Under the pieces are notes generated by a model. The model did no database searches, had not been told where the DNA came from, and saw only the letters and a program-made list of their open reading frames with translations. A stretch of DNA of 64,000 bases from NCBI RefSeq assembly GCF_003600835.1, contig NZ_NQYC01000002.1:1-64000 (forward strand). Reading direction: 5' to 3'. The stretch is from Bacillus sp. PK3_68 (GTDB lineage: Bacteria > Bacillota > Bacilli > Bacillales > Domibacillaceae). The position numbers and the translations under genes are program-made. Positions 1 to 64,000 of this stretch are shown here, one piece after another; within the stretch, counting starts at the first letter, position 1; each line of letters begins with the position of its first letter.

Positions 1-492
1 GTTTAAAATTAATGCCATGATCAGGAATATGAAGTAAATGAATGTTCTCGACCAAAATATATTTATTCCAGTTAATTCTTGTATGATTAAGGTTAATCGG
101 TCAATTGGAATCGGTGCAAAATTTGTGTGTAGATATATTGCGGTTCCTAACCCTATAACAACTAGACCGGTTCCAAAACAAATAACCTTGCTGTACCAAA
201 GGTCAGGGGTTATCAAATTGTGCAATAAAAAAAGCCACATATCAATACCAATACCTGTTATAAGGGCAGTTCCCAATCCTAAAACTTCTGGTCTTTGTCT
301 TTTTAAAAGTGAATTGCAACATATCAATATTAAAGCTAGGATGACTTCCCAACTTCCCACAGTAAGCCCTACATTTATAGACAGACCTACTAACAGTGCA
401 TCAAAAGGGGAAGTTCCCAGGTCTGATTGTATAGTGAAAGAAATACCAAGAGTTAATATTAAAATTCCTAATACATAAAAAACATATTTCAC
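1..492 (-). CDS. YczE/YitT-like integral membrane protein (partial, runs off the window start)
   Basis: The reverse strand is open from a GTG at 492 to the window edge (164 codons, no stop), so the C-terminus is missing. The product is very hydrophobic, with about five membrane segments, and carries the stretch Q-S-D-L-G-T-S-P-F-D-A near residue 25, typical of the YczE family of membrane proteins of unknown biochemical role. GTG at 492 is preferred over an upstream in-frame ATG (511-513) because an AGAGG ribosome site lies just before it. It is divergent from a MarR-type regulator, with two palindromic sites between them, a common arrangement for members of this family. The forward-strand frame over 38-478 is its shadow. 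Confidence 0.8.
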   Translation of the reverse strand, partial: MKYVFYVLGILILTLGISFTIQSDLGTSPFDALLVGLSINVGLTVGSWEVILALILICCNSLLKRQRPEVLGLGTALITGIGIDMWLFLLHNLITPDLWYSKVICFGTGLVVIGLGTAIYLHTNFAPIPIDRLTLIIQELTGINIFWSRTFIYFIFLIMALILN

Positions 493-521
493 TTTATACG
501 ACCTCTTTATCATTATTTTTT

Positions 522-535
522 GTTGCAAATGCAAC
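522..535. promoter_or_regulatory. Probable MarR operator 1 (GTTGCA-AA-TGCAAC)
   Basis: Inverted repeat GTTGCA/TGCAAC with a 2-nt centre, close to the start of the leftward membrane-protein gene. A near-identical copy lies 48 nt to the right. Two matching palindromes in a divergent intergenic region beside a MarR gene suggest autoregulatory operators. Confidence 0.65.
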
Positions 536-569
536 AAATTTAGATTAAATTTAATATATGCCACTTTTA

Positions 570-582
570 TTGCATTTGCAAC
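570..582. promoter_or_regulatory. Probable MarR operator 2 (TTGCA-TT-TGCAA)
   Basis: The second copy of the TTGCA-N2-TGCAA palindrome, lying 25 nt before the MarR start codon, where bound repressor would block its transcription. Same core as the site at 522-535. Confidence 0.65.
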
Positions 583-607
583 AAAAATATATACTAAGGA
601 GTTAATT

Positions 608-1060
608 ATGAAGGAAGTTCTTCGTGAGATTGGAATGATAGCAAGGGCATTAGATTCTATAAGTAATATAGAATTTAAAGAATATGACCTTACAAAGGGG
701 CAGTATTTATACCTTGTGAGAGTATGTGAAAACCCGGGAATCATTCAAGAAAAATTAGCTGAGATGATAAAAGTAGATCGAACAACAGCAGCGCGCGCTA
801 TAAAAAAACTGGAAATTAAGGGCTTTATTGAAAAGAAAGAAGACCAACATAACAAAAAAATAAAAAAGCTCTTTCCGACAGAGAAAGGGAAAAGTGTTTA
901 TCCTTTTATAAAAAGAGAGCATGATTATTCTGATATCGTTGCATTAGAAGGGTTTTCCGAAACAGAAATAGAAACCATTTTCAATCTGCTTCAAAGAGTA
1001 AGAAAAAATATAGAAAAAGACTGGGAATTTGTAAAAAAGGGAAATAAGAGAAATTATTGA
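608..1060 (+). CDS. MarR-family transcriptional regulator
   Basis: 150 aa, a normal MarR length. A winged helix-turn-helix occupies about residues 45-105 (I-I-Q-E-K-L-A-E-M-I-K-V-D-R-T-T-A-A-R-A-I-K-K-L is the recognition region, followed by the wing and a charged K-K-x-F-P-T-E-K-G motif), flanked by helices used for dimerisation. A clear AAGGAG site precedes the ATG. It is divergent from the YczE-like membrane protein, and the paired TTGCA palindromes between them are its likely operators. paiA follows on the same strand after a 25-nt gap, so the two may be cotranscribed. The ligand cannot be inferred. Confidence 0.88.
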   Translation: MKEVLREIGMIARALDSISNIEFKEYDLTKGQYLYLVRVCENPGIIQEKLAEMIKVDRTTAARAIKKLEIKGFIEKKEDQHNKKIKKLFPTEKGKSVYPFIKREHDYSDIVALEGFSETEIETIFNLLQRVRKNIEKDWEFVKKGNKRNY

Positions 1061-1085
1061 TGATCTAAAGGAGAGACATATTTAA

Positions 1086-1603
<518 letters not shown>

Positions 1604-1608
1604 CCTTC

Positions 1609-1766
1609 TTTTGAAGATTATTTTAAGGTCACGAACGTAGAGGAAGTTTGGGGGGCAAAAACACTCTTTTGGCACAATGGGCGCGGCAGGACAAAGGAAA
1701 CCCCATTGCCACTCATTTGCCTTTAGAGTTAAAAGGGTCTTTGAGATATTTTGTGGTAATAGATTA
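1609..1766 (+). pseudogene. paiB: paiB remnant (FMN-binding transcriptional regulator, N-terminal part)
   Basis: Directly after paiA the sequence encodes F-E-D-Y-F-K-V-T-N-V-E-E-V-W and then, in another frame, G-N-P-I-A-T-H-L-P-L-E-L. Both are hallmark pieces of the PaiB family, which normally follows paiA. Only about 50 codons remain, with frame changes and an early stop, so this is a genuine remnant. From about 1820 to 2030 lies another short hydrophobic fragment (I-P-A-L-L-G-L-I-T-G-I-G-F-Q-G) from an unidentified membrane protein. A GGGGCA/TGCCCC hairpin near 1950-1976 lies in the same stretch. Confidence 0.65.
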
Positions 1767-2116
1767 AGCAATAGCAACTACCTTTATAGGGGTCGCTATG
1801 TATGTTTCTTATAAAAAGGTCCTTATGACCTTCTTATCTGGAATTGCGTTATACCTGCTCTTCTGGGATTGATAACTGGAATAGGATTTCAAGGAGCAGC
1901 TAAACCGTTACTGGACAAAGGATTAGGAGAATATTTGATAACAGAAAAAGGGGCAACACTCTATAGGAGCTGCCCCGGATTAATATTGATATTCAATGAA
2001 AAAACGATTGGATGAATAAAGATTGAATACATAGTGTATGCCTGATACCCTTCCCTGCTACATTGCTGTTTCGATACCGACTTTTTAACGGAGGGAAGTA
2101 AGCAAATTACATAATA

Positions 2117-2638
2117 TTACTTTTCAATGACTTCAAAAATGTAAGGTATATTGCGGTAATGATGACCATAGTTCAGCCCATACCCTACTATAAACTTGTC
2201 TTCGATAACAAATCCTTTATAATCTACTTCAATATCAACTTGTCTACGTGATGGTTTGTCGAGGAATGTACAGGTCTTTAAACTTTTGGGGTTTTTTTCT
2301 TTAAGAACATTATATACTGCTTTCATTGTATGTCCTGAATCCAATATATCATCTACAATAAGGACATCATATTCGGAAATATCCACTGAAAAGTCAGAGA
2401 CCTTTACATTTCCATTGCTAGTTTTTCCAAAGCCATAGCTTGAAGTTTCCATAAATTCAATTCTAACGGGAACCGTTATGTGCCGAACTAGGTCTGCCGT
2501 GAAAATAAAACTTCCTCTTAATAATGAAATAATAAGGAGATTTTTATCTTCATTTTGATAGTCATTTGACACAAGTGCCCCTAACTCTTTTACCTTCTCA
2601 TTAATTTCTTCTTTGCTAAATAATATATTTTCTTTCAT
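2117..2638 (-). CDS. hpt: Hypoxanthine(-guanine) phosphoribosyltransferase
   Basis: 173 aa, the standard length for bacterial HPRT, which makes IMP/GMP from hypoxanthine/guanine and PRPP in the cytoplasm. The diagnostic PRPP-binding motif is V-L-I-V-D-D-I-L-D-S-G-H-T near residue 95. The N-terminal loop L-L-R-G-S-F-I-F-T-A-D-L and the purine-binding region D-K-F-I-V-G-Y-G-L-N are also present. It lies 47 nt downstream of the purine permease on the same strand, forming a salvage unit: import, then phosphoribosylation. A GAAGGGTG ribosome site precedes the ATG. This is a second-type hpt away from the usual tilS-ftsH context, so a paralogue elsewhere is likely. Confidence 0.92.
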   Translation of the reverse strand: MKENILFSKEEINEKVKELGALVSNDYQNEDKNLLIISLLRGSFIFTADLVRHITVPVRIEFMETSSYGFGKTSNGNVKVSDFSVDISEYDVLIVDDILDSGHTMKAVYNVLKEKNPKSLKTCTFLDKPSRRQVDIEVDYKGFVIEDKFIVGYGLNYGHHYRNIPYIFEVIEK

Positions 2639-2685
2639 TATTTTTCACCCTTCTAGTAATTATTTCATCGTTTTTGAGCCTTCAC

Positions 2686-3972
2686 CTAAAATACGTACTG
2701 AATAACAAAATTACTAAAAAACAGAATGGCAATCATATAAAGAGCTGGGTGAATTTCCTTGCCCTTTCCTATTAATAGCTTTATCAGCGGATAGAGAATA
2801 AAGCCAATGGCCATGCCATCTGCAATGCTATATGTTAAAGGAATCAATACGATAATTAAAAGTGCTGGAATGCTCTCTGTTAAGTCATCCATTGGAATAT
2901 GAACTACGTTTTGCAACATAAGAAGTCCAATCAATATCAGAATTGGAGAAACCGCACTTGCCGGAACAATTTTAATAACAGGTATAAACAAAATAGAAAT
3001 GAGAAACATAAATCCTGTCACCATGCTCGTTAAACCTGTTCTCCCGCCTGCTGTAATTCCTGCGGCTGCCTCCACGGATGCTACAGTGGGACTTGTGCCA
3101 AAGATACCCGAAGATAAAACTGAAACGGCTGTTGCCTGAAGCGATTTCTTGCTACTTTCAGGACGGTTAAGCATTTTGCTATGTCCATGTATCAGCCCAA
3201 TATTTTCAAATACGATCACCATGGCAAAGGAAATAGAAGTTAGCCAGAAAACGATATTTCCTGCTTGTCCCCACGATATTTGACCAAACACTCCAAAATA
3301 TTCGTGAAAAGAGGGCATTGAAAGGGACATTCCCTTAAATGTATCTCCCTCTAACCAAATTGATAAAATCGAAGTAATGATAATACTTAATAAGAGATTT
3401 CCAGGTACATTTTTAATAAATAAGATAATCGTAATAATCAAACCAATAAACGTTATGATTACTGTGGGACTGCTTAAATCACCAATTGCAAGCAAGGTGT
3501 GCTCAGATTTTGAAATAATTCCCGCATTTTCGAAGCCAATAAAAATCAGTAAAATCCCAATTCCAATGGTAATGGCTTCTTTCAGGGAGTTAGGAATGGA
3601 GGAAGTAATCACTTTTGCCATTGGTGTAAAGGCAATAACAATAAAAATCAGTCCTGAAATGAAAACCATGGTTAAGGCTTCCTGCCAAGTAAATCCCCCA
3701 GATTGAACGATTGTATAGGTAAACATCGCATTTAACCCCATACCTGGAATAATAAGAAGAGGAGTATTACTCCATAAGCCGAGGACTAAACAACCAAAAA
3801 AACTGGTTAATATAGTTGCAATAATTCCCGCCTCCATCGGGATTCCTGCCTCCACCAAAATCGTCGCATTGACAATAATAATATAGGCCACAGTTATATA
3901 TGAAATCAGCCCTGCAGAAACTTCCTTTGCAATTGTCGTATCATATTGATTGAATTTGAAAAAGCGCTCCAT
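2686..3972 (-). CDS. NCS2/AzgA-family guanine-hypoxanthine permease
   Basis: About 428 aa with 12-14 predicted membrane segments. It begins M-E-R-F-F-K-F-N-Q-Y-D-T-T-I-A-K-E-V-S-A-G, typical of the AzgA branch (PbuG/PbuO relatives). Conserved features are G-M-G-L-N-A-M-F-T-Y, F-E-N-I-G-L-I and G-T-S-P-T-V-A-S-V-E-A-A-A-G-I-T-A-G-G-R-T-G-L-T. ATG at 3972 is chosen over GTG at 3981 because the AAAGGTG ribosome site overlaps the latter. It precedes hpt in the same direction and is divergent from a LysR gene. Role: proton-coupled uptake of purine bases (family knowledge). I saw no purine riboswitch in the short leader. Confidence 0.9.
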   Translation of the reverse strand: MERFFKFNQYDTTIAKEVSAGLISYITVAYIIIVNATILVEAGIPMEAGIIATILTSFFGCLVLGLWSNTPLLIIPGMGLNAMFTYTIVQSGGFTWQEALTMVFISGLIFIVIAFTPMAKVITSSIPNSLKEAITIGIGILLIFIGFENAGIISKSEHTLLAIGDLSSPTVIITFIGLIITIILFIKNVPGNLLLSIIITSILSIWLEGDTFKGMSLSMPSFHEYFGVFGQISWGQAGNIVFWLTSISFAMVIVFENIGLIHGHSKMLNRPESSKKSLQATAVSVLSSGIFGTSPTVASVEAAAGITAGGRTGLTSMVTGFMFLISILFIPVIKIVPASAVSPILILIGLLMLQNVVHIPMDDLTESIPALLIIVLIPLTYSIADGMAIGFILYPLIKLLIGKGKEIHPALYMIAILFFSNFVIQYVF

Positions 3973-4095
3973 ATTAATCACCTTTCTAATTTCCTGTCAA
4001 ATGAATATGAAAGTAATCTTAACATGGACTCAATTATATGAAAAATATATAATTTGAATAATAACTATACAGTTTTTAAATACAAGGAGACATTT

Positions 4096-4968
4096 ATGGA
4101 CCTTAAACAATTACGGTATTTTATTGCAATTGCTGAGGAAAAGAGTTTAACAGCTGCTGCGATTCGGCTACATATGTCTCAACCGCCACTAAGCATACAG
4201 TTGAAACAATTGGAGCAGGAGTTAGGGGTTAAATTATTTGAACGAAGCGGAAAGACCCTGGAATTAACTGATAAAGGCGATGTACTCTACAAAAGGGCGT
4301 TACATCTTGTGAATAGTGCAGAAGAAATAAGAAATGAAATACAGGAAACAGAGGAAGGAAGAAAGGGTGTACTTGCTATCGGGATCAACACTTTATCTCT
4401 ATCAGGATTTTCAGAAATGCTCCGATCCTTCCACAAGAAGTTTCCCCTTGTTTCATTAAAAATAGTTCAAAATGATTCTTTTTATTTAGCAGAAATGATA
4501 AAAACAAGGGCCATTGAATTGGCATTTGTGCGTCTTCCGCTTGAACATCGGGGTTTGGCCTATCATCATCTAATGAATGAGCCCTTTTTTTTCGTAACAA
4601 ATAAAGAAACACACACTATTTCATTGGAAGAGCTTTCAGATATCCCTCTCATCGTTCCAAGTACAGAGGGATTGGGTATCTATAGTACGATTCTTGAAGC
4701 ATTTTCAAGGCAAAATCTTCAACTAAATAAAATGGCGGAGTGCTCCGATATGCACACTTTAATGGAGATGGTTAAAGGAGGCATGGGAGCAACAATTGTT
4801 CCAAAATCAGTTTTGGATGTCTATAGGGATAAATGTCTCTATTCCATACCGATCAATGATGCTAATTTGGCATCTTCTTTAGGAGTTATTTTTCTTGAAA
4901 ATCATTATGTCTCTACACCTGCAAAAAACTTTATGGAGCTAATAAAGGAATACTATAGACTTTCGTAA
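4096..4968 (+). CDS. LysR-family transcriptional regulator
   Basis: 290 aa. The N-terminal winged HTH (M-D-L-K-Q-L-R-Y-F-I-A-I-A-E-E-K-S-L-T-A-A-A, then S-Q-P-P-L-S-I-Q-L-K-Q-L-E) is followed by a type-2 periplasmic-binding-like effector domain from about residue 88. ATG at 4096 has an AAGGAG site; the 14 upstream codons are open but not conserved in the family. It is divergent from the purine permease and hpt, which it may control, though that is inferred only from position. The effector is unknown. Confidence 0.88.
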   Translation: MDLKQLRYFIAIAEEKSLTAAAIRLHMSQPPLSIQLKQLEQELGVKLFERSGKTLELTDKGDVLYKRALHLVNSAEEIRNEIQETEEGRKGVLAIGINTLSLSGFSEMLRSFHKKFPLVSLKIVQNDSFYLAEMIKTRAIELAFVRLPLEHRGLAYHHLMNEPFFFVTNKETHTISLEELSDIPLIVPSTEGLGIYSTILEAFSRQNLQLNKMAECSDMHTLMEMVKGGMGATIVPKSVLDVYRDKCLYSIPINDANLASSLGVIFLENHYVSTPAKNFMELIKEYYRLS

Positions 4969-5227
4969 CTATAATAAAACCTTAACTGATTATCCCTTCC
5001 TTCAAATATGCATCCAGAAATCTGCCTAAACAAAAGACCCAGGATACACAAAAGGTTTTTCTACGAAGCCAGGGCTGGATTAGCAAGGAGAAATGAAACT
5101 TTTAAATATAACCTTGGTTGATTGGATACCCGCCGAATTTTGCATAAAAACCCTCGAGGGCAAGACCTGAAAATACACTGTATACCGAAGCCAAACCTTA
5201 ACAATCGGGCGCTTTAATGGAGCAGCT

Positions 5228-5271
5228 AAAGCCTAAATTCTCACTTATAACACCGAGAGTTTAGGCTTTTT
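5228..5271 (+). terminator. Rho-independent terminator-like hairpin
   Basis: AAAGCCTAAA pairs with TTTAGGCTTT, with an inner CTC/GAG, followed by a short T run. It is 260 nt past the LysR stop, so the transcript it ends is uncertain. It also insulates the beta-oxidation block. Confidence 0.6.
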
Positions 5272-5410
5272 ATATCGGGGTTTCCTTAACGTTGCAAACC
5301 TGCATTTTTCTGACACTATCCTTTAATGAATCGATGATTCCCAGCGTATAAAACCGTCAAAAGGTTGATGGCCCATAAGAAAATTCATCCCTTGCTAAGC
5401 AAAAAAGCCC

Positions 5411-5446
5411 TTGATCATTCCATATTGGAAATGAACAGGCGATCAA
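5411..5446. promoter_or_regulatory. Candidate enhancer (UAS) for the sigma-54 activator upstream of fadF
   Basis: A nested inverted repeat: outer TTGATC/GATCAA (5411-5416, 5441-5446) and inner TTCCA-TAT-TGGAA (5418-5430). It is about 100-135 nt upstream of the -24 element, the usual spacing for an activator such as the one encoded at 7869. Its sequence differs from the repeat upstream of the second sigma-54 promoter, so binding by the same protein is unproven. Confidence 0.35.
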
Positions 5447-5545
5447 TCATATGATTTCTAAATTTTTTTCTATATTGCTCATATTTCATTGGTCTGGTGC
5501 AAAACCTCTTCTCTCATAGCAGTTAGAAAGAGAGGGCGAGCGTAA

Positions 5546-5561
5546 TGGCATAAAAATTGCA
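5546..5561 (+). promoter_or_regulatory. Sigma-54 (-24/-12) promoter for fadF
   Basis: TGGCAT-AAAAA-TTGCA matches the -24/-12 consensus TGGCAC-N5-TTGCW, with exactly 10 nt between the GG (5547-5548) and the GC (5559-5560). fadF starts 155 nt downstream and a sigma-54-type activator gene follows fadF, which supports function. Confidence 0.8.
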
Positions 5562-5613
5562 TTTATGAGGGAGCCTCTCTATACATAAAATAAAAAGCCG
5601 TGGAGGTGTGCAG

Positions 5614-5646
5614 ATGAAGGTAAATCTCTCATGGTTTCACCTTTAA
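5614..5646 (+). CDS. Possible 10-codon leader peptide upstream of fadF
   Basis: ATG at 5614 is preceded by a near-perfect GGAGGTG site (5602-5608) and opens M-K-V-N-L-S-W-F-H-L-stop. It lies between the sigma-54 promoter and fadF. The downstream CACCTT inside the small frame can pair with the GGAGGTG, so a translation-dependent structure is possible. It could equally be chance. Confidence 0.3.
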   Translation: MKVNLSWFHL

Positions 5647-5716
5647 GAAAATGGGCGTTCTTTCTTTTTATCCACACAAAACCATAAAAGGGTAATCTTG
5701 AATAAGGAGTGATCTT

Positions 5717-7822
5717 GTGAATTTGCTTTGGTTAAATCTTTTTGCTGCAGCCGGTGTCACAGCTTATGGAATCTATTTGTTTATGTATCTATTAAAGACC
5801 CGCTATGAATACATTAAGCTGGGCAAGAAACAAGAGTTTGACAACGATGTAAAGAAGCGGATGGAGAAAATCTGGGTATTTGTTTTTGGGCAGAAGAAGC
5901 TGCTCAAAGATAAAAAAAGCGGAGCCATCCACGTTATGTTTTTCTATGGCTTTCTGCTCGTGCAGCTAGGGGCTGTCGACTTTATTATTAAAGGCATCAT
6001 ACCGGGAGCACATTTGCCGCTCGGTCCGCTATATGGAGGATTTAAATTCTTCCAGGAGCTCGTCACACTCATGATCCTTATGGCCGTCGTCTGGGCGTTT
6101 CATCGTCGTTATGTTGAAAGGTTGGTTCGCTTAAAGCGCGGCTGGAAGAACGGACTTGTTCTTATTTTTATTGGCCTTTTAATGTTGTCCGTCTTAATCG
6201 GCAATGGGATGGATTTAATCTGGCATGAAGGGACAGATGTCCACTGGACTGGCTTGGAACCGGTGGCTTCTGCTGCAGCCGTTGTGTTTTCAGGGATCGG
6301 CACAAAAGCCGCTATTGCGTTTTTTTACGTGTCCTGGTGGGTGCATCTATTGGTCTTGCTGACATTCCTCGTGTATGTGCCGCAATCCAAGCACGCTCAT
6401 TTGATTTTCGGGCCGGTCAACACGTATTTCTATCGCTTGGATCGACAGGGTACGTTGAAGCCGATTGACTTTGAGGATGAGACGCAGGAATCATTTGGTG
6501 TGGGGAAGATTCAAGATTTTAACCAGCTGCAAATGATTGATTTCTACGCTTGTGTGGAGTGCGGCCGCTGCACGAATATGTGTCCGGCAACCGGCACAGG
6601 GAAAATGCTCTCGCCCATGGATTTAATTGTTAAACTGCGCGACCATTTAACAAATAGCGGGGCAGCGGTAACATCCAAACAGCCATGGGTGCCGGCATTT
6701 GCATTTGCCAATACAACAGGGAATCAATTGGCTCTTGCCGGTGGAGCGGAAGCAGCGGCTGAACTGCATCATCCGAGCTTGATTGGGGATGTGATCACCG
6801 AAGAAGAGATCTGGGCGTGTACAACATGCCGCAACTGTGAGGACCAGTGCCCGGTCATGAATGAGCATGTGGATAAAATCATTGATCTGCGCCGCTATCT
6901 CGTTTTAACAGAAGGAAAAATGGATCCTGAAGCCCAGCGCGCGATGCAAGGCATTGAGCGCCAAGGCAATCCATGGGGACTGAACCGTAAAGAAAAAGAA
7001 AACTGGCGTGAGCTGCGCGATGATGTTTACGTACCGACAATAAAAGAAATGAAGAAAGCCGGAGAAGGATTTGAGTACCTGTTGTGGGTTGGCTCGATGG
7101 GAGCCTTTGATAACCGCAGCCAGAAAATTGCCCTTTCTTTTGCGAAGCTGTTAAATGAAGGAGGAGTAAAGTTCGCGATCCTTGGCAACAAAGAGAAAAA
7201 CTCCGGTGATACCCCGCGTCGTCTCGGCAATGAGTTTTTATTTCAAGAGCTGGCAACTGCGAACATCGCAGAGTTCGAGAAAAACGGCGTGAAGAAGATC
7301 GTGACGATCGATCCGCATGCCTACAATATTTTTAAAAACGAATATCCAGCCATGGGCTTCAAAGCGGAAGTGTATCATCATACCGAGCTGCTCGCTCAGC
7401 TGTTGAGAGAAGGCAGGCTGAACCCCAAACATGCGGTCAATGAAACGATCACGTTCCACGATTCGTGTTATCTCGGCCGCTATAATGATGTTTACAATCC
7501 GCCGCGGGAGATCTTGAGAGCGATACCGGGTGTGAGGATCGTAGAAATGACCCGGAACCGGCAAGACGGCATGTGCTGCGGCGCCGGCGGCGGATTGATG
7601 TGGATGGAGGAAAATACCGGCCACCGCATTAACGTAGCACGGACGGAGCAGGCGCTGGCAGTCAGCCCATCTGTCATTAGCTCGGGCTGTCCGTACTGCT
7701 TGACGATGCTGTCGGACGGAGTGAAGGCGGTGGAGAGGGAGGACACCATTCGAACGCACGATATCGCAGAACTCTTGGAAAGAGCCTGTATTGCCGTACA
7801 GCCTGTACAGAAAGCGCTTTGA
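5717..7822 (+). CDS. fadF: FadF-like ETF:quinone-type iron-sulfur oxidoreductase
   Basis: 701 aa, the size of Bacillus FadF (YwjF). The N-terminal third is membrane-embedded (about six segments, related to the gamma subunit of nitrate reductase). Two 4Fe-4S motifs follow: C-V-E-C-G-R-C-T-N-M-C-P near residue 280 and C-T-T-C-R-N-C-E-D-Q-C-P near 375. The C-terminal part carries two CCG-type cysteine motifs (D-S-C-Y-L-G-R and G-M-C-C-G-A-G-G-G, then G-C-P-Y-C) like heterodisulfide reductase HdrD. By family knowledge it passes electrons from reduced ETF, filled by acyl-CoA dehydrogenases, to menaquinone. etfBA and two acyl-CoA dehydrogenases lie downstream. GTG start with AAGGAG site; expressed from a -24/-12 promoter. 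Confidence 0.92.
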   Translation: MNLLWLNLFAAAGVTAYGIYLFMYLLKTRYEYIKLGKKQEFDNDVKKRMEKIWVFVFGQKKLLKDKKSGAIHVMFFYGFLLVQLGAVDFIIKGIIPGAHLPLGPLYGGFKFFQELVTLMILMAVVWAFHRRYVERLVRLKRGWKNGLVLIFIGLLMLSVLIGNGMDLIWHEGTDVHWTGLEPVASAAAVVFSGIGTKAAIAFFYVSWWVHLLVLLTFLVYVPQSKHAHLIFGPVNTYFYRLDRQGTLKPIDFEDETQESFGVGKIQDFNQLQMIDFYACVECGRCTNMCPATGTGKMLSPMDLIVKLRDHLTNSGAAVTSKQPWVPAFAFANTTGNQLALAGGAEAAAELHHPSLIGDVITEEEIWACTTCRNCEDQCPVMNEHVDKIIDLRRYLVLTEGKMDPEAQRAMQGIERQGNPWGLNRKEKENWRELRDDVYVPTIKEMKKAGEGFEYLLWVGSMGAFDNRSQKIALSFAKLLNEGGVKFAILGNKEKNSGDTPRRLGNEFLFQELATANIAEFEKNGVKKIVTIDPHAYNIFKNEYPAMGFKAEVYHHTELLAQLLREGRLNPKHAVNETITFHDSCYLGRYNDVYNPPREILRAIPGVRIVEMTRNRQDGMCCGAGGGLMWMEENTGHRINVARTEQALAVSPSVISSGCPYCLTMLSDGVKAVEREDTIRTHDIAELLERACIAVQPVQKAL

Positions 7823-7868
7823 ATATTTAGAAAACTCAGTTAACATGTAAGGGAAGGGGGAGGAGGAT

Positions 7869-9550
7869 ATGAGTGTGATTCTATCAACAGAGGCGCTTCC
7901 ATTTCCTTACTTTATTACCTCAACACAAGGGGAGATTCTGTCGGTCAATGAGGAAATGAATAGGCAGCTTGTATCGAATATAGTATACAAGCGTGTAGAA
8001 GAAGCATTTGACGAATGGAAGGTTATACAAAATGATCGTCTTGTTCACGCAAGGGTAGGCCGCAAATACTGTCTGTTCCTCAAAGAGGTGATGGAACAGG
8101 GACAGATTTTATATGTAGGGGTATTCTCAGAGGAGCTGGCCTCCCTTTTGAACGAATTAGAAAAACTCAAAAAGGCAAATCGTCATCTTGATGCCGTTAT
8201 TGAAAGCTCATACGATGGAATTTATATTACAGACCGGGACGGTATCACGTTAAAGACCAACTCGGCTATTGAGAGAATAACAGGTATTCCGAAAGAGTAT
8301 TATATTCATAAAAGTGTGACAGCCCTTATGGAAAGAGGCATCCTTGAAAACTCTGTCACAGAGCAAGTTATGCGGAAAAAGAAAACCGTATCGGTCGTTC
8401 AATTAAATTATTCAGGGCGTGAGACATTGCTGACAGGCAGCCCAGTACTGAACGAAGAAGGAGAAATTGAAAGCGTTGTCACAAATATTCGCGACTTATC
8501 GGATTTAAACGACTTACAAACAGCTTTGCGAAAAGCAACGGAAATGAATAAGACCTATCAGAAAGAGATTGAACGATTAAAAGGAAATCTTGCTGCAACG
8601 GGCGAGGATGCAATCATCCAAAGTGAACAAATGAAGTTAATTTATGATACTGCTAGCCGGATTGTTAATGTAGAGGCGACGGTTCTCATTCTAGGAGAAA
8701 CAGGTGTTGGGAAAGATGTGCTTGCGAAGCATATCTATAATCACAGCGAAAGAAGAAAGCAAGGCAAGTTTATTAAAGTGAACTGCGGGCTATACCGCCG
8801 GATTTATTAGAGTCTGAGTTATTTGGCTATTCAGGAGGGGCCTTTACTGGAGCGAATAAACAGGGGAAGCCAGGGATGTTTGAACTGGCTGATAAGGGCA
8901 TTTTATTTCTAGATGAAATTGGTGAAATGCCGCTGAATCTTCAAGTAAAGCTGCTTCGCGTTATACAAGAAAGGGAAATTCAACGTGTTGGCGGAATCGC
9001 AACAAAGAAAGTCGACGTTCGGCTGATTGCGGCAACAAACCGCAACTTGAAAGAGATGGTCCAGGCTGGAGAGTTTCGTGAAGATTTATTTTACCGGCTA
9101 AATGTCGTGCCGATTCACATTCCGCCTCTTCGTGAAAGAAAAGAAGAGATTTTGCCCCTTATGAATCTGTATCTGAAGAAAATCAATCAAAAGTATGGGA
9201 CAACGAAGCAATTGAATGAGGAGCTGAAATCCTTCTTTTATGAGTATCATTGGCCTGGAAATGTGAGAGAACTTTCTAATTTACTGGAGCGTCTCGTCCT
9301 GTTGACTAGAGACCATATTATTGGCCTAGAAAACTTACCTGCAGAGTATAAAGCAGAAACCGCAGAAGCGGCCGCACAAGATGGACACATAGTCACGTTA
9401 AGAGAAGCCACAGAAGCAGCGGAGAAGAAAGTCTTGCTGTGGGCCGTCAAAAAATACAAAACGACTTATGAAATCGCGGAGGCTTTAGACACGAGCCAGC
9501 CGACGATTGTTAGGAAACTAAAAAAATATAAGATAAAGATTGAAGAATGA
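7869..9550 (+). CDS. PAS-domain sigma-54-dependent transcriptional activator (one frameshift)
   Basis: Two frames (7869-8810 and about 8786-9550) make one enhancer-binding protein of about 560 aa. Order: N-terminal sensor, PAS domain ([16 protein letters not shown]), short coiled coil, AAA+ domain with Walker A G-E-T-G-V-G-K-D, the sigma-54 contact motif G-A-F-T-G-A, Walker [12 protein letters not shown], and a C-terminal Fis-type HTH ([18 protein letters not shown]). The break is at 8787-8789, where GGG should be GGGG: the other frame then reads [14 protein letters not shown] directly. It likely activates the -24/-12 promoters at 5546 and 9744. The inducer is probably a fatty or organic acid or its CoA ester (inference). 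Confidence 0.88.
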
Positions 9551-9552
9551 AG

Positions 9553-9590
9553 AAAAAAGCTATCCGAAAAGGTAGCTTTTTCTTTTTGAC
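9553..9590 (+). terminator. Terminator after the sigma-54 activator gene
   Basis: AAAAAGCTATC pairs with GGTAGCTTTTT (one G-U), followed by TCTTTTT, immediately after the stop at 9548-9550. It separates activator transcription from the downstream operon. Confidence 0.85.
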
Positions 9591-9615
9591 AACCACCTCC
9601 ATTTCCTCATTGAAG

Positions 9616-9648
9616 ATTCAAAAATGTATTAAGGATACATTTTTGAAT
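9616..9648. promoter_or_regulatory. 14-bp perfect inverted repeat, candidate enhancer for the acyl-CoA operon
   Basis: ATTCAAAAATGTAT and ATACATTTTTGAAT separated by 5 nt. It begins about 130 nt upstream of the -24 element at 9744 and has no T tract of its own, so an activator-binding site is more likely than a terminator. Confidence 0.55.
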
Positions 9649-9743
9649 TGAGCTTTACAGCGATAATCTTTTTAGTCGGATTCAATTATGAATTATTTCT
9701 CTTTTTTGTCCTTCCTTTTTCTAGAATAAATTAGCTTTCCGCT

Positions 9744-9759
9744 TGGCATAAGGATTGCA
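9744..9759 (+). promoter_or_regulatory. Sigma-54 (-24/-12) promoter of the beta-oxidation operon
   Basis: TGGCAT-AAGGA-TTGCA, with GG (9745-9746) and GC (9757-9758) separated by 10 nt. The first gene starts at 9799. It is nearly identical in its -24/-12 boxes to the fadF promoter at 5546. Confidence 0.85.
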
Positions 9760-9798
9760 TTATAAAGGAGCAATAACAGAATAAAAGGAGGAATTGGC

Positions 9799-10947
9799 AT
9801 GATTGAAACCATGACACCAGAATTGGAACAAATGAAGCAGATGATCAAAAATTTCGTAGATAAGGAGGTAGAACCGTTTGCTCAGCAAATTGAAGAGGAA
9901 GATGCCATTCCGCAGCACCTTGTTGAAAAAGCGAAAGAACTTGGCCTTTTTGGAATTAGCATTCCAGAAGAATACGGAGGCATTGGGTTAAATCAAGTCG
10001 GAAAAGCGACTGTTTTAGAGCAGCTCGGACGCACGCATAATGGATTTGTCAGCTTAATCAGTGCTCACACGGGAATTGGCAGTACAGGTTTAGTAAAGCT
10101 CGCTTCCCCTTATTTAAAAGAAAAGTATCTCCCAGACATGGCTGCCGGAAACAAAATTGCCGCTTTTGCCCTATCAGAGCCCGGTGCCGGTTCAGATGCA
10201 ACAAATTTAGCGACGAGAGCGGAAAAGCGCGGCAACAAATGGATTTTAAACGGAACGAAGCATTTTATTACAAACGCACCGGTAGCCGATGTCTTTACGG
10301 TATTCGCTTTAAATGATAAAGAAAAAGGGGCAAAAGGAGGCATTACAGCTTTTCTAGTGGAAAAAGACTTTCCAGGCTTTACAGTTGGAAAGAAGGATAA
10401 AAAAATGGGACTTCGCGGTTCTTATACAGCCCAGCTCATTTTTGAAGATTGTGAAGTGCCGGAAGAAAATGTGATTGGGGAGGTCGGCATGGGCTATGTC
10501 TCTGCTTTACGTATTTTGGGCGAAGGGCGTGTTGGTCTAGCAGCCCGCGCAGTCGGTTCATGTCAAAAGCTGATTGAATTATCGGCCTCTTACGCGAAAG
10601 AAAGGGTGCAATTTGGACAGCCGATTGCTGCTAATCAAGGAATTCAATGGATGCTGGCAGACATGGCAACTGAAACAGCAGCGGCCCGTGCATTGGCCAT
10701 AAGTGCAGCTCAAATGATTGATGAAGGCAAAAAAGCCATTAAAGAGGCTTCGATGGCAAAATTATTTGCTTCTGATGTATTTAATAGAGTAGCTGATAAA
10801 GCAGTGCAGATTCACGGTGGCATGGGCTATGTGTCAGACTATCCTGTAGAACGGTTTTACCGGGACGCTCGAATTACAAAAATTTATGAGGGAACGAACG
10901 AAATTCAGCGGATGATTATTGCAAGAAGAGTACTGGAAGAAAATTAA
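9799..10947 (+). CDS. Acyl-CoA dehydrogenase (short/medium-chain type)
   Basis: 382 aa, standard length. FAD-dependent alpha,beta-dehydrogenation of acyl-CoA, with electrons passed to ETF. The N-terminal helical domain is followed by the family signature A-F-A-L-S-E-P-G-A-G-S-D-A near residue 120. The C-terminal domain has Q-I-H-G-G-M-G-Y and the catalytic-base region I-Y-E-G-T-N-E-I-Q-R near residue 365. First gene after the sigma-54 promoter, with an AAAGGAGG site. About 60% like the second acyl-CoA dehydrogenase at 16684 by eye, so the operon has two enzymes, perhaps with different chain or branch preference. Confidence 0.93.
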   Translation: MIETMTPELEQMKQMIKNFVDKEVEPFAQQIEEEDAIPQHLVEKAKELGLFGISIPEEYGGIGLNQVGKATVLEQLGRTHNGFVSLISAHTGIGSTGLVKLASPYLKEKYLPDMAAGNKIAAFALSEPGAGSDATNLATRAEKRGNKWILNGTKHFITNAPVADVFTVFALNDKEKGAKGGITAFLVEKDFPGFTVGKKDKKMGLRGSYTAQLIFEDCEVPEENVIGEVGMGYVSALRILGEGRVGLAARAVGSCQKLIELSASYAKERVQFGQPIAANQGIQWMLADMATETAAARALAISAAQMIDEGKKAIKEASMAKLFASDVFNRVADKAVQIHGGMGYVSDYPVERFYRDARITKIYEGTNEIQRMIIARRVLEEN

Positions 10948-10985
10948 GAAGTATCTACCTATTAATCATGAAATGAGGGTTTGCT

Positions 10986-12260
10986 ATGCGTTGGGTTGTC
11001 CTCGTTCTTCTGTTCTTTGGCATGATTATTAATTTTGCAGACAAATCTATTATCGGGCTTGCTGCTGTTCCCATTATGAAAGATCTGAACCTTTCTTATG
11101 CGGAATGGGGCATCGTCGGAAGTAGTTATTACTGGCTCTATCCAGTGACAGGCGTGTTCGGCGCAGCTCTTGCGGACAGAATTGGGGCCAAAAAAGTGTT
11201 GGGGGTGCTAATGCTGACCTGGGCTGTTCTGCAGTTCGGCGTGTTGGCCATTACAGTATTGCCGCTTCTTGTAGTATACCGTGTTTTGCTTGGGGCATTT
11301 GAAGGGCCTTTCAGCCCGGTTGCCTATAGTCATGCCCATTCATGGTTTCCACCGAAGCTCCGCGGATTTGCCAACTCGGTCGTTGTTTCAGGAGCGACTG
11401 TCGGAGCTATGATTGTAGCTCCCTTGCTAGTTGCGCTTATTAATATATTAGGTTGGAAAATGGCTTTTGCCTGGCTAGGGGCAGCGAGTATTATCTGGGC
11501 GATTGCCTTTCAATTCATGACAAAGGAAAGTCCTATGGACGCGTATAAGAAAGCGAAGAGCCAAAAGCAGAAACCATTGGAAAAGCTGAATATCAAAGAT
11601 TTTCTAAGGCTGCTGGCTTCTCCTTCCGCTTTATTTACAACACTTGCTTACTTCTCCACGTATTTTCTTGTCGTATGGATTGCCGTATGGCTTCCGATCT
11701 ATCTTGTTGAAGTCGTCAAGATGAGCTCGGCCCAAATGGGATTCGGTGTCATGGTTATTGGAATCGCTTCTACTATTATTTATATCGGTGTTTCTGCTTT
11801 ATCAGATTATTTATTTAAAAAGAACCAGAACTGGCGATTGTCAAGAGTGTATGTCGTGGGCATTTCCATGGCTATCGGTGCATTATGTATGGCTTCCATT
11901 ACGATTTTTCAGCATCCGGTTTGGGTAGTGGCTGCCATGTGTTTGGCAAAAGGTTTAACCTATGCGATTTTGCCGATTGGACCGACCATCATGATCAACG
12001 AATTGCCTGAAAGAGGCAGCTTGATGACAAGCATTTTAACTTCATCAGGAAATATTGCGGGAATTGTGGCGCCGCTTGTGACTGGTTTTATTGTGGGACT
12101 GACTAAATCGGATAAGTTGTTCGGTTATAACCTGTCGATTCTATTTATGGCCGTTCTTGTATTGGTATTTTCTATCTTATTCATCATGTTAGTGAGACCT
12201 GCTAATCAAAAAAATGTAGAAAAAGAACAGGAAGACAGCCTGCTTAAAACGTCGAATTGA
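10986..12260 (+). CDS. MFS transporter, probably for an organic anion
   Basis: 424 aa with 12 predicted membrane segments in two halves and a basic central loop near residue 190 (K-K-A-K-S-Q-K-Q-K). D-R-I-G-A-K-K between segments 2 and 3 is the MFS loop motif. Overall it resembles the anion:cation symporter branch of MFS, which carries aromatic and other carboxylates. It sits between acyl-CoA dehydrogenase and acyl-CoA ligase genes, so it probably imports the acid that the operon activates and degrades (inference). The substrate cannot be named. Confidence 0.85.
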   Translation: MRWVVLVLLFFGMIINFADKSIIGLAAVPIMKDLNLSYAEWGIVGSSYYWLYPVTGVFGAALADRIGAKKVLGVLMLTWAVLQFGVLAITVLPLLVVYRVLLGAFEGPFSPVAYSHAHSWFPPKLRGFANSVVVSGATVGAMIVAPLLVALINILGWKMAFAWLGAASIIWAIAFQFMTKESPMDAYKKAKSQKQKPLEKLNIKDFLRLLASPSALFTTLAYFSTYFLVVWIAVWLPIYLVEVVKMSSAQMGFGVMVIGIASTIIYIGVSALSDYLFKKNQNWRLSRVYVVGISMAIGALCMASITIFQHPVWVVAAMCLAKGLTYAILPIGPTIMINELPERGSLMTSILTSSGNIAGIVAPLVTGFIVGLTKSDKLFGYNLSILFMAVLVLVFSILFIMLVRPANQKNVEKEQEDSLLKTSN

Positions 12261-12303
12261 TTCATAGCGGCTGAAAATCTCTTTAAAAAATGGGGGGATG
12301 ACA

Positions 12304-13938
12304 TTGCAGGAAGTTCAACAGCAGCCATGGCACAAATATTATCAGGATGACATCTTTCAGTTATCACTGCCCGAGGTTTCTCTTTATTCCCTGCTGGCAG
12401 ACTCCGCTGAGAGATATAGTGAACAAACAGCCATAACCTATAACGGCGAGACAATCGATTATCGTGAATTGAAAAATAGAGTGGACCGGCTCGCTGGCAG
12501 CTGGAAAGCCATGAATTTTCAAAAGGGAGAACGTATCGGGCTCATGATGAGCAACCATCCCGATTACATTATCTCTTATTATGCTGCCCAGGCACTCGGA
12601 CTGATTGTTGTACAGATTAACCCGGCATATACAACCAGAGAGTTGCTGCAAATTTTGGATGATGCCAATGTCTCTTACGTGATAGTGGACAACCGTTCCT
12701 TTGGCACGATAGAGGAGATAAAAGAGATTTATAAGATTAGAGAAGTGATGGGTTCACAACTGAGTGAAATAAAAAACGGTTCTCTATGGCATCTAGAAGA
12801 CTTGATTAACGTGGGCTCCCCACTTCAAACTCCGGTTATCGTGGATCCAAAAGAAGACGTAGCGGTGATTCAGTATACCGGCGGCACGACAGGAAAAATA
12901 AAAGGAGCGATGCTGACGCATTATAACTTAACCACAAATGTTTATCAAAGTTTCACCATGTACCGGCAGAGAATTGAGCTAGGGCAAGAGACCGTCTTAG
13001 CTGCGACGCCTTTATATCACGTATACGGCATGACGAGTGCAATGAATCTTGGGCTGTACATTGGGGCTAATATTTTACTGATTAAAAAATTTAATACAGA
13101 GGAAGTGCTGGAAAAAATTAAACAGTATAAGCCGACGATGTTCCCAGGTGTGCCGAAAATGTATATTTCATTCGCTAATCATCCACGAGCTCATGAGTAT
13201 GGGCTAGATTCCTTAAAGGTTTGTTCATCCGGTTCGGCCCCTCTTCCGATAGAGGTGATTAAAAGGTTTGAGAAAATTTCAAAGTCAAAAATTTTAGAGG
13301 GCTTTGGGATGTCCGAAACATCACCAACGACACACCGCACACCAATCCATGGAGAGAGAAAAGCAGGAAGTATCGGCATTCCGGTACCAGGTACAGATTG
13401 CCTGATTATCGACCGTAACAATAATGTCCTCGGAACGAGCTATGTGGGTGAATTGCTCATTAAAGGACCTCAGGTGATGAAAGGGTACTGGAACAATGAA
13501 GCAGAAACGAAACAAGCACTGCAAAACGGTTGGCTATACACTGGCGATCTCGCCACGATGGATGAAGACGGTTACTTTTATATCGTGGGCCGAAAAAAAG
13601 AAATGATTATTTTCGGGGGATTCAATATTTATCCACAGGAAATTGAAGGGGTGTTATTTGAGCACGAGGCTGTGAAAGAAGCAGCGGTCGTGGGATTGCC
13701 TCATGAGATACACGGTGAAATCATTAAAGCCTACATTGTTCCAAAAGAAGGCAAAGAGGTAGACAGTGAGGAACTACGAAACTATTGTTACACAAAACTG
13801 ACCCCTTACAAGGTGCCGAAAGAAATAGAAGTGAGAGAAAGTTTGCCGAGAAACGGCGTGGGAAAGCTGCTCAAGAGATTGTTAGTGAAAGAGGAAATGG
13901 AAAGAAGGGAGCAAAAACATGACAAGCCAGTCAATTAA
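12304..13938 (+). CDS. Acyl-CoA synthetase (AMP-forming ligase)
   Basis: About 544 aa ANL-superfamily enzyme that makes acyl-CoA from a carboxylic acid, ATP and CoA. The P-loop is Y-T-G-G-T-T-G-K-I-K-G near residue 195. Also seen are G-F-G-M-S-E-T-S, Y-T-G-D-L-A, the hinge G-R-K-K-E-M-I-I-F-G-G-F-N-I-Y-P-Q-E-I-E, and the C-terminal catalytic lysine region N-G-V-G-K-L-L-K-R. The poly-G ribosome site abuts the ATG at 12298, so TTG at 12304 gives better spacing; either is possible. The 3' end overlaps the next gene by 20 nt, showing operon structure. LcfB-like, but chain length is not readable. Confidence 0.9.
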   Translation: MQEVQQQPWHKYYQDDIFQLSLPEVSLYSLLADSAERYSEQTAITYNGETIDYRELKNRVDRLAGSWKAMNFQKGERIGLMMSNHPDYIISYYAAQALGLIVVQINPAYTTRELLQILDDANVSYVIVDNRSFGTIEEIKEIYKIREVMGSQLSEIKNGSLWHLEDLINVGSPLQTPVIVDPKEDVAVIQYTGGTTGKIKGAMLTHYNLTTNVYQSFTMYRQRIELGQETVLAATPLYHVYGMTSAMNLGLYIGANILLIKKFNTEEVLEKIKQYKPTMFPGVPKMYISFANHPRAHEYGLDSLKVCSSGSAPLPIEVIKRFEKISKSKILEGFGMSETSPTTHRTPIHGERKAGSIGIPVPGTDCLIIDRNNNVLGTSYVGELLIKGPQVMKGYWNNEAETKQALQNGWLYTGDLATMDEDGYFYIVGRKKEMIIFGGFNIYPQEIEGVLFEHEAVKEAAVVGLPHEIHGEIIKAYIVPKEGKEVDSEELRNYCYTKLTPYKVPKEIEVRESLPRNGVGKLLKRLLVKEEMERREQKHDKPVN

Positions 13939-14812
13939 ACAAGTAGCGGTCATTGGTTCCGGAGCAATGGGCTCGCAGATTGCGATGGTTTGCGCACTAG
14001 CCGGCTATCCCGTTATTTTACATGATATTCAGCAGGAAAGCCTGGAGAAAGCAAAGCGATCTTTAGAGGAACAAATGGAGAAGCGGGTGAAGAAGGGCCG
14101 TTTCACTGAAGAAGAAGCGAAGAAGGCCTTTGCCAGACTTATGTTTACAACGGCCCTGGAGCAGCTGAAGGAAGCGGACATGGTGATTGAAGCCATTGTG
14201 GAGAAACTAGAGGCCAAAAAAGAGCTGTTTGCTAAACTGGAAGACATTGTCCAGCCACACACCATTTTAGCAACGAATAGTTCAACCATCGTCAGTTCAA
14301 AAATAGCGGAGGCGGTCAGCCGGCCAGAAAATGTTTGCAATATTCACTTTTTTAATCCGGCGCTTGTAATGGAGCTCGTGGAAGTGGTCAAAGGGCCTCA
14401 TACATCAGAGGAAACAGCTGAAATCAGCATGGCGTTCATCCGTTCCATTCATAAAACGCCGGTTTTGTTAAAAAAGGAGATTTCAGGTTTCATTGCAAAC
14501 CGCCTGCTCGGAAAATTAGTAGATGAAGCACTTTTCCTGTTAGAGAACGGCTATGCCACACATGAAGAGATTGATTTGGTCTGCACAAAAGCGTTAAATC
14601 ATCCGATCGGTCCGTTTTCACTCATGGATTTGACAGGCTTGGATGTAAATTATTTTGTTCGCATGCAGCGCTTTCAAGAAAGCGGTGATGAAAGAGACAG
14701 ACCATCTAAAATTGTCCAGGAAAAAGTCGAAAAAGGAGAGCTCGGCAGAAAAGCAGGCAAAGGTTTTTATGAATACAATGAGCAAGGCCAAAAAGTGGGG
14801 GTGACAACATGA
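13919..14812 (+). CDS. 3-Hydroxyacyl-CoA dehydrogenase
   Basis: 297 aa, the single-domain form (PaaH/Hbd type). The Rossmann NAD motif V-I-G-S-G-A-M-G-S-Q-I-A is at residue 11. The signature I-H-F-F-N-P-A with the conserved His is near 142, and the C-terminal dimer domain has G-F-I-A-N-R-L and H-P-I-G-P-F-S-L-M-D-L-T-G-L-D. It oxidises 3-hydroxyacyl-CoA to 3-ketoacyl-CoA. It overlaps the ligase gene by 20 nt and etfB by 4 nt (ATGA), implying translational coupling. Confidence 0.93.
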   Translation: MTSQSIKQVAVIGSGAMGSQIAMVCALAGYPVILHDIQQESLEKAKRSLEEQMEKRVKKGRFTEEEAKKAFARLMFTTALEQLKEADMVIEAIVEKLEAKKELFAKLEDIVQPHTILATNSSTIVSSKIAEAVSRPENVCNIHFFNPALVMELVEVVKGPHTSEETAEISMAFIRSIHKTPVLLKKEISGFIANRLLGKLVDEALFLLENGYATHEEIDLVCTKALNHPIGPFSLMDLTGLDVNYFVRMQRFQESGDERDRPSKIVQEKVEKGELGRKAGKGFYEYNEQGQKVGVTT

Positions 14813-15582
14813 ACATTTATGTACTGCTAAAAAGAACGTTTGATACAGAAGAAAAAATCAGCGTGGCAAATGGCCGAATTCAGGAGGAAGGCGCTGAATT
14901 TATTATCAATCCATACGATGAATATGCCGTGGAGGAAGCGATTCAAATCCGTGATGAGAAAGGCGGTGAGGTAACGGCTGTTTCCGTTGGCAGCGAAGAA
15001 GCGGAGAAGCAGCTCCGTACGGCGCTCGCCATGGGAGCTGATAAAGCCGTGCTCATCAATACAGAAGACGATGTCGAAAACGGTGATCAATACACAACGG
15101 CTAAGATTCTTGCTGAGTTTTTAAAAGACAAGGAAGCAGACTTAATTATCGCTGGAAATGTCGCCATTGACGGCGGAAGCGGACAGGTTGGCCCGCGCGT
15201 AGCCGATCAGCTCGGCATCCCGTATGTAACAACAATTACGGATATTAAAATCGAAGGTGAAAGCGTTCACATTGTGCGAGATGTAGAAGGGGACTCGGAA
15301 AAAATCGAGACTTCATTGCCGCTGCTTGTCACAGCTCAGCAAGGTTTAAATGATTCGCGCTATCCTTCTTTGCCGGGCATCATGAAAGCGAAGAAGAAGC
15401 CGCTTGAAGAGTTAGAGCTGGATGATTTAGAGCTTGATGAAGACGACGTAGAAGCAAAGACCGAAACAATCGATGTGTTCCTGCCGCCAAAGAAGGAAGA
15501 GGGCCGCGTTTTAGAAGGCGATGTAAGCGACCAGGTAAAAGAGCTTGTGAGCTTACTGCATAACGAAGCAAAGGTTATCTAA
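14809..15582 (+). CDS. etfB: Electron transfer flavoprotein beta subunit
   Basis: 257 aa, family length. It starts M-N-I-Y-V-L-L-K-R-T-F-D-T-E, with the AMP-binding region and the ETF-beta signature area (V-A-I-D-G-G-S-G-Q-V-G-P-R-V-A-D). With EtfA it accepts electrons from the two acyl-CoA dehydrogenases and gives them to FadF. It overlaps the preceding stop by 4 nt; etfA follows after 28 nt. Confidence 0.95.
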   Translation: MNIYVLLKRTFDTEEKISVANGRIQEEGAEFIINPYDEYAVEEAIQIRDEKGGEVTAVSVGSEEAEKQLRTALAMGADKAVLINTEDDVENGDQYTTAKILAEFLKDKEADLIIAGNVAIDGGSGQVGPRVADQLGIPYVTTITDIKIEGESVHIVRDVEGDSEKIETSLPLLVTAQQGLNDSRYPSLPGIMKAKKKPLEELELDDLELDEDDVEAKTETIDVFLPPKKEEGRVLEGDVSDQVKELVSLLHNEAKVI

Positions 15583-15610
15583 AGGACAAACAGGATAGGA
15601 GGGGATTCAT

Positions 15611-16588
15611 ATGTCAAAAAAAGTATTAGTATTGGGAGAAGCACGTGATGGGGCACTAAGAAATGTTTCGTTTGAAGCGATGGCAGCTGGCAAAAAAGTC
15701 GCCCAGGGCGGAGAAGTAGTAGGGGTGCTGGTTGGCGAATCTATCAGCGGCCTAGCCGAGCAGCTTATTCATTACGGAGCCGATCGTGTGGCGGTTGTGG
15801 AGCATGAAAAGTTAGCGCAATATACATCTGACGGTTATTCACAGGCATTGCTTGCTGTTGTAGACCGCGAAAATCCAGATGCGATTATTTTCTGCCATAC
15901 AGCGCTCGGAAAGGATTTGTCTCCAAAGATCGCCTCTAGACTGCAAGCTGGGCTCATTTCGGATGCAACAGCGTTAGAAGAAGAGGACGGCGAAGTGATT
16001 TTCACTCGTCCGATTTATTCGGGAAAAGCCTTTGAAAAGAAAAAAGTGAGCGAAGGGCTTCTGCTGGCATCGGTACGTCCAAATAACATTGTGCCGCTTG
16101 AAAAAGATGAATCCCGCAGAGGTGATGTCTATTCTGTAAACACGGATATTAAAGATATTCGGACAATTATTCAGGAAGTGGTTCGCAAAACAGCGGAAGG
16201 CGTTGATTTATCAGAGGCGAAAGTGATTGTTGCAGGCGGCCGTGGTGTGAAAAGTGCAGATGGCTTTAAGCCGCTGCAAGAGCTCGCTGCCGCACTTGGC
16301 GGCGCAGTCGGCGCTTCCCGCGGAGCGTGTGATGCAGACTACTGCGACTACTCGCTGCAAATTGGCCAGACAGGGAAAGTCGTCACACCAGACTTATATA
16401 TTGCCTGTGGAATTTCGGGAGCGATTCAGCATTTAGCCGGTATGTCTAACTCTAAAATTATTGTGGCCATCAATAAAGATCCGGAAGCGAGTATTTTCGG
16501 CGTAGCGGATTATGGGATTGTCGGCGACTTGTTTGAAGTCGTGCCGATGCTGACAGAGGAATTTGAGAAGCTGAAGGCGACGGTTTAA
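15611..16588 (+). CDS. etfA: Electron transfer flavoprotein alpha subunit
   Basis: 325 aa. The C-terminal FAD domain carries V-A-G-G-R-G-V-K-S, G-A-S-R-G-A-C-D and the family signature Y-I-A-C-G-I-S-G-A-I-Q-H-L-A-G-M near residue 265. It pairs with the upstream etfB. The context is a complete acyl-CoA dehydrogenase-ETF-FadF electron route to the quinone pool within 11 kb. Confidence 0.95.
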   Translation: MSKKVLVLGEARDGALRNVSFEAMAAGKKVAQGGEVVGVLVGESISGLAEQLIHYGADRVAVVEHEKLAQYTSDGYSQALLAVVDRENPDAIIFCHTALGKDLSPKIASRLQAGLISDATALEEEDGEVIFTRPIYSGKAFEKKKVSEGLLLASVRPNNIVPLEKDESRRGDVYSVNTDIKDIRTIIQEVVRKTAEGVDLSEAKVIVAGGRGVKSADGFKPLQELAAALGGAVGASRGACDADYCDYSLQIGQTGKVVTPDLYIACGISGAIQHLAGMSNSKIIVAINKDPEASIFGVADYGIVGDLFEVVPMLTEEFEKLKATV

Positions 16589-16683
16589 ATAGGATATTTT
16601 ATCGTTCCGGTTCGCTATAAAAGATGGATCGGAATGATCAACCTTATCAATATGGGCAGGGAAAAGCTGGAGGAGGGGCGGTC

Positions 16684-17832
16684 ATGAACTTTGAATTTGA
16701 CGAAGATATTCAATTTCTAAAGAGAAACGTGCGCGATTTTATTCAAAATGAAGTAGAAACAGTGGCTATGCAAATAGAAGAAACGGATGAAATTCCAAAG
16801 CGCATTGTGGACATGTCCAAAGCGCTTGGCTTGTTCGGGTTAAGCATTCCAGAGAAGTATGGAGGCCTCGGCATCGGAATGGTTGGCAAGTGTGCTCTTT
16901 ATGAGGAGATCGGAGCGACACATAACGGCTATACAACGTTAATTGGAGCGCATACCGGCATTGGCACGGTGGGAATCGTGGAGATGGGCAGCGAAGAACA
17001 AAAGAAAAAATATTTGCCGGATATGGCTGCAGGCCATCGTATCGGAGCCTTTGCCCTGACGGAGCCTGCTGCCGGATCGAATGCAACAAATTTAAAAACC
17101 ACTGCGGTCAAAAAAGGGGATAAATATATACTAAACGGCACGAAGCATTACATAACCAATGCCACAGAAGCAGATATTTTTACAGTGATGGCGGTGACTG
17201 ATCCATCCAAAGGGGCAAAAGGCATTATTTCTTTTATTGTAGAAAAAGACTTTCCAGGATTTCACGTGGGGGCTGTGGAGCCAAAAATGGGTCTGCGCGG
17301 TTCTCACTCTGCCGAAATTATTCTCGAAGACTGCGAGGTGCCGGCAGAAAATGTGCTGAGCGAAGAAGGGCAAGGCTATGTCAATGCTTTGAAGATTCTC
17401 GCAAACGGGCGAGCTGGTTTAGCCGCTAGAAACCTCGGTTCCAGTCAGAAGCTGCTCGATTTGTCCGTCAGCTATGCGAAAGAGCGGTTTCAATTCGGCG
17501 TTCCAATTATCGAACACCAGGCAGTAGCTCATATGCTGTCTGAAATGGCAGTAGACATTGAAGCCCTGCGGTCATTTACCTACCGTGTTGCTTGGATGGT
17601 GGATGAGCGGAAGAAGATTATTAAGGAAGCAGCGATGCTGAAGTTGTTCGGTTCTGAAGTGTATAACCGTGTAGCGGATAAAGCCGTACAGGTACACGGA
17701 GGCATTGGCTATATTTCCGATTATCCCATTGAGCGTTTTTATCGGGATGCCCGCATTACTCGCATTTATGAAGGGACCTCAGAAATCCAGAAAAACATTA
17801 TTGCTGGGCAATTGAATAAAGAATACAGCTGA
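16684..17832 (+). CDS. Acyl-CoA dehydrogenase, second copy
   Basis: 382 aa from ATG 16684, which has a GGAGGAGGGG site; the 20 codons upstream are not family-like. Signature A-F-A-L-T-E-P-A-A-G-S-N-A; C-terminal V-H-G-G-I-G-Y and the catalytic region I-Y-E-G-T-S-E-I-Q-K. It clearly resembles the enzyme at 9799 and probably arose by old duplication. FAD-dependent, ETF-linked. It sits between etfA and a thiolase. Confidence 0.92.
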   Translation: MNFEFDEDIQFLKRNVRDFIQNEVETVAMQIEETDEIPKRIVDMSKALGLFGLSIPEKYGGLGIGMVGKCALYEEIGATHNGYTTLIGAHTGIGTVGIVEMGSEEQKKKYLPDMAAGHRIGAFALTEPAAGSNATNLKTTAVKKGDKYILNGTKHYITNATEADIFTVMAVTDPSKGAKGIISFIVEKDFPGFHVGAVEPKMGLRGSHSAEIILEDCEVPAENVLSEEGQGYVNALKILANGRAGLAARNLGSSQKLLDLSVSYAKERFQFGVPIIEHQAVAHMLSEMAVDIEALRSFTYRVAWMVDERKKIIKEAAMLKLFGSEVYNRVADKAVQVHGGIGYISDYPIERFYRDARITRIYEGTSEIQKNIIAGQLNKEYS

Positions 17833-17846
17833 CGGGAGGAGAAGCA

Positions 17847-19073
17847 ATGGAGACGAAGAGGATCGTTATTGCAGAAGGTGTTCGCACACCAATCGGCCGG
17901 TACGGCGGTTCCCTAAAAGAGGTCAACTCTGGTTTTCTAGGCGCTCATGTGATCAAAAAAGTTCTCGAGAGAGCAAACATGCCGGCAGACCAGGTAAGCG
18001 AAGTAATATTAGGTGAAGTAAGGCAGTCCACCGAATCTTCTAACGTCGCCCGTGTGGCTGCGCTGCGAGCCGGTATTCCGGTGGAAGCTCCTGCTTTTAC
18101 CATCAACCGTTTGTGTGCATCTGGCATGCAGGCGATTGCCTCCGGGGTGCAGCAAATCCAATCGGGACAGGCGAACATTGTAGTGGCTGGCGGAACAGAG
18201 AGCATGAGCTGTTCGCCAATCTACTTGCGAGGAGCGCGTTTTGACGGAGACAAGACCTATCTCGTTGATTCTAATCTAGAAGCGGGCCAGCAGCCGAAAG
18301 AAATGTATGGAGATCAGCTGGGAATGGGCATAACAGCAGAAAATGTAGCGGAAAAATACAATATTTCCCGAGCTGATCAGGACCGTTTTGCTTTTGAAAG
18401 CCAGTGCCGAGCAGCTACAGCGATGAAACAAGGAATCTTTAAAGAGGAAATAGTCCCATTCCACGTCACTACGAAGAAGAAAACCATACTCTTCAATCAA
18501 GATGAGCATCCGCGGCCCGAAACAACGATGGAAAAGCTTGCTACTCTCAAGCCTGTTTTTAAAGAAGGCGGATCGGTTACAGCTGGAAATGCATGCGGAC
18601 GAAATGACGGCTCGGCTGCACTCCTTCTTTTATCAGAGGAGGAGGCTGAAAATCGGCAGTTACAGCCAAAGGCAGCGATTGTCGACTGGACGGCAGTCGG
18701 AGTAGCACCGGAAATAATGGGAATCGGGCCTGTCCCTGCCATTAAAAGATTGCTTGACCGTACCGGAATGTCAATAGACGACATTGATTTATTTGAAATC
18801 AATGAAGCATTTGCGTCACAGGCGCTAGCCGTTCAAAGAGAGTTAGGCATCAGCTTCGATAAACTGAATGTAAATGGAGGAGCCATTGCGCTTGGCCACC
18901 CTGTGGGAGCGACTGGTGCACGGCTTGTCGTCACATTGATGCACGAGCTTGGCAGAAGAGGAGGCCGATATGGGATTGCCTCATTATGTGTTGGCGGCGG
19001 ACAGGGGATGGCGATCATGATTGAAAATATAAGACGGCAGGAGAAGGAATATGGAAGCAGCCAAAAAGGTTGA
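17847..19073 (+). CDS. Thiolase (acetyl-CoA C-acyltransferase)
   Basis: 408 aa. The nucleophilic Cys is in N-R-L-C-A-S-G-M-Q-A near residue 92. The catalytic His is in G-H-P-V-G-A-T-G, and the second Cys in L-C-V-G-G-G-Q-G-M-A. It cleaves 3-ketoacyl-CoA to acetyl-CoA and a shortened acyl-CoA. It is 14 nt after the second acyl-CoA dehydrogenase, with GGGAGGAG site, and overlaps the next gene by 23 nt. A short extra C-terminal tail is present. Confidence 0.93.
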   Translation: METKRIVIAEGVRTPIGRYGGSLKEVNSGFLGAHVIKKVLERANMPADQVSEVILGEVRQSTESSNVARVAALRAGIPVEAPAFTINRLCASGMQAIASGVQQIQSGQANIVVAGGTESMSCSPIYLRGARFDGDKTYLVDSNLEAGQQPKEMYGDQLGMGITAENVAEKYNISRADQDRFAFESQCRAATAMKQGIFKEEIVPFHVTTKKKTILFNQDEHPRPETTMEKLATLKPVFKEGGSVTAGNACGRNDGSAALLLLSEEEAENRQLQPKAAIVDWTAVGVAPEIMGIGPVPAIKRLLDRTGMSIDDIDLFEINEAFASQALAVQRELGISFDKLNVNGGAIALGHPVGATGARLVVTLMHELGRRGGRYGIASLCVGGGQGMAIMIENIRRQEKEYGSSQKG

Positions 19074-19452
19074 CCATTCTTTCTTTTTTTCCTATTTAGG
19101 CTTGGAGCGGCAGGAGGATGAAGCGGGGGCCGCTGTTCTTAATGTGAAGCTGGTTGACAGCCATTTGTCGGAAACAGGAAAAGTAGCGGGAGGCCTCTTT
19201 TACACAATGCTCGATGCTGCGATGGGAACGGCAGTGTCAGAGACAGGCGGAGCATTTGGTGTGACAACAGATTTGCATGTTCAGATTTTACGCAATGAAG
19301 CAAGCCGCTTATTTGTTTGCAAAGGCTATTGTTCTGGAATAGAAGGAAAAAACGCAAGCGGGCGGGGAGAAATCTTCGATGAGAGCGGGCGCCTTGTCGC
19401 TTCAGGCATGGCTGCCTTCAAACTGCTAACAGCAGAAGCAAAGCAATCCTAA
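19051..19452 (+). CDS. PaaI-type hot-dog acyl-CoA thioesterase
   Basis: 133 aa, one hot-dog fold. G-G-L-F-Y-T-M-L-D-A-A-M-G replaces the usual H-G-G...D-A. It probably releases CoA from stalled acyl-CoA intermediates, as PaaI does in phenylacetate catabolism. It overlaps the thiolase by 23 nt. Substrate unknown; a second hot-dog gene lies at 20266. Confidence 0.8.
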   Translation: MEAAKKVDHSFFFSYLGLERQEDEAGAAVLNVKLVDSHLSETGKVAGGLFYTMLDAAMGTAVSETGGAFGVTTDLHVQILRNEASRLFVCKGYCSGIEGKNASGRGEIFDESGRLVASGMAAFKLLTAEAKQS

Positions 19453-19470
19453 AAAGAATGAGGTGGGATC

Positions 19471-20252
19471 ATGGAGAAATTTGAGGCTATTTTAGTAGAA
19501 AGAAAGGGAAACATTGCTTTTATCATAATTAACCGTCCAGATCAGCGAAACGCCCTCAGCAAGCAAGTATTAGAGGAAATAACAGCAGCGCTTGAGGAAT
19601 TCAAGCATGATGAAAGGATTGGCTGTATTGTATTCACTGGAAGCGGAGAAAAGTCTTTTGCTGCGGGCGCTGATATCAGCCAATTAAAAACACGCACGCC
19701 TCTTGATGTATTTAAGCCAGGCAGTATGCAAGAGGTATACAGCTATATTGAAGCGTATGACAAACCGACCATTGCGATGGTCAATGGTTATGCCCTTGGA
19801 GGAGGCTGTGAACTCGCGATGGCATGCGACATCCGGATCGCTTCAGAACATGCAAAATTTGGTTTACCCGAATTGAATCTTGCGATTATTCCAAGTGCAG
19901 GGGCACACAGCGTCTTGCCCGTCTGGTCGGAAAGGGCAAAGCGATTGAGCTGATTTTAACCGGGAAAATGCTCAGTGCATCAGAAGCCCAGCATATCGGT
20001 CTAATCTCAGAAACCGTGCCGGCAGCTAAATTAAAGGAGAAAGTACTAGAGGTGGCGGAGCAAATCTTAGCGAAGGGCCCGCTCGCGGTCAAAATGGCCA
20101 AACTAGCCATTCATCTTGGGTTTGATGCGGACATGAAGACAGGCTTAACCGTAGAGAGGCTCGCTCAAGCGGTTCTGTTCGCAACGGAAGATAAAAACGA
20201 AGGGACAAGTGCATTTCTTGAGAAAAGAAAACCACAGTTTACGGCGAACTAA
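19471..20252 (+). CDS. Enoyl-CoA hydratase/isomerase (one frameshift)
   Basis: Crotonase-fold enzyme of about 260 aa split into two overlapping frames. The first half has the oxyanion-hole elements A-A-G-A-D-I-S and N-G-Y-A-L-G-G-G-C-E-L-A-M-A-C-D, and the catalytic region G-L-P-E-L-N-L-A-I-I-P. The frame is lost at a run of four G (19900-19903); with five G it would read P-S-A-G-G-T-Q-R-L-A-R-L-V-G and continue to 20252. It hydrates trans-2-enoyl-CoA. AGGTGGG ribosome site. Since the rest is fully conserved, I regard the gene as functional or very recently broken. Confidence 0.88.
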
Positions 20253-20265
20253 GGAGGGATGAGGA

Positions 20266-20721
20266 TTGTTGCTTGAAGATATTATAAAGGAGTTTGAGGA
20301 ATGTCCTTTCTTACAGCACCTTGGATTGGATATTCTGAAATTTGAAGAAGGCGATGTAAGGATTAAGCTAACTATACAAGAGCACTTGCTGAACACAAAT
20401 TATACTCTGCACGGTGGTGTATATGCGTCTGTTCTAGATTTTATTCAAAGCATGTATCTGCGCTCGGTGACAAAAACACGTTGTGTGACAACAAATTTAA
20501 CGATTCACTACACAGCGCCTGTATCAGCTGGAGAAGTATTTGCTGAAGCCTCCATTATCTCTAAAGGATATAAAACGGCGTTTGTTGAGGGAATTCTAAA
20601 AGATCAAGAAGGGAGGCTGTTAGCAAAAGGAACAGGGACATTTAAACTGATCCAACCTGCTGAAACAGCTGAGGAAGGGAAGAAGCGTCAGGAGGATTTA
20701 GAGAAAGGGCAGCCTATATAA
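20266..20721 (+). CDS. PaaI-type hot-dog thioesterase, second copy
   Basis: 151 aa. The classical motif L-H-G-G-V-Y-A-S-V-L-D is near residue 45. TTG start preceded by AAGGAGGG; it starts 13 nt after the enoyl-CoA hydratase. A charged C-terminal tail follows the hot-dog fold. Probable housekeeping acyl-CoA thioesterase of the pathway. Confidence 0.8.
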   Translation: MLLEDIIKEFEECPFLQHLGLDILKFEEGDVRIKLTIQEHLLNTNYTLHGGVYASVLDFIQSMYLRSVTKTRCVTTNLTIHYTAPVSAGEVFAEASIISKGYKTAFVEGILKDQEGRLLAKGTGTFKLIQPAETAEEGKKRQEDLEKGQPI

Positions 20722-20935
20722 CTAGTAATTAAGGAGACTGGAGCCAGACCGGAGATCGTTCCCTGCTTATGCAAAATTGGCCGGCTTCATAGGTCGAAAC
20801 AGATAGAGTCAGCAATAAGGGCGATTTAGAAAGAAGCTTGTCTTCTTAAGATCCTCATTAACGTGAAGCAACATAGTGAAGCAGAGGTAAAAGATAAGAT
20901 GATTTTTAAGATAGAAGCAAGGAGAGGATCAATAA

Positions 20936-22108
20936 GTGAAGAGAGACGCAGTCATCGTATCGGCGGTGCGCACGGCAATTGGAAAGCAAGGGGGAGCGCT
21001 TGCAAAAGTACCAGCCCATTTGTTTGGGGCAGAAATTATAAAAGAAGCATTAAAGCGGGCGAATGTGAAAGCAGAATGGGTGGAAGATGTCATTTTAGGA
21101 AATGTCCTAAGCGGAGGCGGCAATATCGCGAGATTGACCGCTTTACAGACTGGAATGGGCATGGAACTTCCAGGGCTCACTGTAGACCGCCAGTGCGGAT
21201 CCGGTATAAATGCCATTATTCTAGCCGCTCAAGCAATAAGAGCTGGAGAGGGTGATGTGTATATTGCTGGTGGAGTAGAAAGTATGAGCAGAGCCCCCTA
21301 CTTGATGGATCGACCAGAAGTACCTTACAGCGCTACCCCACCAAAATTTAGGAAATCTCAGTTATCCCCAATCGAAATTGGGAATCCTCCAATGGGAATA
21401 ACCGCTGAAAACTTAGCAGAAAAATATCAAATAAGCCGGGAAGAACAAGATGAATTCTCTTTAAAAAGTCAGCAAAAAATGGCTAGAGCAATGGAAGAAG
21501 GGCGTTTTGAAGAACAGATTGTGCCGATACATATACCTGTCCGAAAAGGAGACCCCATTGTATTTAAGAAGGATGAACATCCAAGACCTCAAACAACAAA
21601 AGAAGCTTTGGCTAAACTTTCACCAGCATTCCTGGAAGGGGGGACAGTGACCGCAGGAAATAGTTCCGGATTGAATGATGCGGCGTCCGCTCTAGTTGTA
21701 ATGTCAAGAGAAAAGGCAGAGCAGCTTGGCATTCAACCACTAGCGGTCATTAAAGCACACGCTATTGCTGGTGTAGACCCAAATCTAATGGGAATCGGTC
21801 CTGTTCCGGCTACACAAAAGGTTCTGGAAAAAAACGGTCTCTCTATAGGTGATATGGATATTATTGAAATTAACGAGGCATTTGCTGCACAAGTGATTGC
21901 TTGTAACAGGGAACTAAAAATGGACCCTGCTAAAGTGAACGTCAACGGCGGCGCTATTTCACATGGTCATCCACTTGGTGCTACAGGAGCCATTCTCTTT
22001 ACGAAAGCTGTTTATGAACTGAAGAGATCCGATAAAAGGTATGGTCTTATTACAGCTTGTATTGGCGGAGGCCAAGGGATTGCGGCGATTATTGAAAGGG
22101 AGGAGTAA
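20936..22108 (+). CDS. Thiolase (acetyl-CoA acetyltransferase), second copy
   Basis: 390 aa, AtoB/FadA-like. Nucleophile in [10 protein letters not shown] near residue 87; H-G-H-P-L-G-A-T-G and C-I-G-G-G-Q-G-I-A at the C-terminus. GTG start with GGAGAGG site. It is 214 nt after the thioesterase, and I see no terminator in that gap, so it may be the last gene of the operon or have its own promoter. A different thiolase subtype from 17847, probably for a different chain length. Confidence 0.92.
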
Positions 22109-22118
22109 CCTTGCTTTT

Positions 22119-22140
22119 CTTGAACAATATGTTGTTCAAG
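22119..22140. repeat. Perfect inverted repeat after the thiolase gene
   Basis: CTTGAACAA-TATG-TTGTTCAAG, starting 11 nt after the thiolase stop. No T tract follows, so it may be a protein-binding site for the -24/-12 promoter 35 nt downstream rather than a terminator. Confidence 0.5.
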
Positions 22141-22173
22141 GTTGACAAACAAGGATAAAAGTAATTTTAGTAT

Positions 22174-22189
22174 AGGCATATTTCTTGCG
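22174..22189 (+). promoter_or_regulatory. Weaker sigma-54-like promoter
   Basis: AGGCAT-ATTTC-TTGCG keeps GG-N10-GC (GG 22175-22176, GC 22187-22188) but departs from the consensus first T and final A. It faces the thiolase remnant, and further on the nitronate monooxygenase-like gene. Confidence 0.45.
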
Positions 22190-22200
22190 TTAACAATATA

Positions 22201-22470
22201 GCTAATTATCATGATAAAGCTTTTGCTTCCCAGGCAGTGGCTGTTATTCGAGAATTGCGGCTTGATATTAACAAGGCCAATGTGAATGGGGAGGGACATC
22301 CGGTTGGGTCGGCTGGTGCCCGCACGGTCATCACTTTAATTCCTGAAATGATTTGCTGGCAAGAAAGATACGGGATCGCAACCCTCTGTGGCGGAGGCGG
22401 CCAAGGAATGGCTAGGATGATTGAAGTGACTACAAAAAGGAAAAGGGGTTTATTGGAAATCTATTTATAA
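22201..22470 (+). pseudogene. Thiolase C-terminal remnant
   Basis: Encodes K-A-F-A-S-Q-A-V-A-V-I-R-E-L, then V-N-G-E-G-H-P-V-G-S-A-G-A-R and L-C-G-G-G-G-Q-G-M-A, i.e. the last quarter of a thiolase. The segment between V-N-G and G-H-P has lost residues (family: V-N-G-G-A-I-x-x-G-H-P), and the nucleophile domain is absent. It most resembles the thiolase at 17847, so it may be the residue of a duplication. Confidence 0.8.
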
Positions 22471-22903
22471 TATTTTAGAGGGTTTCTTTGATATCACTTA
22501 CAATACTAAAAAAAGAAGAATCCTATTAGGAACTAGGCATTGAGTTTGTTCAACAAAATCAACAACATAAACGGTTATAAATAATTGAATATTTTAAAAA
22601 TATAAGCCCGCTCCAGCTAATTAGCAGGCGGCTTAAGTTCCTTCATTAAGAAATAGGAACTGCCATGTAATCTTCTTTTGAAAAATTAGAAACAGAGTGA
22701 ATGAACTTGGTGTTGCCTTCAAAAGAAATTTTTTCCTACAAAAGGTTGCTTTAAAAGGGACACCGCTGGAACTGCAATGATAAATGGCCAGACCGTTTTA
22801 CGAGATCGAAGATAAACAAAAAGTTCAGTAGAGACAATATTTGCAAATGAAAGACAGATGAACGTTCCACTTACATAACCTTACGTAGGGAGGAATAAAA
22901 ATT
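22471..22903. other. Intergenic, no gene seen
   Basis: AT-rich stretch with no coding potential. A weak hairpin (AAGCCCGCT...AGGCGGCTT, about 22602-22636) may be a terminator for the upstream remnant. Confidence 0.4.
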
Positions 22904-23902
22904 ATGAGTAAAGTTCCGTCAATATTTCAAGGGTTACGAATGCCTGTAATTGGTTCACCACTTTTCATTATTAGTAATCCCAAATTAGTAATCGAACAAT
23001 GTAAGGCCGGCATTATCGGATCAATGCCTGCGCTCAATGCTCGGCCAGTCTCGCAACTCGACGAATGGCTGGCAGAAATCACAGAGGAACTCGACTCGTA
23101 CAACGCACGTAATCCAGACCATCCTGCCGCGCCATTTGCAATTAATCAGAATGTGCACAAGACTAATAAACGCCTAGAAAAGGATATGGAAATTTGTGAG
23201 AAGTATAAAGTTCCTATTATTATTACATCTTTAGGCGCACGGGAAGATGTAAATGATGCGGTACACAGTTATGGGGGAGTTGTTTTACATGATGTGATTA
23301 ATAACACTTTCGCACATAAAGCAATAGAAAAGGGCGCGGATGGGTTGATTGCTGTTGCTGCAGGGGCAGGAGGGCATGCTGGTGTAAAAAGTCCTTTTGC
23401 ATTAATTCAGGAAATTAGACAGTGGTTCGATGGTCCACTTGCTTTAGCAGGTTCCATTGCAAGCGGAAGAGCGATACTTGCTGCTCAAGTAATGGGGGCG
23501 AACTTTGCTTATATTGGAACACCTTTTATTGCCACTTACGAAGCCAATGCTTCTGATGTATATAAGCAAGCCATTTTGGATAGTACGTCTGACGACATTG
23601 TGTATAGTAATCTCTTTACAGGTGTACATGGGAATTATCTGGCCCCGTCCATTCGTGCTGCCGGTTTGGATGTTAATAATCTTCCTGAAAGTGATCCTTC
23701 TAAGATGAATTTTGCTAGAGAGACAAAACCGTGGAAAGATATCTGGGGAGCTGGTCAAGGCATTGGGACCATTAATGAGATCACAACTACAGCGGCATTT
23801 ATAGACAAGCTCTATCAAGAGTATATTCAAACAAAGCAAAGTTTACTGAAACAAATGAATTCTTCTGATGCTGCAAGCAGGTTGAGGGAGCAAAGTTATT
23901 AA
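22904..23902 (+). CDS. Nitronate monooxygenase / 2-nitropropane dioxygenase-like flavoprotein
   Basis: 332 aa TIM-barrel FMN enzyme. The N-terminus M-P-V-I-G-S-P-L-F-I and the FMN phosphate-binding region A-A-G-A-G-G-H-A-G, L-A-G-S-I-A-S-G-R and G-A-N-F-A-Y-I-G-T-P-F-I are family hallmarks. By family it oxidises nitronates or acts as an NAD(P)H:quinone or enoyl-reductase-like enzyme; substrate unknown. AGGGAGGAA site. It neighbours thiolase and enoyl-CoA hydratase genes, as often seen for family members in acyl-CoA degradation clusters. Confidence 0.85.
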   Translation: MSKVPSIFQGLRMPVIGSPLFIISNPKLVIEQCKAGIIGSMPALNARPVSQLDEWLAEITEELDSYNARNPDHPAAPFAINQNVHKTNKRLEKDMEICEKYKVPIIITSLGAREDVNDAVHSYGGVVLHDVINNTFAHKAIEKGADGLIAVAAGAGGHAGVKSPFALIQEIRQWFDGPLALAGSIASGRAILAAQVMGANFAYIGTPFIATYEANASDVYKQAILDSTSDDIVYSNLFTGVHGNYLAPSIRAAGLDVNNLPESDPSKMNFARETKPWKDIWGAGQGIGTINEITTTAAFIDKLYQEYIQTKQSLLKQMNSSDAASRLREQSY

Positions 23903-24164
23903 AGGAAGATGGAGAAACGGCTGCATTACCTATAAAATACCCTTTTCAAAAAGCTGAAATAAGAATAAAAGAGAAACTGGAGAGTTCTGTCCTTAATACC
24001 TGAAGCGGGGATTTTTTTGCTGATGGGCTGTGGCAACATAAATCCATCCTTTTAGCATGAAAACAGAAGAATATAAACTGAATGTTCGTATCTAAATAAG
24101 TACTAGACTTATATAATGCGGAATATGAGGCGGACTTTTCAGAATAGCTTCGATTTTGGGATAA
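23903..24164. other. Intergenic, no gene seen
   Basis: No supported coding sequence or clear regulatory element; borders a thioesterase remnant on the right. Confidence 0.4.
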
Positions 24165-24440
24165 ACATGAGCTTATTAAAGAACTTAATATAGACTATTT
24201 AGAATTTATACCTGACCGTATGATTATAACGATGCCAGTAGAACCTCAAACTTGATAGCCTACTGGCCTATTGCATGGAGGGGCATCTATTGTTTTAGAG
24301 AAAATCACGGCGACCATAACAGCTGCTATTAATATACTAGCCATAATAAATTGAATTCAATTAGCTCGGGGATTAATGGAAATCATATCGGCGGCAAAAG
24401 GGATGGCATTGTCATTACGGATGAAAGTGGAAAGTAATTG
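24165..24440 (+). pseudogene. Hot-dog thioesterase remnant
   Basis: Reads D-Y-L-E-F-I-P-D-R-M-I-I-T-M-P-V-E-P-Q-T, two stops, then P-T-G-L-L-H-G-G-A-S-I-V-L-E, and later N-G-N-H-I-G-G-K-R-D-G. These are the successive blocks of a DHNA-CoA/PaaI-type thioesterase, broken by stops and frame changes. Confidence 0.65.
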
Positions 24441-24536
24441 TATTCCTCGATGTACAGTAGCGATGACAAGTAAAAAAATAAAAAAGACCTTAATACATAT
24501 GTATATTTCAACAATAGTTTAAGGAGGAATAAATAT

Positions 24537-25325
24537 ATGGAGCATATTATCGTGGATACACAAAATGGGGTTCGCACACTGACCTTAAACAGACCTGAGC
24601 GTCTCAATGCCGTAAATGATAAGCTTAGTATGGAGATAATCGAGACTATTGAGGAGGCTTCAGCTGATGATGAAGTCCGTGTCCTTGTAATAACCGGGAG
24701 TGGACGAGGCTTTTGTGCAGGCCTTGACCTGTCTGATTATTCAAAGAGAAATCCATCCACTTATTCCCGTCATAAAAAATTAGATGACTTGGGTTGGGTT
24801 GGTCATCAAGCATTAGGCATTGTTCATTGTGATAAACCGGTTATCGCCGCGATCAATGGTATAGCTGCTGGTGCAGGACTCGCCCTGGCTCTGGCCTGCG
24901 ACATGCGCTTTATGTCTGCTGGAGCAAGTGTAACAACCGGATACATTCGTCGTGGTCTAAGCCCCGATGCGGGAATGACCTATTTTTTACCGCGTTTAGT
25001 GGGACAGGCCAAAGCAGCCGAATTGATCTATACAGGTCGAGACATCTATCCTGAAGAAGCCGAGCAGATCGGTTTGATTAATGGGATATTCCCTGATATA
25101 GAATTTCAGGATCGGGTTATGAATTTTGCTAGGAAACTAGCGGCAGGACCACCGGTTGCGATGACGTTATCCAAAAGAATGCTTGCCGTAAGCCCTGACA
25201 CGGATCTTACGACCATTCTAAAACAAGAGTACGCCTCTATCAAAATTTGTTTTGAGACCAAAGATGTACAGGAAGGAGTTCGAGCCTTTACCGAGAAAAG
25301 GAAACCTGTATTCCGGGGTGAGTAA
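24537..25325 (+). CDS. Enoyl-CoA hydratase/isomerase family protein
   Basis: 262 aa crotonase-fold protein. The CoA/oxyanion motifs are C-A-G-L-D-L-S near residue 62 and N-G-I-A-A-G-A-G-L-A-L-A-L-A-C-D near 105. In place of the usual catalytic Glu regions it has R-R-G-L-S-P-D-A-G-M-T-Y, with S-P-D-A like the PaaG/isomerase branch. Strong AAGGAGG site. It is isolated from the main operon by about 4 kb but belongs to the same metabolic theme. Substrate uncertain. Confidence 0.87.
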   Translation: MEHIIVDTQNGVRTLTLNRPERLNAVNDKLSMEIIETIEEASADDEVRVLVITGSGRGFCAGLDLSDYSKRNPSTYSRHKKLDDLGWVGHQALGIVHCDKPVIAAINGIAAGAGLALALACDMRFMSAGASVTTGYIRRGLSPDAGMTYFLPRLVGQAKAAELIYTGRDIYPEEAEQIGLINGIFPDIEFQDRVMNFARKLAAGPPVAMTLSKRMLAVSPDTDLTTILKQEYASIKICFETKDVQEGVRAFTEKRKPVFRGE

Positions 25326-26109
25326 TTATATATTAAAATAATCACCTTAAAGAAAATCATAAATAGGACAGTGACTACAGAAGCCTTGTTTCGGACCTTT
25401 ACAAACTATGGTGGAAGTTTATCATGTAGTAAAGAATTGACTCACGTGATAGCCCTGGTGAAAAAATAAATAATAACACAAATGAACAAATATCCAAGTA
25501 TATAAGTGTAATTTTATTTAAGTGTACAGGGCTTTTTAGGAAAAACCATGTATTAATATAATGCTGTAATCATTATTCTACTTCTAAAGTTAAACGACTT
25601 TAACAATCGCCTATCAAATTTACAGATAGGCGATTGTTGGGTTTGTAAGAACACAATTCATCTAGTTTTTATAGGTTCATTGAAAATTAATTCATTGTGC
25701 GTTGATGCAAAGAGCATAAATATGTGTAATTATGGTTAAAAAAGACGCGAGGCTTTAAAGAAAGTGGCGTGCTTACAAAAAAGATACGATGTGTTATCCC
25801 TTCAAGCAAAGAATTCTAAGTGATTTTGATTAAACTTTTTATAAAAATTTCATACGTCTCTAAAAAGAGTGTCTCCATTTTGATCAGCCTTTTTTAAAAA
25901 GGATTCTTCTTATTTATTGTGAAATATAGGATTGCGATGTGCTTTTAATCAAACTTAATTTTACAGCGACATCTAGACTTCAGTTTTTCTTATTGAACGA
26001 ACGGAGCAAGGTAGTGAAAGAAGAAGCCTAAAATAATGGGATACGAACTAAAGCATATAAAAAGAAACGATTAAAGCCCTGATAGTATTAATAGCTGGAG
26101 GGAATAAAA
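25326..26109. other. Intergenic region with one strong hairpin
   Basis: No gene is seen in about 780 nt. A 14-bp perfect inverted repeat (AACAATCGCCTATC, 25602-25615; complement 25625-25638; 9-nt loop) lacks a long T tract on either side (TTGGGTTTGT to the right). It could be a terminator for the enoyl-CoA hydratase gene 280 nt upstream or part of a mobile-element remnant. Confidence 0.45.
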
Positions 26110-26618
26110 ATGGCTGAAAAGAAAGTAAGTAAGGAGAGGTTGGAGTTTAAAAGCGGTGGAATAACAAGTGTTGGATATCTATATAGGATAAAGTCTGATT
26201 TAGCAAAACCATGTATCACTATGGGCGCAGGATTTGGGGGTACACAGGACACTCCTATATATATACCTGCAATTGGCAAGACTGGAGAATTGGCCGTTAT
26301 GGTGGGTGATGAAGCGATAAAAGCAATAGCAGGTGTGCAGTCAAAAACATGGCGTAATGAGATTGCTCCAAGAGCGCTCATAGAAATGATGAAATATAAG
26401 CCAAGCAATGTTGCGAATAAAATAAAGGGAATTGTTATGGTGAGTATGATAAGAAAACACAAGGGCCACAGACGATAGAACTCATCAGAAACTTGTCTAA
26501 AGTAATGGTGAAACAGTATCCGGTTTCTCACTTCGCTTTTTATGAATCGGGAGTGCGTGAGGGAATTATCGCTGATCAAATTGATTTTCTAAAGAAAAGT
26601 TTTTTATTGAACAACTAG
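26110..26618 (+). pseudogene. Alpha/beta hydrolase remnant with internal deletions
   Basis: It begins like a family member (F-K-S-G-G-I-T-S-V-G-Y-L-Y-R...G-F-G-G-T-Q-D) with a good ribosome site. It then jumps over the nucleophile-elbow region, retains a piece (S-K-T-W-R-N-E-I-A-P-R-A-L-I-E-M-M), shifts frame, and ends with the C-terminal block S-H-F-A-F-Y-E-S-G-V-R-E-G-I-I-A-D-Q-I-D-F-L-K-K. No catalytic Ser motif is left, so it cannot be active. Confidence 0.72.
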
Positions 26619-26789
26619 TTCATAGTTGGATTTACTCTTTCTTTGCCAGTGTAGAAGCTGTCAGGCGTAAAATACACGCTCTGGATGCCTATGTTATTGA
26701 AATGGTCGATGGAGTAGCGATGAGACTTCGTTCATACCACGTAGCAGACGGGAAAATCGCTCTTGCTATTAGCAGAGGGAATTTAAACA

Positions 26790-27312
26790 TCAAACGCAGC
26801 TGCCTAGATAGACAAACTGCACGAAAGGTTTCGATTTCATAGCCTTTCTAACGCTATCTAGGGCTTGGTTAGCCATTCGGGCTACATGAAGCTTATCTAC
26901 AACAACTTTAGCGTGAGGCAAGACCGTATTAACTGCATTTTTGTAAGATTTCCACATATCGATTGTGACATATTCAATGCCATATCTATCATCTATTTCA
27001 GTTAGGCGCTGGATAACTGTTTCTTTATTACGGTTATAGCTTAATATCAAAGATAGTTTTATGCTCAACATTAGTCAGTGCAAGACGGGGCTTACGGATC
27101 ATGTGTATTTCATCAATCCCTAGCCATTTACGAGTCTCAAATTGGTATTCACGTTCTTTGAATGCCACATGATCCTTAAAGGCATTTCTAACGGCCTTTT
27201 CGTTTACACCAATGTTTTCAGCTACTTCCATAGTAGAATCACATTTACGACACTTATACCTTCTTCGATTTAATTGTGAACCCACTCGTTTTAAACGAAT
27301 GGGTAAGTCCAT
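26790..27312 (-). mobile_element. ISL3-family transposase fragment
   Basis: Reverse strand. The first part (27312 down to about 27050) has C-R-K-C-D-S-T, a helix-turn-helix, and L-G-I-D-E-I-H-M-I-R-K-P-R. The second part, one frame over, has I-E-Y-V-T-I-D-M-W-K-S-Y and V-V-V-D-K-L-H-V-A-R-M-A-N-Q-A-L-D, both ISL3 DDE-transposase signatures. The zinc-ribbon N-terminus and the C-terminal third are missing, and no terminal repeats were found. It is an IS relic inside a zone of decayed genes. Confidence 0.82.
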
Positions 27313-27451
27313 AATTAGTTGCTTTCTTGAATCATGTCAGTTTCATTTTCTTGTGGCGGTTTTATTGCTCTAAGGTCTGGGAGGAATAATAGGTCTGTCA
27401 AGTTGTTCACCCTGTTCGACTCTGTGAGATTAGGGTAGGGGATTACTATAT

Positions 27452-28330
27452 TTAACGAGTTATATTCAAATTTGTAATCAACCAGTGCTTTATCAATGAC
27501 AGTACCGTTACAGGCTGCATAGCTTTGGTATGATCCATATCATTTCCTTCTATGATTTCTACATCCCATCCAAGATGCTCTAACTCTTGTTTATTTTTTT
27601 GAAGTATACCGATAATATCTACTGTTACACTGCCAAAGTTTTCTCCATAAACAATAGTGTCTTTTTCCCCAGCAAACGCCAATCTTGGAATAACTAATTT
27701 ATACTGAATTTCTCGATCATCAAACTCCATCAAATTTTTGTACATTGTAACAAATTGTTTAGTTTGATTCGTGTCGATTTTTACCTGTATGTTATCCCAC
27801 TCAACATTTTCTGGATTAACATGATCCTGTTCATTACTAACAGGAGAGTTTTGATTATACAAAGCTTGTTCGTATGTTTTATTTGTTACCATCATCATTT
27901 CTTTATACGGACCATCTATTGGCGGAAAGCCACCCATGATTAAGCTTTCTAATCTATCTGTCCGAATGGCTAATTGTAATCCAACTAAAGCTAACCAAGA
28001 ATATCCATAATAGCTAAATTTCTTAACGTTCATTTCATCAGCAATTGTTAGCAAATCTTTTACTATATTTTCAGGTGTGAGATTCTCAGGGGTCGGATGT
28101 TGCAAACGGTGTCCTTCGTAGTCGAAATATAGAATCTGAAACTTGTCCGCGAGGCCCTCAATAAAATGTTTCCCTAATTCTGGGTCTACTCCCCACAACT
28201 TTAGGTTTTCAGCTGCTTGTCCATATACAGGTTCTTTAGCAACTGGAAGCATGATGGCTGGAGAGTCGGGATTCCCAACTAAACCAACTTTTAATTCTGA
28301 TTCATCCATAAGTTTTATGTTCTTCTCCAT
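27452..28330 (-). CDS. Alpha/beta hydrolase
   Basis: 292 aa from ATG 28330, which has an AGGAGTG site (the upstream in-frame extension to 28372 lacks one). The nucleophile elbow is G-Y-S-W-L-A near residue 125, with the oxyanion region preceding and a C-terminal D-H-T-K candidate catalytic His. Substrate unknown. It is divergently transcribed from a MerR-type regulator whose start lies 150 nt away, a frequent pairing for detoxifying or ligand-clearing hydrolases. Confidence 0.75.
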   Translation of the reverse strand: MEKNIKLMDESELKVGLVGNPDSPAIMLPVAKEPVYGQAAENLKLWGVDPELGKHFIEGLADKFQILYFDYEGHRLQHPTPENLTPENIVKDLLTIADEMNVKKFSYYGYSWLALVGLQLAIRTDRLESLIMGGFPPIDGPYKEMMMVTNKTYEQALYNQNSPVSNEQDHVNPENVEWDNIQVKIDTNQTKQFVTMYKNLMEFDDREIQYKLVIPRLAFAGEKDTIVYGENFGSVTVDIIGILQKNKQELEHLGWDVEIIEGNDMDHTKAMQPVTVLSLIKHWLITNLNITR

Positions 28331-28480
28331 ATTTATCACTCCTAAAATGTTTATACTATTATCGTATAACATTCATGCAATATTTCGGTTTTTCGTCTTT
28401 CTCCCTTTATATATTGGGATTTTATTTGAAATATATTATTGTAGCACTTGAAGGTTTTACTTTAAAAAAGGAGACAATAA

Positions 28481-29191
28481 ATGGATTCATATACCCCTAA
28501 ACAAATTGCAAATGCCTTAAATGTTAGCACAACAACTTTGAGAAGATATGAAGAACAAGATCTCATTCCTGCTGTACCAAGAACGAATAGTAATCACCGT
28601 CTTTATAAATCGATTCATTTCCAAGCTTTTACTACCATTAGAGCCTTGTTAAAAGGATATGACATACCCGTTGTTTACGAAGTTATGAGAATGATTAAAA
28701 GTTCAAGGTTTGAAGAAACCCTATGGCTAGTGAATGAACAGCAATTCCATATACAGGTGGAGAAACAGCGAGTGGAAGAAATCCTGACTATGATTCAAAA
28801 TGCTGAATTTATTCAATATAAAAACGTGGAATTAAATGAGTGTATGAGTATTGGAGAGGCGGCAAAAATAGCGGGAGTAAATACTTCAGCTATCCGCCAT
28901 TGGGAAAATGAAGGGTTAGTCCATTCAGAAAGAAATAAAGAAAACGGTTATAGAATGTTTTCGATACCTGAACTTCGAAAAATACTAATCATAAGCAGTT
29001 TAAGAAAAACCGTTTATTATATAGAAAATATGAAAAAATTATTAAACGATTTAGACACACAAAACTATGATAAAATTGAACGTTCCTTTCAGTTAGCATT
29101 GGAAAATCTGAATAACCAACTATTACTTCAATTGAAAGGAATCGCAGAACTGATGAAATATATACACTTTTACCAAGAAATAAATTCTTAA
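28481..29191 (+). CDS. Transcriptional regulator with two tandem MerR-type HTH domains
   Basis: 236 aa. The first MerR HTH is at residues 4-70 (T-P-K-Q-I-A-N-A-L-N-V-S-T-T-T-L-R-R-Y-E-E-Q-D-L-I-P). A second, separate MerR HTH is at about 122-190 (M-S-I-G-E-A-A-K-I-A-G-V-N-T-S-A-I-R-H-W-E-N-E-G-L-V), followed by a helical C-terminus with no metal-binding cysteines. A strong AAAGGAGAC site precedes ATG. It is divergent from the hydrolase and a likely regulator of it. Two DNA-reading heads in one chain are unusual for the family. Confidence 0.85.
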   Translation: MDSYTPKQIANALNVSTTTLRRYEEQDLIPAVPRTNSNHRLYKSIHFQAFTTIRALLKGYDIPVVYEVMRMIKSSRFEETLWLVNEQQFHIQVEKQRVEEILTMIQNAEFIQYKNVELNECMSIGEAAKIAGVNTSAIRHWENEGLVHSERNKENGYRMFSIPELRKILIISSLRKTVYYIENMKKLLNDLDTQNYDKIERSFQLALENLNNQLLLQLKGIAELMKYIHFYQEINS

Positions 29192-29269
29192 AAAAGAGAT
29201 AAGCTCAAGCAAATCTTGTATAGTTTTACCGGAACAATGGATCACTAACGCGGTATTTAATCAGATTTG

Positions 29270-29306
29270 AAAACAGCCCAATCAAAAGGGCTGTTTTTGT
29301 GTTTTG
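29270..29306 (+). terminator. Terminator downstream of the MerR-type regulator
   Basis: AAAACAGCCC / GGGCTGTTTT with an 8-nt loop and a T-rich tail, 79 nt after the stop codon. Confidence 0.85.
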
Positions 29307-30167
29307 TCCAGACGCCTAATCAAATAGTTGTACATTTGTAAGATCAGAAAATGTCAATTTAATCATGACATAAGATAGGCTTGGTAGCCCCTACCACCAT
29401 GACGGTGTATATACATCTATGTTCTACAATTCTCATTTATATAACGATGATTAGCAAAACTGAGCATCTGTCTTTATGAAACACTCTCTCCAGAAATTAT
29501 TAAAGGGCACGTTTTATAGGTAGTAGGGGAGGCACATAGGAATTTAATATTCAACTATGCGCATAATTTAAATTTTTACGATTTACATAAGTTTCAATAA
29601 AGCTTTCTTTAATAGGCTTGGGAGGAAAAGAATGATGCACTAGCGCTACAGTGAGCATGTCGGATTTATTCAACCAGTGAAGAACAGACAAATGAAGAGA
29701 TATAAAGTTTTTCTTGAAGCCTGTCCATTAGAAGCACCTTATTAGTTTTCATGACATCAATCGCTTTGTTCTTTCATCAGTGGAATCCATAGGGTTTTGC
29801 CATCTTGGTTTATATAAAGATTTCCTAAGTAATGGAAAAGCGGAGCCCGCTTACGCTCAGTATGACTAAATGGTTAGCGGTAGAGAAACTGCTTCCCCAC
29901 TTGTTCGGTGTGCCTACCGGGTGCGAGATAGTTCATTTCTTTAATCTTCCTATAGTTCGCTCATTAGTTTTGTTCCATTGATATCGGTACGTACTGAGCA
30001 TTTAATTTATCTTACTAGTATTTAATAATTTTATTTACCGGATGTCAGAGTTTAACGGAAATTCATCAGTGAAAGTTTGTAGGCGGTCCTAAAGACCTCT
30101 ATAATTAATAGAAAGGCTCTTCAAGAGTTGGGAAGAAATCTTAATTCAAGTATAAGGAGGGTATTTA
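29307..30167. other. Long intergenic stretch before selA, no intact gene
   Basis: About 860 nt with only short interrupted frames. A segment around 29480-29590 reads like a decayed coding sequence (E-T-L-S-P-E-I-I-K-G-H-V, stop, then V-V-G-E-A-H-R-N-L) that I cannot assign. No copy of the TAATCNNGATTA operator is seen here, so selA may not belong to that regulon. Confidence 0.4.
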
Positions 30168-31559
30168 ATGAAAGAGCTTCTCCGTGAGCTGCCGGCTATA
30201 CATATTATACAAAAAGATAGTAGATTCGACATCTTGGCAAAAGATGCCTGCATTACATCTTCAAAGCTAACTGAATGGGTTCAAGAAGAAATAAATTTTA
30301 TAAGACAGAAAGTCTTAAACGATTGCTGGTTTGAAAGGATAAACACCAAAGAATCCTACATAGACTACATTTTTAAGAGGTTGAAAGAGAAATCCAAGTC
30401 TATTCATCAATATAATCTTAAGAGTGTTATTAATGCGACTGGAACAATCCTACATACAAATTTAGGAAGAGCGAGACTTAGTAAAGAAGCTATTAGGCAA
30501 GTCACAGTAACAGCAGAAAATTACTCGAACCTGGAATATGATCTTAAAAAAGGAGTGCGCGGATCACGGCATGCAATTATTGAATCAATTTTAACGGAAA
30601 TTACTGGTGCGGAAGCTGCAATGGTGGTGAATAATAATGCAGCAGCTGTCTATCTGATTTTGAGAGCACTGGCCAAAGACAAAAAAGTAATTGTATCTCG
30701 CGGGGAATTAGTTGAAATTGGAGGAGCGTTTAGAATTTCATCCATTATGGAAGAAAGCGGTGCCATTTTAAAGGAAGTAGGGACAACAAACAAAACACAT
30801 AGGTTTGACTATGAACAGGCAATAGATGAAGATACGGTTATGTTAATGAAAGTTCACACGAGCAATTTTAAGACTGTGGGTTTTACCCATTCTGTGACTT
30901 CAGAAGAATTAGTAGAACTGGTTCAACAACACCGTGAGCTCCTTGTCTATGAAGACTTGGGAAGCGGCGCACTATATGATTTTAAAATTGGAGATGAGCC
31001 AGTAGTTGCAAAGGTCCTCAAAAAAGGTGTCGATCTGGTTTCATTCAGTGGAGATAAATTATTGGGCGGTCCGCAAGCGGGAATTATTGCGGGTAAAAAA
31101 GAGCTGATCAAAACACTCAAAACACATCAATTAGCCCGTGTATTAAGAGTCGACAAAATGACGCTTGCGGCATTAGAGGCAACACTTAAAAGTTATATCC
31201 AAGGAAGGGTTGAGGAAATTCCGACTATTCGGGATATTTTACTTCCTTTAAACGAGATTAAAAAGCGTATTGAGCTATTTTTGCAGAATACAGCTCAAAT
31301 TAAAAACAAATGGGATTTTGTTATTAAGGAAGATACTTCCCAAATTGGAGGAGGAACGATGCCGGGGGTAGAAATCCCAACTTTTGTTGTAGCAGTTAGC
31401 CATGATGCGATAAATTCACAACATATTCATGACCATTTGCGTCTGGGAAGCCCCTCCATTGTAACTCGGTTGAAAAATGATCAAGTATTAATGGACTTTC
31501 GAACAATAAACAACGACGAAATACCAATTATCATTGATGCTCTCCAAAGAATTGGCTAA
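30168..31559 (+). CDS. selA: L-seryl-tRNA(Sec) selenium transferase
   Basis: 463 aa, full family length. PLP-dependent conversion of Ser-tRNA(Sec) to Sec-tRNA(Sec) with selenophosphate. The N-terminal domain is followed by I-N-A-T-G-T-I-L-H-T-N-L-G-R-A, and the PLP lysine lies in F-S-G-D-K-L-L-G-G-P-Q-A-G near residue 295. Also present is V-Y-E-D-L-G-S-G-A. Strong AAGGAGGG site. It is the first gene of the selenium/betaine-reductase island; selD, selB and tRNA-Sec are all within 16 kb, so the decoding set is complete in the window. Confidence 0.96.
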   Translation: MKELLRELPAIHIIQKDSRFDILAKDACITSSKLTEWVQEEINFIRQKVLNDCWFERINTKESYIDYIFKRLKEKSKSIHQYNLKSVINATGTILHTNLGRARLSKEAIRQVTVTAENYSNLEYDLKKGVRGSRHAIIESILTEITGAEAAMVVNNNAAAVYLILRALAKDKKVIVSRGELVEIGGAFRISSIMEESGAILKEVGTTNKTHRFDYEQAIDEDTVMLMKVHTSNFKTVGFTHSVTSEELVELVQQHRELLVYEDLGSGALYDFKIGDEPVVAKVLKKGVDLVSFSGDKLLGGPQAGIIAGKKELIKTLKTHQLARVLRVDKMTLAALEATLKSYIQGRVEEIPTIRDILLPLNEIKKRIELFLQNTAQIKNKWDFVIKEDTSQIGGGTMPGVEIPTFVVAVSHDAINSQHIHDHLRLGSPSIVTRLKNDQVLMDFRTINNDEIPIIIDALQRIG

Positions 31560-31625
31560 GAAAAGCTCCCTGTCTTATTATTTTCGTCTCTTTAATTTAT
31601 ATGGATTTAATAAGAAAAATAAAAG

Positions 31626-31660
31626 GAGCAAACCTCCACTCAAAGTGGAGGTTTGCTCAG
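31626..31660 (+). terminator. Strong hairpin after selA
   Basis: GAGCAAACCTCCACT pairs perfectly with AGTGGAGGTTTGCTC around a 3-nt loop (15 bp). The following sequence is only weakly T-rich, so termination is likely but not certain. It buries an anti-Shine-Dalgarno-like CCTCC in the stem. Confidence 0.7.
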
Positions 31661-31823
31661 GCTTCATTTCAAATAAAGAGTTAAAAGTTTTCACAATATG
31701 TTCTCAGCAATGAGGATACTTTCACAGTCATGAGAACAACAAAAAGTACGATAGAATATTTAGATAAGATATTTACTTATAATATAAATCGAACTATACT
31801 AGATTTGTAATCACGTTTTTTTA

Positions 31824-31835
31824 TAATCTTGATTA
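31824..31835. promoter_or_regulatory. Regulon palindrome TAATC-TT-GATTA, site 1
   Basis: Perfect 5-bp half sites with a 2-nt centre, 190 nt upstream of the TetR-family gene. Same core as the sites at 31974, 34326, 34467, 41159, 45929, 49308, 52328 and 56473. Confidence 0.7.
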
Positions 31836-31973
31836 ATTGACGATCGGTTGCCATAGTAAAATAGGAAAAGTAAGCCTCAATAGAAAAAATATGGAAAGTT
31901 TCTTTTATACAGGTTAGTTACTTGGCCTTATGCGTGGGTTGAACTTAATTATTAGTTCATGTTATATTAATTA

Positions 31974-31985
31974 TAATCATGATTA
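31974..31985. promoter_or_regulatory. Regulon palindrome TAATC-AT-GATTA, site 2
   Basis: Perfect palindrome 28 nt upstream of the TetR start codon. Two sites at the regulator's own promoter suggest autoregulation. Confidence 0.75.
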
Positions 31986-32013
31986 ATAGTCAGAAAATTA
32001 GAGGTGCAAAACG

Positions 32014-32694
32014 TTGAAAAATAATTTAACTGAACGACAAATACGAAACAAAGAAGTTCAAACTACCAGAATGATGTCCTATTTTATTGATGCCACAGCT
32101 CAAATCATTGAAAAAGAAGGAATTGAAAAAGTAACCATAAGAAAAGTGGCTGATTTAGCTGGTTACAACAGTGCTACTATCTATAACTATTTTAGTGACT
32201 TGTCTCATTTGATTTCATTTGCCTCCATGAAATTTTTAAAAAAGTATACGGATGCCTTACCAGAATATTTATCAAAAGCTAAGACCCCTTTGGAGAAATA
32301 TTTTTTAATATGGGAATGCTTTTGCAAATACTCTTTTGAATCTCCACAAATTTACTATGCTGTGTTTTCTTCTGATCTTGGTGTTCATCCATCTAATTTA
32401 TCTGACTACTATGACTTCTTTCCAACTGATTTGCTGGGGTTACCAGAAAATTTAAAGGATATGTTTCTAGAATCAAATTTACCAAGAAGAACAAGAATTG
32501 CGCTTCAGCAATGTGTGACAGAGAATTACATCAAAGAGTCTGAAGCGGACCAATTGGCGGAAAGCCATTATTTAATATGGCAGGGCATGCTTACAATGTT
32601 TATCAATAATAGATCTAACTACTCGGTAAAGGAAGCAACAGAAATGACCGTCAAGCATATTCAAAATACTATTACTTTAGAAGAATCAGTATAA
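32014..32694 (+). CDS. TetR-family regulator, probable controller of the selenium/betaine regulon
   Basis: 226 aa. The N-terminal TetR HTH spans about residues 20-65 (G-I-E-K-V-T-I-R-K-V-A-D-L-A-G-Y-N-S-A-T-I-Y-N-Y-F). The helical ligand-binding C-terminus is not similar to one I recognise. TTG start with an AGAGGTG site. It lies between selA and the convergent BCCT carrier. Two perfect TAATCNNGATTA palindromes precede it, and the same sequence precedes the carrier, the reductase operon, selB, gbsA/gbsR and the TusA-diiron genes. That makes this protein the best local candidate for the binding factor (inference). Confidence 0.85.
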   Translation: MKNNLTERQIRNKEVQTTRMMSYFIDATAQIIEKEGIEKVTIRKVADLAGYNSATIYNYFSDLSHLISFASMKFLKKYTDALPEYLSKAKTPLEKYFLIWECFCKYSFESPQIYYAVFSSDLGVHPSNLSDYYDFFPTDLLGLPENLKDMFLESNLPRRTRIALQQCVTENYIKESEADQLAESHYLIWQGMLTMFINNRSNYSVKEATEMTVKHIQNTITLEESV

Positions 32695-32696
32695 AA

Positions 32697-34237
32697 TTAC
32701 ATCACTTCTTTTTTCTCGGAATGCTCGCTAATCTTGTTTTTATGTTGAGAATCAATGTGACCATCATCTCCTTTTAATGCTTTGAACAGGGTGTAACACA
32801 TGATAATCATTATTATAATGAACGGAAACGCGGCGGCAATAGAGGCAGTTTGTATCGTATTTAGACTTCCACTCATTAGCAGCACAATAGAGATTAGAGA
32901 CAATAAAACTCCCCAGTACACCTTAATTGACCGGGCAGGATTCAAGTTCCCCCAGAACTGAAAATAGATAATACAAACGTAGCAGAATCCGCAGATGTTA
33001 TAAAAAAAGTGACAATTAAAATTAAGGCGATTATACTCAAGAACAAGGCAAATGGAAAGTTCTCGAAAAAGACGAATAGTGCTAGTGAGACATCCGAGTT
33101 AACTGCATCCGCCAAAGCTTGATTTCCTAATTTGTGAACGAGGTTAAGACTTGATCCACCAAAAGCTGAAAACCATACAAAAGTTCCTAATGTGGGAATA
33201 ATCAATACACCTAAAATAAACTCTTTGATCGTTCGTCCCTTTGATACCTTAGCGATAAAGCTTCCTACAAAAGGAGCCCATGCAATCCACCAACCCCAAT
33301 AGAACAATGTCCATTCTGAAGTCCAAGTATTTTCACTAAATGGGTTGATTCTTAAACTTAGAGGCACTAATTGATCGATATACATTCCTGTAGTATTCGC
33401 AAACGTTTTAAGAATTTGTCCTGTTGGTCCTAAAACAATGAGTACAGCCATAATAAAGATGGCTAATAAAATGTTAATATTGGACAAAACTTTCATTCCA
33501 CGATCGATACCAATAAAAGCTGAGCCGGTAAATAAAGCTGTCAAAAAGCAGATGACAATAATTTGACTCACCAGATTATTGGGATAGTGGAAGAGAAAAT
33601 CTAAGCCGGTAGTAATTTGCAAAGCACCTAATCCTAAGGAGGTGGCGATACCAAAAACGGTAGCTATAATAGCTAGGACGTCAATTGTTTTGCCAATGGG
33701 GCCATGAATTTTATCCCCTAAAATAGGATAAAAAGCTGAGCTGATTAAACCAGGTAGTTTTTTTCGATACTGAAAGAAAGCTAAGCTTAAGCCGATAAAG
33801 GCATAAACTGCCCAAGGATGCAAGCCCCAATGAAAAAATGTATAGGTCATGGCCAAATTTGCTGCTTCTTCTGTATTCCCTTTTCCCATTGGGGGAGATA
33901 TGTAATGAGTTAATGGCTCAGCCACCCCCCAAAATACTAATCCAATTCCCATACCGGCACTGAATAACATGGCAAACCAGGAAATATTACTATATACGGG
34001 CTTGTCTGTATCCTCACCTAATTTCATTTTCCCAAACTTTGAGAACATTAAATAGACAATAAATAATAGAAACATTAGAGTGGCTGTTAAATACAACCAG
34101 CCAAAGTATTCAGTTACCATTTTCAAAAAGTTTGTCGATAACTTTGTCAGCAGATTATTAAAAAATATGCCCAGTATGACAAAAATGCTGGTTACTAGTA
34201 AAGAAACTGTCAAAACACCGTTGTTCTTTAAATTCAT
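32697..34237 (-). CDS. BCCT-family glycine betaine/carnitine/choline transporter (one frameshift)
   Basis: About 513 aa if one base is restored. The N-terminal 431 residues have eleven membrane segments, M-G-I-G-L-V-F-W-G-V-A-E-P, and the substrate-site helix W-T-L-F-Y-W-G-W-W-I-A-W-A-P-F-V-G-S-F-I-A. The frame breaks at the C5 run 32949-32953 (G5 on the coding strand). With six G it continues S-G-G-N-L-N-P-A-R-S-I-K into the last membrane segment and a charged tail ending at 32697. Sodium- or proton-driven uptake of a trimethylammonium compound. It is divergent from the reductase operon, with a palindrome and a cre site in between, so betaine is the likely cargo. Substrate is inferred. Confidence 0.9.
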
Positions 34238-34295
34238 CTACTTAACCCCCTCTTAAAATTATTTTACTTCTGAATAAAGCCTTCTTTTCTCTTTA

Positions 34296-34309
34296 AGCAA
34301 ACGCTTTCA
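34296..34309 (-). promoter_or_regulatory. Probable cre (CcpA) site upstream of the BCCT gene
   Basis: AGCAAACGCTTTCA matches the cre pattern TGNAANCGNTNNCA in all but the first position, 59 nt upstream of the BCCT start. It suggests repression when good carbon sources are present. Confidence 0.5.
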
Positions 34310-34325
34310 AAAAAGAACATATTGC

Positions 34326-34337
34326 TAATCATGATGA
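34326..34337. promoter_or_regulatory. Regulon palindrome TAATC-AT-GATGA, site 3
   Basis: One mismatch to TAATCNNGATTA, in the divergent region 89 nt upstream of the BCCT start. Confidence 0.6.
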
Positions 34338-34466
34338 TAACACAACCTAGATTTTATATGAAGGAATTATTTTATTTTTTTGTAATTTCTGAATTTTTGT
34401 GTAAGTTGAAGGAAAAAGATTTACTTTTGGGAAAATTGCTAATATAATCTAGTCATAGTTATTGAA

Positions 34467-34478
34467 TAATCATGATTA
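34467..34478. promoter_or_regulatory. Regulon palindrome TAATC-AT-GATTA, site 4 (reductase operon)
   Basis: Perfect palindrome ending 13 nt before the grdI start codon and touching the AAAGGAGGT ribosome site, so binding here would block the reductase operon directly. Confidence 0.75.
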
Positions 34479-34491
34479 AAGGAGGTCCTAA

Positions 34492-35798
34492 ATGAGACTG
34501 GAGATGGGGTATTTTTTTGTGCGTGATATAGTGTTTGGAGACAAAACCTTCTTTGAAAATGGTCTTTTAACAATTAATAAAGAAGAAGCTTTAAGGGTTG
34601 TGTATGAGGATGAAAATATTACGGAAGCAGATATTCTTATTGCAAAAAGCGGTGATCCCATTCGCATTACACCGGTAAAGGAAGCAGTTGAGCCACGCTG
34701 TAAGGTTTCTGGAGGAGTGATGTTTCCAGGGGTTACAAATAAATTAGTCCCTGTTGGACAAGGAAGGACACATGTTCTAAAAGGTAGCTGTGTATTAGCT
34801 GTAGGAAAACACTGGGGAGGGTTTCAGGATGGCTTAATTGACATGAGTGGGCCTGGAGCGAAGCAAACAATTTTTTCACAACTTCTCAATGTTTGTTTAG
34901 TAGCAGATACAAACGAAGAATTTGAGAGGCGTGAGCAGCAGAAGAAAAATAAAGCGCTTCGATGGGCAGCTATGCGCTTGGCTGAATACTTAGGTTCTTG
35001 TGTGAAAAACATGGAACCAGAAGAAGTAAAAGTTTATGAACATCTGCCATTGAATCAAAGAGCCGAAGAAGCTAAGCAGCTTCCTGGCGTTGTATATGTC
35101 CTTCAGCTTCAATCGCAAATGCTTGAGAGCGGTTACAATGCGATGGTTTATGGCTGGGATGCGAATCGAATGCTGCCAACATTAATTACTCCAAATGAAT
35201 TACTAGATGGTGCGATCGTTTCGGGCAGTTTTATGCCTTCATCCTCAAAAATATCAACTTATCAGCATGCGAATAATCCGACCATTATACGGTTAATGGA
35301 GGAACATGGAAAAACTATCAACTTTATAGGTGTTATTGTTTCAAATTTAAATGTTCAATTAGAGGAAAAAGAGCGTTCAGCATTTTTTGTTAGACAGATT
35401 GCAGCTTCATTGGGCGCTCAAGGAGCAATTGTGGCCGAAGAAGGATATGGTAATCCAGATTCTGATTTTATTTTAGTAATAAACGAATTAGAAGAAGCGG
35501 GAATTAAAGTTGTGGGGATTACAAATGAGTGCACTGGACGTGACGGGATGTCTCAGTCACTTGTTGATTTATCGGAAAAGGCGAATGCTATTGTTTCCAC
35601 TGGAAATGTATCCGAATATCTTGAGCTCGGACCAATGGAAATTGTAATTGGGGAACTTGATGCATTAGCTAGAGACGGTAATTCAGGGGATGGGAAGGAT
35701 CCGTAAGGCCAGATGGATCCATTCGGATGGAAAATAACGGAATGTTTTGTGCGGACTCAAGTACAGGGCACCATTACAAAACAGTCGTCGAGTATTAA
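34492..35798 (+). CDS. grdI: Betaine (or sarcosine) reductase component B proprotein, GrdE/GrdG/GrdI family (one frameshift)
   Basis: About 436 aa when the G4 run at 35686-35689 is read as G5. Then N-S-G-G-W-E-G-S-V-R-P-D-G-S-I-R continues to a TAA at 35796-35798, instead of stopping at 35703. The family normally self-cleaves to expose a pyruvoyl group that forms a Schiff base with the amine substrate. Conserved blocks are S-G-P-G-A, L-Q-L-Q-S-Q, E-E-G-Y-G-N-P-D-S-D and G-R-D-G-M-S-Q-S. At the cleavage region the sequence is G-S-F-M-P-S-S-S-K, with no Cys. AAAGGAGGT site; first gene of the operon. Betaine is favoured over glycine or sarcosine by the adjacent BCCT carrier and gbsAB. Confidence 0.87.
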
Positions 35799-35815
35799 AT
35801 AAAGGGGGGACAAAG

Positions 35816-37132
35816 ATGAAAAAGGCAGTACATTATATCAACCAATTTTTTGGACAGATTGGGGGAGAAGATAAAGCAGATTTTGAACCGGAACTGCGAG
35901 AAGGCATAGTGGGACCGGGTTTGTTGTTAAATAATTTACTTTCTCCAGTTGCTGAAGTAACCCATACTGTTATTTGTGGAGACAATTTTTTTGGATCGAA
36001 AAAAGAAGAAGCAATTTCAAGGATTTTAGGCTTTTTAGAGGATAAAGAGTTTGATGTCTTTATTGCCGGACCGGCTTTTATGGCAGGGCGTTACGGTGTT
36101 GCATGCGGGGAAATTTGTAAAGCAGTTAAGGATAGATTTGATGTTCCTGTGATCACTAGCATGTATGTAGAAAATCCTGGTGTAGAAATGTTTCGAAAAG
36201 AAATTTATATCTTTCCGGGCGGAAACAGTGCTGTTGCTATGAGAAAAGATGTACCAAGGATGGCTGCATTTGCCAAAAAAGTCCTTTTAAATGAAGAGAT
36301 TTCTTCCGCAGATCAAGAAGGATACATGTCGAGAGGTATTCGTCTGGAGTCATTTAAAGAACCATCTATGATTGGTGCGGACCGTGCAGTAAATATGCTG
36401 CTGGATAAATTAAACAATAGAGATTATCAAACTGAAATGCCAATGCCTATAATTGACCGGGTACCGATAGCTGCTCCTGTTGAAAATTTACGGCAAGCAA
36501 CTATTGCACTTGTCAATTCTGGAGGGATTGTGCCTTTAGGAAACCCAGATCGTATTCAGTCAGCTTCTGCAACTAAGTGGGGGAGGTATGATATCTCGAA
36601 TCTCGATACCTTACAACCGGGAGAATGGGAAACTATTCATGCTGGTTTTGATCCTTCAGCAGCAAACTCTGATCCAAATCGTATTGTTCCATTAGATGCT
36701 TTAAGAACCCTTGAAAGAGAAGGGCGTATTGGAAAAGTTCACAACTATGTATACTCTACTGTTGGCACCGGAACAACACAGGCGGAAGCTAGCCGAATGG
36801 GGGCTGAAATTGCCCAGCAGTTGTTAGCTGCGAATGTTTCTGCGGTTATACTCACTTCCACCTGAGGTACTTGTACTCGTTGCGGTGCAACGATGACCAA
36901 AGAAATCGAACGTGCAGGTATTCCTATTGTGCAAATGGCTAACCTAGTATCGATTGCTAAGACTGTAGGTTCAAACCGCATTGTGCCTACAATTTCAATT
37001 CCTTATCCACTAGGGGATCCAAACACATCAAAAGAAGAGCAATGGAAATTGCGCAGGCATAGAGTAGAAGTCGCTTTAGAAGCATTAACACAACAAACTG
37101 AGCAAGCAACTGTTTTTGAAGTGCAAAGATAA
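35816..37132 (+). CDS. grdH: Selenoprotein B of betaine reductase (GrdB/GrdF/GrdH family), in-frame UGA = Sec
   Basis: 438 aa with selenocysteine at codon 350 (TGA 36863-36865). The frame is open on both sides: before it T-S-T, after it G-T-C-T-R-C-G-A-T-M-T-K-E, the typical Sec-G-T-C-T-R-C-G-A motif of this subunit. The family Sec takes up the carbon fragment from the pyruvoyl-bound substrate and passes it to GrdA. A perfect hairpin (36877-36893, loop GGU) follows the UGA as the SECIS element. ATG 35816 has an AAAGGGGGG site; without Sec decoding the gene would falsely appear as two frames (ending 36865 and starting 36893). Confidence 0.94.
36877..36893 (+). promoter_or_regulatory. Bacterial SECIS element of grdH
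   Basis: Seven-base-pair perfect stem (TCGTTGC / GCAACGA) closed by the triloop GGU. The loop starts 19 nt after the UGA, inside the usual bSECIS window, and contains the expected GU. Confidence 0.8.
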
Positions 37133-37152
37133 TTTTTTAGGAGGCGGTATTA

Positions 37153-37611
37153 ATGTTAAGTGAAAAGAAAGTCTTTGTTCTTGGAGAACGGGATGGTGTT
37201 CCTGCACCGGCGATTGAAGAATGCATGAAAGCAGCGAAGGCGGAAGTCATTTATAAAGACACCCAGTGCTTCGTTTGAACGGCTGCTGGTGCAATGGACC
37301 AGGTGGTCCAAGAAGAATTGAAAAAAGCAGCTGAGAAATATGGAAACGAAAATGTAGTGGTTATACTTGGTTCGCCAGACGAAGACAGTGCAGATATTTT
37401 TGCTGAAACTGTAACGGTTGGCGACCCCACATATGCCGGTCCGCTGGCAGGCGTGGCTTTGGGCCTTTCTGTGTATCACATCCTTGAGGATGAAATTAAA
37501 GCTGAGATTCCGGAAGAAGTCTATCAAGATCAAGTGGGACTAATGGAACTCTCTCTGGATAAAGAAAGCATTTGCCAGGCGATTCAACAAGCAAGGGAAA
37601 AGTATCTATAG
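37153..37611 (+). CDS. grdA: Selenoprotein A (GrdA), copy 1, in-frame UGA = Sec
   Basis: 152 aa with Sec at codon 42 (TGA 37276-37278) in the exact GrdA motif C-F-V-Sec-T-A-A-G-A-M-D. It accepts the carboxymethyl group from protein B as a selenoether and gives a ketene-type intermediate to protein C; it is recycled by the thioredoxin system. N-terminus K-K-V-F-V-L-G-E-R-D-G-V-P. AGGAGGCGG ribosome site. It is 20 nt after grdH and 11 nt before trxB. A second copy at 40373 is nearly identical. Confidence 0.95.
37174..37601 (+). repeat. Direct repeat, unit 1 (grdA body)
   Basis: 428 nt matching 40397-40824 with six differences that I count by eye, all at third codon positions. It bounds a trxB-grdC-trxA segment of about 2.8 kb together with unit 2. 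Confidence 0.9.
37295..37310 (+). promoter_or_regulatory. SECIS element of grdA copy 1
   Basis: TGGACC / GGTCCA stem of six pairs with loop AGGU, starting 17 nt after the UGA (loop at +23). The same element follows the UGA of copy 2 at 40518-40533. Confidence 0.78.
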
Positions 37612-37622
37612 GGGGAACGACG

Positions 37623-38596
37623 ATGAATTCCGAAAAAATCTATGATGTGATCATTGCAGGTGCTGGGCCGGCCGGTATGACAGCAGCGGTATATACTTCT
37701 CGTGCAAAGATGGACACCCTTATGATTGAAAAAGGCCTTCCTGGTGGACAGATGACAAAAACAGAAGATATAGAGAATTATCCAGGCTTCGACAAGATTT
37801 TAGGTCCTGAATTGTCCGATAAAATGTTTGAACATTCTAAAAAATTCGGGGCGGAATATCTGCGTGGGGCAATTGGGGAAATCAGAGATGGTTATCCTTT
37901 TAAAACGGTGATTGTGGAAGGCAAAGAATATAAATCGAAATCCGTCATACTTGCAACAGGAGCCCAGCATCGTCATCTCGGTGTTCCGGGAGAAATTGAG
38001 TTAGCTGGTTTTGGAGTATCCTATTGTGCGGTTTGTGATGGGGCATTTTTTGCTGATCAAGAAATTGTAGTAGTAGGTGGTGGAGATTCGGCCGTAGAGG
38101 AAGCGCTTTTTTTAACTCGCTTTGCTACAAAAGTAACGATTATACATCGTCGGGATCAATTGCGGGCTCAAAAAATTATTCAGAAAAGAGCGCAAGAAAA
38201 TGAAAAAATAGAATTCATTTGGAATCATACAGTAGAAGAAATTCTTGGCGACGGCATGGTCTCAGGGGTGTTAATCAAAGATAAATTTACAGGGGAGACT
38301 AAGGAGTTTCCTTGTAACGGTGTTTTTATTTATATAGGGATGGATCCTATAACTGATTGTGTAAAAGGTTTAGGCATTACAAATGAAAACGGGTATGTAG
38401 TTGTTGATAAAGATATGAATACTGCTGTAAAAGGTATTTTTTCAGCCGGAGATGTTAATGAAAAATGTTGCGCCAGATCATCACGGCAACCGGAGACGGC
38501 AGTATTGCTGCTCTATCCGCACAGCAATATGTAGAGGAGTTAGAAGAGGAACTGAGGGAGAAAGTGGGGGTTGAACATGGCAGCACCAGTTATTAA
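37623..38596 (+). CDS. trxB: Thioredoxin reductase of the reductase operon (one frameshift)
   Basis: About 323 aa once an A is added to the A5 run at about 38460-38464. The frame then reads E-K-M-L-R-Q-I-I-T-A-T-G-D-G-S-I-A-A to a TAA at 38594-38596. FAD motif G-A-G-P-A-G-M-T-A-A at the N-terminus; redox centre Y-C-A-V-C-D-G near residue 137; NAD(P)H site V-V-G-G-G-D-S-A-V-E-E. It reduces the operon's thioredoxin, which regenerates GrdA selenol. The repaired end overlaps the grdC start by 20 nt, which supports the repair. Confidence 0.9.
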
Positions 38597-40031
38597 GGGA
38601 GCTTCTTTTGTAATAACGCATACACCGAGTTTTGTAAGACACGGGTCAAAACCAATTCGAGAAATTGAGAAAAATAAAGAAGTACTTAATGATATTTTAA
38701 GTAACTTAAGAAGTTTTGACGATGCAGTTGCTTATCCAGCAAATCAAGTATTTATTGGCAATATAAGACCAGAACAATTAAAAGACTATGAAAGACCGTG
38801 GACAAACGTAAAGGTAGAAAAGGCAGAACGTTTTAGCCCATGGGGAGAAATTCTTCCTGAAGAAGAGTTTTACGGATGGTTGAAGATTGCTGATCGGTAC
38901 AAGTTAGTAGTTTTGGAAGAAAATTTTTTAGAACAGCAAGTAAAGAAAAGATTAAAAAAGCATCCGCTTATTACCAAAAAAGATTTGGAGGAAATAGGGG
39001 AAGGGGTTTCATTAGAAGAAATCAAAGAGCGGCTAAATCAAGGAGATGCTATTCCTCTTTATGTAAATAAAGATCAATTAATTGGGGTTTTTCTATCAGG
39101 GCATAATGAGGACAAAAATTTATCAGCTCATGTGCTTTTGGAAAATTTGAGCAATAAGGCATCCGGCATCGTAGCTATGAGGCACGCACTTCATGCTTTT
39201 GACGTTAAACCTGAGCAAATTGATTATGTGATAGGTTGCGATGAAGAAGCAGTGGGTGACCGCTATCAGCGAGGCGGTGGGAATATGGCAAAATCTATTG
39301 CTGAGCATGCTGGATGCATCAATGCTTCTGGATCCGATATTAAATCATTCTGTTGTGCACCAGCTCACGCGGTAAGTGCAGCAGCTGCCTTTGTGCAGTC
39401 AGGCATTTATAATGAGGTTTTAGTTATTGGCGGGGGATGCTTAGCAAAACTAGGGATGAAATATGCTGGAAACCTCTCTAAAAATATGCCAATAACTGAA
39501 GATCAAATGGGTGCCATTGCGATTCTAATTGGAAGGGACGATGGAAAGAGTCCAAAGATCAGAACAGATGCAATCGGAAAACATGAAATTTCTGCAGGTT
39601 CATCCAACCAAGCGATTTATCAGTCACTTGTAGTAAAGCCCCTTGAAAGAATAGGAAAAAAGATTATAGACATCGATAAATTTGCGGTGGAGCTTCATAA
39701 TCCTGATGTCACTGAGCCAAACGGAAACGGTAATGTACCTCGTGCAAACTATCGAACACTTGCTGCCATGGCAGTAATGAAAAAAGAAATGGACCGATCT
39801 GAGATTGATAGTTTTGAAAGCAAGCATGGAATGTTAGGTTTTTCCCCAACACAAGGTCATATTGCATCGGCTATACCATTTTTAGGTCATGCCAGAGATA
39901 TGATCATGAAAGGTGAAATAGAAAACTCTATGTTCGTTGGAAAAGGAAGCTTGTTTTTAGGGAAAATGACAGACCTTTCAGATGGAATGTCATTTATTAT
40001 AGAAAAAAATGATGGGAGGAATGTAGGATGA
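38577..40031 (+). CDS. grdC: Glycine/betaine/sarcosine reductase protein C beta subunit
   Basis: 484 aa. KAS/thiolase-fold subunit of protein C, which turns the acetyl selenoether on GrdA into enzyme-bound acetyl and then acetyl phosphate. Family blocks: G-A-S-F-V-I-T-H-T-P near the start, R-G-G-G-N-M-A-K, the cysteine region S-F-C-C-A-P-A-H-A, and H-G-M-L-G-F-S-P-T-Q-G-H-I-A-S-A-I-P near the end. ATG 38577 is chosen over the upstream TTG. It ends with ATGA overlap into trxA. The partner grdD, normally next to it, is not found in this window. Confidence 0.92.
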   Translation: MAAPVIKGASFVITHTPSFVRHGSKPIREIEKNKEVLNDILSNLRSFDDAVAYPANQVFIGNIRPEQLKDYERPWTNVKVEKAERFSPWGEILPEEEFYGWLKIADRYKLVVLEENFLEQQVKKRLKKHPLITKKDLEEIGEGVSLEEIKERLNQGDAIPLYVNKDQLIGVFLSGHNEDKNLSAHVLLENLSNKASGIVAMRHALHAFDVKPEQIDYVIGCDEEAVGDRYQRGGGNMAKSIAEHAGCINASGSDIKSFCCAPAHAVSAAAAFVQSGIYNEVLVIGGGCLAKLGMKYAGNLSKNMPITEDQMGAIAILIGRDDGKSPKIRTDAIGKHEISAGSSNQAIYQSLVVKPLERIGKKIIDIDKFAVELHNPDVTEPNGNGNVPRANYRTLAAMAVMKKEMDRSEIDSFESKHGMLGFSPTQGHIASAIPFLGHARDMIMKGEIENSMFVGKGSLFLGKMTDLSDGMSFIIEKNDGRNVG

Positions 40032-40345
40032 TTGAAGTCAATAAAGAAAATTTTGAATCTGAGGTTCTCCAAGCTGACCAGCCAGTTATCGTTGATTTTT
40101 GGGGGCCAAGTTGCCAGCCGTGCCTTAAATTGATGCCAGAGGTAGAGGCATTGTCAGAGGCATATGGCGATCAAGTTAAAATTGTTAAGCTTAATAGTGC
40201 AGAAAATCGAAGGGTTTGTATTAATCACCGCGTGATGGGATTGCCTGCTTTTTTAGTTTTTAAGGATGGAAAAGAAGTGAAGAGAATTGCAGGTGGAGAT
40301 TTGACAAAAGGTGATATTGAAAATCTTATCGTTCAAAGCATTTAA
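40028..40345 (+). CDS. trxA: Thioredoxin of the reductase operon
   Basis: 105 aa. Active site W-G-P-S-C-Q-P-C instead of the common W-C-G-P-C, as is typical of thioredoxins dedicated to amino-acid reductases. Cis-proline region G-L-P-A-F-L-V-F. It overlaps grdC by 4 nt (ATGA). It transfers electrons from TrxB to GrdA. Confidence 0.93.
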   Translation: MIEVNKENFESEVLQADQPVIVDFWGPSCQPCLKLMPEVEALSEAYGDQVKIVKLNSAENRRVCINHRVMGLPAFLVFKDGKEVKRIAGGDLTKGDIENLIVQSI

Positions 40346-40372
40346 AATTATAAATAGAAAGGATTGTTCGCT

Positions 40373-40840
40373 ATGGACTTAAAAAGTAAAAAGATTTTTG
40401 TTCTTGGAGAACGGGATGGTGTTCCTGCACCGGCGATTGAAGAATGCATGAAAGCAGCGAAAGCGGAAGTTATTTATAAAGACACCCAGTGCTTCGTTTG
40501 AACGGCTGCTGGCGCAATGGACCAGGTGGTCCAAGAAGAATTGAAAAAAGCAGCTGAGAAATATGGAAACGAAAATGTAGTGGTTATACTTGGTTCGCCA
40601 GACGAAGACAGTGCAGACATTTTTGCTGAAACTGTAACGGTTGGTGATCCCACATATGCCGGTCCGCTGGCAGGCGTGGCTTTGGGCCTTTCTGTGTATC
40701 ACATCCTTGAGGATGAAATTAAAGCTGAGATTCCGGAAGAAGTCTATCAAGATCAAGTGGGACTAATGGAACTCTCTCTGGATAAAGAAAGCATTTGCCA
40801 GGCGATTCAACAAGCAAGGGAAAAATTTCTTGAAGTTTAA
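40373..40840 (+). CDS. grdA: Selenoprotein A (GrdA), copy 2, in-frame UGA = Sec
   Basis: 155 aa with Sec at codon 43 (TGA 40499-40501), same C-F-V-Sec-T-A-A-G-A-M-D motif and same downstream hairpin. From residue 9 on it is identical to copy 1 except the C-terminus (K-F-L-E-V versus K-Y-L). It ends the operon before a strong terminator. Two copies suggest demand for a high dose of protein A. Confidence 0.95.
40397..40824 (+). repeat. Direct repeat, unit 2 (grdA body)
   Basis: Partner of 37174-37601. The regions outside (start codon context, last codons) differ, so the copied tract stops inside the coding region. Confidence 0.9.
40518..40533 (+). promoter_or_regulatory. SECIS element of grdA copy 2
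   Basis: TGGACC-AGGT-GGTCCA hairpin at the same distance from the UGA as in copy 1. Confidence 0.78.
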
Positions 40841-40901
40841 TCTATAAAACAGTTTCTTATTAAGTCGTTTTAAAAGTCTTTGATAAATATTGCGCTTTTA
40901 G

Positions 40902-40948
40902 GAAAACGCCGATTTTGTTCCCCCATAGCAATCGGCGTTTTCTTTATG
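40902..40948 (+). terminator. Terminator of the betaine reductase operon
   Basis: GAAAACGCCGATT pairs with AATCGGCGTTTTC (13 bp), followed by TTTATGT, 61 nt after the grdA2 stop. Confidence 0.88.
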
Positions 40949-41158
40949 TATTTAATGATTCAGCAGCTGCCTTTTGTTGAATCAGTTTTATTGGGAGCAA
41001 TGGAAAAGCTCGAGGATAATACATTTTCTATATGGAATAAATAATAGGAAAGAGAAATTAATTACTACTATTTATTTAGCAGATATTTTCGTTGTTTAAA
41101 TAAAAAATTAAACTCCTAAAAAATGATGAAAATTATTTTAATATTCAGATTTTAATTG

Positions 41159-41170
41159 TAATCGTGATTA
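41159..41170. promoter_or_regulatory. Regulon palindrome TAATC-GT-GATTA, site 5
   Basis: Perfect half sites 78 nt upstream of the decayed ABC-transporter genes, showing that the transporter once belonged to the same regulon. Confidence 0.7.
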
Positions 41171-41248
41171 TAAAATGATATTGTTTATATAAGCTGATTT
41201 TATCTTCATTATTATGTTTATTTATAATGTAAAAATGAGGTGGAGTTG

Positions 41249-41365
41249 ATGAAAAGGTTTTGGTTCGGAATTATTGTGATTAGTATGCTGCTGATTGGAT
41301 GCAGTAATGCGAATGAGAGCAGCTCCAGGAATAAAACTGTAAGCGAAGGATTTGCATACTCTTAA
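41249..41365 (+). pseudogene. Truncated lipoprotein gene (ABC substrate-binding protein remnant)
   Basis: 38 codons: a good GAGGTGG site, a hydrophobic signal peptide and the lipobox L-I-G-C followed by S-N-A-N-E-S. It then breaks off and merges into the phnC-like remnant. This is the front end of a lipid-anchored solute-binding protein; the body has been deleted. A PhnD-type protein is the natural guess given the next fragment. Confidence 0.72.
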
Positions 41366-41849
41366 TGAGTCCCAAATCCGCAGTGTACGGAGTGATATGG
41401 TACTGATTTTTCAATATTTTAATTTACTTCCCCGTATGAGTGTCCTTCAGAACGTACTAACAGAATCATTTAGTAGAAGAAGCCCTATTAGAAATACATT
41501 AGGAATCTTTTCTGGAGAGGAAAGAGAGTAGTCACAAAAGGCAATCGATGAATTGGAGCTTTCTGAGTATATTAATCACCATATTGAGGAGCTGAGTGGG
41601 GGACAAAAGCAACGTGTAGGAATTGCAAGATCGATGTTGCAGAAGCCAAAAGCATTGCTTGGTGATGAACCTGTAGCGAGTCTTAATCCGGGAATAGCTC
41701 GAAAAACCATGTAATTAATTGAATAAATACAAAAAATAGGCTGAGGACGATTATAAATATTCACAATGTCACATTTGCGAGGAAGTATGCTACTAGAATT
41801 ATTGCTTTAAAAGAAGGGAAAATTGTTTTCGATAGCTTGCCTACATAAT
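41358..41849 (+). pseudogene. phnC: PhnC-like ABC transporter ATPase remnant
   Basis: Translates to pieces of a phosphonate-type ATPase: Q-L/Q-loop part D-M-V-L-I-F-Q-Y-F-N-L-L-P, signature [13 protein letters not shown], degenerate Walker [14 protein letters not shown]-loop I-N-I-H-N-V and a C-terminal K-E-G-K-I-V-F-D. The Walker A part is missing and three or more stops interrupt it. Together with the lipoprotein fragment it marks a former phosphonate/oxyanion-type importer inside the selenium island. Confidence 0.78.
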
Positions 41850-42058
41850 TCATTAAAGATATATATCATCAAATTTATGGAACGAACTATTATTCAACTG
41901 CAAAAAAATCACTCTTTAAAAGTGTTAGGATATTCCTATCGCTGGTTATATTTTACAGATCAGAAATAAAGCAGAGGGATATTACGTGGGTATATTTCAT
42001 CCATTGTATATAAAGAATCATTTGTTGTGATTATCTTATGAAAGGGAAGGGCGGCCAA

Positions 42059-42616
42059 ATGGATATTCTGTTAATCCTATTGCTTCAATTAATTTATGTT
42101 CCAATATACAGCCTCCGCACAATCTTTTTAGTAAAGGAGAAGCAACTTATCGCTTCCATTTTAGGATTCGTGGAAGCTCTGGTATATGTATTTGGATTGG
42201 CAATTATCTTCACCGGTGACCAGAGTATCTTAGCTTTGATTATTTATGCAGTGGGTTTTGCTTTAGGAATTGCTATAGGAGGATATATAGAAGGGAAATT
42301 GGCCATCGGGTATACGACAATTGTTGTGAATTTAATCAACAGAAATGAAACCCTTATCTCTTTGTTACGTGAAAAAGGATTTGGCGTTACCTTATTCGTC
42401 GGGGAAGGAAAAGACAGCAAGAGGTATCAGCTTGAAGTATTGACTCTTAGAAGTCGGGAAGAAGAACTTTTTTCTCTCATTCAGGAGTATGAACCTTCAG
42501 CCTTTCTAATTTCATATGAAGCTAGAAAGTTTAAAGGAGGATACCTAGCCAAAGCAATTAAGAAAAAAACTAGAAACTTGAATAATAATGATAAAAAAAT
42601 GAAAAATATCTTATAA
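42059..42616 (+). CDS. UPF0316/DUF2179 membrane protein (YebE-like)
   Basis: 185 aa from ATG 42059. Three N-terminal membrane segments beginning L-L-Q-L-I-Y-V-P-I-Y-S-L-R-T-I, then a soluble domain of about 75 residues (DUF2179-type) and a basic tail. A GGGAAGGG site precedes ATG 42059; the 7 codons upstream are probably untranslated. Function unknown in the family. No obvious link with its neighbours. Confidence 0.8.
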   Translation: MDILLILLLQLIYVPIYSLRTIFLVKEKQLIASILGFVEALVYVFGLAIIFTGDQSILALIIYAVGFALGIAIGGYIEGKLAIGYTTIVVNLINRNETLISLLREKGFGVTLFVGEGKDSKRYQLEVLTLRSREEELFSLIQEYEPSAFLISYEARKFKGGYLAKAIKKKTRNLNNNDKKMKNIL

Positions 42617-42715
42617 AATAGTGTACTTAAAATACAAGTTAAGGTCATGTTGTGTTTTCTTCCAAGATAAGTGTAAGGGGCTAATTGAAAAGGTAACAGC
42701 CCCACCTTTTACAAT

Positions 42716-42755
42716 AATCATCTATCTATATTTCTTTTGAAATAGATGATTTTTA
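42716..42755 (+). terminator. Terminator-like hairpin before selD
   Basis: AATCATCTAT pairs with ATAGATGATT across a 15-nt loop, followed by TTTTATG. Likely ends the UPF0316 transcript. Confidence 0.65.
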
Positions 42756-42860
42756 TGATAATTAATTAGCAAAAAATAAAAAATAAGATACAATCAGGTT
42801 GATAGCATGATTTAAGCAAAACCCAATCTTTCATTAATAAATAGAATAGGGGCGATATCT

Positions 42861-43910
42861 ATGCAAAATCAAGAGAAAATTCGGTTAACATCCTGGTCAA
42901 CAAAAGGGGGCTGAGGATGCAAAATTGGTCCAAAGGACTTGGCGCAGGTCCTGCGCTTTTTACCGCCAAGAAAACCAGATGCTAATTTATTAGTCGGCTT
43001 CAATACATCAGATGATGCAGGTGTTTATAAGCTTACTGATGATCTAGCTATCATTCAAACAGTAGATTTTTTCACACCAATTGTAGACGATCCTTATGAT
43101 TTTGGACAAATCGCAGCGGCCAATTCATTAAGCGACGTTTACGCCATGGGAGGAAAGCCGACCACGGTATTGAATATAGTTGGTTTTCCTATAAAAAAAT
43201 TAGACCCTCTTGTTCTAAGTGAAATTATGAGTGGAGCTGCGAAGAAGGTAGAGGAAGCTGGGGCGGTTATTGTAGGAGGTCACTCAATCGATGATCAGGA
43301 ACCGAAATTTGGACTTTCAGTTACCGGAATAGCTCACCCAGACCACATTTATCGAAATGTGGGGGCACAGCCAGGTGATTTATTGATTTTAACAAAACCT
43401 ATTGGTGTAGGAATACTGACTACAGCTATAAAGCGAGAATTACTTTCCGAGAGTGAAATTTTTTCAGTAACTCAAGTGATGTCGAGGTTAAACAAGGTAG
43501 CCGCAGAAAGCTTAACTGGCTTAAATGTACATGCTGTAACTGACATAACGGGATTTGGTCTTCTTGGACATGCTCTTGAAATGGCCAAAGGCAGCAACGT
43601 TCATTTTACAATTGATTACAACGCTGTGCCTATTCTTGAAGGAACGATTGAATTATCGAAGGCTGGCATTATTCCAGGAGGATCGAAAGGAAATCATGAG
43701 TGGACAAAGCCTTCTATTAATTATGACGGATTGGATGGCACCGAGGAGCTGATACTATGCGATGCCATTACCTCGGGAGGACTCCTTGTCTCTATGCCTA
43801 AGAAGGATGCTGCTGAGTACGTTATGCGTATGCAATCAATTGGGGAGCTTGCCGCTGTTATAGGAGAAGTATCGGAAAATGAAGAGAAGAGTATTACCGT
43901 AATGAAGTAA
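42861..43910 (+). CDS. selD: Selenophosphate synthetase, itself a selenoprotein
   Basis: 349 aa with Sec at codon 18 (TGA 42912-42914) in the catalytic motif G-G-Sec-G-C-K-I. Cys or Sec is always found at that site. ATP-dependent formation of selenophosphate, the donor for SelA. Downstream the glycine-rich P-loop-like region and L-L-V-G-F-N-T-S-D-D-A-G-V-Y metal/ATP sites follow. The GGGGCGAT ribosome site precedes ATG 42861. A start inside the post-UGA frame (42939) would lose the active site. Convergent with selB. Confidence 0.95.
42927..42956 (+). promoter_or_regulatory. SECIS region of selD
   Basis: Two small hairpins follow the UGA: GGTCC-AAA-GGACT (42927-42939, one G-U) and GCGCAG-GTC-CTGCGC (42942-42956, perfect). 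The second has the GU-containing loop of the other SECIS elements here, with its loop 34 nt after the UGA. I prefer it. Confidence 0.6.
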
Positions 43911-43913
43911 AAG

Positions 43914-43946
43914 AAAATCCCTTTTTCTTATTGAGAAAGGGATTTT
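43914..43946. terminator. Bidirectional terminator between selD and selB
   Basis: AAAATCCCTTTTTC / GAGAAAGGGATTTT; A-rich and T-rich flanks serve both converging genes. It overlaps the last codons of selB. Confidence 0.75.
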
Positions 43947-45862
43947 ACTGGTGAATGAACCCACCTGCGTTTATTATCATCACGGACTGTTACTTTTTTC
44001 AGGTCAAGGAGTTCTAAAAACAAAACAAGGAATTTTCGGCTGGTATTCAGTGTACTCTTCGCCTCCTGCAACGTAAACGATTCCTTGTGCTTCCTTTTCA
44101 AAAGCGATATTAATTCATTTACAATAGTATGATGAATAAGATGTTTCTCGTCTAGCCTCTCAACTATTTTCTCTCTGATTATAAAGTCCAAAAAGTCTTT
44201 AGCAAGTGCATCGGGCATATTTGTTTGAGTGATAATCTCTTTGAAAGGCATCGGCTCCAACCCTTGGCTTTCTATCTGATTAATGACTGAAAGCATCTTT
44301 TTTTCCCACTGCTTTGGCATAGACGGCTGAAAAGTCTTTAAAAAGACACTTGGACCACTTAAACAAACTAGTCCTTGTGATTTCATTTGTTCTAAAACAG
44401 CATTGATCAGTTTTTCAGGATATAAATGTTTTAGTGTTTGAACAACTTCAGCTTTAGGAATTCCCGTTCTCAATGGATGTTGTTCATGATACTGGGCAGC
44501 TTGAGTGAAAATATCATTTTCTAATTGTGCAACAACGTCTCTTGAAATAAAATGCCCCTCCAGCCGGGTGATTTTATTGGTTAGTTCCCCTTCCTCCAAT
44601 AACCTATGCAACCCTTCTTCTGTTACCCCTAATTGCTTAATCATCTCCTCTGGGGTTAGCTGTTTATGGCGTCTGAGAAGTGTCATGAGCTGTTCTAGAG
44701 GGGAGTCTTTTTCCATCTGTTTCAATTTTTCCACTGTTTCTTTCCCGAACGGGTACTTCTCTCCAGAAACATTAATGATTTTTCCGCCTGCAAAAGTTTC
44801 CATTGGAGAGGGTCGGCGAAGAATAAACCGATCTCCTTTTTTTCCAACAATGGGCTCTTCGAGTCTAATTTGACAATAAACCGCTTCATTGGCGTGAGCC
44901 TCTAGAACATTTCGATCGAAGAAAACAAGTTTTCCCATAACCTCTGAAGTTCCAATGTGTAATTTAACGAGTTCCCGCTGTTTCAAAGAGTGACGCATTA
45001 AAACCGTAGTACGCATTACAATATCTATACAATTCGTAGTAGCATAGTGGTTTGAGTCAACAAGAACATGGCCTCTCTGCAATTTATCACGAGCGACCCC
45101 AGAGATATTTATTGCAACCCTTTGGCCAGCATAGGCTTGAGAGACCACTTGATTTTGAGATTGTAACTGTCTAATCTTCGCCTGGTAGCCGTCAGGTAAA
45201 ATAAGAATGGGCTGTCCTGTAGTAATCATGCCATCATAGATGGTTCCGCGTATAATAGTCCCGTGTCCTTGCAGAGTGAAAACCTGATCAATAGGCAAGC
45301 GAAAGGCCCCATCTATATCCTTTTGTGGAAGTTGTTCAAGATTTTTCACAATCTCTAATTTTAACTCTGTAATGCCACGCTTTGAAATTCCATCTACATA
45401 TATCACTTCAGCTGTGTTGAACACTGTCTCGTGAAGATAATCCTTTATTTCCTCTTTTGCTAGTTCTAGTTGTTCGTTATCTACCGTTTCAGCTTTAGTG
45501 ATAGCAATAATTGCTTTTTCAATACCTAGTAAAGAGAGAATTTCAAAATGCTCTTTTGTCTGAGGCATTATCCCTTCATCAGCCGCTATAGCCACAATGA
45601 CCAGGTCGATTCCCGTAACACCGGCTATCATTTGCTTGATAAATTTCTCATGTCCCGGTACATCGATAATAGAAACCTGATAATCCTTTTTTAAGTGGAT
45701 AGGGGCGTAGCCCAATTCAATTGAAATATTTCTCTCTTTCTCTTCTTTTAATCGATCTGTATCTACATCGGTTAAAGCTTTTGTTAGCGTTGTTTTGCCG
45801 TGATCAATATGCCCTGCAATTCCAATAGTGTAATAGCTCACCTTAAAACCTCCTATTACCAA
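43928..45862 (-). CDS. selB: Selenocysteine-specific elongation factor
   Basis: 644 aa. EF-Tu-like GTPase: G1 [10 protein letters not shown]3 D-V-P-G-H-E, G4-like T-K-A-E, then beta-barrel domains. The C-terminal third (about residues 400-640) consists of winged-helix repeats that bind the SECIS hairpin. It delivers Sec-tRNA(Sec) to UGA codons. The likely start is the second Met-like codon V-S-Y-Y-T-I-G or the ATG at 45862; an AGGAGG site lies close to the latter's downstream GTG, so the first 7-8 residues are uncertain. A partly matching regulon palindrome lies 67 nt upstream. Confidence 0.95.
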
Positions 45863-45928
45863 AAATTTGTTTTGTATGTAATGATCTCAATTTATTTTCT
45901 CAGAAGAAGAAAATTAGTTCGGTTATTT

Positions 45929-45940
45929 CTATCACGATTA
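45929..45940. promoter_or_regulatory. Regulon palindrome (CTATC-AC-GATTA), site 6 (selB)
   Basis: Ten of twelve positions match TAATCNNGATTA and the right half is extended (GATTATAA). The weakest of the set, but at the expected place before selB. Confidence 0.5.
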
Positions 45941-46040
45941 TAACATAATCAATATATATCATTCTAAATAATCATTTTATTTTAAATATTCTAAAATAAT
46001 CTATTGCAAATCATTAAAAGGTTATTTAAAATAGACTTAT

Positions 46041-46137
46041 GGGGGTGGTTGAGGTGCTGGTGCTCTTCCCGGTCTTCAAAACCGAGTGGGACGTCCGTGA
46101 GGCGTTCGGTGGGTTCGATTCCCATCCTCTCCCGCCA
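46041..46137 (+). tRNA. selC: tRNA-Sec (UCA anticodon)
   Basis: 97 nt. Eight-base-pair acceptor (GGGGGTGG with CCTCTCCC, one U-U mismatch and one G-U), then discriminator G and encoded CCA. Extended D arm with an inner U-U mismatch; anticodon loop CTTCAAA giving UCA (46076-46078). Long variable arm of seven pairs (GGACGTC / GGCGTTC, loop CGTGA). T arm GTGGG-TTCGATT-CCCAT. The 8+5 helix layout and UCA anticodon are unique to bacterial tRNA-Sec. It lies between selB and gbsB, on the opposite strand. Confidence 0.93.
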
Positions 46138-46167
46138 AAATACATATATTCGTAGATAAATAATACT

Positions 46168-46206
46168 AAAACTCAGCCGTTGGAATTTCCAACGGCTGAG
46201 TTTTTT
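46168..46206 (+). terminator. Strong terminator after tRNA-Sec
   Basis: About 17 perfect pairs (AAAACTCAGCCGTTGGA with its complement, 3-nt loop) followed by TTTTTT, 31 nt after the CCA end. Confidence 0.93.
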
Positions 46207-46325
46207 AGCGCCTTTGTTAATAAAGTTGAATTTAACACAATAAAAATGGACAGCCTTTTGTTAAACTTCATGTTATTGAGAAATAAGTGGCTTAATTGTT
46301 AGAAACACTGTATGAGTCCCATTGC

Positions 46326-46370
46326 ACCGGCTTTTAAAGAAGTCAGGCTTATTTAAAAGCCGGTTTTTTT
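46326..46370 (+). terminator. Second rightward terminator between tRNA-Sec and gbsB
   Basis: ACCGGCTTTTAAA / TTTAAAAGCCGGT (13 bp) followed by TTTTTTT. The T tract is on the + strand, so it is oriented with tRNA-Sec, not with gbsB that ends 23 nt to the right; a back-up terminator or a remnant of a lost gene. Confidence 0.8.
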
Positions 46371-46392
46371 CACACTATGATATAAGGTTGAC

Positions 46393-47649
46393 TTAATAAG
46401 CAGCTACTTTTTCTGGAGCAACAGAGTCAGCCTTTTGAGTAGAAATAGTTTTGGGAACAAGATTGAAGCACCGTTTGTATATCCATTTATACGCGTTTAA
46501 ATTGAGATCTCGAGGGTTGCCGATGGTTTGCGGATCATTTAGTGCTTCCTCTGCCAGTCTATCAACCATATCAGGAGACACGCCTTGCTCTTCGAGTGTC
46601 GGGATGTCTAAATCTTCTACTAATTCATATACCCAATTAACTGCTGCCTTGGCCGCTTCCTCTGTAGACAATCCGTGTGTGTTGATTCCTACAGCCTGGG
46701 CGATCCGTGCGAATTTCTCAGGGTTGCCTTTCCAGTTATACTCCATAACTGGTCCCATCATTGCTGCTACGCATTGTCCGTGAGCCACTGGAATAATTCC
46801 TCCAAGTGTTTGACTCATTGCATGAGCGGCTCCAGCGGATTCACTGCCGTAGGAGAGGCCCGCTAACATTGCGGCCTGTGCCATGCCGTAGCGCGCTTCT
46901 AAATCTTCGCCGTCTGAGTAAGCGCGGCGGATATATTTTGACACATACTCCATAGCCAATAAAGCAACAGCATCTGTGATTGGCTGGGCATATTTCATCG
47001 TATAACATTCAATGGCATGTGCCAAGGCATCGACACCTGTCATCGCAGTAACGTGAGGGGGCATTGACAAGTGTAACTCAGGGTCAATAATTGTTAAATG
47101 GGCTGCAATTAATGGCCCGCCAGTATTAAATTTAAATTGTCGCTCTTCATCTGTGATTACGGCCCATTGTGTCACTTCTGAACCAGTTCCAGCTGTGGTT
47201 GGAATAGTGACGAGCGGAGGAATCCGGTTTTCCAGCGGCTTTTTGCCATCTGCGGCTTCGTAGTCTAAAACAGATCCTTCGTGTGTGGCTTCAACACCAA
47301 TTGCTTTTGCAGTATCCATAGAACTTCCGCCGCCTACTGCTATGAGTCCATCACATTTTTCTGCTTTATATAGTGTAGACCCTTCGTTGACGAGTCGGAC
47401 AGGCGGATTCGGCTCTACTTTATCAAACAATACAACTTCAACATCCGCTTCTTTTAAGTAGTTAATAATAGGATTTACAACGCCAGCTTTGAAAATGCCA
47501 GGGTCCGTAACGAGCAAAATCTTATTAACCCCTAAATTTCTCACTTCGTTCCCTACATGCTTGATGGAGCCAATCCCATGTTTAATCACTGTCGGTGTTT
47601 CGAAACTATGAAATCTATACATTTGTTCTACTTTCATATTTAAACTCAT
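46393..47649 (-). CDS. gbsB: Iron-type alcohol dehydrogenase, probable choline dehydrogenase GbsB
   Basis: 418 aa from ATG 47649 with an AAAGGAGGC site; the upstream in-frame extension is ignored. Group III NAD-dependent alcohol dehydrogenase: G-G-G-S-S-M-D-T-A-K-A near residue 98, P-T-T-A-G-T-G-S-E-V-T, metal ligands in the region D-A-L-A-H-A-I-E-C-Y and G-A-A-H-A-M-S...A-H-G-Q-C. In Bacillus GbsB oxidises choline to betaine aldehyde. It follows gbsA by 88 nt on the same strand. A C-terminal extension of about 20 residues is present. Confidence 0.88.
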   Translation of the reverse strand: MSLNMKVEQMYRFHSFETPTVIKHGIGSIKHVGNEVRNLGVNKILLVTDPGIFKAGVVNPIINYLKEADVEVVLFDKVEPNPPVRLVNEGSTLYKAEKCDGLIAVGGGSSMDTAKAIGVEATHEGSVLDYEAADGKKPLENRIPPLVTIPTTAGTGSEVTQWAVITDEERQFKFNTGGPLIAAHLTIIDPELHLSMPPHVTAMTGVDALAHAIECYTMKYAQPITDAVALLAMEYVSKYIRRAYSDGEDLEARYGMAQAAMLAGLSYGSESAGAAHAMSQTLGGIIPVAHGQCVAAMMGPVMEYNWKGNPEKFARIAQAVGINTHGLSTEEAAKAAVNWVYELVEDLDIPTLEEQGVSPDMVDRLAEEALNDPQTIGNPRDLNLNAYKWIYKRCFNLVPKTISTQKADSVAPEKVAAY

Positions 47650-47737
47650 AATAAGTGCCTCCTTTATCTTAAATAGAATAATTATTAGCAAACTAGTATT
47701 ACTTTTAGTAAAGTTGACCAGCTGAAAGCATTAGCAA

Positions 47738-49240
47738 TCAAGCTTTGGCTAATTTACTATTTTGACGTTCTTTCACTTTAAACCAGTTTTGTGGCTCTGG
47801 ATTTGTATTTTGATAGATGTGTTTGATTTCTGTGTATTCTTCTATTCCAATGTGGCTTAATTCTCTACCAATACCAGACTGTTTATATCCACCCCAAGGT
47901 GCTTGAGGGAAATAGGGATGATAGTCATTGATCCATGTTGTTCCCATCCGAAGGCTGCTTACAACCCGCTCGGCACGATTCATATCATTTGTCCAAACAG
48001 CTCCTGCCAATCCATAATCGCTGTCATTCGCAAGATCGATGGCTTGCTTTTCCGTATCAAAAACTTCTACCGTCATAACTGGGCCAAATGATTCTTCCTG
48101 AACTATTTGCATACCTGTATGGCAATTTGTAAAAATAGTAGGTTCAATAAAAAATCCTTTTTGCAGTTCAGGATCGCTCGGTCTTTTTCCACCCACAGCA
48201 AGTGTAGCGCCTTCCTTTATACCAGCTTGAATATAGTTTTCAATTGTTTTCAAATGTTCTGCTGAGATGACTGGTCCCATTTCTGTATCCCCATCGAAAC
48301 CGCTTCCAATTTTAATCTGTTTTGTACGCTCTACAACAGCTTCTACAAATCGGTCATGGATATCTCTTTGTACAATCAACCTTGCTCCAGCGGAACAAAC
48401 TTGTCCAGCATGGAAAAACACGGCATTAAGAGCGTAGTCCACAGCCGTATCAAAATTGGCATCAGCAAACACTATATTAGGATTTTTGCCTCCAAGTTCC
48501 ATAGAAATCTTTTTAAAGTTACTGGAGGCCGCTTGCATGATGCTTCTTCCAGCATCTCCTCCACCTGTAAATGAAATTAAATCAACGAGTGGGCTTTCTG
48601 CTAATTCCGCACCCACACTGGAGCCAGGACCTAACACGAGATTTATGACACCTTTTGGAAATCCAATTTCTTCAAATATCTCACACATTTTAATAGAAGT
48701 AAGGGGCGTGATCTCCGCTGGTTTTAATATAACCGTATTTCCTGCTGCCAGAGCGGGAGCTAATTTCCAAGAGGCCTGAAGTAAAGGATAATTCCATGGA
48801 GCAATTAAGCCACAAACGCCAACTGGCTCGCGTACAACCCGGCTTATTGAATTTGGATTCGGTGATTCAATCATCATGCCGCCATCTTTATCTGCAAGAC
48901 CAGCATAGTATTGGAAAACACCAGCAATTCCATCCATGTCTGCCAGACTTTCTGTTACTGTCTTTCCAGTATTAAGGGATTCTAGTTCCGCTAATTCTTG
49001 TTTATACTCTCTTATTTTTAAAGCTACTTGGTAAAGCAATTCACCCCTTTCAACTGCGCTGTAATTTTTCCACTCTCCTTCATCAAAAGCTGTTCTAGCC
49101 GCTAGGATGGCTGTTTTGGTATCCTCCCGGTTACCGCGTGTTACTGTTTCAATTACTTGTTGATTGAATGGATTAATTATCTGTTTTGAATTACCACTGA
49201 TGGATTCTGTCCATTGACCATTGATGAACATGAGTTTCAA
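47738..49240 (-). CDS. gbsA: Betaine-aldehyde dehydrogenase
   Basis: 500 aa NAD(P)-dependent aldehyde dehydrogenase. Motifs: A-P-W-N-Y-P-L-L near 155, S-F-T-G-G near 230, catalytic Glu in M-E-L-G-G-K-N-P, catalytic Cys in H-A-G-Q-V-C-S-A-G near 290, and E-E-S-F-G-P-V. Oxidises betaine aldehyde to glycine betaine. TTG 49240 is chosen because GGAGGTG lies 6 nt before it. First gene of gbsAB here, with a regulon palindrome 68 nt upstream shared with the divergent gbsR. Confidence 0.92.
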   Translation of the reverse strand: MKLMFINGQWTESISGNSKQIINPFNQQVIETVTRGNREDTKTAILAARTAFDEGEWKNYSAVERGELLYQVALKIREYKQELAELESLNTGKTVTESLADMDGIAGVFQYYAGLADKDGGMMIESPNPNSISRVVREPVGVCGLIAPWNYPLLQASWKLAPALAAGNTVILKPAEITPLTSIKMCEIFEEIGFPKGVINLVLGPGSSVGAELAESPLVDLISFTGGGDAGRSIMQAASSNFKKISMELGGKNPNIVFADANFDTAVDYALNAVFFHAGQVCSAGARLIVQRDIHDRFVEAVVERTKQIKIGSGFDGDTEMGPVISAEHLKTIENYIQAGIKEGATLAVGGKRPSDPELQKGFFIEPTIFTNCHTGMQIVQEESFGPVMTVEVFDTEKQAIDLANDSDYGLAGAVWTNDMNRAERVVSSLRMGTTWINDYHPYFPQAPWGGYKQSGIGRELSHIGIEEYTEIKHIYQNTNPEPQNWFKVKERQNSKLAKA

Positions 49241-49307
49241 GCGTCACACCTCCAAATAATTGTCATTTGTTAAAAAAATTCTTAACATTCAAAACATATT
49301 TAAAGTA

Positions 49308-49319
49308 TAATCATAATTA
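49308..49319. promoter_or_regulatory. Regulon palindrome TAATC-AT-AATTA, site 7 (gbsA/gbsR)
   Basis: Eleven of twelve match TAATCNNGATTA, between the divergent gbsA and gbsR starts. Confidence 0.6.
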
Positions 49320-49442
49320 TTATTAACAGTCAATACTAAATTTTCAGAAAACTTTATATTGACTTTTTAACTGTGTTTAATTAAATTTATACTTAACATT
49401 TTAAATGTTTTTAAGGAGCTGAAAGAAGGGAGGGATTATGAC

Positions 49443-50024
49443 GTGCTAAACAGGCAAGTAGACAGCCAAGAAGATGAATATTGGAAAACACTTGAAGAAG
49501 CTGAGTCATATGTTATCGATGCTATAGCTGAAACTATGGATTTATATGGAGTGACTCCTTCAGTAGGTCGATTATACGGAGTTTTATACTTTAGTGAAGG
49601 CCCTATGAATTTAAATGAAATGAGCAACAGTTTGGGAATGAGCAAACCCAGTATGAGTACAGGCATCCATTCTTTGATGGATATTGATATGGTTCAAAAA
49701 GTTTGGAAGAGGGGAGAAAGAAAGGATTTATATGTAGCAGAAAAAGACTTTTTCAAGTCGTTTATCAACTTTTTTTGTAAAAAGTGGGATAGAGAAATCT
49801 CGGTTAATTTAGAGGCAATTAAAAAGGCAAATGAGCAATTCATCACTTTGCTGGATGATCAGGTTCCTCAAAGCGTACAGGAAAAAGCTAAAAAAAATCT
49901 TCAGCAACTTGAAGATGCAACACAATATTACCTATGGTTAAAAAAGTTAGTACAAGGATTTAGATCTGAAAAATTGATTGATTTAATCGAAAAAAATAGT
50001 ATTCAAGAGAAAAAGTCTGACTAG
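49443..50024 (+). CDS. gbsR: GbsR-like choline-responsive repressor
   Basis: 193 aa, slightly longer than Bacillus GbsR. MarR-like winged helix: Y-G-V-T-P-S-V-G-R-L-Y-G-V-L-Y-F, S-N-S-L-G-M-S-K-P-S-M-S-T-G-I-H-S-L, V-W-K-R-G-E-R-K-D-L-Y. In Bacillus GbsR represses gbsAB and choline uptake and is relieved by choline. GTG start with GGGAGGG. Divergent from gbsA and upstream of a choline-type symporter, consistent with that role. Confidence 0.92.
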   Translation: MLNRQVDSQEDEYWKTLEEAESYVIDAIAETMDLYGVTPSVGRLYGVLYFSEGPMNLNEMSNSLGMSKPSMSTGIHSLMDIDMVQKVWKRGERKDLYVAEKDFFKSFINFFCKKWDREISVNLEAIKKANEQFITLLDDQVPQSVQEKAKKNLQQLEDATQYYLWLKKLVQGFRSEKLIDLIEKNSIQEKKSD

Positions 50025-50493
50025 TAATCATTTACCAGTCGGCTCTTTTTCAGGCAATAAAAAAGAAGGTAAGGCTGGTTCCTCCATTAAAAACAGGGAA
50101 GAGCCAGCAAATTTACCTTCATATATATTAATAGCAGAGCAGAAGATATTAAACTTAATTTGCCAAATAAGGCCAAGTAGATGTTAATTGTTTGTAAGCG
50201 CATTCAAAAACACTTTAACAAACTATTCTCTCACTTCAAAAAATTCCTAATAAGACGAGCATTATTTGTTTTTATTAACACAAATAAAAATTGATCACAT
50301 TTTTATTGAGATAGTTCATCTAAAGACAATTAAAAAACTAGCCACCTAGATCTACTTTCAAACTTCCCAACACTAAAAGAATGCATAAGATAAAGTTATT
50401 TTCATCATAACATAAAACTTATGAAACGCCAAACATTTTTAACTATTTAAAAATACGGGTTTTTATTCAAAATACAGAGGGAGTGGTATTGTA
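50025..50493. other. Intergenic region upstream of the choline symporter
   Basis: About 470 nt without a gene. It holds an interrupted inverted repeat (GAAGGTAA 50065-50072 with TTACCTTC 50113-50120, inner GGCTGG/GCCAGC) that could form a long hairpin, perhaps the gbsR terminator. A cre-like site lies at 50193. Confidence 0.5.
50193..50206 (+). promoter_or_regulatory. Probable cre (CcpA) site upstream of the choline symporter
   Basis: TGTAAGCGCATTCA fits WTGNAANCGNWNNCW. It lies 288 nt before the start codon; the promoter position is not known. Confidence 0.4.
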
Positions 50494-52191
50494 ATGAGTG
50501 AGGCTAGGAAAACGGCAGATCAAGAGGTACAGAATGACCTCAGTATAGAGGCGGGGGACATAGTAGTCTCCAAAAAAGTATTTTGGACTCCACTAAAAAT
50601 AACGGTTGCCGGCTTCATTGTATTCACTAGTTTTATAGTTAGCTACTCGCTTTTAACAAAAAAAGAAGTTTATTGGCCTGGACTGCTGATCATGTTATCA
50701 CTCTACTGTTTATTCTATTATATAGGAGCACGGGCAGTAGAAAATAAGCGAGGAAAAACAGATGATATGCTTGTTGCAGGCAGATCGATGCCTCTTTGGC
50801 TCTCTATGTTTACTATGACAGCAACTTGGGTCGGCGGTGGTTATATAGCGGGTACAGCTGAAACGATACACGCCTCTGGATTTGTATGGACACAAGCACC
50901 ATGGGCCTATGGACTTAGCTTAATTATTGGAGGATTGTTTTATGCCCGTAAGATGCGGCGTGTGGAGTTTATGACTATGTTAGACCCATTAGAGTCCCGT
51001 TTTGGAAGAAAAGTAGCTGGACTTCTATATTTCCCTTCACTTTTAGGCGAATTATTTTGGAGTGCAGCAATGCTAACTGCTTTGGGTACAACATTTAGTG
51101 TAATTCTTGGTTTAAGTTTTACTGTTTCAATTATCATATCAGCTATTGTTGCTGTTGCTTATACAGTTGCAGGAGGTCTTTGGGCAATTGCCCACACGGA
51201 TGTTTTACAGATTTCTATTATGTTCTTCGGTTTACTTTTAGTATTACCATTTGCTTTTTCGCATGTTGGCGGATTTCAGACTGCATTTGACAATTATGCT
51301 TCTGGAATGCAAGGAACTATGAGCCTTTTCCCTCCGTTAGCAGGCTGGAAGGATCCGGCATGGGGAAATTTATATTGGCATTGGTGGGACTATGCTTTAT
51401 TGCTGGTATTCGGAGGAATTCCTTGGCAGATCTATTTTCAGCGCGTTCTTTCTGCGAAGAATGAAAGTGTTGCAATGTGGTTATCCATTTCGGCAGGCCT
51501 ATTCTGTATCTTATGTGCTATTCCACCGGTACTGATAGGTATAGCTGGATTCAATGCTGATTGGGCTGCTTTAGGTACAACAGCGCCTGAAAACTCATCT
51601 ATGATTTTAACTTATGTTTTCAAGTTTATGACACCTGAACTCGTTGGTGCAATAGCACTTGGCGGACTAGCTGCGGCAGTGCTGGCAGCGGTTGCAGCCT
51701 CTCTTTTATCTGCATCAGGGATGGCGTCATGGAATGTTTACCGCCCGTTAGTTAAACCATCGGCAAGTCCACAACAATTACAAAAGGTGATTAAACGTAC
51801 TATTATAATTGTAGGAGTAGGGGCAACTTTGATTGCTTTAAACTCCAAAAGCGTGTATGCACTATGGTATTTATCAAGTGATATGGTTTATTGTATTTTA
51901 TTTCCTCAGTTAACGTGTGCCTTATACTACAAATGGGCGAACTGGTACGGGGCGTTATCTGGCTTTGTAATAGCTTTTATATTAAGAGTTGGAGGGGGAG
52001 AGCCATTACTCGGATTGTCGCCTATTCTTCCATATCCAATGATAGAAGATGATGCAGTGCTTTTCCCATTCCGTACATTTGCGATGCTTTCAGGACTGGC
52101 CGCAATTTTAATTGTCTCTTACTTAACTAGGCATAAGTGTCCACCAATGCCATTGCGCAATTTAAACAATGGAAAAGAAGATATTGCTTAA
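50494..52191 (+). CDS. Sodium:solute symporter, CHT1-like high-affinity choline transporter
   Basis: 565 aa, 13 or so membrane segments. Many blocks match animal CHT1/SLC5A7: T-W-V-G-G-G-Y-I-A-G-T-A-E near residue 110, W-T-Q-A-P-W-A-Y, T-M-L-D-P-L, L-G-E-L-F-W-S-A-A, P-W-Q-I-Y-F-Q-R-V-L-S, W-Y-L-S-S-D-M-V-Y and R-V-G-G-G-E-P-L. Predicted role: sodium-driven choline uptake feeding GbsB/GbsA. GAGGGAG site. The extended hydrophilic N-terminus (about 30 residues) is unusual. Located directly after gbsR. Confidence 0.85.
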   Translation: MSEARKTADQEVQNDLSIEAGDIVVSKKVFWTPLKITVAGFIVFTSFIVSYSLLTKKEVYWPGLLIMLSLYCLFYYIGARAVENKRGKTDDMLVAGRSMPLWLSMFTMTATWVGGGYIAGTAETIHASGFVWTQAPWAYGLSLIIGGLFYARKMRRVEFMTMLDPLESRFGRKVAGLLYFPSLLGELFWSAAMLTALGTTFSVILGLSFTVSIIISAIVAVAYTVAGGLWAIAHTDVLQISIMFFGLLLVLPFAFSHVGGFQTAFDNYASGMQGTMSLFPPLAGWKDPAWGNLYWHWWDYALLLVFGGIPWQIYFQRVLSAKNESVAMWLSISAGLFCILCAIPPVLIGIAGFNADWAALGTTAPENSSMILTYVFKFMTPELVGAIALGGLAAAVLAAVAASLLSASGMASWNVYRPLVKPSASPQQLQKVIKRTIIIVGVGATLIALNSKSVYALWYLSSDMVYCILFPQLTCALYYKWANWYGALSGFVIAFILRVGGGEPLLGLSPILPYPMIEDDAVLFPFRTFAMLSGLAAILIVSYLTRHKCPPMPLRNLNNGKEDIA

Positions 52192-52215
52192 TAATTAGCA
52201 TGAATTTTCTTACGT

Positions 52216-52270
52216 AAAAAGTGAAACTCGGGCGGTGTTCTCAAACCTGCAAAGTTTCGCTTTTTTCTTG
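52216..52270 (+). terminator. Terminator after the choline symporter
   Basis: AAAGTGAAACT pairs with AGTTTCGCTTT (one G-U) across a larger loop, followed by TTTCTTG. Confidence 0.75.
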
Positions 52271-52327
52271 TGTTTATCAAACAGAAACTATTATTCATAA
52301 TGCTAATTCAAAAACAAGTTTATATTG

Positions 52328-52339
52328 TAATCAAGATAA
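52328..52339. promoter_or_regulatory. Regulon palindrome TAATC-AA-GATAA, site 8
   Basis: Eleven of twelve match TAATCNNGATTA, 93 nt upstream of the TusA-like/diiron gene. Confidence 0.55.
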
Positions 52340-52431
52340 TAAGATGTTATGATTCGTATAACAAAATATAATTAACTGAATATTTAATTAGTTCAGTCTA
52401 TTCTTACTTTAATTTAAGGAGGGGCATGTGA

Positions 52432-53715
52432 GTGAATGATCTAGACAAGGATTATGAGATAGTTGGAGTTACACCGAATGAAGAACTTAATTTGGGAGAT
52501 TTGCCTGTCAGTTCAAACTTTTTTCTTCTTATAAGAAATGCTTTAGAACGATTGCAGGAAAATAGAATCCTAGAGGTTACAACCTACTTGCCAAATATAA
52601 AAGACGATTTACAAAGCTGGTGTCGCATACATAAATATGAATTTTTAATGGCATTAGATGCAGGAAATCATTATCGACATCTGATTCGAAAAGGAAATTC
52701 TTCGATGAATGGAACACCCGACTGGGGGATCAAAATTCCATTAAGAAAAGGAGAGAGAATAGATATTCGTGATTGGTTTCAAGGGCGGTTTGGGGATGTT
52801 CTTGATCACGCCCCTTCTTATATTGGTTTTGTACCTAGGGGAGCAGCTGCTGAATCGGGAATTCCCGATTTCGGTTACAAACTTAACAGTAAGGATGAGG
52901 TCTGGGCAGACAATATAACAGCTCTCTATGAACAAGCTAAAGAAAACCAATGGAACGCAACAACGGATGTTCCATGGCAAGAGTTGACTGAACTGCCAGA
53001 TGAATTAGAGTGGGCTGTGTGTCAGATTATGACTTTTTTGGCTGAAAACGAATATTCTGCATTGTACATTCCAGCGAAGTACATGGCTCAAATTAACCCG
53101 CATTATATTGAGGTAATGATGTATTTATCAACCTTAGTACAAGATGAAGCAAGGCATATTGAAGCATTTGTGAAAAGAGCATTGGCCAATGGCGGAGGGC
53201 TTCAATACTCTTCGTCACTTACTGAGAGATCATTGCACAGCCTGTTTATACAAGAAAATTATTTTCAATCATCTTTTCTTCTACATGTCCTGGGGGAAGG
53301 TACTTTTCTAGATCTGCTTAATTTTATCGAGGATTATGCCCCGGATCCTGTAACACGTAAAATTGTTCATCTGGCGAAAATCGATGAAGGACGTCATGTT
53401 TCTTATGGGATAGGACACGTACGACATATTATAGAGAAGAACCCGAAAGCTATTCAATCTCTTATTGAAGCAGCAGAAGAACGAAATAAATATTTAAATG
53501 GTTCAGGTACTAATGAAAATTCATTTTTAATGGAAGCATTAGCAATTTTAGCTGGAGGGGGCCGTTCTCCGGAACAATTAAAAAAAGGATTTAAAAAGGT
53601 AGAGCGATTACATGAAATCATGTATGAGCATCGAATTCAACGAATGCTCCAAATAGGACTAGACCTTGAAACAGCTCAGACAATATCTAAAAGCCATACT
53701 GAAAACTTTATGTAA
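52432..53715 (+). CDS. TusA-like domain fused to a ferritin-like diiron protein
   Basis: 427 aa. Residues 20-88 resemble the TusA-like domains encoded at 55942 and 56958 (D-D-L-Q-S-W-C-R at 58-65) but lack the N-terminal Cys. From about 160 a ferritin-like helical bundle follows: L-Y-E-Q-A-K-E-N-Q-W-N, E205-x-E207, D-E-A-R-H at 238-242, E289, and D-E-G-R-H at 318-322. These are plausible ligands for a two-iron (or Mn/Fe) site as in R2-like/AurF-like oxidases. GTG start with AAGGAGG site. It begins a row of genes running to 55790. I do not recognise a characterised protein with this layout; the reaction is unknown. Confidence 0.75.
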   Translation: MNDLDKDYEIVGVTPNEELNLGDLPVSSNFFLLIRNALERLQENRILEVTTYLPNIKDDLQSWCRIHKYEFLMALDAGNHYRHLIRKGNSSMNGTPDWGIKIPLRKGERIDIRDWFQGRFGDVLDHAPSYIGFVPRGAAAESGIPDFGYKLNSKDEVWADNITALYEQAKENQWNATTDVPWQELTELPDELEWAVCQIMTFLAENEYSALYIPAKYMAQINPHYIEVMMYLSTLVQDEARHIEAFVKRALANGGGLQYSSSLTERSLHSLFIQENYFQSSFLLHVLGEGTFLDLLNFIEDYAPDPVTRKIVHLAKIDEGRHVSYGIGHVRHIIEKNPKAIQSLIEAAEERNKYLNGSGTNENSFLMEALAILAGGGRSPEQLKKGFKKVERLHEIMYEHRIQRMLQIGLDLETAQTISKSHTENFM

Positions 53716-53762
53716 ATGCATCAATAATATAAAACTGCTAAATAAAGAGAGGGGTATGAAAA

Positions 53763-54902
53763 GTGACAGTAATTACAAGAGAAAATGTAATTGAAATGAC
53801 TAAACAGATTGCCAAAGAAGTGGTTCTGCCATTGGCAAGCGAAATTGATCAGCAAAGAAGGTTCCCTACTGAAGCATTCGAAGTCTTTGCGAAGACAGGA
53901 CTTCTAGGTTTACTAGTACCAAAGAACCTGGGTGGGCTAGGGGGATCACTTGCTGATCTTGCTGCGATTACCGAAATTCTTGCTGAAAGCTGCGGTTCAA
54001 CAGCTATGTGCTTCCAGATGCATTCATGCGGCACTATGGCAATCGTTTCTAGGGCAAATGATTCTCAAAAGGAATACTATCTTAGAGAAATAGCTAAAGG
54101 GAACAAAATCGGTACTTTAGCCTTTAGTGAAAGTGGTACCGGGGCACATTTTTACAATCCAACAATAAAAGCACAATATAGAGATGGTCACTACATTCTA
54201 AATGGAAAGAAGAGCTTCGTTACTAACGGAGAGCAAGCAGACTTTTTAATCATTTTAACTAATTCTGTTTCAGAAAATAAATTGGATATGATTATCGTTG
54301 ACACCGATCAACCAGGAATAGAGTTTAAAGGGAAATGGGAAGGCATCGGTTTTAGTGGAAACAATAGCATCACTGTTGAGATGAAAAATGTTTTAGTTCC
54401 TCAAGCAAATTTAATAGGTTCTGAGGGCGATGGAATGGATTTAGTATTCGAGGTTGTTGCCCCTACTTTTATTATCGGTGTTGCTGGAGCTAATGTCGGC
54501 CTAGCCAGGGGTGCGTACCGTGCTGCCCTCGATCATGCGAAAAAAAGAAGGTACGCAGATGGACGATCTTTAGCGGAAATTCAAGCTATTCAATTTTACC
54601 TATCCGAGATGTATGGTGCAGTTGAATCTGCTTCCTTATTTATTAAAAGTGCTGCCCAAGCTGCAGTTGACAAAGAGGAAGGTGCCGTTCTTAATGTCAT
54701 GCAATCAAAAATTTTAGCTTGCGAAATTGCTCAAAAAGTGACAAATCAGGCTATGCAAGTTTGTGGAGGGCAAGGTTACACAGCTGCTCTTCCAGTAGAA
54801 AGGTTTTTAAGGGATGCAAGAGCCGGTTCAGTGATGGCTCCAACTTCGGAGACATTAAAAGAATGGGTTGGTAAATCGGTTGCGGGCATTCCTTTGTTCT
54901 AA
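53763..54902 (+). CDS. Acyl-CoA dehydrogenase-fold flavoprotein lacking the usual catalytic Glu
   Basis: 379 aa. The ACAD fold is clear: T-L-A-F-S-E-S-G-T-G-A-H near 120, G-K-K-S-F-V-T-N-G near 150, Q-V-C-G-G-Q-G-Y near 340. Where the two ACADs of this window read I-Y-E-G-T-N/S-E, this one reads V-M-A-P-T-S-E, so the base Glu is Ala. Such variants are known among ACAD-fold monooxygenases. 47 nt after the diiron gene; GAGAGGGG site before GTG/ATG. It may act with the diiron protein on a sulfur, selenium or amine compound (inference). Confidence 0.8.
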   Translation: MTVITRENVIEMTKQIAKEVVLPLASEIDQQRRFPTEAFEVFAKTGLLGLLVPKNLGGLGGSLADLAAITEILAESCGSTAMCFQMHSCGTMAIVSRANDSQKEYYLREIAKGNKIGTLAFSESGTGAHFYNPTIKAQYRDGHYILNGKKSFVTNGEQADFLIILTNSVSENKLDMIIVDTDQPGIEFKGKWEGIGFSGNNSITVEMKNVLVPQANLIGSEGDGMDLVFEVVAPTFIIGVAGANVGLARGAYRAALDHAKKRRYADGRSLAEIQAIQFYLSEMYGAVESASLFIKSAAQAAVDKEEGAVLNVMQSKILACEIAQKVTNQAMQVCGGQGYTAALPVERFLRDARAGSVMAPTSETLKEWVGKSVAGIPLF

Positions 54903-54932
54903 AAAACAAATTATTAAGGTGGGAGAGTTTAT

Positions 54933-55790
54933 ATGAGTAAAAACCAGCAGACATTAACTATAGGTGCAGTGGCTTATGATCCTAAAGTAGTAACAATATG
55001 GGATATGATGAGAAGCTACTTTCAAGAGAATAATTTTCCGGTTGATTACGTGTTGTTTTCCAATTACGAGGCTCAAGTTGATTCTCTATTAAATGGTTTT
55101 ATCGATATTGCCTGGAATACGAATATCGCATATGTGAGAGTTCAAAATGCTTTGGACGGAAAAGCGAAGGTTTTGGCTATGAGGGATACTGATATTAACT
55201 TTACAACGAAGATTATTGCAAGGACAGATAGAGGTATTCAATCACTTAGCGACCTATATGGCAAGAAAGTTGCTTTTGGAAGTGCAGACTCTGGACAGGC
55301 AGCGATTCTTCCTTACCATTTTCTCAAAAAAAATGGGCTAGATCCAGAGAAAGACATTCAACTTACTAGGTTTGATTTAGATGTAGGCAAACACGGCGAC
55401 ACTGGTACAAGTGAATATGAAGTTTTGCGTGCGTTAAAAGAAGGTGAAGTCGATGCAGGAGCTGTTGGTGAATCAACCTGGATTAGAATGATAGAGCAAG
55501 GTCTGGTTAATACAAATGAAATTAAAGGGATTTGGACATCGCCGGGCTATTCCCATTGCAACTTCACGGTATTACCTGATTTTCAGAATGACTTAGCGCA
55601 GAAATTTACTAATCTTTTATTAGCTATGGACCCTAATCAAGCAGACATTCGTAAACTGATGGAATTGGAAGGGTTAAACGAATGGGTTACTGCAGAAGGT
55701 GAAGGAATAGAAGGTTATAATGTCATTTATGAAGCAATGGAAGATCAGTCATTATTAGCTAATAAAGAGCCAGTTGTTAAACTATATTAA
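54933..55790 (+). CDS. PhnD-like substrate-binding domain protein without signal peptide
   Basis: 285 aa. PhnD/type-2 periplasmic-binding fold: Y-D-P-K-V-V-T-I-W at the start, L-L-N-G-F-I-D-I-A-W-N-T-N, G-S-A-D-S-G-Q-A-A-I-L-P, G-E-V-D-A-G-A-V-G-E-S-T-W. The start codon has its own site and an in-frame stop lies just upstream, so there is no signal peptide or lipobox and the protein should stay in the cytoplasm. It is 30 nt after the flavoprotein gene. Possible roles: ligand sensor, carrier, or an enzyme of the NMT1-like type. A former PhnD/PhnC transporter remnant lies at 41.2-41.8 kb. Confidence 0.75.
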   Translation: MSKNQQTLTIGAVAYDPKVVTIWDMMRSYFQENNFPVDYVLFSNYEAQVDSLLNGFIDIAWNTNIAYVRVQNALDGKAKVLAMRDTDINFTTKIIARTDRGIQSLSDLYGKKVAFGSADSGQAAILPYHFLKKNGLDPEKDIQLTRFDLDVGKHGDTGTSEYEVLRALKEGEVDAGAVGESTWIRMIEQGLVNTNEIKGIWTSPGYSHCNFTVLPDFQNDLAQKFTNLLLAMDPNQADIRKLMELEGLNEWVTAEGEGIEGYNVIYEAMEDQSLLANKEPVVKLY

Positions 55791-55941
55791 TTTAGATAGA
55801 GAGAATGACAAGCACATGGAAGTATGTGACAACGTCTAGTAATTGGGGCGATGTTTTCCTCATATTCTTCTATTTAAAAATAGGAACGACACATGGTTTA
55901 TTTCTATGGCAGTATTTAAATTTAAAGTAGAGGGATGAAAT

Positions 55942-56187
55942 ATGAGCAATTTTAAAGAAGATATTCTTTATGATGCTGGGCCTACGGGGTGCGGAGAACT
56001 AATAATGAAGTTGTTTTTAACTATAAAAAAAATGAAAAAGGGGGAGATTATCAAAGTCATTTCTTATGATCCGGGAGCCAAGGAAGATATTCCAGCTTGG
56101 TGTCGTTTACAAGAGCATCGTTTACTGGAACAAAAAGATTATAAACGTGAAACCCATTATTTTATACAAAAAATTAAATGTAATTAA
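55942..56187 (+). CDS. Small TusA-like protein
   Basis: 81 aa. TusA-like beta-alpha-beta fold with D-A-G-P-T-G-C-G-E-L-I-M-K in place of the usual C-P-x-P, and E-D-I-P-A-W-C-R-L near residue 52. Probable sulfur or selenium relay by persulfide/perselenide. It shares both motifs with the N-terminal half of the fusion at 56958. It follows the PhnD-like gene after 150 nt. Confidence 0.75.
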   Translation: MSNFKEDILYDAGPTGCGELIMKLFLTIKKMKKGEIIKVISYDPGAKEDIPAWCRLQEHRLLEQKDYKRETHYFIQKIKCN

Positions 56188-56581
56188 ATTCCATCTGAAA
56201 ATGATTTATAAGAGAATCAAGCTTTTGATGAGATAGAGCTTTGAAGTCTATAAAATGTCTGTGTGAAAAACAATAGACATAAGTACCGAACAGGTTTCGA
56301 TTGATACGAATCTTTGATAAGCAGCTGAGTTTATTCTTCTCAGATGTTTAACAGATAGACCACACATATAAATAAAGAATAATTAAAGGAAATAATCCCT
56401 AAAATAACTAAATTTTCAAAATAATGTTTACAATTGTAAATTTAAAAACTATAATTAAGTATAGTTAAATTATAACCTTGATTACCAAATATACGCCTTC
56501 ATTATAAGGAAAAGTTATCTATCGTATAAAAACAAGTTATGTTTACTTGGTAAGCACAGGTCTATTTGAGGAGGATTTTAT
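56188..56581. other. Intergenic region upstream of the DsrE-TusA/OsmC genes
   Basis: No gene in about 390 nt; AT-rich. It contains regulon palindrome site 9 (56473-56484), so a promoter for the downstream group probably lies here. Confidence 0.5.
56473..56484. promoter_or_regulatory. Regulon palindrome TAACC-TT-GATTA, site 9
   Basis: Eleven of twelve match TAATCNNGATTA, 97 nt upstream of the DsrE-like gene. Confidence 0.55.
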
Positions 56582-56944
56582 ATGGCTGAAAAATTTGTTG
56601 TGAGTGTGACACATGCAAAGGATGATCCAGACCGGGCTACCGTAGGGTTTGTTATCGCAAACGCCGCCATAGCCTCAGGAAAAGAAACGGTTGTATTTTT
56701 AAATGTAGAAGGGGCTCACCTTGGTGCTAAAGGATATGCTGAGGAAATTCATGAGGAAGGGTTTGCGCCATTAAAGGAGCTAATGCAATTATTTCAAGAG
56801 GCTGGCGGCGATATTTGGATTTGTAGCCCTTGCTTCAAAAAGCGGGGATATACAGAATCGAATACTTTAGAAGGAGCAAAAATTGTAGGAGGAGCGAAAC
56901 TCGTTGAATTTATCTCCCAAGGTGCCGCTTCGATTACATATTAG
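56582..56944 (+). CDS. DsrE-family protein
   Basis: 120 aa DsrE/DsrF-like fold: T-H-A-K-D-D-P-D-R-A near the start and a cysteine pair in W-I-C-S-P-C-F-K-K-R-G-Y near residue 80. Family members transfer or hold sulfur with TusA partners. Strong GAGGAGG site. The TusA-OsmC fusion starts 13 nt downstream, which suggests a relay. Confidence 0.85.
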   Translation: MAEKFVVSVTHAKDDPDRATVGFVIANAAIASGKETVVFLNVEGAHLGAKGYAEEIHEEGFAPLKELMQLFQEAGGDIWICSPCFKKRGYTESNTLEGAKIVGGAKLVEFISQGAASITY

Positions 56945-56957
56945 GAGGAAGACTCTT

Positions 56958-57671
56958 TTGGAAAAGCCTATTGCTACGTGTGATGGGGGAGATTTGGACT
57001 GCGGTTCAGGTCTTCTCCTAATCATAAAAAAACATATGGATCCTTTGAAGAAAGGGGACATCTTAGAAATTCGCAGCAGGGAATCTACGGTTGAAGAGGA
57101 TCTTCCAGCCTGGTGCCGTATGGTCAGGCATGAGTTTTTAGGAAAAAAAGAAAATGAATTAGGTGCCTCCTATTTTGTCAGGAAAGGAGAGTCTGCTTCA
57201 ACACTTGATAAAGATCAGGAAGCAGCAAAGGGATATCGGTGGACGGTTCGTGTGCAAGGCGAAAAAGGTATGCAGGTGAAGGTCTTCGCAAGAAATCACT
57301 CATTTCAAGTTGGACAGCCTGCGGAGTTTAGTTCGAAGGTAACAGCACCAAGTGCCACTGATTATCTCCTCGCTTCCCTTGCTTCCTGTATAACAGTCGG
57401 ATTTAAAAGCCTTGCCTCTCAAAATAATATCATCCTAGATAATACGGAGTGTACGATGAACGGAAAATTAGATAATGTATTATACAGTTTAGGTGTAGAG
57501 GATAAAGGACATCCGGGTTTTTCGAAGATATCAGGGATCTTATATGTATCTTCACCAGATGATGAGGAAAAGCTTCATAGGATTTTTGAAAAAACACTGG
57601 ATCGCTCACCTATTTATCGAACACTTAAAGAGAGTATTAATATCAATATAAAATTATCCATTATTTTATAA
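56958..57671 (+). CDS. TusA-like/OsmC fusion protein
   Basis: 237 aa from TTG 56958, set by the AGGAGGAA site 7 nt upstream (the earlier ATG at 56904 lies inside dsrE). N-terminal TusA-like domain: D-G-G-D-L-D-C-G-S-G-L and E-E-D-L-P-A-W-C-R-M. OsmC domain from about residue 95: K-V-T-A-P-S-A-T-D-Y-L-L-A-S-L-A-S-C-I-T-V-G-F, with one OsmC Cys (S-C-I) visible and the upstream Cys not obvious. Likely a thiol/peroxide or persulfide-handling protein. Confidence 0.82.
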   Translation: MEKPIATCDGGDLDCGSGLLLIIKKHMDPLKKGDILEIRSRESTVEEDLPAWCRMVRHEFLGKKENELGASYFVRKGESASTLDKDQEAAKGYRWTVRVQGEKGMQVKVFARNHSFQVGQPAEFSSKVTAPSATDYLLASLASCITVGFKSLASQNNIILDNTECTMNGKLDNVLYSLGVEDKGHPGFSKISGILYVSSPDDEEKLHRIFEKTLDRSPIYRTLKESININIKLSIIL

Positions 57672-57683
57672 AGGAGAATCTTG

Positions 57684-58862
57684 ATGAACACACCTTTATT
57701 CCCCACAACAGTCGTCGGCAGTTGGCCCAGATCAAAAGAGTTGTTGAGGGCTCTTAATGCAAAACGAGCTGGACGAATTGGACGGGATGAATTTAATAAG
57801 GTCGCTGATGAAGCAGTATTAAACTGTTTGGCTTATCAAGAACAAGCAGGTATTGAGATTGTTTCAGATGGTGAGCAGCGCCGTGATAATTTTATTTCTT
57901 TTGTTGCCGAGAAATTAGAAAATGTAAAAATGATGACGGTTGCAGAGTTATTAAATTATGTAGAAGATAAAGCAAGTTTTGAAGAGATTCTCGGTACACT
58001 GGATGTGCCTGCCTTCTCTTTATCCAATCCCGCAGCAGTTGGAAAGATTAGAAGGCGTCAGCCTATTGCTCTAGATGAATATCTTTTTTTAAGAAAGCAC
58101 ACGGATAAACAAATTAAAATCGCATTACCTGGGCCTTATTTATTAACTCGATCCATGTGGGTAGAGGACCTATCTAGAGATACTTATCCAACGAAGGAAG
58201 ACTTAGCGAAAGATGTTATAAACGTTCTACGAGAGGAAGTAATAGAACTAATAGATGCTGGCGTTGACTTTATTCAGTTAGACGAGCCTGTTTTAACAGA
58301 GCTTGTGTTTACAAAGAAGAATGCAAACCGTACATTTATGTGTGGTGCATTAACAGCAAAGGCGGATACAGAAGAGGAACTACAATTTGCTACAAATTTG
58401 ATAAACCAATTAACAAAAGGATTAGATAGGAAAAAAACGCGTATTGGTATTCACATTTGTAGGGGGAACTGGAGTACACAAGAATCGGTTTTGCTAAAAG
58501 GCCCTTATTCTCCATTGATTCCCTATCTAAATCAAATGGACGTAGATCAATTAATACTAGAATATGCAACTCCCCGCGCAGGTGAATTAGCTATTTTAAA
58601 GGAGATAAAGGATAAAGAGATCGGCTTAGGTGTCGTAAATCCGCGAACTACAGATATTGAGAATGTCGAAGAGATTGTTAAAAAGATTCAAGAGCTAAAT
58701 CGCTTTACGAATCCTATGAATATTTTTCTTAATCCAGATTGTGGCTTTGGTACATTTGCTCAACGACCAATGAATACAGCAGAAAAGGCAAAAGAAAAGC
58801 TGAGTACGATGGTAGCAGCAGCTAAATATTTACGGACAAGTTTTAGTAGCCTAGTAGAATAG
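57684..58862 (+). CDS. MetE C-domain-like cobalamin-independent methyltransferase
   Basis: 392 aa, the length of the catalytic domain of MetE. V-G-S-W-P-R at the start, S-D-G-E-Q-R near 60, Q-L-D-E-P near 190. Zinc ligands are seen in I-H-I-C-R-G-N, in E-Y-A and in N-P-D-C-G-F-G-T-F. It transfers a methyl group to or from a thiol (family: homocysteine); the acceptor or donor here is unknown. AAAGGAG site. It lies in a sulfur/selenium gene row between the TusA-OsmC fusion and a LysR gene. Confidence 0.82.
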   Translation: MNTPLFPTTVVGSWPRSKELLRALNAKRAGRIGRDEFNKVADEAVLNCLAYQEQAGIEIVSDGEQRRDNFISFVAEKLENVKMMTVAELLNYVEDKASFEEILGTLDVPAFSLSNPAAVGKIRRRQPIALDEYLFLRKHTDKQIKIALPGPYLLTRSMWVEDLSRDTYPTKEDLAKDVINVLREEVIELIDAGVDFIQLDEPVLTELVFTKKNANRTFMCGALTAKADTEEELQFATNLINQLTKGLDRKKTRIGIHICRGNWSTQESVLLKGPYSPLIPYLNQMDVDQLILEYATPRAGELAILKEIKDKEIGLGVVNPRTTDIENVEEIVKKIQELNRFTNPMNIFLNPDCGFGTFAQRPMNTAEKAKEKLSTMVAAAKYLRTSFSSLVE

Positions 58863-58872
58863 GAGAATTCCG

Positions 58873-59799
58873 ATGCATTCGAGATATTCAATGAATCTTA
58901 GAAAACTTGAAGTATTTGTATTACTGATCGAAAAGAAAAGCTTTTCCGAAGTAGCGGCTCAACTTGGATGCACACAACCTGCGGTTAGTCAACAAATTAA
59001 AAGTTTAGAAAGCGATTTCAACCTTCCTCTTTATGATCGGTATTCATCCGTTATTCGCACGACTCCGGCTGGACATTTTGTATATCAAAAAGCAAAAAAC
59101 ATCTTGAAACAGTGGCGAGAATTGGAAGATGGAGTCAAAAAGTTTTATCAAACATTGACAGGAAATTTAGTAATTGGTGCAAGCACAATTCCTGGAACTT
59201 ATCTTATCCCACAATGCATTCATGAATTCAACCGATTGTTTCCAAACGTTAAAGTTACTGTGGATATTAGTGATTCGGAGAAGACTATTGCAAAAGTGAT
59301 AAATAATCAAGTAGATATTGGTATAGTCGGGATTAAACCTGACTCGAATAAAATTACGTCCACAGTAATTGCTTCCGACTCCCTTGTATTTATCACACCA
59401 AACAAACATCCTTTATCTAATTATGATAATTTAAGCAGCGATATTCTGAAAAATTGTAATTTCGTGTTAAGGGAAGAGGGATCTGGAACTCGCAAAGTGA
59501 TGGAAGAGTATCTAAATAAATATGGAATCCAAATGCTTGATCTCCATTCTGTTGTGAATGTTGGAAGTACAGAGGCATTAATAGCCTCTGTTGAAGCGGG
59601 AGTGGGTATTAGCTGTGTGTCCGAATTAGCAGCACTTCCCGCAGCTAAGAGTGGACGTATTCAAATTGCGGAGAAATTGGAACCTTTCAAGCGAAACTTT
59701 TATTTAGCAACCCTAACTAACAAAACAAATGAGCCTATCATTAAAGAGTTTTCTAGCATTTTTTCAGCAAAAAAGGCACACGTTGAAATAAAAGTGTAG
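58873..59799 (+). CDS. LysR-family regulator (selenium/sulfur cluster)
   Basis: 308 aa. N-terminal HTH M-N-L-R-K-L-E-V-F-V-L-L-I-E-K-K-S-F-S-E-V-A, T-Q-P-A-V-S-Q-Q-I-K-S-L-E; effector domain with G-A-S-T-I-P-G-T-Y-L-I-P and E-G-S-G-T-R-K, as in CysB/CysL-like and selenium-associated LysR proteins. It is 10 nt after the MetE-like gene and 14 nt before yedE, so it is within the operon it may control. Start could be the second Met (58891). Confidence 0.85.
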   Translation: MHSRYSMNLRKLEVFVLLIEKKSFSEVAAQLGCTQPAVSQQIKSLESDFNLPLYDRYSSVIRTTPAGHFVYQKAKNILKQWRELEDGVKKFYQTLTGNLVIGASTIPGTYLIPQCIHEFNRLFPNVKVTVDISDSEKTIAKVINNQVDIGIVGIKPDSNKITSTVIASDSLVFITPNKHPLSNYDNLSSDILKNCNFVLREEGSGTRKVMEEYLNKYGIQMLDLHSVVNVGSTEALIASVEAGVGISCVSELAALPAAKSGRIQIAEKLEPFKRNFYLATLTNKTNEPIIKEFSSIFSAKKAHVEIKV

Positions 59800-59812
59800 G
59801 GGGAGAAGCATT

Positions 59813-61036
59813 GTGAAAAGTTTGGTTGAAAAAGCATTTGACTCTTACTGGAATCCTTATTGGGCAATAGGGATTGCGGGAATTTTAAGTGCCCTCTACT
59901 TTGGACTTACTAACACGGTCTGGGCAGTGACAGGAGAATTTACACGATTGGGTGGCCATATTTTGGAACTTTTCGGAGTGGATATATCCAGTTGGGCCTA
60001 TTTTAATCTTATCGGTATGAATGGTTCTACGCTTGAAAGAACAGACGGATGGATCGTGTGGGGGATGTTTATCGGTGCATTCATTACCATCCTCTTAAGC
60101 AGCAATTTTAAAATTCGCATCCCTAAGCAGAAAAGACGATTAGTACAAGGCCTGATTGGAGGGATAATTGCTGGATTTGGAGCACGTTTGGCACTTGGCT
60201 GTAATCTGGCTGCCTTTTTTACGGGTGTGCCGCAGTTCTCTTTTCATTCTTGGATATTCATGGCTGCAACTATTATTGGCACCTATATTGGATTTAAAAT
60301 TGTGAACACCCGTTGGTGGAAAGGCAAGCCAACTCTAAATAAGGGCAATACCGCAACCTATACAAATAGGAAAAGAAACATTCAGCCCTTTATTGGCACG
60401 ACGGTAGCACTTATATATATAGGCCTTATCGGATACTTTTTTGTTTCAGGTAAGCCGTCACTAGGAATCGCGGCTATATTCGGCGCAGCTTTTGGTGTTT
60501 TAATAGAAAGAGGACAGATCTGCTTTACTTCTGCTTTCCGTGATTTATGGGTGAGTGGAAGAGCAACGATGACAAAAGCGATTGCTGTTGGAATTGGCGT
60601 TAGCACATTACTTACCTTTATCATCATATTCCTTTATGGACTTGAGCCCATAACGAAAATCGCAGCGCCAAGCACTTTTATTGGCGGTGTATTATTTGGT
60701 CTAGGCATTGTCTTAGCAGGTGGATGCGAAACAGGGATGATGTACCGAGTCATGGAAGGCCAAGTATTATATCTATTTGTTTTTGCTGGAAACATTATTG
60801 GAGCTACAGTCCTTTCCTATGGATGGGATCATTTAGGTATTTATAATGCTGTAGTGAAGATGGGCACACCAATTAACTTAATTGCAGAAATGGGTGCAAT
60901 TCCGGCATTTGTCATTACGCTCCTTATGCTCACTGTATGGTATGGAACAGCCGTATTTTGGGAGAAAAACTATCGCTTTGGAACTGGACTGAAAAAAGGA
61001 GGAAATAAGCATAATGAATATCGATTACACTCTTGA
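59813..61036 (+). CDS. yedE: YedE/YeeE-family membrane transporter
   Basis: 407 aa, about ten membrane segments. Paired G-x-x-x-G-x-x-L/C-G-C signatures: G-A-R-L-A-L-G-C-N near 120 and L-A-G-G-C-E-T-G-M near 300, plus G-Q-I-C-F-T-S-A-F-R. YeeE relatives import thiosulfate, whereas YedE-YedF pairs are linked with selenium use. GTG start with GGGGGAG site. yedF overlaps its 3' end by 23 nt, as in enterobacterial yedEF. Confidence 0.9.
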   Translation: MKSLVEKAFDSYWNPYWAIGIAGILSALYFGLTNTVWAVTGEFTRLGGHILELFGVDISSWAYFNLIGMNGSTLERTDGWIVWGMFIGAFITILLSSNFKIRIPKQKRRLVQGLIGGIIAGFGARLALGCNLAAFFTGVPQFSFHSWIFMAATIIGTYIGFKIVNTRWWKGKPTLNKGNTATYTNRKRNIQPFIGTTVALIYIGLIGYFFVSGKPSLGIAAIFGAAFGVLIERGQICFTSAFRDLWVSGRATMTKAIAVGIGVSTLLTFIIIFLYGLEPITKIAAPSTFIGGVLFGLGIVLAGGCETGMMYRVMEGQVLYLFVFAGNIIGATVLSYGWDHLGIYNAVVKMGTPINLIAEMGAIPAFVITLLMLTVWYGTAVFWEKNYRFGTGLKKGGNKHNEYRLHS

Positions 61037-61241
61037 TCTTAGGGGCGAACCTTGCCCTTTCCCGGTTATTTATTCTTTGGAAACCTTAAAAGACATGGAA
61101 AAGGGAGAGATACTTCAAGTCATTGCTGATTGCCCTGCTTCTTTTCGGAACGTGCCTGAAGAAGTGGTGAAGCATGGCTATAGCATGGCAAAAGAACCCT
61201 ATAAGGATAACCAGGATTTGTATTTCTTTATTAGAGCTTGA
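61014..61241 (+). CDS. yedF: YedF/TusA sulfur carrier
   Basis: 75 aa. Canonical TusA motif D-L-R-G-E-P-C-P-F-P-V near residue 8. Carries sulfur or selenium from YedE to a downstream acceptor. Overlaps yedE; AAAGGAGG site inside yedE. Confidence 0.9.
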   Translation: MNIDYTLDLRGEPCPFPVIYSLETLKDMEKGEILQVIADCPASFRNVPEEVVKHGYSMAKEPYKDNQDLYFFIRA

Positions 61242-61681
61242 AATATCTTTGTTGATTATTCTCTATACTAATAATCTGGAATTTTCATGTTCCAATGAGT
61301 CATATAGTAAGTCACGGCCGCTGTCTAAACTGCGGCCGTTTTATTTTTCTTCTGCTGACAATGGTGTCAGAGCATTCTATAAAAGGACCACTAATTTGCA
61401 GGATAAGTTTGAAAAAACGAGTAAAGCTTGTTCACTGGTTGTTTGAAGTGAGCGCAAAGAAAACATTCTATTAAGAATTAATACGTTGTATTCAAATTGT
61501 GCATAATTCAAATATAAATCACCTATACTTAAAGCGAGTATGCATGCTTCTTAAATTTCCTGACAGCCCCGTATTGAGTTGAAGAGAGCTACAAAAGTAT
61601 TGAAAAGATAAAATTTCTTCTTCACTTTATTAATAAAGTATCCGATATAACGTAATAAAAAGCTTTAAAAGGAGAAAGATG
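61242..61681. other. Intergenic region with a terminator
   Basis: No gene is supported (a short frame reaching 61446 is a shadow). Contains the yedF terminator at 61314 and the leader of the chemotaxis gene; no operator copy seen. Confidence 0.5.
61314..61348 (+). terminator. Terminator of the yedEF operon
   Basis: ACGGCCGC / GCGGCCGT stem with 10-nt loop followed by TTTATTTTT, about 70 nt after the yedF stop. Confidence 0.9.
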
Positions 61682-63388
61682 ATGAGGTTTCTGCGAAATT
61701 TAAAGATATCAAAAAAGCTGTTGCTATTGATTGTCATTTCAGCTCTAATTACGAGCATAGTCGGCATAGTCGGCTATAAAAATATGAAAGATATGGCAGA
61801 GGGATCAACAAAGATGTATACAGATTATTTGCAACCAATTGATTGGTTAGGGCAGGTAAATGCAAATAACCATGCTATCGATTCTTTTACACTGGAAGCA
61901 ATTATGACCAAAGATCCTGCTAAATACGATGAACTTATGGAGAATATTGGCAAGGCGGCAAATGAAAACGATGAATGGATACAGCAGTATGAAAAATTGG
62001 ATTTATATCCTGAGGAAAGACAAGGATTGAAGTCCTTTCAAACAAGTGTAGCTGATCTTCAAAAATCGAGGCAGAAAGTGCTCGATTTAGCTGCTCAGGG
62101 CAAAGATGCGGAAGCCTACGGACTTTATAAAAATCTGACTCAACGTCAGGAAATTAATCAAGCAATTAATGATCTGCAAAATTTCAATGAACAGTTAGCC
62201 AATAACGTGAAAGAGAAAAATAATGAGAGGATGAAAACAGCCACAGTCGTTTCAGCTACAGTTGGATTACTAGGGGTTGCTGTTTTAATCTTAATCGGAT
62301 GGATAATTACTCGAATCATTGTAAATCCAATCAAACAAATTCAAACTTTAATGTCCAAAGCGGAGGATGGCGATTTTACAATCGAGGGGAACTATCGTTC
62401 TAAAGATGAAATAGGTCAGCTAGTACGATCTTTTAATAATATGATTAATGGATTAAAACAAATTATTAAAACCGTAAGTGTGACATCCGAATTGGTTGCA
62501 GCTTCCTCTGAAGAGTTGAGTGCAAGTGCTGAGCAAAACAGCCAGGCAGGAGAAAGTGTATCTACAAATATTGAAGAACTGGCGAAAGGCTCAAACCGCC
62601 AACTGCGAAGTGTGGAAGAGAGCACACGAATTATTAATGAGATGGCGGAACATGCGGAAAAAATCACTGTAAATGCTAAGCAAGTGTCACAAAAGGTTGC
62701 CCAAACTTCTGAAATGTCTTCTGAAGGAAAGCAATCGATTGAAAAGGTTGTCCAACAGATGAATTCAATCAATGAAAATGTGATGGGATTAGACGTTTCT
62801 ATAAAAGGGCTGAGTGAAAGCTCAAGTGAAATTGGGAGAATTAATGAAGTGATTACAGCTATTGCCGGTCAAACGAATCTTCTTGCCTTAAATGCTGCCA
62901 TCGAGGCAGCCAGAGCAGGGGAAGCAGGGAAAGGATTTGCTGTAGTTGCAGATGAAGTGCGAAAGCTTGCCGAACAATCAGCAGCATCGGCCGAGCAAAT
63001 AACCAACTTAATACAAGTTATTCAAGACAATACAGGCCAAACATTGCAATCCATGAAATCTGCCGCAACAGAAGTAGAAGCAGGCTTGGGTGTAGTACAG
63101 GAAGCCGGGGAGTCGTTTGAAAAGATTGAGAACTCTATTCATGAAGTCGTTTCCCAAATTAAAGATGTTGCTGGCGCGATTAACGAATTGTCTGCGGGTA
63201 CAGTACAAGTTGCTAATTCAATGAATCTAGTCAAAGATGTAGCCGAAGAGTCAGCAGCAGGTAATGAAAGCGTGTCAACAGCAACAAAAGAACAGTTAAT
63301 TTCAATGGAGGAAATTTCTAAAGCGTCTACGACTTTAGCAGAAATATCAGAAGAACTCCAGCAATTGATTATGAAATTTAAAGTGTGA
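61682..63388 (+). CDS. Methyl-accepting chemotaxis protein
   Basis: 568 aa. Membrane segment at about residues 10-30, an extracellular four-helix-bundle-type sensor (about 35-185), second membrane segment near 190-210, HAMP domain ([12 protein letters not shown]), then the long signalling coiled coil with hairpin tip [28 protein letters not shown] 61682 is better spaced from the AAAGGAG site than ATG 61679. Monocistronic; ligand unknown, though choline or betaine taxis is possible. Confidence 0.92.
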
Positions 63389-64000
63389 AGTAGCTGAATA
63401 AAAAATAACCTTTAAAAATTCTTAGATTTAATTCACTTTTAAAGGTATAACGTATAAATGGATTGAAGTATTTAACTGCTTCAATATCATCGTTAAATAT
63501 GGCTTTAAGATCACGGTTGATAAGAAATCTTGTTAACCAGGATTTTTTTACCTTAGCTATACTTTATTACACAAAACTCTCAATCGTTCTATTTTGCCCC
63601 TTCACTTTTAAAACCCAGCTGCCTTCACATGAGAAGGTTAGCTGGGTTTCTTATTATTTTCTTAACTAGTTGTCAGAACGAATATTCATTTTTTATTCAT
63701 CTTTTTTCTATTTAATCTCATCTGTTAATTTGCCTTTTACACTTACCCGACCTGCAAAGTCAAATGTGTGGTTAAGGCTGATGACACAAGGGTTTCTGTG
63801 CACATCAATTTCGAAAAATCACACCGACTTTATATATAATTTTGCTCCTTGGAAGTCGATTTTTTTTAGCTATAATTTTTATTCAAAAAAGATTAAAGTT
63901 AATTAGTATGATCCCATCACCATCCCGACCCAATCGATCTAGTTTCATTAGCTGTTTTTGTTGAATGGAATAAAATCTTTTATCATGAAGCTTCTAGTAA
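63389..64000. other. Terminal non-coding stretch
   Basis: No gene is convincing on either strand. ACCTTTAAAA/TTTTAAAGGT around 63409-63447 could form a weak terminator for the chemotaxis gene, and a strong hairpin lies at 63611-63649. Confidence 0.45.
63611..63658 (+). terminator. Strong terminator hairpin
   Basis: AAACCCAGCT / AGCTGGGTTT with an inner CTTC/GAAG stem, followed by CTTATTATTTTCTT. No gene ends next to it; possibly the distal terminator of the chemotaxis transcript. Confidence 0.75.

Follow-up and report, generated by a model that had tools for sequence, protein, structure and literature searches.

A selenocysteine-dependent betaine reductase locus without grdD in Bacillus sp. 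PK3_68 and the possible fate of its acetyl group

The window analysed here, a stretch of 64,000 nucleotides from Bacillus sp. PK3_68, carries the genes of a betaine reductase together with those for selenocysteine (Sec) insertion; GrdD is unmatched over its cut-off in the genome, and the GrdC proteins compared split two ways. In anaerobes, glycine, sarcosine and betaine reductases are usually associated with acetyl phosphate and with substrate-level phosphorylation, and GrdD, the alpha subunit of protein C, is the subunit known to form acetyl phosphate. We suggest, in an interpretation that we regard as evenly balanced, that the locus encodes a Sec-dependent betaine reductase from a separate lineage without GrdD, in which GrdC hands the acetyl group to CoA. 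This group is probably released in a form other than acetyl phosphate, and perhaps as acetyl-CoA.

Gene content and integrity of the locus

Genes were identified by matches to NCBIfam models, judged against the curated cut-offs, and by Pfam domains (Table 1). The gene list of an earlier sequence-only reading, running from selA to gbsA (30168-49240), was confirmed by profile matches and ARAGORN, each gene at or near its proposed place. The same is true of its Sec machinery beside the reductase genes: selA, selB and selD exceed their cut-offs and, with the tRNA-Sec found by ARAGORN, make up the Sec insertion set.

Table 1. Features of the betaine reductase locus and its flank, in window coordinates
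Feature	Position	Strand	Evidence
selA, Sec synthase	30168..31559	+	TIGR00474, 540 bits (cut-off 268)
TetR-type regulator	32014..32694	+	PF00440
BCCT carrier, two frames (32942-34237, 32697-32945)	32697..34237	-	PF02028 in both pieces; long piece 590 bits, below NCBIfam cut-off 650
grdI, betaine reductase B alpha	34492..35795	+	aligned with relative L046
grdH, betaine reductase selenoprotein B	35816..37132	+	NF040795, 763 bits (cut-off 775)
grdA copy 1, selenoprotein A	37153..37611	+	NF040748, 222 bits
trxB	37623..38593	+	TIGR01292, 369 bits, over cut-off, first piece
grdC, protein C beta, GrdD-less type, 484 aa	38577..40031	+	NF040746, 695 bits (cut-off 450)
trxA	40028..40345	+	NF047697, 136 bits, below cut-off 140
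grdA copy 2	40373..40840	+	NF040748, 221 bits
selD	42861..43910	+	TIGR00476, 417 bits
selB	43928..45862	-	TIGR00475, 356 bits
tRNA-Sec	46041..46137	+	ARAGORN
gbsB, choline dehydrogenase	46393..47691	-	NF053866, 749 bits
gbsA, betaine aldehyde dehydrogenase	47738..49240	-	TIGR01804, 690 bits (cut-off 669)
cudC/gbsR choline regulator	49443..50024	+	NF047500, 234 bits (cut-off 218)
SSF-family sodium/solute symporter	50494..52191	+	PF00474, 131 bits; no NCBIfam cut-off reached

In-frame UGA codons lie at 36863 (grdH), 37276 and 40499 (first and second grdA) and 42912 (selD). When 60 bases at or just 3' of each UGA were folded and compared with shuffles, both grdA copies, which are 97% identical over 300 nt, folded better than the shuffles (z -3.9 for copy 1, -4.1 for copy 2), the grdH fold was weak (z -1.7), and that of selD was no better than its shuffles (z 0.1). 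Both GrdA proteins match NF040748 over the cut-off and carry the CxxU motif as CFVU; the 438-aa GrdH exceeds the TIGR01918 cut-off (683 bits) and carries UGTCTRC, a motif of the UxxCxxC type. The TetR-type regulator belongs to a group that stands beside grd genes in six of 23 compared loci, the window among them.

The system had been called self-contained, a description that is not supported: GrdD was not found in the genome, and the BCCT gene, grdI and trxB each change frame (near 32950, 35690 and 38465), where a relative is intact. For the BCCT carrier, an unbroken relative of 513 aa can be aligned over the two frames. Against the 435-aa GrdI of L046 (Cytobacillus oceanisediminis, a relative whose genes are open), residues 1-399 align at 34492-35688 and the last 36 (400-435) at 35688-35795 in the other frame, with 83% identity retained beyond the break; a split alignment places the last ~45 aa of TrxB in another frame that overlaps the start of grdC. 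A sigma-54 activator and an enoyl-CoA hydratase in the window are likewise frameshifted. Neither the breaks in BCCT, grdI and trxB nor the missing grdD had been noticed in the sequence-only reading.

The frameshifts in these three genes represent either decay or assembly error, and they make the function of this genome's copy doubtful. That this copy, on a 352-kb contig poor in genes, is what remains of a decaying system, whatever the GrdD-less type does elsewhere, is a substantial possibility, if a rather less than even one. It accords with all of the frameshifts just described and with the coverage by ORFs of at least 200 aa (0.31-0.77 in stretches of the locus-bearing contig C2 vs 0.50-0.87 in nine stretches of contig C1), the sole measure of frameshift load used, in which decay, low gene density and errors look alike. 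However, the sequence past the breaks is still conserved, as at the end of grdI, the breaks resemble the losses of a single base within or close to short runs that are typical of sequencing errors, and grdH, grdA, grdC, trxA and the sel and gbs genes are all open.

Substrate, choline link and distribution

The proposed betaine specificity agrees with the profile scores of component B, which is nearest to the betaine subtype: GrdH scores best with the betaine model NF040795, although its 763 bits fall short of the cut-off of 775, ahead of the sarcosine (591 bits) and glycine (539 bits) models. None of the substrate-specific B cut-offs is reached, so the assignment rests on best score and gene neighbourhood. 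GrdI matches the related GrdG model with 385 bits, below the cut-off of 780. Among ten B proteins scanned, the betaine model is best in only three, all from Bacilli (L046, L048, L050), and the glycine cut-off is exceeded by L051 and L056, which come from loci of other phyla that lack GrdD; judged by these scores, the GrdD-less kind is not bound to betaine as its substrate.

The suggested link from choline to betaine is supported by gbsB, gbsA and a CudC-type regulator, all over cut-off and next to the reductase genes, and by an independent link in Ammoniphilus, where gbsB directly follows grdC-trxA and a CudC regulator lies ~5 kb upstream of grdI. Besides the gbsB gene of the window, the genome has no other that exceeds the family cut-off, and gbsAB may therefore be the ordinary osmoprotectant route of the cell.

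The idea that the locus, which sits on the 351,837-base contig C2, was acquired fits its patchy distribution: a GrdB-type match spanning almost the full model occurs in one of 24 genomes of the family and four of 397 genomes of the order. Apart from Bacilli, the GrdD-less kind is present in draft genomes of Chloroflexota, Actinomycetota, Thermomicrobiota and Bipolaricaulota and in one Burkholderiales MAG. In a Gammaproteobacteria-side sample, the only match at E 1e-30 or better (1/369) was the centre of that sample itself, and megablast on plasmids gave only three short Enterococcus matches, one of them named grdH.

Absence of GrdD and the two types of GrdC

A profile search of the whole genome found no GrdD, the best match being plsX (38.6 bits against a cut-off of 350), and a grdD elsewhere in the genome was rejected on this search; tblastn with 16 GrdD proteins, taken from 16 of 17 loci, also gave zero matches, both in the window and in the remainder of contig C2. 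No grdD over cut-off is present in the 12 distinct Bacilli genomes with the same GrdC type (nine 98-100% complete, two of these with 7-8% contamination; three without a figure) or in 12 draft genomes of other phyla, and the absence is thus no local loss. In the window, trxA directly follows grdC, in the position held by grdD in GrdD-bearing loci. The reading as a classical GrdCD betaine reductase, its grdD missed through assembly gaps or search, might appeal to the draft state of the other-phyla genomes and of several Bacilli genomes, but we consider it very improbable: it is strongly contradicted by the 12 Bacilli genomes without grdD, nine of them near-complete, by the same model, which detects GrdD in 15 of 17 Clostridia-side genomes with scores of 576-608 bits, and by trxA or another gene of the grd set directly 3' of grdC in relatives. 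Since grdD was not found in the genome, acetyl phosphate, the product named in the sequence-only reading, is unsupported.

In an alignment, GrdC proteins associated with GrdD extend 31-34 residues beyond column 478 and carry Gln374 (16/16), and those without GrdD extend 0-12 residues and carry His374 (26/26); at the level of sequence, GrdC thus splits into two types in step with the presence of GrdD. The window GrdC (C259, H374, H428, no C-terminal tail) belongs to the GrdD-less type by tree and residues, and both histidines are conserved in that type. As the types differ by one deep split, shared ancestry and not function may be what ties the tail and residue 374 to GrdD. Residue 374 and the tail provide simple sequence tests that separate the two kinds, and residue 374 offers a one-residue hypothesis for the bench.

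Structure comparison gives GrdC the FabH/thiolase fold, with modest TM-scores to solved relatives (0.34-0.41 by query length, among the matches listed), and the position of its reactive Cys matches that in thiolase and FabH. Motif order suggests that H374 corresponds to the catalytic His/Asn of the superfamily, a point that HMM alignments did not settle: with hhalign, H374 could not be placed on the profiles of thiolases and KAS enzymes, and one alignment put the FabH His segment elsewhere. FabH transacylation is not known to depend strictly on the catalytic His.

Proposed fate of the acetyl group and comparison with known systems

Following the known glycine/betaine reductase cycle, GbsBA would oxidise choline to betaine, or ready-made betaine would be taken up by a carrier; GrdHI would release trimethylamine and attach a carboxymethyl group to the Sec residue in GrdA, GrdC would convert this group to an acetyl thioester on its C259, and thioredoxin and TrxB would restore reduced GrdA. 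We propose that the GrdD-less GrdC itself would pass the acetyl group to CoA, because enzymes of the FabH/thiolase fold handle CoA thioesters; the product would be acetyl-CoA and not the acetyl phosphate of protein C. The wider proposal of two Grd kinds, one with GrdCD making acetyl phosphate and one without GrdD, with His for Gln in GrdC, making acetyl-CoA, we place just short of an even chance.

It is unlikely, in our estimate, that GrdC alone frees the acetyl group to water, as acetate, or straight to phosphate, without CoA, which would make the system mainly an electron sink or a source of acetyl phosphate without GrdD. The lack of a GrdD over cut-off is compatible with such a release, and the His that replaces Gln could serve to activate not only a thiol but also water or phosphate; however, the fold family of GrdC includes CoA-handling enzymes, and hydrolysis would waste the energy conserved by classical reductases.

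Still less likely is the replacement of GrdD by an unlinked protein, such as its relative PlsX or an unrecognised enzyme. PlsX-like proteins with weak GrdD likeness (18.8-38.6 bits) do occur in the 12 Bacilli genomes, but those aligned lack the invariant GrdD Cys (7/7), the tail of GrdD-accompanying GrdC is absent, and no other named gene family is common to most GrdD-less loci (23 loci compared). Both PlsX as a stand-in and a shared replacement gene were rejected on these counts. Earlier work reportedly dealt with Cys359 of GrdD; no paper naming this residue was found in the open-licence literature. Besides grd, trx, tetR and sel genes, the groups shared between loci are BCCT (three loci) and two unnamed groups (six loci each); one of the latter, judged from the start of its sequence, is an ABC-type ATPase, and the longest member of the other lies opposite grdA in locus L059.

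If transfer to CoA is correct, osmolyte carbon would enter central metabolism directly; should the FabH-like active site also prove ancestral, the GrdC tail and GrdD would have been added later. A GrdD-less form across phyla would alter the product and energy yield predicted for the carrier genomes, which the same family models now label as having the classical complex, and would add a selenium-dependent route from choline or betaine to trimethylamine in Bacilli.

Neither the GrdD-less type nor a Bacillaceae betaine reductase is described among the matches listed, as far as open-licence titles and abstract openings tell. The window resembles clostridial betaine reductase in GrdH/GrdI, Sec-containing GrdA, GrdC, the thioredoxin pair, SelA/B/D and tRNA-Sec, but differs from that GrdCD system in having no GrdD and a tail-less GrdC with His instead of Gln at position 374. 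GrdC is like KAS III (FabH) and the thiolases in fold and in the position of the reactive Cys; unlike them, it is longer, accepts the acetyl group in the known cycle from GrdA, and is not known to carry out acyl-chain condensation. The sarcosine set of strain DCMF comprises a GrdC of 513 aa and a GrdD of 388 aa (PMC9768040). The facultative anaerobe Shewanella sp. MTB7 has grd genes together with selA, selB, selD, trxA and trxB, but its operon is listed with grdD and with grdB/grdE as component B (PMC10059138). The gbsB and gbsA genes and the CudC-type regulator resemble the Bacillus GbsAB system, which serves betaine accumulation, whereas here they adjoin a betaine-consuming enzyme. As with CutC, the end result would be trimethylamine from choline; CutC takes a glycyl radical route, and the Gbs/Grd route would consist of two oxidations and a reductive cleavage.

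The absence of GrdD

The main finding for the window's system is that GrdD, the known acetyl phosphate former and alpha subunit of protein C, is missing. In the genome of the window, the GrdD family model matches only plsX, a relative of GrdD (38.6 bits against a cut-off of 350). In four of 397 genomes of the order, the window's included, a GrdB-type protein matches its model almost end to end, and none of these four has GrdD over its cut-off. A scan of named genomes for GrdC, the beta subunit, yielded 22 loci, of which 21 were examined for GrdD; they come from 20 genomes, L045 and L065 being two contigs of the same one. GrdD exceeded its cut-off in one genome (Companilactobacillus), and one further genome carries a 66-residue GrdD piece at a contig end. 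Among 398 sampled Bacilli, GrdC was over its cut-off in seven, the window genome among them, and one of the six others has GrdD (G428). On the Clostridia side (the class of the Oscillospiraceae MAG G424), GrdC was over its cut-off in 14 of 148 genomes; when these, one genome whose GrdC is split and two MAGs with grdC cut by a contig end were tested, GrdD was found over its cut-off in 15 of the 17, both misses being the MAGs with contig-cut grdC.

With the duplicates G229/G407 and G582/G408 (judged from identical plsX places) counted once, 12 distinct Bacilli genomes possess a GrdC without GrdD (G000, which is the window's own, G145, G214, G229, G405, G406, G408, G409, G684, G458, G514 and G488). 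Twelve further GrdD-less genomes belong to other phyla (G410-G420, G423); all have draft status and ten carry MAG in their titles, so the absence of GrdD is weaker there. When GrdD was sought beside grdC by tblastn, it was found at all 16 loci of the GrdD group and at none of the 28 loci outside it, a number that counts the window's gene twice (window and L087) and includes three loci, L045, L053 and L062, with too little downstream contig to tell.

Gene content and reading frames of the locus

Gene, family and tRNA searches recovered the gene list claimed in the sequence-only reading. The order is selA, a TetR regulator, a BCCT carrier, grdI, grdH, grdA, trxB, grdC, trxA, a second grdA, selD, selB, tRNA-Sec, gbsB and gbsA; beyond gbsA lie a CudC/GbsR regulator and then an SSF carrier. 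In-frame UGA codons are present in grdH, selD and both grdA copies, which are 97% identical over 300 nt. The bases at or just after the UGA fold far better than shuffles in the two grdA genes (z -3.9 and -4.1), only slightly better in grdH (z -1.7) and no better in selD (z 0.1).

That the system is self-contained was not supported, and its intactness is not established. Aligned to the proteins of Cytobacillus oceanisediminis (L046; BCCT 513, GrdI 435 and TrxB 325 aa), the window's BCCT, grdI and trxB each fall into two pieces in different frames, with breaks at residues 430, 399/400 and 281, respectively; those of G214 each align in one piece. Each break resembles the loss of one base within or close to a short run, and both real decay and assembly error are possible origins. 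The window makes up the initial 64 kb of a contig of 351,837 bases that stands alongside a 4.48-Mb contig; a small sample of the latter, 19 kb around plsX, contains no obvious break, ORF lengths being judged against usual sizes. The pyruvate carboxylase genes beside the tetR of two related clusters, listed below, would be in keeping with acetyl-CoA as a growth substrate, though a pair of instances is slight evidence.

Features in the window and at related grd loci
Sequence	Positions	Feature	Remark
window	7869-9550	sigma-54 activator	split over two ORFs, like grdI, trxB and BCCT
window	9799-25325	fatty-acid degradation cluster	acyl-CoA dehydrogenases, acyl-CoA ligase, 3-hydroxyacyl-CoA dehydrogenase, ETF, thiolases, hydratases
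window	19471-20252	enoyl-CoA hydratase	split over two ORFs, like grdI, trxB and BCCT
window	30168-49240	selA to gbsA	
window	41220-41860	beginning of a lipoprotein and fragments of an ATPase, with stop codons (by eye)	between second grdA and selD; looks like an ABC transporter remnant
window	52432-55790	TusA-domain protein with weak AurF match below cut-off, acyl-CoA dehydrogenase-like ORF (by eye), phosphonate-type binding protein	in this order
L046 (Cytobacillus)	115-3582	pyruvate carboxylase	divergent from the cluster's tetR
L037 (G214)	7234-10683	pyruvate carboxylase	divergent from the cluster's tetR
L049 (Ammoniphilus)	4453-5643	malic enzyme-like gene	adjoins grd cluster; best match below its cut-off

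Substrate type and the link to choline

The proposed betaine subtype is favoured by best score, although GrdH just misses the cut-off of the betaine model (763 bits against 775; sarcosine 591, glycine 539); on this basis the window's system is provisionally assigned to the betaine type. For GrdH of five Bacilli relatives, the betaine model is likewise the best, each time under its cut-off; three of these come from a scan of ten B proteins. Since the betaine model is not the best fit for the other seven, and two of these, from the GrdD-less loci L051 and L056, pass the glycine cut-off, the GrdD-less kind is not confined to betaine.

G145 (loci L040 and L041) carries three more GrdB/GrdE-type pairs that share just some 40%/28% identity with that of the window, two of them with TRAP-type transporter genes nearby (judged from first residues); the one pair scanned lies below all three substrate-specific cut-offs and may serve another substrate. 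Short proteins that fit the GrdB model over its C-terminal half alone are widespread in this order, being present in 52 of the 397 genomes.

The suggested feeding of the reductase by choline gains support from an independent pairing in Ammoniphilus (L048), where trxA is followed by a gbsB in the same orientation (720 bits, cut-off 550). A CudC regulator (229 bits against 218) is encoded there on the opposite strand, some 5 kb upstream of grdI. Against a dedicated choline pathway count the facts that the window's genome has no second gbsB over the cut-off, and that L048 alone among 22 loci searched has gbs genes in its fetched flanks.

Two kinds of GrdC

In a tree of 43 GrdC rows, a branch with 100/100 support divides 16 GrdD-associated rows and L062 from 26 GrdD-less rows; L086, identical to L049, is probably the same gene. 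L062, whose contig ends inside grdC, is of the Gln type described below, which fits a grdD lying beyond the contig. GrdD-associated proteins extend 31-34 residues past alignment column N478 and have Gln at position 374 (window GrdC numbering; 16/16), whereas the GrdD-less ones extend 0-12 residues and have His (26/26; L045 is cut off by the contig end), together with K25, R229 and Y230 (26/26) and K295 (25/26). In a structural model of the GrdD-associated L063 protein, the tail forms a helix (residues 494-512) at low confidence. Because all these marks follow one deep split, none of them, the tail and residue 374 included, tests function independently.

The literature matches listed, all open-licence papers, contained no description of the GrdD-less lineage. 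Judged by its sequence, the locus is a predicted betaine reductase of that lineage; it is real and of interest, but its interest rests on this separation from the GrdD-associated systems and not on the choline-fed, selenium-dependent energy route for which it had been singled out.
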